A stretch of 64,000 bases of DNA from Tetrahymena thermophila SB210. Lineage: Eukaryota > Ciliophora > Oligohymenophorea > Hymenostomatida > Tetrahymenidae. Below are positions 1-64,000 of this stretch, one piece after another. The stretch is from positions 558,001 to 622,000 of the forward strand of contig NW_002476567.1 of the NCBI RefSeq assembly GCF_000189635.1, in the 5' to 3' direction. Position 1 is the stretch's first letter; each line of letters begins with the position of its first letter. The position numbers were made by a program, and so were the translations under genes. The notes beneath the pieces were generated by a model that saw only the letters and a program-made list of their open reading frames with translations, was not told the DNA's origin and made no database searches.

Positions 1-310
1 GGAAAAATACTTCTTTTTAAAAATAAATTTATCCTATTATCAATATGTACCACATCCTTTTTTAAAACATACTTTAGGTCGATGTAAAAAATAATAATAT
101 TTAAGTGAAAGCTCTACTGATTCACTTACTCAAAATTTAATACATTCAAATTAAAATATAAAGCAATATCAATAATTAAAAATATTAGATTTTTCAAAAA
201 ATTAAAATAAACTAAACTTATTTATTTATTTAACAATTTATTTTACTTAATAAAAAATACATAATTAAGATTTTTATTGAAAATAGTTTATTTTGCAAAT
301 ATCAAATAGA
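1..310. other. 3' flank of A1
   Basis: AT-rich sequence shared with the 3' flanks of A2-A5. Homopolymer A/T runs are common. No gene or clear terminator signal is seen. Confidence 0.7.
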
Positions 311-3300
311 TCATTTATATTTGCATAAATAAGACATTATATACTAATTTTCTAATATAAAATTTAGATCTATTAGGTCTAAGACTAATTTAGTTTTTTA
401 AATACTGTTAAACATATTTGAGTAAAATTTCAGATAAATGAACTGAGAAAGTATCACAAACAAAGCTAACTAAATAGATATCATTATGATATTTAATTTT
501 ATAAAATATGTGTAGTTATCATAAGATTTTTTCATAGTAAACTCAGTCAATGCATTTATGATGTAATCATAATACTTCTAGAAGTAGAATTAATCTGATA
601 TTGACAATTCACTAAAAACTTTGGACATATTTAATAAAAAAAAATCAGGATCATTTAAGTCGCCTTAATATAATTAATATTAGCTTTCAAACAACTATAA
701 AAACCATTTTGTTGATGAAATCAAGCCTGAGGAAAAAATATTCTACTTTACTTAATTACATTCTGTAACATTAAATCCTTTTACTGTTAAATATTATTAG
801 TTTTCATTAATCATTGAGCAAGAATTTTTTTAAAGAATTATCTCAATAAAATTATCATCAAAAAAAGAATTAAAATGCTCATTATTTTATAGATTATCCA
901 TAATACTATATAAGGAGTTTAATTTTTATTTTAATTGTTCATATTAATCTTTCTATTATTTTTAATAAGTTTAATAAAGATTATTTGCTCCATTATAGAC
1001 TATTACCATTAATACCCTTTAATTTGCTATTGTTATAACATACTCAGCTATACTGTTTATTTATTCTAATTATTTTAAATAAATATTTTAAGATTAATAT
1101 TTGTAAAAATGTTTTAAAAATAAATTTTATTTTAATAAAACAATTACATTAGAATTCAATATTCTTCTCAATTGCTTCAAAAAAATAGCTTTAATAAATA
1201 CCTACTGTAACTGAATAGATTATATTACACAGTAAATAAATAAATGCAAAAAAGCAAATTTTAAAGCTACACAAATTCAACTTTGATGTAGAACTCAAAC
1301 TTTTATTTTTTTGGATAGTTTGAATACAAGTTGAAGAAGCAAATGAAGATTTTATTCTATCTTTTTAACTGTCTAGATTTAATTAAACTTCATTAAATTG
1401 GCTTGATGGGTCTTGTGGCTACCTAGAAAGCTATTTCTTTATAATATCCTAAGAATCACTTACAAATTTTAGCATTTTTTAAAGTTTTTCAGGACTAAAA
1501 GTAGCCAAAAGAGCTAAAATTCTTTATCTCAGTTTTTGAATGTAAATAAAGATTGGTATGAAGCTCAAAGAAAAGGCAACTGAAATTAAGATATTCAATG
1601 ATAAATATATATTAGCCTGTTATTTGATATCTTAATATTTCGTTTTAATTGAAATCATAGCATTTAAATCAATTTTATCAAATTAATCTATTACTTATTT
1701 GTAATTAAAGATAATTTATATCTCATTTTAAAGTGTATCATCTAATTGATAAGCTACTTTGTACTATAAAGCTAATAAAATTTTTAAAATATACTAAAAA
1801 CTCTAATAGCTAACTAATTGTTTTCCTAATGGTTATGTAAAAGTAAAATTTAAATACTAATTCTCAACTTCTGAAAATAACGAATTTGTATAAGTAGAGT
1901 TTGCTTAGTAAGTTTAAATAATTAGATTTTTGTAATTGTTATAAATTTAAATTTAACTTGTTTAAATATCACCAATTAAATCTCTACCTGACTTGCTTTC
2001 TTAACCATCAAAAATGCTTACTTGATATAATTGTAATATCGATTAATACTGCAATATCAATTACTAGCACTTTTTTATGTTAAAGCTCCAATCAAAATCT
2101 TGATATTCTTCTCTTTGTCGCAATAAATTATTGTTTGTTTAAACAAAGTTAATTATATTCATGGCAATCATAGATAATAAGGCTAATATACCAGAATATT
2201 TTATTAATTGTAAACCAATTAATTTTGATGGTCTTTTAATCATATTGGTCATCTTCCTTTTTTATTTATTTAGTAAAAAAGTTAGTTCAATAAAAAATAT
2301 TTTACTTTTTGTAGGAATTTTCAGATTTTTAAGATTATATGCTAGTTTCTTGAAGTTTTTAAAGTGATTCAATCTTTTTGTTGGTGAATTTTTTTTTTTT
2401 ATCTCTTAGGGTTTTAGATTATTAAAATGATTTCTTTTCCAAATTCTATTCATGAGATTTCATTTTTTCTTTGAATGATTTAATAATATTTGATTAACTT
2501 AGATAGCTCGTTCTATGTGGATAGCTTACAATTTTATTAGGATTTTATATAAATTGATCAAACTTCAAATTTGTTTGAAAGTGATTAATGTTTTTTGGAT
2601 AATCTAAAGTAAACTAGTCAATTGTGTCAATAGAATTGAATGGATAATTTTAATCTAAAATTTGGTTTCTAGCTTTAATATTTGGTGAAACTAAATTTTC
2701 CTAATATAAAATCATTTTATTACTATCCCTATTAGTACTTAAAATATTTATTGAGGAGAATAAAATTTCAGGTTAACTACTTATTTCAGCTTGAATCTGC
2801 TGATTTGTATTATTTTAAGCTTTGGTTTCTTCTTAAACTTTCTAGTAACTGAATTATTATGATTACACTTTTAGTTTTGTAATTTCTGCAATACTATTTT
2901 GCAAAATTTTTGAAGTAAAATCCAGTTATTAGCACTGTTAACTAGGGTTTTAAATTATATTTTCATTTGAAATATATTTTAAATTGCTGTTGTTAGATCC
3001 ACTATAGGTTTTTTCAGAAATAAAGTTTCTACTATCTTCATTAATTTCGTTTTAAGTGAGAGAATTTTGTTTTTATTTAGCAAAAAATTTGCTTTTTTAA
3101 TCTAAAATTTACTTTTGCTATTGAGTGAATTCTTAAGAAATGATTTGGAATTGCTCTAAATGGTCCATTGATTATTTTAAAAATTCTATTTTAAGGTGAT
3201 TTTCTTCAATCAAATCTACTTCATAAATTTTTAATTATAAAATTTGAGTAAATTTATTTTCTATAAATGTGCACTGTGCAGATATTTTAAATATATCCAT

Positions 3301-6151
3301 CTATAATAGTAATTCTATAAATTCTGGTGATTATTTTAAATTATCAAATTGAGCTTAGCTTTTATTTTTTGGTTTCACAAATATAGTCTCATAAAATGAG
3401 TTTTCATATTGTTCTTTAATTTTAAATAATATACTTTGTAATTTAAATAATATTTGATAAACAATTTATTACTTTTTTTGGTAAAGCTAGCTAAAGTAGG
3501 CATGTATAAATCTAGTCTTATTTAATCAAGTGAATTCTTATTCTGATTTTCTTTAAAGAGAGTATTAAAAAGCATCTATGAGCATGTAATTATATTAAAA
3601 TTTTTTCCTATATCTACAGACAAATACAAAAAACAGTCTTTTATTTACTTAACCTAAGCGGTTACTCCATAATCAGATAAACCAATCATGCAAGTTTGAA
3701 GTTTAATTTAGTATGGGATAGCCCAACCTTGCTTATCGATTCCAATTAGCAAATTAAAAGATTTCGTATTTTATCTAGAAATGTTACTATCCAAAAAGTG
3801 TTTTATTAAATTACTATGAGCTTATGCTATTGACTGAGGAATCATATAATCAATATTCTTACCTATAACTTCATCTTATTAATAAATAGGGATAACATTA
3901 TATAGATTATTTGAAGCTCTTATTATTTTTCCTATATTGATCAAACTTACAAAAAGCACACAACTTTAGTTTGAAAAGTTATAAATATTTTTATTTTAAT
4001 TATAATTTTCATTTATACTTAGCGAATTCAGTAAGTTAGGTTATTAAATATTTTTAGAAAGTGGTTAATTATGAAGAAATACTTCTTAAAATATTTCAAT
4101 TAGTATCTAAAGAGTAAAACATTATTTAGAAATATTTATCATTTTTAAAAGTTTATTGCTTAGTTTTCCTTTTTTATTTAAAAGAATCATGCTTATTTCG
4201 AATGATTCTTGTAAATCCACATAATTAACTCCAATTTTTTGTATTAAATTTTTTTTAATATTTAAACATTCTTTAAGCATTTATATACATTCAGAAAGTT
4301 CTTCATCAAATTTTATTTATTCAAAGAAGCTGTATTTTGATTAATTGACTAGATTTTACAAATCGAGGTTACTTTATGTAGGTCTTATAAGAAATGATTG
4401 TTAATTAACATATTTAATGCTATTAAAGAGCATTTATTTTTATGATAGATCTAATTTTTAATTTTATTCATTCCAGATTTTAAGAGCTAAAGTTAATGCT
4501 TTTGCTTCATTTTATAATACATCAACAAAAAGTGCAATTTATATGTTTGATACAAAAAACGAATTTCCTTAGCTATTTACATTTTCTAAAATATCCTCTA
4601 CATACTTTGTTATGAATTTGTTTCTAATCCTTTCGCTTTCACGGTCTTATTAGGTTAGGATTTCCTATTTAATAAAGTAATATACAAATAAATAATTTTT
4701 TCAATGATTTAACTACATTTGAAAGATAAAATCCTTTGATTTTGATTGATTAAATTAATTAAAAATAAATATTTGAAATAGAAAGTGAGTTAAAAGAATT
4801 CAAATGAATAGGATTACATCAGAATACTTTTTTAGCCTTACAAAATTTTTAATTAAGTAAATTCATAATTAATTTAATTAATTTGTGTAAGATTTTATTA
4901 GATAATTAAGATCATGCTAAATAAATAAATATTACATTTGAACAAAAGCAAAATGATTGTTGAGTACATGAGATTCTATGGATATAAATAATCTATTCTA
5001 AAAATATTGATTCTTAAGAAATCAAATATCTATCATAGCTTTGTGGGCTTTTATGGTAAAAATGCTTAATAAAAATATCTAAATGCTCCAAATCACTTTA
5101 AGAAATATTTAATTTTCTCAAGTTATCTTTAGGAATATTAAATTTGAATTTCAGAGAATCAATCAAAAAGTTAAGTCTAGCTTCAATTAAACTCTATGCA
5201 ATTTTATAGCAAAAGGGAATCGAAAAAATTATAAATAGATAATATACTTATACCTAATTGTCTTTCATATATAGCAAAATATAAATATTCTAGGCTAGAT
5301 TAAATAAGCAAAACGAACAGTTCAAAATCTGAATGGTTTTATTCAAGTATGGAATATAGATAATATTAAGGAAAAATAAAATAGAATATTTGAGAATGTT
5401 ATAGATTATCAAATAATTAGAATTAAAAAACCTATATAAAGTCATATTGAAGATGTCAATTAATACTTCCATGTAATATATCCATTTAAATCTAACATTT
5501 AAGTAATCTGTCTAGATAAATCTGGCATCATAGTTGTGAAAGCAAATAAAAAAGGCTTTAATAAAAAAAATTAATTTATTTGAAACAAATGAGAAAAATA
5601 AGTAATTTACTGATAGTCCATGTTAGAAAGATGTTAATGCTTGATAAAATTGTTTAATCCTTTATGTTAAATAAAGAACTCCTAGTTGAAATCAAAAAAA
5701 ATGTATATCTATACACTTATAATATAGCAGATATAATTAGATCATTGCTATTATTGTTATTGTTACTAGATTTGTTAAATAAAATTATGCTTGATTGATC
5801 TTTTTACTTGATTTGATTTTTTGAAAACTTAACAAGTTTTATTATTATAAAAAATGTTATGATGCTATTTAATATTAAAAAAAAAATGAGAGAAGTAAAA
5901 TTTTTTGATAGATTATTAAAGTATTATTCTAGTTGGTTAAGGTAGTGAATATTTTATTTATGTTATCGTATTGAAGAAGTAATTGAGAATGAAAAATAGA
6001 GAGATTGCTTAATTATTAGTAAAATAATAGACAGTAAGAATCCCCTATCATAGAGCTTCACTATGTCATATGTTTAGAAGACAATAAATTTTTAGAGTAG
6101 ATTCTGTTAAAATAAATTTAAAAGTTAATTATTTTAATACATTATCTTCAT
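311..6151 (-). CDS. A1: PAS-domain multi-pass membrane protein, TmcB/TmcC-like, 6 exons, 1774 aa
   Basis: Exons on the minus strand: 6151-5611, 5555-4936, 4664-3473, 3413-2306, 2256-1148, 1065-311. I read this copy codon by codon with TAA/TAG as Gln. The coding length is 5325 nt and ends in TGA (313-311). Residues about 40-310 hold six to eight hydrophobic segments. A His-Cys cluster (HRISC then FCFC) closes exon 2 near residue 385. A helical TPR-like region covers about 390-600. A PAS domain covers about 622-725 and ends in the family motif GWAIPYQIKLQ. A Q/N/S-rich linker follows to about 1150. Four C-terminal membrane segments come next, with a Cys-x19-Cys ectodomain loop before the last one. 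The short cytoplasmic tail contains NFILENQYIMSYL. It is the first copy of the tandem array; an orphan terminal exon lies upstream. By analogy it is a membrane sensor; ligand and signal are unknown. The TmcB/TmcC name is from memory of the family. Confidence 0.87.
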
Positions 6152-7304
6152 TTTATTTTAGAATATATTTATTCTTTATTAATTTATTGATTTAATTAAT
6201 TATTTATTTTAATTAATTTATAAAAAAATAATTACTAATTTTTGATCACAATATATAAAATAAAACATTAACTTCTAACCTTTAAAAAATCTTTTCTTAA
6301 GATTATACATTAATCATAGATTTGAATTTTTAGTTTTAATCAATTAATCAATTTTATATATCTTTACATTTAAGAATTTCTTATAATTATTAGGTAGGTT
6401 ACAAATCTCAATCATAAAAAATATAAATTCTTAAAAATTGCAAAAAGCACAATTAGTCTATAAAATTTATCCAAAAATATAGAAAAATATTGATTCAGTT
6501 ATCCATATAAATTCTTGATTTATTGTAATAAATAATTAATAGAGTAATTTAATAGACCTTATCACCTAATCGCATTCTTAAAATAAAATAGTATTAATTA
6601 GATATAATACCTAATGTATATTAATACTATTGATAAGTCTCTTTAAAGCGCTAATTATTTTCTAAGTAAATCAATAAATACTATTAAACTTTATAAAATA
6701 AAGTTAAATCACATCAAAAAAGTATTAAGCTAATAAAAAAATTATAAATTATAAATTTGGTTTTTAAATATAGAAAATGGTGTGTGTATTTTTTACTATT
6801 TACATTAATTTAGATTAAAATATCTGCATTTTAAGTAAATAAATAAATTTTTAATGTTTTTTTGTAAAAATAACATAAAACATTATTAGATTATTTTTAT
6901 TTGAAAACTATAAAATTAAAGACATTTTTTTGATGTTTTTAATATTCATATTTTAATTTTCAAAATTGATTTTACCAATGAAAATGAAGAAAAATTAATT
7001 AGTGGATATCTCACATTATTTTTTGTGTAACCCGTCTTTTTTATTAAATTCAATCTAAATAAAATTTAAAAGTGATGTAACTTTTGAATTGAATCCAACA
7101 GCAAAAATTTTAAATTTGATTCCTTAACTTATGTTTTTTACTTACATTCTTCAGGATTGTTTATTACAATATATAAAACATGATATAAAGTCAAAAAGAG
7201 AAATATTTTATTGAGGAAAGTTAAACGAAAATCTAATTAAAATTTAGAATTATTATAATTATTTCATATTATTTTGTTTTTTGATTATTTTAACTAATGT
7301 TTTG
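6152..7304. other. Spacer upstream of A1
   Basis: No gene. Two blocks recur upstream of the A copies. One is about 6365-6575, matched at 20865-21075, 28555-28765, 37915-38125 and 45775-45985. The other is about 7040-7240, matched near 29215-29400, 38580-38760 and 46630-46810 and mostly lost in unit 2. The first block is the best candidate for the A promoter or 5' leader, but all units are recent duplicates, so conservation alone is weak evidence. Confidence 0.5.
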
Positions 7305-8130
7305 TTCCATTCATTAGATAATTTGAAATAAGTTAATATCTATAAATTTTCTTCTAGACCAAGAAGAAGCTTTATTTATTGTTTATTACCTCTAAAATAA
7401 TTTATAGTAAGCTATAAAAATCACCAAAATTTTACTAACAAGTGAAATGGCTACCAAAATATGATTTAGAGTAATCATTTGGTTATAGTGGTAATAAGTT
7501 AAATTGGTTACTTTCTACTGAACACTCTTAACTATATAAAATAGATAAAGTCTATAATAATATCTATCAATAAATGAATACGATTTTCCTTTTTCAATAA
7601 TTGATCCCAAAAATAGTTTGAGATTTTTCGTGTAATAAACTGGGATTCTAGAGATATATTTATCACAAACTTGTATAATGGATTTGACTAAATCTGCATT
7701 AAATATGCCATTTGCTGCCTATTCACACTCCTTTAAAGAAAAACCGAATCTGTAAGTAAATCTAAATTTTGAGCGCCTGAGATATATTTATTAAATTCAT
7801 CATGTTTGTATCCTGTAACAGAATAATAATTGTCGACAACAGAGTATAATAAATTCACTCTACCTTAGCTATTTTCAGCAAGAGCTACATGCAAAGCTAA
7901 TTAATATCAAGAGCTACATACAAAGCTAATAAATCTTTATTTCAAGCAAGAGTTAATAGAACCAATGGTATTCTTACAGTATTAACATTAGAAGACGTTC
8001 AAAAAGTCATCTATATATTAATTAAAGTAAAAGCTAATTAATTAAAAATTTTTTTGAGATACCATAAAACTTCTTAAATCAACATGTGAAGGAAACCAAA
8101 ATTATTAAATTAAAGTTTATTATAATAAAC
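7305..8130 (-). pseudogene. Orphan F-type terminal exon, unit 1
   Basis: This stretch aligns with the last exon and the distal part of intron 5 of gene F (46881 to about 47740). It is read on the minus strand between A1 and B and has no upstream exons: the similarity stops at about 8130, and B has its own terminal exon at 9040-8292. Relative to F it carries deletions in the ectodomain part, including loss of the segment with the first conserved cysteine, and in the last membrane segment and tail. The TGA used by F is altered. It is a dead duplicate end rather than a gene. Confidence 0.75.
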
Positions 8131-8291
8131 TTGACAAAAAAATGTTATTTTCAGAAAATGGCGTGACTTATTTTAGTATAATTACAATATATACCTAACA
8201 ACAAAGAGTTTAACATTTTTTTAATTTTTGAGTAATGTGTATGTTATATGTTTTAAGTAATATATAAATTTATATATTTACAAATATCCTG

Positions 8292-11200
8292 TCATTTAAT
8301 TTAAGTAAACTAGCTATATAATTTTCTGTTATTAGCCAAAGAATGCAAATCAAATACATCTAAAGATAATTTCGTTTGTAAATGTTATTTTCTAAAATAA
8401 GAGAAAAAGAACATCCAAACAAAAATAAAAATAGTGCAGCTTATAGCCATCTGTAAAATAAAGTAAAAGTAGTTACTATCTATAATACCTTAATAATCTC
8501 CTATTATTTAATAGCGAATACATCTCTTGTTAGCAGAAAATATTTACTGAAAGTTAACTCTGAATTGATTTTATTAATAAATTGAAAAAGATTATAATAA
8601 CACTTTTTCATTCACTATAAATTATTTGATATTCATTTAAGCAAGGATTTCAAACTATTACTATAAATACGAATACTGACTAGTTAATGCTGCAATCATC
8701 CCTTTAGATAAAATAGAATCTTTTACTAAGTAGCAGTCAGTAATATTATACCCTCCTCCATTTACATAATAAGAATACTATTAGGTGATATTACAAGCAT
8801 CTCCTGTAAACATCCCATTCATGAAATACATAAAAAAAGTTTAATTATTTCTATTAACATATTACTGCTACGAATACAATTAAAATAAATTATCATTCAA
8901 AGCAAGATTCTACTTGATTTCTGTTTTATATTTTTAATAATAATATTCAAACTCTTAAGGATAGTATATTTTCAAATGTAAAAGAATAGGTGTATAGGCT
9001 ATACTTCTATTCATAGCTTATTAGACATAAGTGAGAGTATCTAATTTTTAAAAAAATATTAATTAAATTATTTATAAAAAAATATTTTTAAATATGAATG
9101 AAAATGGTTTTGTTGCCAAAAGTAACTTTTAAAGTTTTGATTCTTTAATTCTAAAAATAAAAATATAATTTACTTAAAAATAATCTTTCTTAAACTTGTA
9201 GCTAAGTGAAACTTTGCACTAAAATAAAATTCGAGAAAGAGTAAAGCTGGATTACAGAAAGGTTCAAAAGGCAAACGAAACTTAAAATAATATTTAACTA
9301 TTTGAGTTAAATTATTTTTTTAGACCTAGTAACATTTTTTTTTTCATTGATTTCAAATAATTATTTTTCTTTTTGTAATTAAAAGTGTTAAGCTCCTTCC
9401 AATTATTTGTTATATTAAATACATTCATTTGATCTCTTACTGTAATTTAATACTTCTTCTAAATTGACTTATTTTTGTTTATTTGAATCAATCATAGATA
9501 TCAAAGAACTAGAAGTAAATGAGCATACAGCCTTAAGGATTTTATTTCGTTTTTACTAAATATAATAATAAATTGCTTAGAAGAATAAGAAAAATGTAAT
9601 TGCAACACCAAGTATTGTATAAAAGGTGATTTTAGCTTATATATTTAAAGCTTAAAATTTTAAATTTATTGCATCTTCAATAGCTTTTGAAACATTTTAG
9701 TATGAAGCTTGTAAATTTTCAAAATTATCCTTTATTAACCTATCATTCGTCTCTATAAACGATGAAGTTGAGTTAGCCACAGCAAATACACTTTCTAACA
9801 TAAAATAAACAATGTGCTCTAATCTATAATCAGATGTACTATCTATTGTAACAAACTAATTAATTTTGCTTTCAAATTAGTATTATATTCTTTTACTGAG
9901 CAATTCATCCTAAACTTATTAAGTTGGATAAGTCATTAACAAGTGCTTTACAACATATCCTTTAAGTTAACTTAATTGATTCTTCAGCTGTGCTTTTAAT
10001 CTGGGAGTTAAATTATTTTTCTCATTTTTTAAAAATAAATTATTCAGTATATAAGTATCCTGAGTCAACTATTAAAACGATAAATCTGAGACCACTTACT
10101 ATAATGAAATTTGAACCTAAGATGGCCAGTCTAAATTGAGTATTTCCTATTACTGACTAACATAAGCATTATTAAGGATACTATAGTTGACTATTGATAA
10201 TACCATAATTAAAATAAAGAAGGCAATACCAAATATATTAATTAATTTCAATCCAAAAATTTATCTCTTAGAATGAATATTTCTCGCCATCAATTAAAAT
10301 CTAAAATAAATAAATTATTAATAAAAATCATTTTTATTTTAATTTACTTGTTGTAAGTTAAATCTGTTTATCGTGATCTAGTTTCGCTGGCTTAAAATTT
10401 AATATTTTCAATATTGTCTTCTTAAGACATTTTATCTCTATCGTCACTTTCAGCTATTTAAATCTATTTGATTTTTTATATCTAACTTTATCTTTTTAGC
10501 AAATCTACATATGATTATTAATTAAAATTTTTGATATTTATATTATATTTCAAATTAAATAATAAATATAAATTCAATTAAACATTTTGAGATAAAACTT
10601 TAAAAATATTATCAAATTTAATTAAAACTTTTTTGAAAAAAAATTAGAAATGGGAATAGAAAATTTTGATATTTTCAAAATGAAAGAAAATTAAAATAAA
10701 TTCAATAATTTTTATTCAACTTCCACTCATTTTGATTTTATGGATATTTTCGATTCTCTTCTCTAATTGTGATGATGGAATAATATTTTCGAAAAAAAAA
10801 GTAAAAAGGATATTTTAGAAATACTTACTGCTATTTGAAAAAATTCTATCAGTGAGATAAAGATTGTCATTATTAGATTGTGTTTAACTTACTATTAGCT
10901 CAGTCCTTTAAGATAGCTATCTTTTTGCAGTTGGAGTTTCATCATCGAAATTTTCTATTTTAGAAAATCTGGATATGGGACTATTTTAAAATTTATTGAA
11001 AGACAAGGTTTGTAAATGGAAAAAATTTTTTTCATTTTGGTTAAAAATTTTAGATTAAAATAGTTTTTTATCATCAAAAATAGAAGAAATTCTCTTTATT
11101 TTTTCTGGTTCTAATTCGTTTAAATTATCTTATGAGCTATTTATTTATCTTAAGCTTATTACTTTTATTTGAATAATTCTTAGGTATTTGCTTTTTTTGT

Positions 11201-13927
11201 AAATACAGTCAGCTTTCAACTAAAACGCTACCGCTTCTTCATTATCCTATTGCCTTACAGATTTTTATATTAAGCTGTGTCTTCTTAACAATTCAATGGA
11301 AGGCTTTGTAAGAACTGTTTCTAATAACCCATATTCTGAATTATCTTTAAATAAATAAAGATAAAAATGATTTAAAATCAACTAAAATAATATTTTACTT
11401 TGATTTAATTCTTCAATAAAATTTTCTATATCTTTCATTATCATATTAATTTTTATATTTTTAATTTAGTTTGAGAGATTGTTATGACCAATTAATTTTT
11501 CATGTAGATTTTCAGAAATTGCTATAATTTATAAAGTTTTTGCATCTGCAATCAAACAATCAGTGAATTCTTTTTATTTTTATATTCTTGAACAGATTCC
11601 TATTTCTGTTGCTGAGAAAATAGTTAATTAAAAGTAAATCATATAACAAGTAGCCCAACCCCTTCCATCTATGCCAATCTACTCTCTTTAACTTATTGAG
11701 TCAAGAGTTAAACTGTCTTCATTATATTTCTATGATTAATAGTAGTATACGTTGATTGCTTCATCGTGAAAGCTAGCAATTTAGGGAGGCATTAATACAT
11801 TTATGCTTTAACCAATTAATGGAAGCTTTTTGATATCCCAATTCAAAAAATCATGATAATTTAATGTAGCTTTCTTGACTATAAAAGGGTTTCTTTCTCT
11901 TAATGATAAAAAAAGTATAACAGAATCAGTTAAGTTTGTTAATTCAATAGTCTACTTGATGTATTGTTTGACTTTTAGATTTGAGTGGTCCTTCTTTTAA
12001 AAAAATGTTTTCATATTTTTCAAATATTAAGTTAAAGACCTATCGCAGCAAAATTCTGATTCAATAATATCAACAAGCTGAGGAATTAATGCGTTGAAGG
12101 GATTTAAATTAATAAGCTATTTTAGCTTTTCGTTTATATATTACAAATTCTATCTAAGAATAGTCAGCTTATCTTAGAGTTAAGATAAATTAATTATTTG
12201 TGAGTATAATAAATGATGGAGGAGCTCACATTTTTTAATTAGACATTTTAAAATATCTGAGCAAACTTGATACTCTTTGTCCTCATATTATATCGCTTAA
12301 ATCAATTTTAGTTATTAATTTTGTTCACTCATATAAATTTATTCAGTTTCGTATTCGCGTAGTGATTAAATATTTTCCTAAAAGTTATTCTAAAATGATT
12401 TATTCTAAGACTTTTTAGTAAGATCAAATAGATAAAATTGCTAAGCCTTGAATGGTAAATACTTATAAAAAAAAGTATAATACATTTATTAAGTTAACAA
12501 AGACTATTATTTATTCGTACTCTACAAATTTTAGAAACTCCCAAATATCTTAAACGCACATAACGTTGATTACTAAACATTTTGACAGGCATCAATCAAA
12601 AAATAAAGAAACCCAAAAATAAATTTATTATCCTTAACGTCTTAATAATTATCAATTGAATAGTATGAGCAAATAATCTCAATTATTTCTTATTTCTACT
12701 TATTTTCTTTCAGCATTTCTAACGTTTCTAATTTCTATTTAATTTAAAATAATATTTAAAACATTAAAAAGATCAAAATGTTTACATTTTAACAGAAACA
12801 TTAACTAGAGCGCTTAGTACAGTTTAGTTTATGATAAAAAAACAAGCTACTTAAGTAAATGGAGACATGATTATTAATATAATCATCATAATTAATTTTT
12901 GATTCTTGAAATAAAATTCTTAGAATGTAATCAATATCAGATAGTTTATTTTTTGATAAGAAAGATTAGTGATAATTTTAATCAATAGTGTTCATAAAAT
13001 TGTATAGCAGATTCATTTCTTTCTTTACTATTAATTCGCTGGTAATCTTTATACTTAAAGGCAGTAAAAAAAATAATAATGCGTATTTGTCTTAAATGCT
13101 GTACTAGAAATTAAAATTAACAGTATAAACACCAAATGTTATGATTAGTGAAATAATTATTGATAACTTCAAAAATTTTATATTTTTACATAAAATACTT
13201 TCAGAATATAATTCAGTCAAATAATTAATTAATAGCATAATGATCATGCAAATTTTGAAAACGGAGTCTTAAATTAGATACCAAAGTATAAGTATAATTA
13301 TATCCTCAATAATTTAAATAATATTATATTTTGGAGCTCTTGTTTGCAAGTAATCTTTACTAATATATCTTAAATCATAATCATGTATAGCGGCAAACAA
13401 ACCTAATATTTTAGTAATTAAAATATTATGAAATTTAATTCTTTATATTTTGAAGCAAAATAAGAATATTTATAGTATAAAGATAAGCAAAAAATCATTT
13501 TACTAATAACAACGACCAGGGTAAAGTTAAAGATTGTCAAAACAGGCATTTAATCAAAATAATATTTTAGAGAAATTGCACTCAAAGGAAAAATGAGATT
13601 ATTATAAATTTAAAAGTAAAAAGAGAGTATTTTTTTAGATTTTTCTAAGATTTTATAAGTCACTATGTTAATCATTAAGGAAAATATGCAAAAGAAATTT
13701 AGTATCAAAGTAATTAGTGAGATATTTTACCACATATTTTTAATTATTTATTGGTTACTACTACTAACTTAATTCAATATTTCTTAGCTAAAAAATAAAT
13801 AAATTGAGAACGCATATTTAAAAGTGATTAGAATGAAACAAAACTAATAAGAACGGTCGTAATGTTTCACAAGATCGTAGCTTCTTTAAATATAGAATAC
13901 TTTAAAAATATCTTTGATAGCCTGCAT
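8292..13927 (-). CDS. B: divergent PAS-domain multi-pass membrane protein of the same family, 7 exons, 1624 aa
   Basis: Exons: 13927-13504, 13402-12786, 12734-11399, 11344-10829, 10453-10348, 10300-9174, 9040-8292 (4875 nt, TGA stop at 8294-8292). The ATG at 13927 opens a frame leading into SYDLVKHYDRSY, which matches YDIVKLYDR of the A genes. Membrane segments lie in residues about 25-300. HKLNC and a later CFC close exon 2 near residue 345. A PAS-like domain covers about 614-726 but reads GRGWATCYMIYFQ where relatives have GWAIPYxIKLQ. Two introns split the linker (10828-10454 and 10347-10301) where relatives have one. The last exon keeps the Cys-x19-Cys loop and final membrane segment. B is much more diverged than A1-A5 and sits between array units 1 and 2, so it is either an older resident or an inserted member. 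Exon models rest on splice phases and family alignment; the 375-nt intron and the 106-nt exon are the weakest parts. Confidence 0.8.
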
Positions 13928-14881
13928 ATTATTCAAAGTTACTTTTTTTTAACTATTATTTACTTATATTTCCTCTTACTTATTTTTATTAACTGTTTTT
14001 CTTCTTGGTTTTGTTTCAAGTTAATTATTTGTAATTTATTTGAAAAAAATTTTTATTTTTTTGCTTTTTAAATAAATGAGATCAAAAAAATCAATATTTA
14101 ATCTATTTATTTGAGACAAAGAAAATAGTCTTTTATTATTTATTTTAAGACAATTATCCTTTCTATATGCTAAGAATTTCATTAATAAAATAAATCAATA
14201 CAAGCTAAAATTAAAATTTTTATTTCTTATTTAAATGAACTTAATATACCTCTTTTTTTCAAAAATAATTTATGTTGGTATATAATTAGGCTTTTGATAT
14301 ATAAAGCCAAGTAGATATTTAAATAAAAACTAACTATTTTACAAAATAAAATTAAATTTTATATTTTAAATTAACTTCTAATTAAATTTTATATCTCCAC
14401 TGCCAATAAAAAAAGAGTTATTTAATAAAATTTTTTATTAAATGTCAGCAAAGCTCAGTGATAATTTATTCTATTAACAGCTCAAACAATAATATGTATT
14501 ATTGATATATTTTTTAGATTAAAATTAATATTAAAGATAATTAATTTTAAAGATAAATAAAATATTTTTTAATTATATTTTTAATTTAAAAAAATATATC
14601 TTTTTAAATCTAAATATACTTTTTTTAAAATAACAAAATAAAATTGCTTAGATCTATGTAATGAATAATTGCATGTAAGTTAAAATTTCTACTTATTCAC
14701 TTACTCAATATTTATTTTAAAAATATCTGAAATTGACATTAAAGAATTCGAATTAAAAAAAATAAATATTGCGAAAAATGAAAATAAACTAAATTTATTT
14801 ATTTAACAATTAAAATAATGAATAAAAAATACATGATAAAGTTATTTATTTAAAATATTTTATAAAACAATTTCAAAAAGA
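13928..14881. other. Spacer between B and A2
   Basis: About 13928-14490 is unique sequence upstream of B and should contain its promoter. No motif is recognised. From about 14500 it is array-unit 3' flank. The short plus-strand ORF across 13862-14071 overlaps B's start and has no support. Confidence 0.5.
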
Positions 14882-17800
14882 TCATTTATGTTTGCACAAA
14901 TAAGACATTATATACTGATTTTCTAATATAAAATTTAAATCTATTAGGTCTAATATTAATTTTGTTTTTTAAATACTGTTAAACATATTCGAGTAAAATT
15001 TCAGATAAATGGACTGAGAAAGTATTACAAACAAAGCTAGCTAAATGGATATCATTATGATATTTAATTTTATAAAATAGGTGTAATTATCATAAGAATT
15101 TTTCATAATAAACTCAGTCAATCCATTTATGATGTAATCATAATACTTCTAGAAGTAGAATTAATCTGAAAGAGTTAATTCACTAAAAGCTTTGGTCATA
15201 TTTAAAAAAAAATAATCATAATCATCTAAGCTACGACCTTAATATAATTAATATTAGTTTTCAAACAGCTACAAAAACCATTTTGTTGATGAAATCAAAC
15301 CTTAGGAAAAAATATTATATTTTACTTAATTACATTCTGTAACATTAAATCCTTTTACTGTTAAATATTATTAGTTTTCATTAATTGTTGAGCAAGAATT
15401 TTTTTAAAGGACTTTCTCAATAAAATTATTATCAAAAAAAGAATTAAAATGCTTATTATTTTATTGATTATCTATAATATTATATAAGGAATCTAATTTT
15501 TATTTTAGTTACTCATATTATTCTTGTTATTGCTTTTAGTAAGTCTAATAGATACTATCTGTTCCACCATAAACAAGCACCATTAATACCCTTTAATTTG
15601 CTATTGTTATAACATACTCAGCTATACTCTTTATTTATGCTAATTATATTAAATGTAAATTTTAAGATTAACATTTGTAAAAATATTTAAAAATAAATTT
15701 TATTTTATTAAAAAAAATTACTTTAGAATTCAATATTCTTCTCAATTGCTTCTAAGAAATAGCTTTAATAAATACCTATTGTAGCTGAATAGATTACATT
15801 ACACAATAAATAAGTAAATGCAAAAAAGCATATTTTAAAGCTGAACAAATTCAACTTTGATGTAGAACTCAAACTTTTATTTTTTTAGATAGTTTGAATA
15901 CAACTTGAAGAAGCAAAAGAAGATTTTATTCTATCTTTTTAACTGTCTAAATTTAAATAGCCTTCATTATATTATTGGCTTAGTATGCCTTATTGCTCCC
16001 TCAAAAGCTCTTTCTTTATAGTATCCTAAGAATCACTAACAGATTTCAACATTTTTTAAAGTTTTTCAGGAGTAAAAGTAGCCATAAGAGCTAAAATTCT
16101 TTGTCTTAGTCTTTGAATGTAAATAAAGATTGGTATAAAGCTCAAAGAAAAAACAACTGAAAAAAAAATATTCAAAGCTAAATATACATTAGCCTATTAT
16201 TTGATATCTTAATATTTAGATTTAATTGAAATCATTGCATTTAAATCTATTTAATCAAATTAATCTATTACTTATTGGTAATTAAAAAGAATTTAAAACT
16301 CATCTTTAAAGTTATAATCTAATTGATAAGCTACTTTGTACTAAAAGGCTAATAAGATTTTTAAAATATACTAAAAGCTCTAGTAGCTAACTTAGTTTTT
16401 TCTAAATGTATATACAAAAGTAAAATTTAAATATTAATGCTCAACTTCTGAATAAATCGAATTTGTAAAAGTAAAGTTTGCTTAGTAAGTTTAAATAATT
16501 AGGTTTTTGTAATTGTTATAAATTTAAATTTAGCTTGAGAATATATCATTATTTAAATCTCTACCTGTGTTGCTTTCTTAACCATCAAAAACGCTATCTT
16601 AATATAATTGTAATATCGATTAATACTGTAATATCAATTATTAGGACTTTTTTATGTTAAAGCTCCAATCAAAATTTTGATATTCTTCTCTTTGTTGCAA
16701 TAAATTATTGTTTGTTTAAATAAAGTGAATTATATTCATGCCAATCATAGATACTAAAGCTAAAATACCAGAGTACTTTATTAATTACAAACCAATTAAT
16801 TTTGAAGGTCTTTTAATCATATAGATCATCTCTCTATTTTATTTATTTATTTATTTAGTTAAAAAGTTAGTTCAATAAAAAATATTTTACTTTTTGTAGG
16901 AATTTTCTGAATTCTAGGACTATAGGCTTGTTTCTTGTAGTTTTTAAAGAGATAGAATTTTTTTGTTGCTGAATTATTTTTCTTTATCTTTTAGGGTTTT
17001 AGCTTATAAAAAAGATTTCTTTTCCAAGATCTATTCATAAGATTTCATTTTTTCTTTGAAAGATTTAATAATATTTGTTTAGCTTAGATAGCTCATTTTT
17101 CGTGGATTGCTTACAATTTTATTAGGTTTTTATATATATTGATCAAACTTCAAATTTGTTTGAAAGTGATTAATGTTTTTTGGATTAAGGTAGTTATCTA
17201 AAGCAAATTAGTCAATTGTTTATATAGAATTAAATGGATAATTTTAATCTAAATTTTAATTTAGGGCTATAATATTTGGAGAAACTAAATTTTGCTAACA
17301 TTAGATCATTTTATTACTATCCCTTTTAGTACTTAAAATATTTATTGAGGAGAATACAATTTCAGGTTAACTATTTATTTCTGCTTGAATCTACTGATAT
17401 GTATTATTTTAAGCTTAATTTTCTTCTTAAACTTTGTAGTAGCTGAATTATTCCTATTGCTCTTTTGGTTTTATAGTTTCTACACTAATTATATTTTCGT
17501 TTGAAATATATTTTGAATTGCTGTTGTTTGATCCACTACTGGTTTTTTATGAAATAAAACTTCTACTACCTTCATTAATTAAATTTGAAGTGAAAGAGTT
17601 TTGTTTTTATTAAGCAAAAAATTTGCTTTTTTAATCTAAAATTTATTTTTGCTATTGAGTAAATTCTTAAGAAATTATTTGGAATTGCTCTAAATGATCC
17701 ATTGATTATTTTAAAAATTCTATTTTATGGTCATTTTCTTCAATCAAATCTACTTCATTAATTTTTAGTTATAAAATTTAAGTAAACATATTTTCTATAA

Positions 17801-20669
17801 ATGTGCACTATACTGATATTCTAAATATATCCATCTAAAATAATAATTCTATGAATTCTGGTGATTATTTTAAATTATCAAATTGAGCTAAGCCTTTATT
17901 TTTTGGTTTCATAAATATAGTCTCATAATATGAGTTTTCAAATTGTTCTTTAATTTTAATAATATACATTGTAATTTAAATAATATTTGTTAAAAAATTT
18001 ATTACTTTTTTTAGTAAAGCTAGCTAAAGTAGGCATGTATAAATCTAGTCTTATTTATTCAAGTGAATGCTTATTATGATTTTCTTAAAAGAGAGTATTA
18101 AAAAGCATCTATGAGCATGTAATTACATTAAAATTTTTTCCTATATCTACAGACAAATACAAAAAACCGTCTTATATTTACTTAACCTAAGCGACTACTC
18201 CATAATCAGATAAACCAATCATGCAAGTTTGAAGTTCTATTTAGTATGGGATAGCCCAACCTTGCTTATCGATTCCAATTAGAAAATTATGAGATTTAGT
18301 AATCTATCTAGAATGTTTACTATCCAAATAGTTTTTAATTAAATTATTATGAGTTTATGCTAATGACTTAGGAATCATATAATCAATATTCTTACCTATA
18401 GCTTCATCTTATTTATAAATAGGGATAACATTATATAGATTATTTGAAGCTCTTATTATTTTTCCGATATTGACCAAACTTACAAAAAGCACACAGCTTT
18501 AGCTTGAAAAGTTAAAAATATTTTCTTTTTAATTATAATTTTCATTTATACTTAGCGAATTCAGTAAGTTAGGTTATTAAATATTTTTAGAAAGTGGTTA
18601 ATTATGAAGAAATGCTTCTTAAAATATTTCAATTAGTATCTAAAGAGTAAAGCATTATTTAGAAATATTTATCATTTTTAAAAGTTAATTGCCTAATTAA
18701 GCTTTTTTCTTTAAAAGAATCATGCTTATTTCGAATGATTCTTGTAAATCCACATGATTAACTCCTATTTTTTGTATTAAATTTGTTTTTATATTTAAAC
18801 ATTCTTTAAGCATTTGTATACATTCTGAAAGATCATCTTCAAATTTTATTTATTCAAAAAAGCTAATTTTTGAGTAATTGACTACATTTTACAAATCATG
18901 GTTACTTTATTTAGATCTTATAAGAAATGATTGTTAATTAACATATTTAATGCTATTAAAGAGCATTTATTTTTATGATAGATTTAATTTTTAACTTTAT
19001 TCATTCCAAATTTTAAGAGCTAAAGTTAATGCTTTTGCTTCATTTTATAGTATATCAACAAAAAATGCAATTTATAAATTTGATACAAAAAGCAAATTTC
19101 CTTAGCTATTTACACTTTCTAAAATATCCTCTACGTACTTTGTTAAGAATTAGTTTCTAATCCTATCACTTTCACGGTCTTCTTAGGTTATGATTTTCTT
19201 TTTAATAAAATTAAAAACAAATAAATACCTTTTTATATGGCAAAAATATATAATCGTTTGATTTTGATTTATTAAATTTATTAAAAATAAATATTTGAAA
19301 TAATAAGTAATATAAAAAAATTTTAATGAATTTGATTTCATCAGAATTTTTTTTAGAATTACAAAATTTTTAATTCAGTAAATTCATAATGAATTTAATT
19401 TAATTTGTGTAAGAATTTATTAGATAATAAACATAGGGCAAAAAAAATATTACATTTGAACAAAAGCAAAATGATTGTTGACTACATGAGATTCTGTGGA
19501 TATAAATAATCTATTCTAAAAAGATTGATTCCTATGAAGTCAAATATTTATCGTAGCTTTATGGACTTTTATGGTAAAAATGCTTAATAAAAACATCTAA
19601 ATGCTCTATATCCCTTTAATAAATATTTAATTTCCTCAAGTCATATTTAGGAATATTAAATTTGAATTTCAGAGAATCAAATAAAAAGTTAAGTCTAGCA
19701 TCAATCAAACTTTATGCAATTCTATAGCAAAGTGGAATCGAAAGAATAATTAATAGATAATATAGTTTTACCAAATGGTCATTAATATATAGCAAAATAT
19801 AAATATTCTAAGCAAGATTAAATAAACAAAGCGAACAATTCCAAATCTGAATGCTTTTATTATAGTATGGAATATAAATAACATTAAGGAAAAATAAAAC
19901 AGCATATTTGAATATGTTGTAAATTATCAAAATATCAGAATTAAAAAAGTTATATAAAATCATATTGAAGATGTCAATTAGTACTTCCATGTAATATATC
20001 CATTTAAATCTAACATTTAAGTAATCTTTCTGGATAAACCTGGTATCATAGTTATGAAAGCAAATAATAAAGGCTTTAATAAAAAAAAATTAATTTATTA
20101 AAAGTAATTGAGAAAATAAGTAATTTACTGATAGTCAATGTTAGAAAGATGTTAATACTTGATAAAATTGTTTAATCCTATATGTTAAATAAAGAACTCA
20201 TAGTTGAAAGCAAAAAAAATGTATATCTATACACTTGTAATAAAGCAGATATGAATAAATCTTTGTAATTATTGTTATTGTTACTAGATTTGTTAATTAA
20301 AATTATAGTTGATTGATCTTTTTACTTAATTTGATTTGTTGAAAACTGAATAAGTTTTATTATTATAAAAAATGTTATGGTGCTATTTAATGCTAAAAAA
20401 AAAATGAGAGAAGCATAATTTTTCGATAGATTATTCATGTTATATTCTAATTGGTTAAGGTAGTGAATATTTTATTTATGTTCTCGTATTGAAGTTGTAA
20501 TTGAGAATGAAAGATACATAGATTGCTTAATTATTAGTAAAATAATAGACAATAACAATCCCCTGTCATAAAGCTTCACTATACCATATGTTTAGATGAC
20601 AATAAATTTTTAAATTAGATTCTGCTAAAGTAAATTTAAAAGTTAATTATTTTGTTACTTTGTCTTCAT
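14882..20669 (-). CDS. A2: PAS-domain multi-pass membrane protein, TmcB/TmcC-like, 6 exons, 1759 aa
   Basis: Exons: 20669-20129, 20073-19454, 19197-18006, 17947-16891, 16833-15722, 15639-14882 (5280 nt, TGA at 14884-14882). It was found by aligning to A1; all ten splice sites align and exons 1-3 have exactly the A1 lengths. Exon 4 is 51 nt shorter through net in-frame change, mainly a deletion near 17470-17490 in the Q/N/S linker, and exons 5 and 6 are each 3 nt longer. Domain order is as in A1: N-terminal membrane block, HxxxC-x5-CFC, helical region, PAS, linker, C-terminal membrane block with Cys-x19-Cys. Every length change is a multiple of three, which argues for a working protein. I did not translate every codon of this copy. 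The acceptor of exon 5 (at 16834) uses a shifted AG compared with A1 but keeps phase. Confidence 0.83.
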
Positions 20670-21399
20670 TTATTTTCTTTACTTATTTAGTTAATTAATT
20701 TATAAAAAAATAATTACTAGTTTTTTTATCTCAATTTATAAGTAAATACACTAACTTCTAGCTATTAAAAAATTCTATCGTAAAGATTCTACGTTTATCA
20801 TAAATTTGATTTTTTTTTGTTTAAATTAATTAATTAATCAATTTTATTTATCTTTATTTTTAAGATTTTCTTATAATTATTATGTAGATTACATATCTCA
20901 GTCATAAAAATATAAATTTTTAAAAATTGTAAACTGCATCATTATTGAACAAAAGTTATCTAAAAATATAGAAAAATATTGATTCAGTTTTCCATATAAA
21001 TTCTTATTTTGGTTTATTGTAATAAATAATTAATAGAGTAATTTAATAGACCTTATCATCTAATCTCATTCATAAAAAATAATAGTTTTAATTCATAATA
21101 TACATATTACTTTTATTGATAACTCTCTTTAAAGAGCTAATTATTTTCTAAAGTAGGTAAATAAATAAGTATTATTAAACATTATAAGATAAACTTAAAT
21201 TACATCAAAAATTTTGTTTTTAAAAAAATTATAAATAATAAATTTGGTTTTTAAATATTGAAAATTGTTTTTGTTTATTATATTATTTATCTTCAAAAAT
21301 TTTAATTTGAATACCTTAACTTTTATTTTTTACATTCTTCAGAATTTAATGACTTCATACTACTTCATTTATTAATTATTTTAACTAATATTTAGTTCC
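20670..21399. other. Spacer upstream of A2
   Basis: Shorter than the matching spacers of A1, A3, A4 and A5. The first conserved block (20865-21075) is present. Most of the second block and its surroundings are deleted. No gene. Confidence 0.5.
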
Positions 21400-22245
21400 A
21401 TTAATTTAGATAATTTGAAATTAATTAATATGTATTAATTCTATACTAATACGTGAATTTCAACTAAATCAAGAAGAAGATTTGTTTCCTTGAGCTAGTC
21501 CATTTACTTTCAAAAAGAATTTAATGTAAGCTATAACTTTCACAAACATTAAACTAACAACTGATATGGCTTGCAAGACATGATTTAGAGTTATCATTAG
21601 GTTATAGTAATTATAAGTTAAATTGGTTACTTTCTACAAAGCACTATGAGCTATATAAAATATATAAAGTCTATAATAATAGCTATCAATAAATAAATAT
21701 GATTTTTCTTGTTCAATAATAGATCCCATAAATACTTTGAGTTTTTTTCATGAAATAAAGTGGCATTCTAGAGACACACAAATCACAAACTTGTTTAATA
21801 GATTTGACTAAACCTGAAGTAAATATGCCATTTGCTGCCTAATCACGAAAAGTCTGAATCAGTAAGTAAATCTAAATTTTGAGCAACTTATTGGATTGTA
21901 TTTCCCTACAATATATCAGAGATATATTTATTAAATTCATCTTGTTTTTATCTTGTAACAAAATAATAATTTTCTATAACAGAGTATAGTAAATTCAGTT
22001 CTAAATATATTTTACCTAAGTTATTTTCAGTACAAGCTATATACAAAGCTAAAAATCTTTATTTTAAGCAGTATTATTAACTAAAGGTATTCTTACAATA
22101 TTAAATAAAATTAGAAGAAAAATCTGTAACATTCAAAGAGTCATCTATATATTAATTATAGTAAAAGCAAATTAATTTTAAATTTTTTTGAGATACCATA
22201 AAACTTCTTAAATCAACTTGTGAACAAAACCAAAATTATTAAAAA
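21400..22245 (-). pseudogene. Orphan F-type terminal exon, unit 2
   Basis: Homologous to gene F last exon plus part of intron 5. It passes at its high end directly into the 3' flank of A3, so the duplication junction lies near 22245. The position matching the F stop codon no longer reads TGA. Several small insertions and deletions relative to F break the frame, for example around 21840 and 22050. No upstream exons are present, so it cannot encode a family protein. Confidence 0.73.
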
Positions 22246-22551
22246 ATCAAAGAATTAATTTTTAAAGAAAAAATATTTCTTTTTAAATCAATTTATTCTA
22301 TTATCAAAATATACCATATCTTTTTTATAACATCGTTTTGATTAATGTAAAAAATAATAAAATTTAAGTGAATACATTATTAAAGGTTTCAAATTATAAA
22401 AAAAAGCTACATCAAAAATTAAAAGTATTAGATTTTTCAATAAATTAAAATAAAATAAACTTAATTATTTATTTAAAAATTCAATTACTTTATAAAAAAT
22501 ACATGTTTAAGATATATATCTAAAATATTTTATTTTAAAGTTTCAAGTAGA
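22246..22551. other. 3' flank of A3
   Basis: AT-rich, homologous to 1-310. It abuts the orphan exon of unit 2 at the duplication junction. Nothing else is seen. Confidence 0.6.
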
Positions 22552-25500
22552 TCATTTATATTTGCACAAATAAGACATTATATACTGATTTTCTAATATA
22601 AAATTTAAATCTATTAGGTCTAATACTAATTTTGTTTTTTAAATACTATTAAAAATATTCTAGTAAAATTTCAGATAAATGAACTGAGAAAGTATCACAA
22701 ACAAAGCTAGCTAAATAGATATCATTATCATATTTAATTTTATAAAATAGGTGTAATTATCATAAGAATTTTTCATAATAAACTCAGTTAATCCATTTAT
22801 GATGTAATCATAATACTTCTAGAAGTAGAATTAATCTGAAAGAGTTAATTCACTAAAAGCTTTGGTCATATTTTAAAAAAGAATATCTGAATCATCTAAG
22901 TTACTACCTTAATATAATTAGTATTAGCTTTCAAACAACAACAAAAACCATTTTGTTGATGAAATCAAGCCTGAGGAAAAAATATTATATTTTATTTAAT
23001 TACATTCTGTAACATTAAATCCTTTTACTGTTAAATATTATTAGTTTTCATTAATTGTTGAGCAAGAATTTTTTTAAAGGACTTTCTCAATAAAATTATT
23101 ATCAAAAAAAGAATTGAAATGCTTATTATTTTATTGATTATCTATAATATTATATAAGGAGTCTAATTTTTATTTGAGTTGCTCATATTAATATTACTAT
23201 TGTTTTTAGTAAGTTAGATAGATAGTATCTGTTTCATCCTAAATAAGCACCATTAATACCCTTTAATTTGCTATTGTTATAACATATTCAGCTATACTCT
23301 TTATTTATGCTAGTTATTTTAAATGTAAATTTTAAGATTAAAATTTGTAAAAATATTTAAAAATAAATTTTATTTTATTAAAAAAATTACTTTAGAATTC
23401 AATATTCTTCTCAATTGCTTCTAAGAAATAGCTTTAATAAATACCTATTGTAACTGAGTAAATTATATTGCACAATAAATATATAAATGCAAAAAAGAAA
23501 ATTTTAAAGCTGCACAAATTTAGCTTAGATGTATTACTGAAACTTTTATTTTTTTGGATAGTTTGAATACAAGTTGAAGAAGCAAAAGAAGATTTTATTC
23601 TATCTTTTTAACTATCTAGATTTAATTAGCCTTCATTAAACTGGTATGGTAGGTCATATTGCTCCATCAAAAGCTCTTTCTTTATAGTATCCTAAAAATC
23701 ACTTACAGATTTTAGCATTTTTTAAAGTTTTTCAGGAGTAAAAGTAGCCAAAAGAACTAAAATTCTTTGTCTCAGTTTTTGAATGTAAATAAAGATTGGT
23801 ATGAAGCTCAAAGAAAAGACAACTGAAATAAAAATATTCAAAGCTAAATATATGATAGCCTGTTATTTGATATCTTAATATTTAGTTTTAATTGAAATCA
23901 TAGCATTTAAATCAATTTTTTCAAATTAATCTATAACTTTTTAGTAATTAAAGAAAATTTATTATAAATCTTAAAGTGCACCATCTAATTGATAAGTTAT
24001 TTTGTACTAAAATACAAATAAAACCTTTAAAATATACTAAAAGCTAAAATAGCTAACTAATTGTTTTCCAAATGAATTTGTAAAAGTAAAATTTAAGTAT
24101 TAATGTTAAACTTCTTAATAGATGGAACTTGTATAAGTAGAGTTTGCTAAATATGTTTAAATAATTAGGTTTTTGTAATTGTTATAAATTTAAATTTAGC
24201 TTGATTAAATATCCTTAATTAGATCTCTACCTGTCTTACTTTCTTAATCATCAAAAATGTTTGCTTGATATATTTGTAATATCGATTAATATTGTAATAT
24301 CAATTATTAGCACTTATTTATGTTAAAGCTCCAATTAAAATTTTGATATTCTTCTCTTTGTTGTAATAAATTATTATTTGTTTAAACAAAATTAATTATA
24401 TTCATGGCAATCATAGATACTAGAGCTAAAAAACCAGTGTACTTTATTAATTGCAAACCGATTAATTTTGATGGTCTTTTAATCATTTCAATCATCTTCC
24501 TTTTTTATTTAATTATTTAGCTAAAAGTTTTTTCAAAAAAAAATATTTTACTTTTTGTAGGAATTTTCAGATTTCTAAGATTATATGCTTGCCTCTTGAA
24601 GTTTTTGAAGTGATCCAATCTTTTTGTTAATGAATTACTTTTGTTTATCTCTTAGGGTTTTTGTTTTAATAAAAGATTTCGTTTCCAAGTTCAATTCACA
24701 GGATTTCACTTTTTATTTGAATGATTTAATCATATTTGATTAACTTAAATATCTCATCCTGCTAACAATTTTATAAGACTTTTATATAAATTAATCAAAA
24801 TTCAAATTTGTTTGAAAGTGACTAATGTTTTTTGGATTAAGGTAGTTATCTAAAGCAAATTACTCAATTGTATCTATAGAATTAAAATGATAATTTTAAT
24901 CTAAAATTGGATTTTTGGCTATAATATTTGGAGAAACCAAATTTTGCTACTATTAGATATTTTTAGTACTATCCCTTTTAGTACTTAAAATATTTATTGA
25001 GGAGAATAAAATTTCAGGTTAACTACTTATTTCTGCTTGAATCTACTAAGGTGTATTGTTTTCAGCTTAATTTTCTTCTTAAACTTTGTAGTAGCTGAAT
25101 TATTATGAATACTCTTTTAGTTTTGTAGTTTCTACAATACTATTTTGCTAACTTTTTGAAGTAAAATCCAGTTATTAGATCGTTTATCTAGAATTTTAAA
25201 TAATATTTTCATTTGAAATATATTTTAAATTGCTGTTGTTAGATCCACTATATGTTTTTTCAGAAATAAAATTTCTACTATCTTCATTAATTTCGTTTTA
25301 AGTGAGAGAATTTTGTTTTTATTTAGCAAAAAATTTGCTTTTTTAATCTAAAATTTACTTTTGCTATTGAGTAAATTCTTAAGAAATTAATTGGAATTGC
25401 TCTAAATGGTCCATTGTTTATTTTAAAAATTCTATTTTATAGTCATTTTCTTCAATCAAATCTACTTCATTAATTTTTAATTATAAAATTTAAGTAAATT

Positions 25501-28364
25501 TATTTTCTATGAATGTGCACTATGCTATTATTTTAAATATGTCCATCTACAGTAGTAATTCTATAAATTCTGGTGATTATTTCAAATTATCAAATTGAAC
25601 TTGGCTTTTATTTTTTGGTTTCACAAATATTGTCTCATAATAAGAGTTTTCATATTGTTCTTTAATTTAAATAAAATACTTTGTAATTTAAATAATATTT
25701 AACTAATAATTTATTACTTTTTTTAGTAAAGCTAGCTAAAGTTGGCATATATAAATCTAGTCTTATTTAATCAAGTGAATGCCTATTATGATTTTCTTTA
25801 AAGAGAGTATTAAAAAGCATCTATGAGCATGTAATTACATTAAAATTTTTTCCTAAATCTACAGACAAATATAAAAAACCTTCTTATATTTATTTAATCT
25901 AAGCAGTTACTCCATAATCAGATAAACCAATCATGCAAGTTTGAAGTTTAATTTAATATGGAATAGCCCAACCTTACTTATCGATTCCAATTAGAAAATT
26001 ATGAGATTTAGTAATCTATCTAGAAATGTTACTATCCATAAAATTTTTTATCAAATTACTATGAGCTTAAGATATTGGCTTAGGAATCATATAATCAATA
26101 TTCTTACCTATAGCTTCATCTTACTTATAAATAGGTATAACACTAAAGATATTATTTGAAGCTTTTATTATTTTTCCAATATTAATCAAACTTACAAAAA
26201 GCGCACAACTTTAGCTTGAAAAGTTAAAAATATTTTCTTTTTAATTTTAATTTGTACTTCTAGAATTTAGTAAGTTAGGTTATTAAGTGTTCTTAGAAAG
26301 TGGTTGATTATGAAGAAATGCTTCTTAAAATATTTCAATTAGTATCTAAAGAGTATAGCACTATTTAGAAATATTTATCATTTTTAAAAGTTAATTGCCT
26401 AGTTAAGCTTTTTTCTTTAAAAGAATCATGCTTATTTCGAATGATTCTTGTAAATAAACATAATTAACTCCAATTTTTTGTATTAAATTTGTTTTTATAT
26501 TTAAACATTCTTAAAGCATTTGTATACATGCTGAAAGATCTTCATCGAATTTTATTTGTTCAAAAAAGTTAGATTTTGATTAATTTACTAGATTTTATAA
26601 ATCAGAGTTACTTTATTTAGATCTTATAAGAAACTATTATAAATTAACAAATTTGATGCTATTAATGAGTATTTATTTTTATGATATATTTAATTTTTAA
26701 CTTTATTCGTTCCAAATTTTAAGAGCTAAAGTTAATGCTTTCGCTTCATTTGATAGGACATCAACAAAAAATGTAATTTATAAATTTGGTACAAATAGCA
26801 AATTTCCTTAGCTACTTAAACTTTCTAAAATATCCTCAACATACTTAGTTATGTATTTATTTCTGATCCTATCGCTTTCACGGTCTTCTTAGGTTATGAT
26901 TTTCTTTTTAATAAAATTAAAAACAAATAAATACCTTTTGAAATGGCTTAACTTCTTTTGATTTTGATTCATTAAAAATAAATATTTGAAATAGAAAATG
27001 AGCTGCAAGATTCAAATGAATTTAATCACTTCAGAATATTTTTTTAGACTTTCAATATTTTTAATTCAGTAAATTCATAATTAATTTAATTTAATTTGCG
27101 TAAGAATTTATTAGTTAATAAAGATTGGATGAAATTAATATTACATTTGAACAAAAACAAAATGATTGTTGACTGCATGAGATTCTGTGGATATAAATAA
27201 TCTATTCTAAAAAGATTGATTCCTATGAAGTCAAATATCTATCATAGCTTTGTGGGCTATTATGGTAAAAATGCTTAATAAACAAATCTAAATGCTCCAA
27301 ATCACTTTAAGAAATATTTAATTTTCTCAAGTTATCTTTAGGAATATTAAATTTGAATTTCAGAGAATCAATCAAAAAGTTAAGTCTAGCTTCAATTAAA
27401 CTCAATGCAATTTTATAGCAAAAGGGAATCGAAAGAACAATCAATAGATAATATACTTTTACCAAATGGTCTTTCATATATAGCATAATATAAATATTCT
27501 AAGCTAGATTAAATAAACAAAGTGAACAGTTCAAAATCTGAATGCTTTTATTGTAGTATGGAATATAGATAACATTAAGGAAAAATAAAACAGCATATTT
27601 GAATATGTTGTAAATTATCAAAATATCAGAATTAAAAAAGTTATATAAAATCATATTGAAGATATCGATTAATGCTTCCATGTAATATATCCATTTAAAT
27701 CTAACATTTAAGTAATCTTTCTGGATAAATCTGGCATCATAGTTGTGAAAGCAAATAAAAAATGCTTTAATAAAAAAAAAATATTTATTTGAAAGTAAAT
27801 GAGAAAAATAAATAACTTACTGATAGTCCATGTTAGAAAGATGTTAATACTTGATAAAACGGTTTAATCTTATATGTTGAATAAAGAACTCATAGTTGAA
27901 AGCAAAAAAAATGTATATCTATACACTTGTAATATGACAGATATAAAAAGATCTTTGTTATTATTGTTGTTGTTAATTGATTTGTTAAATAAAATTATAC
28001 TTGATTGGTCTTTTTTCTTAATTAGATTTATTGAAAACTGAATAAGTTTTATTATTATAAAAAATGCTATGATACTATTTAATGTTAAAAAAAAAATGAA
28101 AAAAGCATCATTTTTTGATAGATTATTCATATAATATTCTCTTAATTGGTTAAGGTGGTGAATATTTGATTTTTGTTATAGCATTGAGGATGTAATTGAG
28201 AATGAAAAATACAGAGAATGCTTAATTATTAGCAAAATAATAGACAGTAACAATCCTCTGTCATAGAGCTTCACTATGTCATATGTTTAGAAAACAATAA
28301 ATTATTAGAGTAGATTCTGTTAAAATAAATTTAAAAGTTAATTATTTTGTTAAATTGTCTTCAT
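22552..28364 (-). CDS. A3: PAS-domain multi-pass membrane protein, TmcB/TmcC-like, 6 exons, 1774 aa
   Basis: Exons: 28364-27821, 27764-27145, 26903-25718, 25659-24552, 24499-23391, 23309-22552 (5325 nt, TGA at 22554-22552). I translated exons 1 and 2 directly. The ATG at 28364 gives MKTIQQNNQLLNLFQQNLLQ and then the YDIVKLYDRG segment, with hydrophobic helices after it; an Asn run lies near residue 125. The exon 1-2 junction joins LTWTIS to TFFICFHNYDARF. Exon 3 is 6 nt shorter than in A1. Exon 4 has the same length through balanced 9-nt losses and gains, again in frame. PAS domain, linker and C-terminal membrane block follow A1. An orphan F-type terminal exon lies upstream. Sequence in the linker groups this copy with A4. 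Function is inferred only from the family. Confidence 0.84.
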
Positions 28365-29424
28365 TTTATTTTAGAATATATTTTTTCTTTATTAATTTAA
28401 TTATTATAAAATAATTCCTAGTTTTTAACACAATTTAATATAAAATACATTACTACTAAAGATTAAAAATTCTATTGTAAAGATCATACATTAATGATAA
28501 ATTTTATTTTTTTTAGTTTTAATTAATTATTTAATCAATTTTATATATCTTTACATTTAAGAATTTCTTATAATTATTAGGTAGCTTACATATATCAATC
28601 ATAAAATTAATAATTCTTAAAAATTGCAAAAAGCATAATTAGTCTATAAAATTTAATTAAAAATATTGAAAAATTTTGATTCAGTTAAATAAATTCTTAT
28701 TTTAGTTTATTATAATAAATAATTAATAGAGTAATTTTATAGACCTTAACATCTAATCTCATTCTTAAAAAACAATAGTTTGAATTATATATAAATTATA
28801 ATATATATTTTTTTTTTGTTTTGCTAATTATTTTATCAATAAATCATGAATATTAAACTTTATAAGATAAAATTAAATTTACATCAAAAAAGTATTTAAT
28901 TAATAAAAAAATTATTATAAGCTTTTGAAAATTGAAAATAGTTTCTTTAATTTTAGTATTTTTATTAATTTAGATAAAAGTATTTTAATTTTATCCAAAT
29001 AAATTTTTTAATAATAACCTAAAAGTAATATATTATTTTTATTGTATAACTATAAAAACGAAAAACATTTTTATTATGTATGTAATACCCATATTTTAAT
29101 TCATTATAATTGGCAAACTTAATTTTTACTATTGAAGAAGATGATTAATTAAGTAATAATTAATGGAGATTTCACCTTATTAAAATTATAGTGAAACTAG
29201 TTTTTTTTATTAGATTCAAGATAGATATTTTTTGTAGAGATGTAACTTTTGCATTAAATCCACACACCTAAATTTGATTATTTAACTTTTATTTTATTAC
29301 ATTTTTCAGAATTATTTATTACAATATATACACATGATATAAAGTCAAAAAGCGAATATTTTAATAAGAAAAGTTAAGTAAAAAGTTAATTAAATTTAGA
29401 TTTTTATAGAATTATTTCGTTTTT
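28365..29424. other. Spacer upstream of A3
   Basis: Contains both recurrent upstream blocks (28555-28765 and about 29215-29400). No gene. Confidence 0.5.
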
Positions 29425-30325
29425 TGATTATTTTCACTAATCAATTAATTGTTCTATTTATTTAGATAATTTGAAATATAATAATTAGTTCTCTTCTAGT
29501 CCCTGAATTTTAAGAAATTTTGTTTCCTTAAGCTCTTTATTTACTTCTAAAATAATTTAAAGTAAGCTATAACTATACCAACATTTAACTAATAAGTAAA
29601 ATGGCTAGCAAAACATGATTTAGAGTAATTATTAGGTTATAGTGATCATAAGTTAAATTGGCTACTTGTTCGGCTATTTAGAAAAAAAAGGTTATCTCAT
29701 CTACTGTAAACTCTGAACTATGTAAAATAGCTAAGATTTATAATAATTGTGATTAATAAATGAATATGATTTTTTTTGTTCAATAATATATTCAATAAAT
29801 ACTTTGAGATTTTTGATGTAACAGACTGGCATTCTAGAGACATATAGATAGATCACAAACTTATTTAATGGATCTGACTAAAGCTGAATTAAATATGCAA
29901 TTTGCTACCTAATCACATTCCTCTACAGAAAAGCTGGAATCTGTAAGTAAATCTAAATTTTGAGTAACTTATTGGCATGCATTACCCTAAAATATACTAA
30001 AGATATTTTTATTAAATTCATCTTGTTTGTATCTTGTAACAAAATAATAATTGTCTACAACAGAGTATAGTAAATTCAGTTCTAAGTTCACTCTACATAA
30101 GTTAGTTTCAGCTCGAGTTATATACAAAGTTAACAAATCTATATTTTAAGCTAGATTTAATATAACCAAATGCATTCTTACAATATTAACATTAGAAGAA
30201 AAATTTGTAACGTTCAAAAAGTCATTTCTTTATTAATTAAAGTAAAAGTTAGTTAATTTAAATTTTTTTTGAGATACCATAAAACTTCTTAAATTGACTT
30301 GTGAAGAAAATGATTAAATTAAAGT
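29425..30325 (-). pseudogene. Orphan F-type terminal exon, unit 3
   Basis: Homologous to gene F last exon plus part of intron 5, with no upstream exons. A 30-odd-base insertion near 29665-29700, which is absent from F and from the other orphans, lies in the segment before the last membrane helix. Further small indels occur. High-end similarity fades near 30325, about 260 bp from the Tc1-like transposon. Confidence 0.72.
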
Positions 30326-30584
30326 TTATTATCATTAATTGTAATTTTTATTAATTTTTTTGAATCCACGCACTATTAAAAATCTAAATACATTATCATT
30401 TATTTTCTTTTTATAACTCTATTTTAAATTAATATTTAATTTTATTCTTTTTTAAAATATCAAATTGCTATATACTATTATCTTTTTTTATAAAATTGTA
30501 TAGACAAATGTAAAAAATAATAAAGTTTAAGTAAAAATTCTACATATTCACTTATTTTCTTAATATTTAGCAAATGAAATCATA
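30326..30584. other. Array 3' flank left of the transposon
   Basis: AT-rich. The last 120 bases match the A 3' flank, and the first part is unique. No gene. Confidence 0.5.
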
Positions 30585-30601
30585 GTATATCAAAATCAAA
30601 A
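30582..30601. repeat. Left inverted repeat of the Tc1-like element (with flanking TA)
   Basis: ATAGTATATCAAAATCAAAA; the exact reverse complement is found at 31709-31728. The first A and the TA belong to flank or target duplication. Confidence 0.88.
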
Positions 30602-31725
30602 CGCATTGTATTGATCTATCATAAAAAGAAACAGAAACTATTTAAATAATATATAATTTATACAACTAATAATCTTCATTATTTATTTCATTGATTCGAT
30701 TATTAACATTCTTGGAGCTTATCTTATATTCTCTTTTGAATAATTTTAATAGGTATTTTAAATTGTGTCAAATATGTTATTAGAATTATAAAATATTGTT
30801 TATATGTCTTTGAACAGTTGCTCTTTGGTTTCTATGGTGTCTTTAACATCAACTAATTCCCTCTTTATCATTGTTAAGTTATTTTCAATGATGCTCAAAT
30901 ATGGGTTATATGGAGGAAACTCCAAAAATTTCATTTTTCTCTTAGTTTTTTGAGTAACATGATCCTTTGTGTTATCAAACTATAAGATTTTATCTTCTTT
31001 TATCAAGCTATCTACTATATAAATCAATTGCAACGTCAGGGTTCACACTACCTTCTAGTAAACGTATCGCTTCGGCTCCCTCATAACTGATTAAAGCCCA
31101 TAAGTGAATGCGAAAATTTGGAAACCTAGTTTTTATAGGAACCATAATCTTATCCAGTTCACTTTTAGTCTTTTCCCAAGCAAATTTATTACCATTAGTC
31201 TCAGTGTTAAACATAAACTCATCACTAAAATAAACATAGTACCACCTATCGACTCATTATTTATGATTATTTAAAAACTTCATTCTTTTTACTTCAATAT
31301 TCTCACTATTTCTGTGCCTTATATGTACTTTAAAACACTTAAGCCCTTAGTCATTTAACTATCGCCTCGCCTTATTTTTTGTGAGAAGCATAATATATTA
31401 ATATTATTGACTGCTTGAATTTGTCTAAAGCTCATGTTTTGGTTCTTTTAAATTGCTTACCTTACAAAATGAGTAAATTATCTAGTTATTTTATAAGCAT
31501 TTTTATTATATTTGTTCTTTAACTCAATGCTACCAGTGCTCTTATTTAACCTAATTATTCTATCAATTTTATGATATAGAATAATCCATACCCTAATGAA
31601 AAACATCCTTGACCTCCATTTCATGTAAATTGTTCTAAACTAATTTTAATAACTTAATAATAAAAAGTCAATAAAGAGAAGATAAAAGATAGTTAAACTC
31701 ACAAAACATTTTGATTTTGATATAC
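30585..31725. mobile_element. Tc1/mariner-like DNA transposon, degenerate
   Basis: The element is present in unit 4 only; the other four units run straight across this point. The ends are inverted repeats reading GTATATCAAAATCAAAA inward on each side and are flanked by TA on both sides, as expected for this superfamily's TA target duplication. Length is 1141 bp, a normal size for a single-gene Tc1/mariner unit. It carries a broken transposase on the minus strand. It is less AT-rich than the flanking spacer. Its position 3' of A4 leaves that gene untouched. Confidence 0.85.
30690..31619 (-). pseudogene. Broken Tc1/mariner transposase
   Basis: Read with TAA/TAG as Gln, the pieces follow the usual order of a DDE transposase. 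A possible N-terminal helix-turn-helix zone has FRQIQAVNNI. The first catalytic aspartate is in YVYFSDEFMFN near 31220. The second is in QFDNTKDHVTQKTK near 30960. The third acidic residue is in FPPYNPYLSIIENN near 30890. The best-kept open piece is 31214-31008. At least three frame changes (near 31560, 31255 and 31010) and a TGA in the N-terminal part make it non-functional. The second and third catalytic residues are about 29 apart, short of the usual 34, which suggests an internal deletion. Confidence 0.8.
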
Positions 31726-31728
31726 TAT
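31709..31728. repeat. Right inverted repeat of the Tc1-like element (with flanking TA)
   Basis: Exact reverse complement of 30582-30601. Sequence beyond it (TATAATTAAAGCATTCAAA) resumes the flank seen in unit 5 near 39562. Confidence 0.88.
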
Positions 31729-31861
31729 ATAATTAAAGCATTCAAATAAAAATTTAAAGTAATGTCAAAAAATAAAAAATATTATTTATTTATTTAACAA
31801 TTCAAATACTTAATAAAGATATATGATTAAGAAATGGTTTATTCTGGAAATTAAAAATAGA

Positions 31862-34800
31862 TCATTTATATTTACACAAATAAGACATAATATATTGATT
31901 TTCTAAAATAAAATTTAGATCTATTAGGTCTAATACTAATTTTGTTTTTTAAATACTGTTAAACATATTTGAGTAAAATTTCAGATAAATGAACGGAGAA
32001 AGTATCACAAACAAGGCTAGCTAAATAGATATCATTATCAAATTTAATTTGATAAAATACGTGTAATTATCATAAGAATTTTTCATAGCAAACTCAGTCA
32101 ATACGCTTATGATATAATCATAATATTTCTAGAAATAGAATTAATCTGAAAGAGATAATTCACTAAAAACTTTGTTCATATTAAAAAAAAAAAAAGAATC
32201 ATCTTAGCTATCACCTTAATATAATTAATATTAATTTTCAAACAGCTACAAAAACCATTTTGTTGATGAAATTAAGCCTGAGGAAAAAATATTCAATTTA
32301 ACTTAATTACATTCTGTAACATTAAATCCTTTTACTGTTAAATATTATTAGTTTTCATTAATTGTTAAGCAAGAATTTTTTTAAAGGACTTTCTCAATAA
32401 AATTATTTTCAAATAAAGAATTAAAATACTCATTATTTTATTGGTTATCTATAATATTATATAATGAGTCTAATTTTTATTTTAGTTGTTAATATTAATC
32501 TAACTATTGTTTTTAGTAACTTAAATAGAGATTTTTTGCTCCATTTTCGACAATCACCATTAATACTCTTTAATTTGCTATTGTTATAACATACTCAGCT
32601 ATACTGTTTATTTATTCTAATTATATTAATAATAAATTTTAAGATTAATATTTGTCGAATTACTTTAAAAATAATTTAAATTTAATAAAAAAAAATTACT
32701 TTAGAATTCAATATTCTTCTCAATTGCTTCTAAAAAATAGCTTTAATAAATACCTATTGTAACTGAGTAGGTTATATTACAAAATAAATATATAAATGCA
32801 AAAAAGCAAATTTTAAAGCTGAACAAATTCAGCTTAGATGTGGTACTGAAACTTTTTTTATTTTTTTGAATAGTTTGAATACAAGTTGAAGAAGTAAAAG
32901 AAGATTTTATTCTATCTTTTTAACTATCTAGATTTAATTAGCCTTCATTAAACTGGTTTGGTAGGTCATATTGCTCCCTCAAAAGCTCTTTCTTTATAGT
33001 ATCCTAAGAATCACTTACAGATTTCAACATTTTTTAAAGTTTTTCAGGAGTAAAAGTAGCCAAAAGCGCTAAAATTCTTTGTCTAAGTTTTTGAATGTAA
33101 ATAAAGATTGGTATGAAACACAAAGAAAAGGCAACTGAAATAAAAATATTCAATGCTAAATATATATTAGCTTATTATTTGATATCTTAATATTTAGTTT
33201 TAATTGAAATCATAGCATTTTAATCTATTTTATCAAATTAATCTATTACTTATCCGTAATTAAAGAGAATTTATACCTCATCTTAAAATGTATCATCTAA
33301 TTGATAAGCTACTTTGAATTAAAAGGCAAATAAGATTTTTAAAATATACTAAAAGCTCTAATAGCTAACTAGTTGTTTTCCAAATGGATCAATAAAATTA
33401 AAATTTAAGTATTAATGCTAAACTTCTGAATAAATGGAATTTGTATAAGTAGAGTTTGCTAAATATGTTTAAATAATTAGGTTTTTATAATTATTATAAA
33501 TTTAAATTTAGCTTGATTAAATATCATCAAATAAATCTCTACCTGTCTTACTTTCTTAATCATCAAAAATGTTTGCTTGATATATTTGTAATATCGATTA
33601 ATACTGTAATATCAATTATTAGCACTTTTTTATGTTAAAGCTCCAATTGAAATTTTGAAATTCTTCTCTTTGTCGCAATAAATTATTGTTTGTTTAAACA
33701 AAATTAATTATATTCATAGCAATCATAGATAATAGCGCTAAAATACCAGAATACTTTATTAATTGCAAACCAATTAATTTTGATGGTCTTTTAATCATAT
33801 TAATCATTGACCTTTTTTTTTATTTATATATTTAGTTAAAAAGTTTGTTCAAAAAAAAATATTTTACTTTTTGTAGGAATATTCAGATTTATAAGATTAT
33901 ATGCTTGTCCCTTGAAGTTTTTGAAGCGATCCAATCTTTTTATTGGTGAATTACTTTGTTTTATCTCTTAGGGTTTTTTTTTTTAAAAAAGATTTCATTT
34001 AAAAGTTCGATTCACTAGATTTCTCTTTTTCTTTGAATGATTTAATCATATTTTATTAAGTAAGGTAGCTCATTCTACATGGTTTGCTTACAATTTTATT
34101 AGATTTTTATATAAGTTAATCAAAGTTCAAATTTCTTTGAAAATTATTAATATTTTTTGGATTAAGTTAGTTATCTAAAGCAAATTAGTCAAATTTTTCT
34201 ATAGAATTTAATTGATAATTTTAATCTAAAATTGAATTTCTGGTTATTATATTTGGAGAAACCAAATTTTACTAATATTAGATCATTTTAGGACTATCTC
34301 TATTATTACTTAAAATATTTATTGAAGAGAATAAAAATTCAGGTTAACTAATTATTTCTGCTTGAATTTACAGGTGTGTATTGCTTTAAGCTTAATTTTC
34401 TTCTTAAACTTTGTAGTAGCTGAATTATTATGAATACTCTTTTAGTTATGTAGTTTCAAAAATACTATTTTGCTAACTTTTAGAAGTAAAATCCAGTTAT
34501 TAGATCGTTTATCTAGAATTTTAAATAATATTTTCATTAGAAATATATTTTGAATTGTTTTTGTTTAATTCACTGTTGTTTTTTTCAGAAATAAAATTTC
34601 TACTATCTTCATTAATTTCGTTTTAAGTGAGAGAATTTTGTTTTTATTTAGCAAAAAATTTGCTTTTTTAATCTAAAATTTACTTTTGCTATCGAGTAAA
34701 TTCTTAAGAAATTATTTGGTATTGCTCTAAATGGTCCATTGATTATTTTAAAAATTCTATTTTATGGTCATTTTCTTCAATCAAATCTACTTCATTAATT

Positions 34801-37712
34801 TTTAATTATAAAATTTAAGTAAATTTATTTTCTATGAATGTGCACTATGCTGATATTTTAAATATGTCCATCTACAGTAGTAATTCTATGAATTCAGGTG
34901 ATTATTTTAAATTATCAAATTGAACTTGGCTTTTATTTTTTGGTTTCACAAATATTGTCTCATAAAATGAATTTTCATATCTATCTTTAATTTTAAATAA
35001 TATACTTTTTAATTTAAATAATATTTAACAAATAATTTATTACTTTTTTTAGTAAAGCTAGCTAAAGTAGGCATATATAAATCTAGTCTTATTTAATCAA
35101 GTGAATGCCTATTATGATTTTCTTTAAAGAGAGTATTAAAAAGTATCTATGAGCATGTAATTATATTAAAATTTTTTCCTAAATCTACAGACAAATACAA
35201 AAAACTGTCTTATATTTACTTAACCTAAGCAGTTACTCCATAATCAGATAAGCCAATCATGCAAGTTTGAAGTTTAATTTAATATGGGATAGCCCAACCT
35301 TACTTATCGATTCCAATTAGCAAATTATGAGATTTAGTAATCTATCTAGAAATGTTACTTTCCATAAAATTTTTTATTAAATTACTATGAGCTTAAGATA
35401 TTAGCTTAGGAATCATATAATCAATATTCTTACCAATAGCTTCATCTTATTTATAAATAGGGATAACACTGTATAGATTATTTGAAGCTCTTATTATTTT
35501 TCCGATATTGATCAAACTTACAAAAAGCACACAGCTTTAGCTTGAAAAGTTAAAAATATTTTCTTTTTAATTTTAATTTTCATTTATATAACATGAATTC
35601 AGTAAGCTTGTTGATTAAGTATTTTTAGAAAGTGATTAATTATGAAGAAATGCTTCTTAAAATATTTCAATTAGTATCTAAAGAGTAAAACACTATTTAG
35701 AAATATTTATCATTTTTAATAGTTTATTTCCTAATTTTCCTTTTTTCTTTAAAAGAATCATGCTTATTTCGAATAATTCTTTTAAATCCACATGATTAAC
35801 TCCAATTTTTTGTATCAAATTTTATTTTAAATTTAAGCATTCTTTAAGCATTTATATACATTTTGAATGATCTTCTTCGAATTTTATTTATTCAAAGAAG
35901 CTGCATTTTGTTTAATTGATTAGATTTTTCAAATCATGGTTACTCTATTTAGATCTTTTTAGAAATTATTATTAATTAACATATTTGATGCTATTAATGA
36001 GCATTTATTTTTATGATATATTTAATTTTTAAATTTATTCATTCCAAATTTTAAGAGCTAAAGTTAATGATTTCGCTTCATTTTACAATACATCAATAAA
36101 CAATGCAATTTATAAGTATGATACAAAAAACGAATTTCCTTAGCTATTTAAACTTTCTAAAATATCCTCTACATACTTAGTTATGTATTTGTTTCTGATC
36201 TTTTCACTTTCGCGGTCTTCTTAGGTTAAGATTTCCTTTATAATAAAATAATAAACAAATAAATATCTTTTTAAATGATTTAATTTCTATTGAAAAATAA
36301 AAGATTTAAATCAATTAAATTAAATAAATATTAGAAATAGAAAGTGAGTTGAAAAAATTCAAATGAATTGGATTACATCAGAATATTTTATGAGACTTAC
36401 AAAATTTTTAAATTAATAAATTCATAATTAATTTAATTTAATTTTTGTAAGAATTTATTGGATAATAAAGATCAGACGAAATAAATATTACATTTGAACA
36501 AAAGCAAAATGATTGTTGACTGCATGAGATTCTGTGGATATAAATAATCTATTCTAAAAATATAGATTCCTAAGAAGTCAAATATCTATCATAGCTTCGT
36601 GGGCTTTTATGGTAAAAATGCTTAATAAAAATATCTAAATGCTCCAAATCACTTTAAGAAATATTTAATTTTCTAAAGTTATCTTTAGGAATGTTAAATT
36701 TGAATTTCAGAGAATCAATCAAAAAATTAAGTCTAGTTTCAATTAAACTCATTGCAATTTAATAGCAAAAGGGAATCGAAAGAACAATCAATAAATAATA
36801 TACTTTTACCAAATGGTCTTTAATAAACAGCAAAATATAAATATTCTAAGCTAGATTAAATAAACAAAGTGAACAGTTTAAAATCTGAATGCTTTTATTT
36901 TAGTATGGTATTTTGATAACATTAAGTAAAAATAAAATAACATATTTGAATATGTTGTAAATTATCAAGACATCAGAGTTAAAAAAATTATATAAAGCCA
37001 TATTTAAGATGTCAATTAATACTTCCATATAATACATCCATTTAAATCTAATATTTAAGTAATCTCTCTAGATAAATCTGGCATCGTAGCTGTGAAAGCA
37101 AATAAAAAAAGCTTTAATAAAAAATAAATAAATTTATTTAAAACAAATGAGAAAAATAAGTAACTTACTGATAGTCCATGTTAGGAAGATGTTAATACTA
37201 GATAAAACGGTTTAATCTTATATGTTGAATAAAGAACTCATAGTTGAAAGCAAAAAAAATGTATATCTATACACTTGTAATATCACAGATATGAATAGAT
37301 CTTTGTTATTATTGTTGTTGTTACTAGATTTGCTAAATAAAAGTACACTTGAATGATATTTTTACTTTATTTGATTTGTTGAAAACTGAATAAGTTTTAT
37401 AATAATAAAAAATGCTATGATACTATTTAATGTTAAAAAAAAAATGAGAGAAGTATAGCTTTTTGATAGATTATTCACGTAATATTCTCTTAATTGGTTA
37501 AGATGGTGAATATTTGATTTTTGTTATTGTATTGAGGATGTAATTGAGAATGAAAAATACAGAGAATGCTTAATTATTAGCAAAATAATAGACAGTAACA
37601 ATCCTCTGTCATAGAGCTTCACTATGTCATATGTTTAGAAGACAATAAATTTTTAGAGTAGATTCTGTTAAAATAAATCTAAAAGTTAATTATTTTGTTA
37701 AATTGTCTTCAT
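31862..37712 (-). CDS. A4: PAS-domain multi-pass membrane protein, TmcB/TmcC-like, 6 exons, 1779 aa
   Basis: Exons: 37712-37169, 37111-36492, 36235-35044, 34984-33868, 33811-32700, 32616-31862 (5340 nt, TGA at 31864-31862). Exons 2, 3 and 6 have the A1 lengths; exon 1 is 3 nt, exon 4 is 9 nt and exon 5 is 3 nt longer. Domain order is as in A1. At the exon 3-4 junction the acceptor side differs from A1-A3 (ATAGATATG instead of AACAATATG), a variant shared only with A5. Exon 2 is also nearly identical to A5, including the same stretch around 36890-37020. The last exon ends about 140 bp from the right end of the Tc1-like transposon, so the insertion lies in the 3' flank and does not touch the reading frame. 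I checked splice sites, phases and lengths, not every codon. Confidence 0.84.
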
Positions 37713-38795
37713 TTTATTTTAGAATATATTTATTATTTATTTTAATTAATTTATATTAAAATAATAATTAGTTTTTGACACAATTAATAAGATAAAACCC
37801 TAATTTCTAACCATTAAAAAACACTATCATAAAGATTCTACATTAATCATAGATTTGATTTTTTAGTTTTAATTAATTATTTAATCAATTTTATATATCT
37901 TTACATTTAAGAATTTCTTATAATTATTAGGTAGGTTACATATATCAATCATAAAATTAATAATTCTTAAAAATTGCAAAAAGCATAATTAGTCTATAAA
38001 ATTTATCTAAAAATATTGAAAAATTTTGATTCAGTTAAATAAATTCTTATTTTAGTTTATTGCAATAAATAATTAATAGAGTAATTTAATAGACCATATC
38101 ATATCATCTCAGCTGATTCTTAAAAAATAATAGTTTTAATTATTTATAATTTATAATATATATTATTTTTATAGATAAATTCTCTTTAAAAGTTAATTAT
38201 TTTCTAAATAAATCATGAATATTAAACTTTATAAGATAAAGTTAAATTAAATCAAAAAAGTATTCAATTAAAAAAAAAATTATAAATTATTAACTTGTTT
38301 TTTTAAATTGAAAATAATTTATGCTAATTTACTTATTTTAAATAAAAATATCTTCATTTTAAGGGAATAAATTTTTAACATATGATTGTAAAAATTACCT
38401 AAACACAATTTTAGATAGTATTGTATAACTATAAAAACGAAAGCCATTTATATTATGTTCATAATACTCATATTTTATTTCATTTTTAATTGGTAAAATT
38501 GATTTTTCAAACGAAAAAAGAAGAAGAATTAATTAATTGATATCTCATCTTATTTACAGTGTAACTCGTTTTTTTTATTAAATTCAAGATAGATATTTTT
38601 TGAAAGAGATGTAACTTTTATATTGAATCCACACACCAAAGTTGATTATTTAACTTTTATATTCTTCGGGATTGTTTATTAGAATACATACACATGATAT
38701 AAAGTCAAAAAGAGAATATTTTAATTAGAAAAGTTAAGCGAAAAGTAAATTAATATGTAGAATTGTATAGAATTAATTTGTTTTTTATTATTTTA
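37713..38795. other. Spacer upstream of A4
   Basis: Contains the recurrent blocks at about 37915-38125 and 38580-38760. No gene. Confidence 0.5.
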
Positions 38796-39214
38796 ACTAA
38801 TCTTTTGTTACATTCATATAGATAATTTGAAATAAGTTAATATATTAATTATCTTCTAGTGTGTGAATTTCAACTGAATCAAGAAGAAGCTTTGTTTCCT
38901 TAAGCTAGTTCGTTTACTTCTAAAAGAATTTAAAGTAAGTTCTAACTGTCGTCAACATTAAATAAACATGTAAAATGGCTAGTAAAACTTTAAAATAATC
39001 ATTAGGTTATAGCAATCATAAGTTAAATTGCTTTTAATGTAATAGATTTGTATTCTAGAGATATATAGATCATAAACTTTTTTAATTAATTTGACTAAAC
39101 CAGCAGTAAATATATCATTTGCTGCTTAATCACACTTCTCTATAGAAAAACCCGAATATGTAAGTAAATCTAAATTTTGAGCAAGTTAATGGCATTCATT
39201 TCCATAAAATAAGA
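38796..39214 (-). pseudogene. Orphan F-type terminal exon, unit 4, half lost
   Basis: Only the 3' half of the F-type last exon remains, corresponding roughly to the last membrane segment and part of the ectodomain. It also lacks a block near 39015-39040 that the other copies have. Similarity ends abruptly near 39214 at a short stretch of unrelated, less AT-rich sequence, unlike units 1-3 where it runs on into intron 5. Confidence 0.68.
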
Positions 39215-39735
39215 GAAAGACTGTAATGGTTCATATATTAAGGCCACCTCGATTTCAGTTTAGACATCTCAATTACCGGCTTTTTGAATGTAAAAAAAAT
39301 CTATTTAAATATATCATATTTATATTTTTTATATTAAAATTAATATTAAATATAATTATAATAATAATTTAGAGATAAATAAAATATTAATCTAATTTTA
39401 TTTTCAATTTTTAAAGAATAAATATTTCTTTTTAAAATCAATTTATCTTATCATTAAAATATACAATATCTTTTTTTATAACATCATAGATCATCTAAAA
39501 AATAATAAAAATTAAGATAATACACTGCTTATACACTTATTGAATATATAGTAATTGAAATTATAATTAAAGCATTCAAATTAAAATATAAACAAAGCAA
39601 CATCAAAAATTAAAAATATTAGATTTTTCAATTAATTAAAATAAATTTATTTATTTGGATAACAATTCAAATACTTAATAAAAAATACATCATTATATTT
39701 ATATAAAAAAGTTTATTTTGTAATTTTCAAAGAGA
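39215..39735. other. Spacer between the unit 4 orphan and A5, with foreign-looking patch
   Basis: About 39215-39300 has no match in the other units and is visibly less AT-rich than its surroundings (AAGGCCACCTCG, AATTACCGGC). From about 39330 the ordinary 3' flank of A5 resumes. No gene is recognised. Confidence 0.5.
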
Positions 39736-42700
39736 TCATTTATATTTGCACAAATAAGACATTATATACTAATTTTCTAATATAAAATTTAGATCTATTA
39801 GGTCTAAGACTAATTTTGTTTTTTAAATTTTGTTAAACATATTTGAGTAAAATTTCAGATAAATGAACTGAGAAAGTATCACAAACAAGGCTAGCTAAAT
39901 AGATATCATTATGATATTTAATTTTATAAAAAAGGTGTAATTATCATAAGAATTTTTCATAGTAAACTCAGTCAATGCATTTATGATGTATTCATAATAC
40001 TTTTAGTAGTAGAATTAATCTGAAAGAGATAACTCACTAAAAACAATGGACATATTTGAAAAAAAAAAATCAGAATTATCTAAGCCATCAGCTTAATATA
40101 ATTAATATTAGCTTTCAAACAACTACAAAAACCATTTTGTTGATGAAATCAAGCCTGAGGAAAAAATATTCTATTTTACTTAATTACATTCTGTAATATT
40201 AAATCCTTATACTGTTAAATATTATTAATTTTCATTAATTGTTGAGCAAGAATTTTTTTAAAGGACTTTCTCAATAAAATTATTGTTAAAAAAAGAATTA
40301 AAATGCTTATTATTTTATTAGTTATCTATAATATTATATAAGGAGTCTAATTTTGATTTTAATTGTTCATATTATCCTTATTACTGTTTTTAGTAAGTTT
40401 AATAGAGACTATTTGCTCCATTATAGACAATCACCATTATTACCCTTTAATTTGCTATTGTTATAACATACTCAGCTATACTGTTTATTTATTCTAATCA
40501 TATTAAATGAAAATTATAAGATATTTTTGTCAAAATATTTTAAAAATAATTTAAATTTAATAAAAAAAATTACTTTAGAATTCAATATTCTTCTCAATTG
40601 CTTCTAAGAAATAGCTTTAATAAATGCCTACTGTAACTGAATAGGTTATATTACACAATAAATATAAAAATGCAAAAAAGCAAATTTTAAAGCTACACAA
40701 ATTTAACTTTGATGTAGAACTCAAACTTTTATTTTTTTGGATAGTTTGAATACAAGTTGAAGAAGCAAAAGAAGATTTTATTCTATCTTTTTAACTGTCT
40801 AGATTTAATTAGCCTTCATTAAATTGGTTTGGAATGCCATATTACTCCCTCAAAAGTTCATTCTTTATATTATCCTAAGAATCATTTACAGATTTCAACA
40901 TTTTTTAAAGTTTTTCAGGAGTAAAAGTAGCCAAAAGCGCTAAAATTCTTTGTCTCAGTTTTTGAATGTAAATAAATATTGGCATGAAGCTCAAAGAAAA
41001 GATAACTGAAATAAAAATATTCAAAGCTAAATATAAATTAGCCTGTTATTTGATATCTTAATATTTAGTTTTAATTGACAACATAGCATTTAAATCAATT
41101 TTATCAAATTAATCTATTACTTATTGGTAATTAAAGAGAATTTATATCTCATCTTATAATGTATCATCTAATTGATAAGCTACTTTGTACTAAAAGGCTA
41201 ATAATATTTTTAAAACATACTAAAAGCTCTACTGGCTAACTAATTACTTTCCATATGGATATGTAAAAGTAAAATTTAAAAATTAATGCTAAACTTCTGA
41301 ATAAATGGAATTTGTATAAGTAGAGTTTGCTTAATAAGTTTAAATAATTAGGTTTTTGTAATTGTTATAAATTTAAATTTAGCTTGAATAAATATCATCA
41401 TTGAAATCTCTACCTGTCTTGCTTTCTTAATCATCAAAAGTGTTTGATTGATATAGTTGTAATATTGATTAATACTACAAAATCAATTATTAGCACTTTT
41501 TTATGTTAAAGCTCCAATCAAAATTTTGATATTCTTCTCTTTGTTGCAATAAATTATTGTTTGTTTAAACAAAATTAATTATATTCATGGCAATCATAGA
41601 TAGTAGCGCTAAAATACCAGAATATTTTATTAATTACAGACCAATTAATTTTGATGGTTTTTTAATCATATTGATCATTTTTCTTTTTTATTTATTTATT
41701 TATTTATTTAATTAATTAAAAAGTATGTTCAAAAAAATATTTTACTTTTTGTAGGAATTTTCAGATTTCTAAGATTATGTGCTGGCTTCTTGAAGTTTTT
41801 GAAGTGATCCAATCTTTTTGTTTGTGAATTATTTTTGTTTATCTCTTAGGGTTTTAGTCTATTAAATGGATTCTGTTTCCAAGTTCAATTCACGAGATTT
41901 CATTTTATCTTTGAACGATTTAATAATATTTGATTAGCTTAGATAGCTCATCCTACGAAGATTGCTGGCAGTTTTATTAGGCTTTTATATAAATTAATCA
42001 AAGTTCAAATTTCTTTGAAAGGTATTAATATTTTTTTGATTGTAGTTATCTAAAGTAAATTAGTCAATTGTTTCAATAGAATTAAAAGGATAATTTTAAT
42101 CTAAAATTGTATTTCTGGCTATTATATTTGGAGAAATCAAACTTTGCTATTATTATATCAATTTAGTACTATCCCTTTTAGTACTTAAAACATTTATTGA
42201 GGAGAATAAAATTTCAGGTTAACTGCTTATTTCTGCTTGAATCTATTGATATGTATTGTTTTAAGCTTAATTTTCTTCTTAAACTTTGTATTAGCTGAAT
42301 TATTATGATTACTGTTTTAGTTTTGTAGTTTCTACAATACTATTTTGCAAAATTTTTGAAGTAAAATCCAATTATTAATACTATTATCTAGGACTTTAAA
42401 TAATATTTTCGTTTGAAATATATTTTAAATTACTGTTGTTAGATCCGCTATAGGTTTTTTCAGAAATAAAATTTCTACTATCTCCATTAATTTAGTTTTA
42501 AGTGAGAGAATTTTGTTTTTAGTTATTAAAAAATTTGTTTTTTTGATCTAAAATTTACTTTTGCTATTGAGTAAATTCTTAAGAAATTATTTGGAATTGC
42601 TCTAAATGATCCATTGATTATTTTAAAAATTCTATTTTATGGTGATTTTCTTCGATCAAATCTACTTCATTAATTTTTAATTATAAAATTTAAGTAAATT

Positions 42701-45581
42701 TATTTTCTATGAATGTGCACTATGCTGATATTTTAAATATGTCCATCTACAGTAATAATTCTATGAATTCAGGTGATTATTTTAAATTATCAAATTGAGT
42801 TTAGTTTTTATTTTTTGGTTTCACAAATATTGTCTCATAAAATGAATTTTCATATCTATCTTTAATTTTAAATAATATACTTTGTAATTTAAATAATATT
42901 TAACAAATAATTTATTACTTTTTTTAGTAAAGCTAGCTAAAGTAGGCATATATAAATCTAGTCTTATTTAATCAAGTGAATGCCTATTATGATTTTCTTT
43001 AAAGAGAGTATTAAAAAGTATCTATGAGCATGTAATTATATTAAAATTTTTTCCTAAATCTACAGACAAATACAAAAAACTGTCTTATATTTACTTAACC
43101 TAAGCAGTTACTCCATAATCAGATAAGCCAATCATGCAAGTTTGAAGTTTAATTTAGTATGGGATAGCCCAACCTTGCTTATCGATTCCAATTAACAAAT
43201 TATGAGATTTAGTAATCTATCTAGAAAAGTTACTATCCAAAAAATTTTTTATTAAATTACTATGAGCTTATGCTATAGACTTTGGAATCATATAATTAAT
43301 ATCCTTACCTATAGATTCATCTTACTTATAAATGGGGATAACACTATATAGATTATTTGAAGCGCTTACTATTTTTCCGATATTAATTAAACTTACAAAA
43401 AGCACACAACTTTAGCTTTAAAATTTAAAAATATTTTCTTTTTAATTTAAATTTCTTGAATTCAGTAAGTTAAATTATTAAATATTTTTAGAAAGTGGTT
43501 AATTATGAAGGAATGCTTCTTAAAATATTTCAATTATTATCTAAAGAGTATAGCACTATTTAGAAATATTTATCAATTTTAAAAGTTAACTGCCCAATTA
43601 AGCTTTTTTCTTTAAAAGAATCATGCTTATTTCGAATGATTCTTGTAAATCTAAGTGATTAACTCCAATTTGTTGTATCAAATTTTTTTTTATATTTAAA
43701 CATTCTTTAAGCATTTGTATACATTCTGAAAGATCTTCTTCAAATTTTATTTATTCAAAGAAGCTGCGTTTCGATTAATTGACTAGATTTTTCAAATCAT
43801 GGTTACTCTATTTAGATCTTATAAGAAATTATTATTAATTAACATATTTGATGCTATTAAATAGCATTTATTTTTATGATATATTTATTTATTAACTTTA
43901 TTCATTCCATAATTTAAGAGCTAAAGTTAATGACTTCGCTTCATTTTATAATACATCAACGAAAAATGCAATTTATAAGTTTTATACAAAAAATGAATTT
44001 CCTAAGATATTTACACTTTCTAAAATATCCTCTACATACTTAGTTATGAATTTTTTTCTAATTTTTTCGCTTTCGCGGTCTTCTTAGGTTAATATTTCCT
44101 TTATAATAAAGTAATATACAAATAAATATCTTTTAAATGATTTAACTTATTTTGAAAAATAGAATCCTTTGATTTTAATCGATTAAATTAATTAAAACTA
44201 AATATTTGAAATAGAAAGTTAGTTGTAAGATTTCAAATGAATTGGATTACATCAGTATACTTTTTTAGACTTACAGAATTTTTAATTAAGTAAATTCATA
44301 ATTAATTTAAATTAATTTGTTTAAGAATTTATTAGATAATAAAGATCAGACGAAATAAATATTACATTTGAACAAAAGCAAAATAATTGTTAGCTGCATG
44401 AATTCTTGTGGAAATAAGTAATCTATTCTAAAAAGATTGATTCCTAAGAAGTCAAATATCTATCATAACTTTGTGGGCTTTTATGGTAAAAATGCTTAAT
44501 AAAAATATCTAAATGCTCCAAATCACTTTAAGAAATATTTAAATTTCTTAAATTTTCTTTAGGAACATTAAATTTGAATTTCAGAGAATCAATCAAAAAG
44601 TTAAGTCTAGCTTCAATTAAACTCTAAGCAATTTTATAGCAAAAGGGAATTGAAAGAGCAATTAATAGATAATATACTTTTACCAAATGGTCTTTAATAA
44701 ACAGCAAAATATAAATATTCTAAGCTAGATTAAATAAACAAAGTGAACAGTTTAAAATCTGAATGCTTTTATTTTAGTATGGTATTTTGATAACATTAAG
44801 TAAAAATAAAATAGCATATTTGAAAATGTTGTAAATTATCAAGACATCAGAGTTAAAAAAATTATATAAAGCCATATTTAAGATGTCAATTAATACTTCC
44901 ATATAATACATCCATTTAAATCTAATATTTAAGTAATCTCTCTAGATAAATCTGGCATCGTAGCTGTGAAAGCAAATAAAAAATGCTTTAATAAAAAAAA
45001 TAAATTTATTTGAAGCAAATGAGAAAAATATTTAACTTACTGATAGTCCATGTTAGAAAGATGTTAATACTTGATAAAACGGTTGAATCTTATATGTTGA
45101 ATAAAGAACTCATCGTTGAAAGCAAAAAAAATGTATATCTATACACTTGTAATATCACAGATATGAATAGATCTTTGTTATTATTGTTGTTGTTAATTGA
45201 TTTGTTAAATAAAATTATACTTGGTTGGTCTTTTTACTTAATTTGATTAGTTGAAAACTGAATAAGTTTTATTATTATAAAAAATGTTATGATGCTATTT
45301 AATGTTAAATAAAAAATGAGAGAAGTATAATTTTTTGATAGATTATTCATGTTATATTCTAATCGGTTAAGGTAGTGAATATTTGATTTATGTTATCGTA
45401 TTGAGGTTGGAATTGAGAATGAAAAATACAGAGAATGCTTAATTATTAGCAAAATAATAGACAGTAACAATCCTCTGTCATAGAGCTTCACTATGTCATA
45501 TGTTTAGAAGACAATAAATTTTTAGAGTAGATCTTGTTAAAATAAATTTAAAAGTTAATTATTTTGTTATATTCTCTTCAT
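39736..45581 (-). CDS. A5: PAS-domain multi-pass membrane protein, TmcB/TmcC-like, 6 exons, 1773 aa
   Basis: Exons: 45581-45041, 44985-44366, 44098-42919, 42859-41746, 41682-40574, 40493-39736 (5322 nt, TGA at 39738-39736). Exon 3 is 12 nt shorter than A1 and exon 4 is 6 nt longer. Domain order is the same as A1. The copy looks mosaic. Its 5' half (exon 2 and the exon 3-4 junction) is almost identical to A4. Its 3' half shares variants with A1, such as the run AGTCTTAGACCTAATAGATC in the last exon, where A2-A4 read differently. A5 lies next to gene F, whose terminal exon occupies the place held by orphan fragments beside the other copies. This adjacency is probably the ancestral arrangement of the array. 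Confidence 0.84.
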
Positions 45582-46880
45582 TTTATTTTACAATATATTT
45601 ATTCTTTATTTATTTAATTATTTTAATTAATTTATAAAAAAAACAATTCCTAGTTTTTGACACAATTTATAAGAAAATACCCAAACCTCTAACCATTAAA
45701 AACTATATCATACTAATCATAGATTTGATATTTTTAGTTTTGATAAATTAATAAATTTTAGAAATTTTTACATTTAAGAATTTCTTGTAATTATTAGGTA
45801 GGTTACATATCTCAATCGTAACAAACATTAATTCTTAAAAATTACAAAAAGTATAATTAGTCTATAAAATTTATCTAAAAAATATTCAAAAATCTTGATT
45901 CAGTTTCTCATTTAAATTCTTATTTTGGTTTATTGCAATAAATAATTAATAGAGTAATTTAATCAACCTTTTCATCTAATCTCTTTTTTTAAAAATAATA
46001 CTTTTATTTAGATATAAAATTTACATAAACATATTAATACTGTTTATAATTCTTTTTAAATCTTTAATAATTTTCTAAATAAATCAATAAATATTAATAA
46101 ATTTTATAAGAAAAAGTTAAATTAGATCAAAATAGTATTTAATTTCAAAAAAATTATTTGTTTTTTTAAAATTGAAAATAGTTTGTGTGAATTTATTTTA
46201 TTATTTATCATAATTTAGATAAAAATATCTGCATTTCAAGTAAAAAAATTTTTAAATATATAGAAAAATAACCTTAAAACATTATTAGATAATTTTAATT
46301 GCATAACTATAAAAACGAAAGCCATTTTTATTATGTTTGTAATGCTCATATTTTATTTATAGATATTATTAAATATAGTATTCTTAGACAAAAAATGAAA
46401 TATTACAATCTGAGGAACATCTTCTCCGTTTAATTAACTATAATCATTTGACTAAAAAAATGTCCTTTATAAAAATAGATTTGAAATACTAATGTACAAA
46501 TTTATTTCCTTTAATAAGCCTTTAAATTAATTAATGGTAAAATTGATTTTTACCAATGAAAAAGAAAAACAATTAATTAATTAAAAATTAATGAATATCT
46601 AACCTTATTTATAGTGTAGTTCGTTTTTTTATTAAATTCAAGTTAGATGTTTTTTGAAAGAGATGTAACTTTTGCATTAAATCCACACACTAAAATTTGA
46701 TTAATTAACTTTTATTTTTTTACATTTTCAGAATTGTTTATTACAATATATATACATGATATAAAGTCAAAAAGGGAATATTTAGAAAAGTTAAGCGAAA
46801 AGTTAATTTAAATTTAGAATTATATAGAATGATTTCTTATTACTTTGTTTTTTGATTATTTTAACTAATTTTTGTTCCAT
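45582..46880. other. Spacer upstream of A5
   Basis: Contains the recurrent blocks (45775-45985 and about 46630-46810). About 46360-46540 is an extra stretch missing from the same place in units 3 and 4. No gene. Confidence 0.5.
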
Positions 46881-49800
46881 TCATTTAGATAATTTGAAAT
46901 AAGTTAATATGTATTAGTTCTCTTCTAGTGCGTGAATTTCAACTAAATCAAGAAGAAGCTTTGTTTCCTTAAGCTAGTTCATTTACTTCTAAAAGAATTT
47001 AATGTAAGCTATAACTATCGCCAACATTTAACTAACAAGTGAAATGGATAACAAAATATGATTTAGATTAATCATTAAGTTATAGTGATCATAAGTTAAA
47101 TTGGCTACTTTCTACTGTACACTCTGAACTATATAAAATAGATAAAGTCTATAGTAATAGCTATCAATAAATGAATATGATTTTTCTTGTTCAATAATAG
47201 ATCCCAAAAATACTTTTAGATTTTTAATGTAATAGACTGGCATTCTAGAGACATATAGATCACAAACTTGTTTAACAGATTTGACTAAACCTGCAGTAAA
47301 TATACCATTTGCTGCCTGATCACACTCTTCTAATGAAAAGCCAGAATCTGTAAGTAAATCTAAATTTTGAGCAACTTATTGGCATGCATTTCCCTACAAT
47401 ATACCAGAGATATATTTATTAAATTCATCTTGTTTGTATCTTGTAACAGAATAATAATTATCTACAACAGAGTATAGTAAATTCAGTTCTAAACTCACTC
47501 TACTTAAGTTAGTTTCACCACGAGCAATATACAAAGCTAATAATTCTTTATTTTAAGCAAGCGTTAATAGAACCAAAGGTATTCTTACAATATTAACATT
47601 AGAAGAAAAATCTGTAACATTCAAAAAGTCATCTATATTAATTAAAATAAAAGCTAATTAATTTAAAATTTTTTTGAGATACCATAAAACTTCTTAAATT
47701 AATTTGTGAAGAAAACCAAAATTATTAAATTAAAGTTTATCTTAACAAATTTTTTAATATGCTCTCAAAACTTTATAAATCATGATGGTAAGCACTAAAA
47801 ATTGTGATAAATAAAAATTTCAATTAATAATATAAAAATCATAAACCGTATACTACATTTGATATTTGATTATATTTCTAATGCAGGTATAAAATTAATT
47901 AATCTTAATCGACTTATTTTATTTTTTTAAGATTGTTATTTTGAAATTAGTAAAATATTTTTATTTCAATAAGAAAAATTTGATTAAATAATTTGTTGAT
48001 GGATTCATGTTTATTTACTTTCTTTATTAATTGATTGATATTTTTTTAAATAAATGTTTGAGAAAAATATGAATTAGTTGAAAATTACTTATAAATTATC
48101 TGTTGGATCTCTCTGAGGTAAAAAAATCTTTGACTAAAAAGTAACTTGTCATTGAATGTATTTATACTAAAACAAAGAACAGAGCTGAATATAATAAAAT
48201 TTTAAAATCGAATCTGGGTAAACGATTAAATGTGCTAATATTCTTTTTCTTTTTAATTAAGTTCTTGACGTCTATATTGTTTGCCTGTCCATAAGATTTA
48301 GCTAAGTCCTTCTTTTTGTGATTATTTTGATTTCTATTTAATTTCTCTTCACTAATCTAGAGAATATTTATATAGTTAATAGTTTCACTAAGTAAAAACA
48401 TGAGCTTATTTGGTGGGAAAGTCGTAAATAGAATTAGGATTTCTTGCCTCTTACTTTAGATTAAGGAATAAATAGGGATAAAACTAACTGAAAAAATAAT
48501 AGAAGTCACTAGTATAATAGTCATTGATATGAACTCCTATCTTATAGTGCTATCAAAATTGTCATTTAATTTAGCGTTAACATAATTTTGAATAGCTTAG
48601 ACTGAGTTAGTTGTGTTTACATAATTCAAACTAATTTACAATGAATTCTGTCCAAGGGGATCAAGAGAGTATACTTGCTAATACATATATGCAAATAGAG
48701 CTTCTTAAATGTAGCCAAAGCCTAAATAATAATTTTCAATTCTTACTGTAGTAAATGCAAATGTGAATGTTTGATGATAATCCATAGCAAATGAAAAAGT
48801 ATCTGACTCAGATTTATCAGAATTTACATAATCAATCATTAACTATTTCATAATTTGATGTCTTTGGATTTATTTACTTTATATATTTTTAATAATATTT
48901 TTCTAAGTATCTTGTTTAGGTTAGAAATAAGGAATAGAAAGTGCTTGCATTAACATTTAGTCACATATTGATTAGCTTAGAGTAGTTAGTAACTTAGAGC
49001 CCCAATCTATATATTTATACTATGATTTTTAAGTTTTTAAGCTTTAGCCTAAAGAGTAATAGTTAAAGATATTTAGTATTAGAAACCCAAAAAAAGCAAT
49101 ACTCCAAGTTAATTTGACAAGTGTAAGTCCTTTTATCTTTAATGGTGCTTAAATGCTTTCAATTATTGATTTTCTGTTTTAAAAATTGTTAGTTAGAAAA
49201 ATGTCATTGATTTAAATAAAAATTTTACCTAAAAGATGTCCTACCAGACTAAGATGTTTGCACGCTTCCCTCTACATGTATGTCTTATTTAATGTTTATT
49301 TATTCAATTTAACGAGATAACGAATCTCTCATTGTGCTATCTTTTTAACTAACCTGTTAAGGATTATTACTAATAAAATTATTATTTCTTGAAGTAGACA
49401 ATAAACCCTATTGCTGCAGTAGATTGCACGAACTAAGTTTTGTTTGCTAAGCCTGAAAGGTATCTGCTGATTATTTTGTACCTTCAAATGTACTTTGCTA
49501 CTTTCTATTTTGAAATACAAATCTCTTTTATTGTGAAAGGAAACTCATTTTATTGTCATATAAAAGCGAATTGTCTTTTTCATCTTAAACGATCTGTTAA
49601 CCTACTTGTTTATTTATTAGATTTATACTTGTCTAAGGTGATAAAATTTTAGTGAATTAGAATTCATCTTCGGCCTGGTAATATTGGTTGCTATTTTCAT
49701 AATTAATTTCTTGTATAAAAGATAGCTAATTAGCTGATAATTCATTTTGTAAATCGTTATTTTAGGAGTATGGATTAATTTAGTTCGCTTGAGATGTTAA

Positions 49801-52800
49801 CTAATTTATAGTATAATTTTGCTATTCTTTGCTGCTCTAAATTTAAGTTTATTTTTCTAAACTTATTTTATTTTATAGAATGGGACTAGATTAGCTATTT
49901 AAATATTTGTTAGATAAGAATTCTAATGAGTGGGTTTTTTCTTCTGAATAAATTTGTTCATAATAATCTTTATTCGAGATTATCTGCTGTTGGATACTTT
50001 TGATTTCTTCAATTTTAGTATTTTAATCACTTAGATGCATCATATCTTCTATCTCAATTTATAGTAATTGAATATAATGGTTAGAAATAGAATATAATTT
50101 TCCTTTAATAGAAAATAAATCAAATTCTAAAAGTTAATTCAAATTTCCTTGCTTCAATATAAATTCGTTTAAACTTGCTATTTCTGATTTATCTTATGGC
50201 TTTATCATTATTGTTGAAAATGTAGTCTGAAAGTTTTCACCTTCTAATTTTTATAAAAATAATGTTTTTAATATAATAACAACAAAATAATTACCTTTGT
50301 AATTCTTTGAAAGAATTAGCCTCAAAGATGGAATAAGTTTGCTAATATTTATGTCTTGCAATTATTTTTTTGAGACAACTTTAGATAGAATCTAATTGTA
50401 GAATTCTTAGGAATTGCAAATTATTCTAAAGTCTTTTTAGTCAACTAATAAAAACATATTCAACCCTTCTATTTGCTTAATTTAGGCACATATACCAAAA
50501 TCCTTTGATTCTATTAAGCATGGTTGAAGCTTGATGTCATAAGGTATTGCCCATCCTTCTCTATCGATTCCTATTATAGGACTCAATGAGAGTTAGCTTT
50601 TTTAACTTCTGATTTTAGTTAAGTAGTTATTTAGAATTTTATCATGAAATTGACTTACTGCTGAAGGTTACATAAAGTTAATGTTTTTACCTATACTTTC
50701 GCTATTACTAAAAATAGGTACAACTTTCTCAAAATTGTTAGAAACCATAACAATTTATCCAATATTAGTTAGTGATATGAATGCACTACATGTTTGTTGA
50801 TCAATTAGGTATAATGGCTTTTGCTATTGGTCAAACCTAAGAAAACGTTAGTTAACCTTTTTCTTTAAAGAGCTTAGCTTCTCATCAAAGCAAAGAGATT
50901 TTTCAAAAATTTCAATTAAAAAATTCATTTGCTGGCTTGGAATTTATTTTCTAATAAGATTATAAAGAGTAGTAAATATTTAATTCCTTTTATCCCTAGT
51001 TAGCTTAAGTTACAACCAAATAGATTATATATCAACTGTGTCCTAACCTATTTATTAGATAGCAGATTTTTTCATATTTAGGCATTCTTATATATTTTTA
51101 TAGCATAAATTAATATCCACATCAAAATTTATAAAATTAATGTATTAAGCAGTATTATTGAGAGATTAATTTTAGAAGAATTTATTTTGATTATGTTTGA
51201 AAAGAGCGTCTTTAGCAACCTCAATCAGGTTATTAACAATTTAGCGATAAATAATAGAATGTTATTTACTCTATGATAGCAATTAATAAACTTTTACTAA
51301 GCATTTATTTGGATTTTTTTGTACATCTACCAAAAAATAAAGATAGCTTATGTGCAAAATATTATATTATTTGCTTTTTTGTATTTCATTTTCATAATAT
51401 CTCTCTATATAGTCATATAAATAGTCTTATCGAATTGTGTTGTCTTTTTCATCGAACAACTATTAAGTTATTTTTAAAAATTAGTAAAATTAAAATTTTT
51501 GATATTATTTCTAATAATAATAGGATTTTGATTCCAGTCCATAATTAAGATTGTAATCTCCTGGTAAATAAATAATACTTAAGTAAAGCAGATAATGTTA
51601 ATAAAATTAACTAATCATTAAAAGCCAGACTTTATTAACTTCTAGAACTAAGTTTTGCTTTAATAAATTACTTAAATTTAAATAAAATTAATTAATTTAC
51701 TTATGTACAAAAGCAAAATTATGGTTAGATGCAATAAATTTGATGAGAAGTAATTAGATCTTCTAAAATGAGTGAATTTTTTGATGAGAGATAATCATCA
51801 AAATCAGTTTTAACAGATCTGTGTATTGATCTTAAAAAATAATCTACAATGAACGGTTTATAGCTTTTAACATATTAATTTATCATTTTTTTATTTCCAG
51901 AAGTAAATAGAATACTTCTATCTCTGTTAATAAGCCTATTTATTATCATGTATTTTTTAGTCTTATGTATAGCTTTAGACATCTTGTATGAGAGCGGAAA
52001 TAAAAGAATTAAAAATAAATTAAAAATATTCCATTTATCAACTTAAAGCACCAAAATCAAATTAATTGCAAAAAAAAAATGAAATATTATTCCAAAAGTA
52101 TTTAGGACATGAGTTTCCCTGTTTATATAAGGAACATAAACAGTTTCAATAGCTAATAATAAAGAGAAAAAGATTAAATTTATTATTGATACTTCATTCC
52201 ATTTTGCATAGTTTACAACAAATACATTTAAGATTTCTATCAAAGTGATGATTAACTTAGCTGGAATAGACTTAAATGACAGATAATCTTAAGTTTCGTA
52301 TCTATAGTCATAATCATGTAGACTTTATATGAAGGCTATTATTAATATTTAATCTTAAAAAAAATATTATAAAAAAATATAATTTACTTATAAATAGAAT
52401 TAATCCAATATTGAAATATACTTCGATAGGATTTTCATTTATTAGATTAAAAGAAAGCATTAAAGAAGGTAAAAACAAAGTATAATAGTAAATCTAGAAA
52501 AAGAATGATATCAGTAAGTTAGTTTTTTTTATTTTTTGCGAGCACAAAAATATCCCAAAATATGCTAAATACGTTATTACAAGTACCCCATTAATACCCA
52601 TAAATATGTAAAAGAATTTCTCTTATAAGTTATTGTCATTAAATAATAGCATGAAATACTTTATGAAATCATTGTTTTAATCTTTAATCATTAGTTATGT
52701 CTTAATTTCAGGAGAGACTTGGAGAAATATGAACTAAATATGCTTGATCAAAAGAAGAAAAACACTAACTTTTTTATTCCTATTGAAGGATTTCAGAAGA

Positions 52801-52886
52801 GGATAGCTACATTTAGTATAGAAGTCTATGAATCTGTTTCTTAAATCTTATAATTATTAGTTTTGATTAAGGCTTTTAGGTATCAT
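46881..52886 (-). CDS. F: PAS-domain multi-pass membrane protein, TmcB/TmcC-like, 6 exons, 1722 aa
   Basis: Exons: 52886-52388, 52353-51701, 51459-50295, 50243-49229, 49173-48089, 47632-46881 (5169 nt, TGA at 46883-46881). The ATG at 52886 gives MIPKSLNQNQQLQDL followed by N-terminal membrane segments. Exon 2 ends with SHQIYCIQPQFCFC. A PAS domain (residues about 608-713) has GIDREGWAIPYDIKLQPC. The linker is Q/S-rich. The C-terminal block shows the segment FTTFPPNKLMFLLSETINYI, and its ectodomain loop carries CQQVAQNLDLLTDSGFSLEEC. The tail is LVEIHALEENQYILTYFKLSK. Intron 1 is only 34 nt, the shortest here; intron 5 is 456 nt, the longest, and contains the breakpoint of the array duplications. 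Codons were read through nearly all exons. F is clearly a different subfamily from A, with closer architecture to G. Confidence 0.85.
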
Positions 52887-53689
52887 TTTGGTTAATTTTA
52901 AGAAATCGCTTTTTTATTAAAGTTTTTAATTAATAAATTAAAATAAAATTATCTGATACTTTTTTATCACAAATCATGACATGTTTTAAGAAAACGATAA
53001 AGGTTTGCATCGCTTTAATTATTTATTATATTGATATCAAATTTAATTAATACTTGTATCAAAAAATTTCCTAATTTGAGGATCAACTCCTTTACATTAA
53101 TAGCGAATTATAATTTTTTATTAGTAAATCTTGAATATAGTATTTATAAAAATCAAATTAGAATGACTTAATATTACTCAATATATTTAAGACAAATTTT
53201 CAAGCAGATATCTTAAAAATTAAGTCAGTTAGGGATTTCTTTATTTTACAATTTTGTAGTGTAGTTTGCTCTTGAATTTTAAATTAAGAATACATTTATT
53301 TATCTTACATTAAAATTAATTTAACTATTAAAGTGAGAAATGTAACATAAAAAAGATAAGTAATTTTTTCTATTAAAAATAATTAATGTGATGATAATTC
53401 TTTAATTAAATTTATATTTAATTAATCCCTTATTAATCAAAAAAAATCTTCTTGTAAAAATGGATTGACAGGATATTAGAGGATGGATTTAGTGATTATT
53501 TATCTTAATATTTAAAAGAGTAACTATTTATGAAATAAAAAAAATAATTGTCATTAAAATAATATATTATTATTCTATTTATTTATGACTTTTTTATTTT
53601 CAAATAAAATAATATTTAAAATCCCCTTAATAAAATAAATTTTAATAATATGAATTTGATATTTGTTTTATAAATATAGTTTTGATTGG
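52887..53689. other. Spacer upstream of F
   Basis: Very AT-rich, unique in the window. It should contain the F promoter, but no motif is recognised. No gene seen. Confidence 0.45.
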
Positions 53690-54300
53690 TTACTTTTTTT
53701 AATTTTTAAGTTAAGATTAGTCAAATTGAAGAAATTATGATGATTAAAACTCTACTTGTTAGCCAATAAATTTTTTAGATAAGGGAAATAGTAATACATA
53801 AATATCAAATAAAAAATTGTTTACTTAGTTTTAAAATTTTATCTATCTTAGAATGAATTTATTTTCTTAAATAATTTAAATATCAATAAGGTAAATTAAT
53901 AGTTTTGTTTTTATAATTTCATTGATTACAGATTTGAATAACCTAGAATATATTTTATATAATGATAATTTAAATATGATTATAAGAATAGGTAAATATA
54001 GCTAATTAAAAACTTGAAATTGTTGTATTATATTCCATTTTTGCCATTTTCTTTACTAAAGTTTTAATACATTTGAAATTGGTTCTTCCATAAAAATTTT
54101 GAGCATTATTGAATTCCTATTCTTAAATTAAAATTAATTTAATTATTTATGCTAAATCATGTCCAAGAAATACTGATTTTCATTGGTATAAATATAATTA
54201 TCAATGTATTATTAAGCATTTTTGTGTCAAAGTAGTAATTAATTTAAACTTTTTATAGTAAGTAATAGTTTAAAAATGGAAATAAAAGAGGATAGTTTAT
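53690..54300 (-). pseudogene. Orphan 3' end of a G/H-type gene
   Basis: About 53870-54170 aligns with the low-coordinate half of the G last exon (55150-55500), including the stretch coding for the ENQY tail and the motif rich in KNFYGR. About 53690-53860 resembles the 3' flank of G (54990-55130). A short piece near 54235-54290 resembles exon 5 of G/H (about 56285, 62335). The parts are collapsed together, the frame is broken, and there is no gene body. This is a second case of a terminal-exon fragment lying just upstream of a family gene, here F, but with a different parent subfamily. Confidence 0.6.
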
Positions 54301-55128
54301 ATCTATTCATAAACTTTTATAATTATTTATGATTGAAATACAATAAAAATAATAAATGAATATTTGAAAAAATCATATTTAAAAATTATTTTTTAAACAT
54401 AATAAAAAGTAAATGTAAATATAATAATTATTATATTATTGATTTTATCATTAACTAAATAAGTGGTAATATTATTATGATATAAAGTTAATTATTTATA
54501 AATAATTGTTGATATTTTTAGATATTTTAAAATATTAATAAAAGCAACTAAAATGTCAATATATTGAAAAATTAATTACTGTAATTTTATTTATTCTGAT
54601 AATAAACATCGAGATAAAGCAGAATAATATTATTCAAATTATTAGCAGCTAAAAAATACTAAAAATGATTTTTTGCAAATGTTTGATTTTGAAAAAATAT
54701 AATTGATAATCTCTATTAAAATAAACTAACAAAAATTATATATTATTGCTTTTATCAAAGTTTGGTAAAAAATAAGTTGATTCAGTTTTTTTAAAAATAA
54801 ATAAGAAAGATTCATATATTTTTTTATCAATCCTAAGCAAACAAAATTTTATTTCAGATTTAAGAATATTCTATTTATGTATTTATGAATATATTTTAAA
54901 ATAAAAATAATAATTAAAATTTATTTTAAATATATAAATTTGCTATAAAATATACTAGTAATATAATATTTATTCTGGTTATTCTGACTAAATTTATTAA
55001 GATTGTGTTTTGCTACTCTTTTAAATTTTTAAATTAAGATTAGAAATCAGTAATCCTAGTTATTTACCAATTAGTTTTTTATCAATCGAAAGTAATAATA
55101 TATAAAATCACTGATAAAATTGGAAACC
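54301..55128. other. Spacer between the G-type orphan and G
   Basis: Very AT-rich. From about 54990 it is G 3' flank that is echoed at 53690-53860. No gene seen. Confidence 0.45.
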
Positions 55129-58100
55129 TCATTTTTAAGTTTTTAAGTAGCTTAGAATATATTGATTTTCTTCAATAATTTAAATATCAATAAGGTTAAG
55201 TAATAGTTTTGTTTCTTTAATATTATTAATTAATGATTTGAAGAACCTAAAAAATGATATATATATTGATAGTATAAATGTAATTATAGCTAAGAACAAG
55301 TAAATGTAGTTCATCATAATCATGAAATCATAGTTTTCATATGTTATTTATGTAATTTTCTTTACCATTGTTTCAACAATATATTCAAAATAAATTCTTC
55401 CATAAAAATTTTGAGCATTACTGAATTCTTACTCTTAAATTAAAATTAATTTAATAAATTATTCCAAATCTTCTCCAAGAAAAGCCGAATTTCTTTAAGC
55501 ATTAAGATTTATTAAAAATTGCGTAGCTTAAACAAACCCATTGTTAAAAATTCCATTTGCAATTTATTTGCATTCATCTAATTAAAATAGATTATCACTT
55601 AAAAGATTTTAATTTTAACTAACTGCCTCACATGCATTTTATTAAAAGACTTTAATAGTAAATTCGTTGAATTCAGCGTCTAGCTCATATTCATGCAATT
55701 AGATTACCAAATCATTTAATATTTATATGTATTTTTATCTTTTATCAGCATTATTAATTGCTAGATTAACATAGTCTTCACTTATAATTTATTAAAGCTT
55801 TAAAATAATAAAGGGAGCTCTTAAAATGTCTATATTTATTATATAATCACTGATTGTCATTAGATTGCCTTTGATATAGATAATGTTAAATATATTTAGA
55901 GTAATAATTAAAAAATAAATAATACCTATAAATTTCCTGCTCGCTTTCTCCTTCTGAATAAAGCTCTTTAGATAAAAATAGTTTGTCGCACTAGCAACTT
56001 ATGTCAAAATAAAAAATACTAAAGATAAAAATACAACTCTCAGTTGTAGCTTATTGATATTATTTGTAGCACTTATATTTTTCTTTTTTTAAATTTGAAT
56101 TTCAATTTAATTTTCATGATTTTATTTTCTTGGGCTTTTTTCTTTTGTGTGGCTATTTCCATCAGCTGAATATAAATAATTCGATTCTATTAAGTTCAAG
56201 CAATTTGTAATTTATTAAATCATATAAATTAAGTTTTTAGGTGTCAGAGTGGCAAATAATTTTAATATAATTTATATTTTTTATAAAAAGTAGTAGTTTA
56301 CTAAAGGAAAAGAAAGAGCAAAAATCAAACTCGTTGTAGTTATGATAATTAAAAACGTTAACATATTTTATAGGTTTGAGTCAAAATTTTAATTTACTTT
56401 ATTAGAAACGTCTTAAGTTATATTAGACAATAATTTATAGTTAGATATGTAATTCTATGAGACTTCTTTAGAACTTAATCCTTAAGTGTCTAAATTGAAG
56501 CTGATATAATAAATTTAAGCATAGTTAATTAGTAAAGAATATCCAAAATAAAACTCATTAACAGAAGTAGTGGTGTTTGAACTCACTAGCATTTAGAGAA
56601 ATTAATTATCTAGAACATAATTGTAAAGATCTGTTTTAGTTTTATCTGAATTGATAAATTTGATAATGAGCTTTTTAATAATGTTGTAATTTCTTGTTTT
56701 TTATTATTAAATTCTTTGTAATAATTAAACTTAATCCTGATATTCAAAACTAAAAAGAGGAATCTAAATTAGGAAACCAAATAGTTAATCTGAAATTATT
56801 TCTCCTATAGGGCTTTTAATTTACGAACCCCAGTTAATATTTTAGTAATCTTCTTTCTAGTTTTCTAATTATAAATTTAGGCTATAAAAAAGTACACAGC
56901 TCACAATCAAAAAGGATATTAATCCTATAACTCCAAAAAACCTGACGACATAAATCCCTGTGAATTTTTCTTCTTTTTTAATGTTTTTCACAATTTATTT
57001 TCTTAAAAAAAATAAGTTAAATAAATATAATATAAATTCTCAATTATGATTAAAAATTAATTACAAATTTAGATTATATTTATAAATTATACTTTAGTTA
57101 GATAAAAAAATTTTTGGCTATAAAAAGTACCAAAAAATAATAATTCTATTTGATAATTTTCCAAATAAATAAATTCATTTTTTTAGTTAGTAATTTTGTT
57201 TACTTAAAAAAATTTTAATTTAATTAAAAAATATTAGTGTTAGATTTGCAAAAAATTATAGCAAGAATTTAAATTATTTACCTTGAAATTTAGCTTGATT
57301 GAGACGAACGTATACTTGTTGCCATCTTTGTTTCTTGTTTCTACTAGTTTTAGCTTATAAAATTAGTTTGCTTTTCACTTTTACTTGAGATAATCTAATT
57401 GTTTGCATCGAAAGGTTTAACTAACTTATGAATAGAATTCAAGCCAAATTATTTATTTTTCACTGTATCTACAATGTTACTTTCAGATAAAAGTTCTACT
57501 TTTTATACTTATGGGTATTTCACAATACTATTTAAAGGGACTCTTGCAGAATAAATTACTTAATTAAATGTATGGGATTAATTATTTTTTTCCATTATTA
57601 ATTTTTTCTTAAGTTAATTATTGCTTTAAGGTAAGTTGAAATTCCTTTGAGAATCGATAATATTTTCTTGTGAAAGAGCTTCATTTAATATTTTTTCTTC
57701 GTTTGTACTAATTTTTTGTATCAATTAAGGGGATAAAAGAGCTCCTGTTTCATATGAATATTAGAACTCAAGTTATTTACAAATATGCACCTCTTTAAAA
57801 GCCTCTTGTGAGTTTTAGCTACTTTCAATATTGCCATAATAATAATAATTATTATTTTCTGAAAGCTCATTAAGGATTTGATTCTCAATAAAATTTTTAG
57901 AAAATTAAGTTTTATTTAATTCCATTTACTTTTAAAAATAGTAAAGTTATTCAATTTTTTAACTTTCATCCAAAAATTAAACAATTTCTTTCACTTTAAT
58001 TTAGATTATTTCAATGTGCTAGTTATTGACATACAAAATGTCTCCTTTCACTAAAAAAATTTGAAAATATTAGAAGTTAAATAAAGTTTAATAATCATAA

Positions 58101-60693
58101 GCTTCATTTTAAAGTTTAATTAATTAATCATAGCTTTTTGGCTTAAATAATATTGTTGAAAATTCACTATCCATCATTTAATCTTCTTTATTTATATTGA
58201 TATCTTTTTTTTTTTAATTAAAAATTAATTAATATTACAATTTTGTAAGTTAAATTACTTTGTTTGAACTTTTCAAAAATGAAAGGAAAACAAGGAATTA
58301 AAGTACTAAGGCTGATCTAAGATATTTTATCTTATGGTATTAATTCAGCTAAAATTAATTAATAAAATTGCTTTGAAACAGTAGATAGTTAAAATCTTTA
58401 TTTTTTATCAACTAAAATGTACATGTTATTATCATTTACCAAGCCAATTTAAGCACAAATACCATAATGGTTTTCTAATAAGCAAGGCTATAATTTTATT
58501 TCATAAGGTATAGCCCATTTATCTAAATCTATACCAACAATTGGAGTATGATTCATATAGCTGCTTTTGCTTTTGTTTTTTTTATCTAGAAAAGATTTTA
58601 AAATTTAGTCATGATATTTAGCTATTATACTAGGTTAAAAAAAGTTAATATTTAAGCCAATAACGTTTTTATTATTTGGTACTTTCACTATTTTTTGAAA
58701 GTTATTTGAAACAGAAATAATTTACCCAGTATTTTCTGAAAGACTAATAAAAGCAAAGGCCTTTAAATCATCTTTTACATAATTTTAATTTAATTTATTT
58801 TAAACCTGATTTTTTTTGAGGTTTACTTTTTTATATCGTAATTTAAATTAGTTCCTCTCTTACAAATAGTTTTCATAAATTTCTATCAAAAATTCTAATT
58901 ACTGACAACATATCTATTTTTTTATTAAATTTCTGATATTCGTTTTTATTTCATTCCTTAATTTGTAAATTTTTGAAAGATTTTGATCCATAGATATTAA
59001 GTCAATAAAATCTTAACTTATTGAAAGCACAGTTTACTTTTTTTATAACAAAAAGTGTTTAATTTGATTAAAGCATTTGTTAATTATTTCATCGAATTCA
59101 ATAATATCAATAAAATCTAGCTATTATTCTTCTGTACTTTTAGAATACATTTACAGAGTATCTTTTTATTTATCCTTGGCCATTTATATTAGCAATTTTA
59201 TCTGGATCATATAGAATATTTAGTTCTCACAAATATTTAAAATTTGATTTGCCTTTACGAAAAATTTGTTTAAATTGCCTTAAACGTCTAATAAAAATGA
59301 TAAATAAGATGTGTGAAGGGAATTTATCTTTTTGCATTTAGAAATTTCATACTCATAGAATTTTTCTATGTAATCATATAGAATATTGCTTCTCAAGGTT
59401 TTGTCTTTTTCATCTATTTACTAAAATATCAAAATTATAAAAAAATTGTAAAAAATTTGTTTGATTTTTATTTAAATAATGTAAGATGAATTAAATAAAG
59501 TCATTTTACATCTTAGCAAAAGCAAAATTTTGGTAAGAAACAGTTTTAAATGTGATCTATATAGATTTTTTCTAGCAAAATAGATGTTTAAGAGGAGAGG
59601 TATTCGCCAAAATCAAGCTAAATATTCTAATAAAGAGTCCTTAAATAAAAGTCTATCACATAATAATTTTTTTGATTATTCACAGTATATCCTAAGTAAT
59701 TGAATTATTTTACATCACTTATATTTTAATTAAAAAGATTGTTTCTGATCTATTCTTATCTAAAATAAAAAATTTAAGAAGCTATTTTATAGGCTAATGG
59801 GATAGAAATCAGTAATGAAATATTAAAGTAATTCCATTTATCTATATAAACCGTCGCAAGTATATTACAGCTGAGCAAAAGATTAAATGTTATCAAACGT
59901 TAATAAAATAACTAGACATTTAGATTGATAAATGGAGTATAAATAATTTGTAATAAAAATAGAGTTAAAAAGAGAAAAAAGCTAACTATTGATTATCTCC
60001 TATCTTCAAGAATAGCCTATAAAACTACAGCAACTGTTTCTAAAATATTTTTTAATTAATTGATCAAAACAGATCTTTCTGAAGTAAAATCTGATATTTT
60101 AAACTATAAATTAGAACTTTGTAAACTATAAAAATTAACTATTATTAAAAATTTTATATTAATTTTGTTTAGTTTTTCCTATAAAAATATATTTTACCTA
60201 ATAAATTTGCTAGGATAATATTAGTAATTGATATATAAATATGATTTTTTAGCTAGAGACCTGAGAAAATTAAACATGGTAAAAAAATTATATTTTAGTA
60301 AACCTTAACAATCATAGGTTATACAATAGTATTTATTTATAAAATTTGTCTTCTATAAAAAAAATATACTATGTAAGTTAGAGTCATTAGAATTAGAATT
60401 ATATTAATTAATAATAACAGTATCAAGCAATAGAGCTAATCATCATCTTTACCAAATAAGATTGTAAAGTTTTTAGTATAATTACTATTATTAACTTTCT
60501 AAATGAGATCATCAAAAACGGAAGAAGTAATTTGAAGTTGAAAGTATTAAAATTATTTAATAAGTATTAGCATAATGCTAACTCCAAAACTTCTATTAAA
60601 CTACCTAAATAGGGGTATACTGTTTTTTATCAATAATTGTTCTAAAACATTACTTTTCAATTTTAGTTTATGTATATTTTGATTTTTCCTCAT
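55129..60693 (-). CDS. G: PAS-domain multi-pass membrane protein, TmcB/TmcC-like, 6 exons, 1674 aa
   Basis: Exons: 60693-60198, 60138-59510, 59420-58259, 58203-57282, 57001-55926, 55868-55129 (5025 nt, TGA at 55131-55129). The ATG at 60693 gives MRKNQNIHKLKL and then membrane segments. Exon 2 ends DHIQNCFLPKFCFC. The helical region begins IDEKDKTLRSNILYDYIEKF. The PAS domain (residues about 597-699) has GIDLDKWAIPYEIKLQPC. The linker is about 300 residues, Q/N/S-rich, with a short Tyr run. The C-terminal block contains the loop ILRAPFIILKLQQIISEDY, the pair CEAVSQ...LDEC spaced by 19 residues, a final membrane segment and the tail IDIQIIEENQYILSYLK. All phases match F. I read exons 1-2 and 4-6 codon by codon and the PAS part of exon 3. 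G and H are the closest pair outside the A group. Confidence 0.85.
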
Positions 60694-61172
60694 TTTATTT
60701 GAAGAATGTTAAAATGTAAAATAAAATTTTTATTAAATTATTTACCTACAATAAATAACTTTATAGTTTGTAAAAAGAATAAAGAAATGAGAAATGCTCC
60801 TTAATGAAAAATAGAAATAGATATAAAAGTGATTGTTTTTTTTTTGTATTAGTTTAATGTAATTAATTTTGATTAATGATTTAAATCAGGTTAATTCTTA
60901 TTTTAGTTTTTAGATTTTTGATAAGTTTTATTAATCTTTTTTAATTTAAATTGATCATCAAAAATACAATTTAAAAATGATAATATTTATTGTATACCAC
61001 AAGATACAACTAATCAATAAAATTTTATAAGTAAATGGTTTAATTTTCACATATAAAATTATTAAATCTGAAAGGTAATTTAAAAATAACGAAGTGGAAA
61101 TGGTCATAATTTATTATGTGGTTTACTTACAAACAATTATATAAATAAATAAAGTATAATTATTAATTTATT
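60694..61172. other. Spacer between G and H
   Basis: 480 bp carrying the G promoter side and the H 3' flank. AT-rich; no orphan exon and no recognisable motif. Confidence 0.45.
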
Positions 61173-64000
61173 TCATTTTTAAATTTTTAAATATGTTAAT
61201 ATGTATTAATTTTCTTCAATAATTTAAATATCTATTAGGTTAAGCAATAGCTTAGTAAGTTTAATTTTATCAATTAAAGATCCAAAAAACTTAAAAAAAG
61301 ATATGTACATTGATAATATGAATGTACTTATAGCTAAAAATAAGTAAATATAATTGATTTTAATCATATTGTCATAGTGATTATATGTTATTTCTGTCAT
61401 TTTCTACACCAAACTTTCAACTACATATTAAAAATAGATTCTTGTATAGAAATTTTGAGCATTATTAAACTCTTTTTCTTAAGTTATAATTTCCTAAACA
61501 AATTTAGTTAAATCACTTTCAACAAAAGCCGAAACTCTTTATGAATAAATATTTATTAAAAATTATGCAACTTAAATAAACCCTTTGTTAAAAATACCAT
61601 TTGCTATTGATTTGCACTCTTCTATTTAAAATAGATTATCACTTATAAGATTTTAGTTTTCACTAACTGCCTAGCAAGCATTTTATTAGAAAACTTGAAT
61701 AGAATATTCTTTAAAATCAGATTATATATCCTAATCATATAATTAGTTAACCAAGTCATTCAAAATTGTAAGGTATTTTTGCTTTTAATATGCATTATTT
61801 AAGAATAGATTGTAATAATCTTTAGATATAGCATTCTATAATTTTAATATGATAAATGGAGACCTTAAAATCTGTAAATTTATTACATAATCACTAACTA
61901 TCAGTAAATCATCTAAGTAAGTTATAAAAAATATTAATTATGATTTGAATAATAACTAAAAAAATAATACCTATAAATTTTCTATTGGCTTTCTCCTATT
62001 ATATAAAATTATTTAGTAAAAAATAATTTGTCACGCTGGCAACTTAAGCCAATAAGAAAAAAGATAGAGATAAGATAGCAACTTTAATTTTAAACTGATG
62101 GATACTATTTGTAGCGCTTATATTTTTCTTTTTTTAAATTTAATCTTCAATTTATTTTTAAATATTTTATTGGCTTGATATTTTATTTTTTGTTTGTATA
62201 AATTTATCATCTTAATTTACTGAATTTGATTCTATTAGATGTAAGCAATTTGTAATTTCTTTAATCATAAAAATTAAGTTTTTTGGTGTAAGAGTAGCAA
62301 ATAATTTTAATATAATCTAGATCTTTTGCAGGAAGTAATAGTTTATAATAGGAAAAGTGAGGGCGAATATAAAAGTAGTTATTGCAATTGCTATTAAAAA
62401 TGTAAGAACTATTTCTTCGTTTTAATCAAAAGTTTAGTCTACTTTATTAGAAACTTCTTGAGTGATGTTAGACAATAAGTTATTATTAGAAATGTAATTT
62501 AAAGTAATTTGGTTTTGGTTTAATCTTTGAGGATCTTAATTATAGCTCACAAAGAACAAATGAGCTAAATTTATTAACAAAGAGTAACCAAAATTTAGAA
62601 GTTTCTTAGAATAAGAAGTTGAATTTGAATTGAAAAATCCATAATTAAACTAATTATCAAGTACGAAGTTATAAAGATCTGTTTTGCTTTTATCAGATTA
62701 AATATATCTGATCATTAAGTTTTTAATAGTGTTATAGTTTTTTATTTATTATTGTTAAATTCTTTTAAATAATTAAATTTGTTCTTATCCAGAAAAATTA
62801 AATGGAGGATTCTAGATAAGAAGTGCAAATAGCTTATCTGAAAGTACTTCTCCCATTGGGCTTCTTATTTAAGAACCCCAACTAACATTTTGATAATCGT
62901 TTTTTTAGTTTTACAATTATAAATTTAAGCTATAAAAAAGTACAGAGCTCACAATTAAAAAGCTTAATAATCCTATGACTCCAAATAGTCTGACCATGAA
63001 TATACCATTGAATTTTTCATTTTAATTCATTTTCTTGATAATATGTTTCCTATTTGTTTGTATTGAATTTTTTAATGCTTCAATTAACTCTTAAAAAATG
63101 CTTAATTTACCTTAAAACTGAGCTTTATTTAGAAGAATGCATACTTGTTTCTAATTTTAATTCTAATTATTATTCATTAGATGAAAATAATTAGCTTTCT
63201 TTAATGTCACTACTGAATTATTTTTAGCAATTCTACTAATTGTTTGCTTTTACTTATTAATTATCAATAAAATAATTCAATCCACTCTATTTATTTCTAA
63301 GAGTATCTAAAGTGTTGTATTCAGATTGAAATCCTGCTCTATATGTTGTAAAAAATCTTAATTCACTATTTTTTATTTAATATAATTCATTATTTCTTAT
63401 AGAATATGTTTCTTAATTGTTCATGTAGAATTATAAATCTTTTTCTCCAGTATTTAAAGGATTGAGTTAAATATTATTTTAAGTTATGCTAACATTTTTA
63501 TGTGCATTAGAATTAGCCTATAGCAATCTTGTATTTTCTTACAAATATTACTCATTAAATATTCTTTCTTCACTTAAAAAAATCTTTTATCTTAATTAAG
63601 GAGATAGAAGAACTCCGGTTTCAAAAGAGTTTTAGAATTCAATCTTTTTAAGATTCACTGTTTCTTTCACTCCTTCTTAAGAAATTTGACTGCATTCAAC
63701 AAAACCCTAATTATTATAATTTTCAGAGGGCTAATTAAATAACTCATTCGCCATTTAATTAAAAGAATGTGGAGTTGATTCTGCTTTATGTTTGTTTAAT
63801 TCCATCCAATTTTATAGTTAATTCAATTGTTCAATTTTTAAATTATCATCAAATATCTAAACTACTTCATTTATTTTAATTTAAACTATTTCAATATGTT
63901 CATTCTAGATATGATAAATATCTCCTTTAACCCCAAATATTTAATAATCTAACAATTAATTAGATTTTTTATAATCAAAAACCAGACTTTAAAGTTTAAT
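61173..64000 (-). CDS. H: 3' part of a PAS-family multi-pass membrane protein (runs off the window)
   Basis: Exons seen: 64000-63111 (partial, in the linker), 63049-61971, 61912-61173 with TGA at 61175-61173. The visible part codes for 902 residues and starts in frame with IKLQSLVFDYKKSNQLLDYQ. It aligns with G from just after its exon 4 start. Exons 5 and 6 are 1079 and 740 nt against 1076 and 740 in G. The C-terminal block has all four membrane segments, the loop pair CQAVSENQNLISDNLFQIEEC (19 residues between cysteines) and the tail NLIDIQIIEENQYILTYLK. The PAS domain and N-terminal membrane block should lie beyond 64000. The strong likeness to G and head-to-tail order point to an adjacent tandem duplication. 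Confidence 0.82.

Follow-up and report, generated by a model that had tools for sequence, protein, structure and literature searches.

Five A genes stand in a tandem array within a 64,000-nucleotide stretch of Tetrahymena thermophila DNA (the window), and the duplicated unit, to judge from its sequence, is A plus the tail of a neighboring gene, F. Copies of the last exon of F lie upstream of each of A1 to A4, and a complete F lies upstream of A5 (Table 1). The array very probably arose through one founding break and then expanded by homologous exchange, with A plus the F tail as the unit.

Anatomy of the A array and a second array

We read the window with genetic code 6, with the genes on the minus strand. 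The standard code was rejected because under it the window lacks closed open reading frames of at least 120 codons; code 6 yields minus-strand frames of 602 to 945 codons. Ciliate telomerase RNA, together with a TERT piece that matched a T. thermophila TERT chain in the PDB exactly except at the borders of an intron, established the species. Array units were found by self-comparison, with minimum alignment lengths of 150 and 250 bases. The five A units lie at about -129 to 8132, 14467 to 22243, 22253 to 30338, 31728 to 39211, and 39307 to 47752, with pairwise identities of 84.4 to 88.7%. The self-comparison confirmed the original prediction that units 1 to 4 carry an orphan last exon of F, joined to a full F in unit 5. 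The A genes have six exons each and 1,783 to 1,803 codons and are 84 to 89% alike. Their exon borders were set by hand from splice sites; the A model has five introns, and the exons of A5 measure 541 to 1,161 bp. A1 carries one +4/-1 indel pair that leads to a TGA at about codon 395, and the intron-2 donor of A3 has changed from GT to GA.

Table 1. Features of the window (strand "." as given for the dispersed repeat)
Feature	Position	Strand	Remarks
A1 gene	311..6151	-	6 exons; projection from A5 (5-unit alignment)
Orphan F last exon, unit 1	7316..8132	-	includes roughly 110-120 bp of the last intron; decayed
X1	8292..13746	-	diverged family member between units 1 and 2; 5' end approximate
A2 gene	14882..20669	-	6 exons, open, 1,783 codons; 5-unit alignment projection
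Orphan F last exon, unit 2	21405..22243	-	with intron piece; decayed
A3 gene	22552..28364	-	frame open as projected; 5-unit alignment projection
Orphan F last exon, unit 3	29461..30340	-	with intron piece; decayed
Transposase-like remnant	30560..31730	-	about 1.15 kb, splits A4 3' flank, units 3/4; Tc1/mariner by eye
A4 gene	31862..37712	-	6 exons, open, 1,803 codons; 5-unit alignment projection
Orphan F last exon, unit 4	38820..39211	-	internal deletions; ends inside exon
Dispersed repeat	39212..39306	.	core about 64 bp, unit 4/A5 junction; genome search
A5 gene	39736..45581	-	6 exons, open, 1,797 codons
F last exon	46881..47632	-	open; source of the orphans
F last intron	47633..48088	-	456 bp, GT..AG (splice sites read by eye)
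F gene body	48089..52970	-	5' exons approximate only
Decayed G copy	53571..54184	-	G 3' flank and last 368 bp of G last exon, between F and G
G gene	55129..60885	-	family member; 5' end approximate
H1 gene, 3' part	61173..64000	-	first unit of second array

Similarity had been predicted to stop inside F intron 5. In units 1, 2, and 3 it does end in the last intron, at F positions 47729 to 47752, but the unit 4 copy is cut inside the exon, at about F 47401, and is followed by the dispersed repeat. The ending of unit 4 elsewhere on F was counted against a single shared break. The number five for the intron agrees with the five-intron A model, although the 5' exons of F are only partly modeled. 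Because intron bases were copied together with the F exon, the event took place at the DNA level. Junctions are shared on the F side in three of four units, and the A side is heterogeneous: A1, A2, and A5 have about 100 bp of common flank that A3 lacks, its flank starting about 10 bp beyond the unit 2 orphan (past 22243). Such differing left ends call for a later deletion or another break. Sequence past the breakpoint showed no significant likeness between units 1 and 3 (P = 0.83), nor did the A4 and A5 flanks (P = 0.23) or unit 1 and the flanks of A1 (P = 0.25) and A5 (P = 0.53), so it is the F side that carries the case for a single founding event.

Of the four A junction regions, one contains the transposase-like remnant and another the dispersed repeat. 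Against Pfam, the remnant matched DDE_3 below the cut-off (E = 0.0098) and the unrelated DUF3958 better (E = 0.0012); a 326-base piece of it matched only itself in the genome. The dispersed repeat (85-base query, 39211 to 39295) had 28 further genome-wide matches. X1 is a homologue of X0, which stands left of the window, and the two are 67% alike, versus 86.5% for A1 and A2; the entry of X1 was counted against the array model. X1 might have supplied the body missing from the unit 1 orphan, but we rejected this, since X1 owns a last exon. When upstream exons of F were sought beside the orphans with reading frames from the F region, only exons belonging to A and X1 themselves matched, and the prediction survived this search.

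A second array, of H units that are 93.9 to 96.3% identical, continues to the right of the window. Its units end at 84918 to 84940, within the last intron of gene I (85067 to 84854), and it holds two open 248-codon copies of the I tail (68054 to 68797 in window numbering), both free of indels. The H1 model placed on H2 and H3 ran into stops. The H array is the younger of the two and repeats the plan of the A array, pairing H units with the open I tail; this second array was counted in favor of the founding-break model. The same end of the neighbor recurs as a truncated copy in 4/4 A units (that of unit 4 being cut further) and at 2/2 internal H junctions, and the complete neighbor stands at a single array end, F next to A5 and I next to H3. 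In the region surveyed (C13:508-692k of one genome, 18 modeled genes), eight last-exon-like places lay outside the modeled genes. Seven were at array-type junctions (four F, two I, one G), and the eighth, at 128.7 to 129.2 kb, was taken to be the true last exon of the gene that follows. The G copy is 71% identical to 54867-55496, with its break inside the exon. Among older clusters of the family, orphans were absent from 30 kb of C178, which covers 4 of the 9 or more family genes on C178, and from a 50-kb stretch of C135 with 3 of its 4 or more; this absence was counted against the array model, and the design may not extend to the whole family.

A probable founding break and exchange between copies

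The founding-break model starts from an ancestral head-to-tail pair, with F upstream and A downstream. One illegitimate joining, presumably in the germline, would have linked the last intron of F, about 100 to 120 bp above its last exon, to the 3' flank of A. The repeated unit would thus comprise A, its 5' spacer, and the F last exon, severed from the F promoter and upstream exons. Homologous unequal exchange would have added more units, and later exchange or conversion would have involved chiefly adjacent copies, the A genes staying under purifying selection and the orphan F exons decaying neutrally.

Traces of exchange run through the A genes. Among 1,461 variable ungapped sites, two-versus-three groupings uniting adjacent pairs numbered 65, 47, 55, and 54, and those uniting the six nonadjacent pairs 12 to 18; 1 of the 60 possible copy orders scores as high as the actual array order. 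Long common runs join A4 with A5 and A2 with A3 (each P about 0.001) and also the nonadjacent A1 with A3 (P = 0.001 and 0.007, uncorrected for the ten pairs). The A copies are mosaics, with homologous exchange or conversion mostly between neighboring units.

The original prediction had instead invoked repeated duplications that broke inside the last intron of F. We consider it unlikely that each duplication broke anew there, at a fragile site. The second array also breaks in its neighbor's last intron, that of gene I, and fresh breaks would accommodate the differing left ends of the A units and post-break sequences that align without significance. However, the F-side ends of three units cluster within 24 bp in an intron of 456 bp, a coincidence that, if the breaks were independent, rough arithmetic places near 1% within the intron and far lower over the gene; moreover, the G orphan broke in an exon. 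Because of these three clustered ends and the A mosaics, we prefer one founding break followed by homologous expansion. The founding breaks of both arrays lie 65 to 120 bp above the last exon of the upstream neighbor. That germline breaks favor the last introns of these genes (that of F for the A array and that of I for the H array), perhaps via germline-limited DNA there, strikes us as a doubtful generalization.

Polarity held in part. The geometry is as predicted, with the full F marking the upstream end, but an order of ages cannot be read, because conflicting signals are distributed along the A genes and the orphan tails give a star pattern (7:7:6). The array has structural orientation without a readable age order. 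Distances between orphans (0.18 to 0.25) indicate about the same age as the dS of the A genes.

Decay of the orphan exons and constraint on the A genes

All 10 pairs of A genes have dN/dS of 0.295 to 0.39 (dS, 0.192 to 0.258); the A genes are under purifying selection. The orphans have fared differently from F. Of 752 exon positions, units 1 to 4 still hold a base at 683, 737, 732, and 438; they carry 52, 41, 38, and 38 substitutions and 7, 6, 6, and 8 indels, respectively. Substitutions, counted only in two-state columns where four or more of the five copies were present, were spread 58:59:52 over codon positions (P = 0.51 for the position-3 share), versus 11 singletons (4:0:7) in F's own exon. 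The spread in the orphans differed from that in F (P = 0.04, a contrast resting on few F singletons) and from that in the A bodies (P = 0.009). The orphan exons thus decay neutrally while F's own exon stays conserved, and they are probably functionless. Because the F exon is open and slow and the orphans are fast and even, we take A-F to be the original pair, A plus the F tail to be the unit, and the orphans to be copies of F, as had been proposed when they were called debris.

It is very unlikely that the orphans are functional, whether as short proteins or as regulatory 5' segments belonging to A or H. Both H-array copies do keep 248 open codons, but their nonsynonymous-to-synonymous counts (6:2 and 2:3) are too small to tell; the four A-array orphans have indels and even change over codon positions, and A5 has its own ATG, about 1.3 kb from the F tail. 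Least probable of all is the opposite polarity, in which the tail is native to A units and the F body was a late addition, leaving as a fusion scar a last intron longer than those of other genes (456 bp versus 80 in A5, about 57 in G, 58 in H1, and 214 in I): A, F, G, H1, and I all have a phase-1 intron at the homologous position (judged by eye), the F tail is the slow, open copy, and both that tail (35 to 40% to G-K tails versus 26 to 27% to A tails) and F's most conserved body segment are nearer G-K than A.

Comparable systems and the encoded family

The A array would belong, on its sequence features, with known arrays built of a gene and a truncated neighbor. Each CUP1 repeat of Saccharomyces cerevisiae is described as containing one complete gene together with YHR054C, whose sequence matches the last 1 kb of the neighboring RSC30 exactly; the complete RSC30 lies at one end of the array (PMC4232551, in part). 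The two arrays thus have in common a complete gene with a neighbor's truncated end and the full neighbor at one end. The CUP1 authors conclude that the founding junction was nonhomologous, and they describe unequal crossing-over within arrays already formed; there are five repeat types, with different junctions among strains and repeats that differ little (PMC4232551, in part), whereas the A array is old (dS about 0.2), with decayed tails, an intronic break, and A and F from one family. In human RCCX, truncated TNXA and STK19B (914 bases of 3' end) likewise mark a duplicated module, followed by unequal crossover and conversion, but that module is multigene, commonly in one to three copies, and polymorphic in people (PMC8362596, in part). 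For chromosome-breakage-site repeat clades in T. thermophila, a rare first duplication by microhomology end joining, then easier unequal crossing-over in the germline, has been proposed (PMC5182062, in part), and tandem duplication is described for clusters of species-specific paralogues and for LRR genes (PMC6564038, in part). These share the organism with the A array but concern breakage sites and LRR genes; in the available portions of both papers we found no mention of a gene plus a neighbor's tail as a unit in T. thermophila.

The mechanism is ordinary and well known, and the record here is unusually good. Orphan exons are built-in neutral yardsticks next to constrained genes, so a single sequence reveals unit age, copy exchange, and one side of the founding break. 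The A and H arrays share a design but differ in age and, with tails dead at about 85% identity in the one and open at 94 to 96% in the other, give before-and-after pictures in one cluster.

The A/F family may be "TmcB-like," a label for which a literature search returned nothing apt among the papers listed. An identity as Tetrahymena LRR genes with 90-bp exons was rejected given the A5 exon lengths, and Pfam scans of pieces of A and F and of models of H1 and L gave no LRR family. A candidate PAS domain, as in PAS-domain membrane proteins, was sought with a profile of 10 members, which matched 12 PDB sequences at E of 0.01 to 0.39, including the PAS proteins BMAL1, DosP, FixL, and PER2. Pfam PAS_9 was matched by 1 of the 10 members (E = 0.028), with three unrelated families better in single members, and the structure model of the PAS region (pLDDT 41) was unusable. 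The F-type tail, searched against the PDB with its predicted fold, gave nothing at an E of 0.001 or better; that fold is predicted to be all-helical (pLDDT 79.7).

Layout of the gene cluster and its A genes

The cluster consists of head-to-tail genes that all belong to one family. It lies in a 101-Mb genome of 445 contigs, which yielded one match to ciliate telomerase RNA. A piece of telomerase protein encoded in this genome aligns without differences to PDB chain 6d6v_A, from Tetrahymena thermophila, except at the borders of an intron, which identifies the organism as T. thermophila. Under the standard code, the window contained zero closed stop-to-stop frames of 120 codons, while code 6 gave minus-strand frames of 602 to 945 codons, so table 6 is required for reading codons. 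In a genome search (E value of 1e-5 or better), the most conserved segment of the family was encoded at no fewer than 58 places, a lower bound at this cutoff, with at least 20 of them on C13, the contig that carries the window. No confident Pfam domain was identified in the pieces and models scanned. The conserved segment bears a weak resemblance to PAS, and its predicted structure was unusable.

Using a self-comparison of C13:508-692k, we placed the genes from left to right as X0 (outside the window, to its left), A1, X1, A2, A3, a transposase-like remnant, A4, A5, F, G, H1, H2, H3, I, and further genes. The A genes, five near-copies of one large gene, have six exons each, with conserved splice sites. 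Reading frames are open in A2, A4, and A5; A3 has lost the intron-2 donor, and A1 carries one frameshift pair with a TGA. Among the 10 A-gene pairs, dS was 0.192 to 0.258 and dN/dS was 0.295 to 0.39. X0 and X1 share 67% DNA identity, far below the similarity of A1 to A2, and this difference leaves the entry of X1 between units 1 and 2 unexplained. The transposase-like remnant sits in macronuclear-type DNA, and a genome search with a 326-base piece of it returned no match besides itself.

Features of the cluster (window numbering, with the window corresponding to C13:558001-622000)
Feature	Position	Remarks
X0	about 8.4-3 kb left of window	diverged family member adjoining A1
X1	8292-13746	diverged family member adjoining A2
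Transposase-like remnant	30560-31730	splits A4 3' flank; Tc1/mariner by eye; Pfam DDE_3 only at E 0.0098
F last exon	47632-46881	preceded by 456-bp intron
Decayed copy of G 3' flank plus last 368 bp of G last exon	53571-54184	between F and G; 71% identity
H array, three H units	61052-84940 (C13 619-643 kb)	right of window

Orphan F exons and growth of the array

The original prediction described the array unit as an A gene plus the tail of F, with similarity ending within the last intron of F, and this was right. Of the 752 positions in the F last exon, the orphan copies upstream of A1, A2, A3, and A4 retain 683, 737, 732, and 438, respectively. In units 1, 2, and 3, similarity to F ends at F 47729-47752, inside the intron, indicating that a piece of intron was copied along with the exon. 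In unit 4, similarity ends earlier, within the exon itself near F 47401, and a 95-bp stretch comes next. A search with 85 bases of this stretch (39211-39295) found 28 other matching sites genome-wide, and the repeat has a core of about 64 bp. This dispersed repeat could be a candidate for the 54-bp Tt.REP tail, which passages of PMC6564038 describe as retained in 169 copies. Two of the 28 matches lie within 130 bases of one another on another contig, C57.

In an analysis limited to two-state columns in which no more than one of the five copies was missing, singleton substitutions in the orphans (52, 41, 38, and 38) were spread evenly over codon positions (58:59:52); the F exon had 11 (4:0:7). 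Together with 7, 6, 6, and 8 indels per orphan, this even distribution marks the orphans as dead copies of a living F exon. Distances between orphans (0.18 to 0.25) match A-gene dS, suggesting that gene and tail are of about one age.

Repeated breaks in F had been proposed as the source of the orphans. Three F-side ends inside 24 bp speak instead for a single founding break. We propose that one break in the last intron of F would have been followed by array expansion, plus exchange between neighboring units. This scenario explains more than repeated breakage; the earlier interpretation otherwise mostly holds, with its polarity valid as structural orientation, not as temporal order. Site patterns in the A genes lend independent support to homologous exchange. 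Two-versus-three site groupings numbered 65, 47, 55, and 54 for adjacent A pairs and 12 to 18 for the six nonadjacent pairs, and among 60 possible orders of the copies, no other matched the physical order. The four favored groupings are incompatible with a single tree and alternate along the gene, which is the mark of exchange. The longest runs of shared sites joined A4/A5 and A2/A3; nonadjacent A1/A3 also had two long runs (uncorrected P = 0.001 and 0.007). Two observations count against a single event: comparison could not demonstrate that the junctions have a common sequence on their non-F side, and ~100 bp of 3' flank common to A1, A2, and A5 is missing from A3. The case for one founding event thus comes from the F side only.

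Known arrays of similar design

The A array is a clean, instructive case of an already known kind. It shares its design with the yeast CUP1 array, in which every type-1 repeat includes 1 kb from the end of RSC30 and the array finishes with a complete RSC30 (parts of PMC4232551). The same design is seen in human RCCX, with its TNXA and STK19B fragments (sections of PMC8362596). The two-step logic that we propose has likewise been proposed for T. thermophila chromosome-breakage repeats (excerpts of PMC5182062). Among the papers listed by literature searches, read as titles and abstract beginnings, we found no report of this cluster, which may still be published.

A second array and other tails

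The H array appears to the right as a younger version of the A-array architecture. Its units are 93.9 to 96.3% alike and end at 84918-84940, within the last intron of gene I (85067-84854). Copies of the I last exon occur at both internal junctions, each with 248 open codons and zero indels; their N:S ratios (6:2 and 2:3) involve too few changes to tell selection. The G-derived copy, broken within an exon and not an intron, is a partial third case. Within C13:508-692k, seven of eight last-exon-like places outside the 18 modeled genes lie at such junctions; we interpret the eighth (128.7-129.2 kb) as the last exon belonging to the next gene itself. In parts of two older clusters, on contigs C178 (four genes) and C135 (three genes), we found no orphans and one tail per gene. 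C135 also carries a tandem repeat at 61847-65045, with units of roughly 360 bp that are about 80 to 85% alike.
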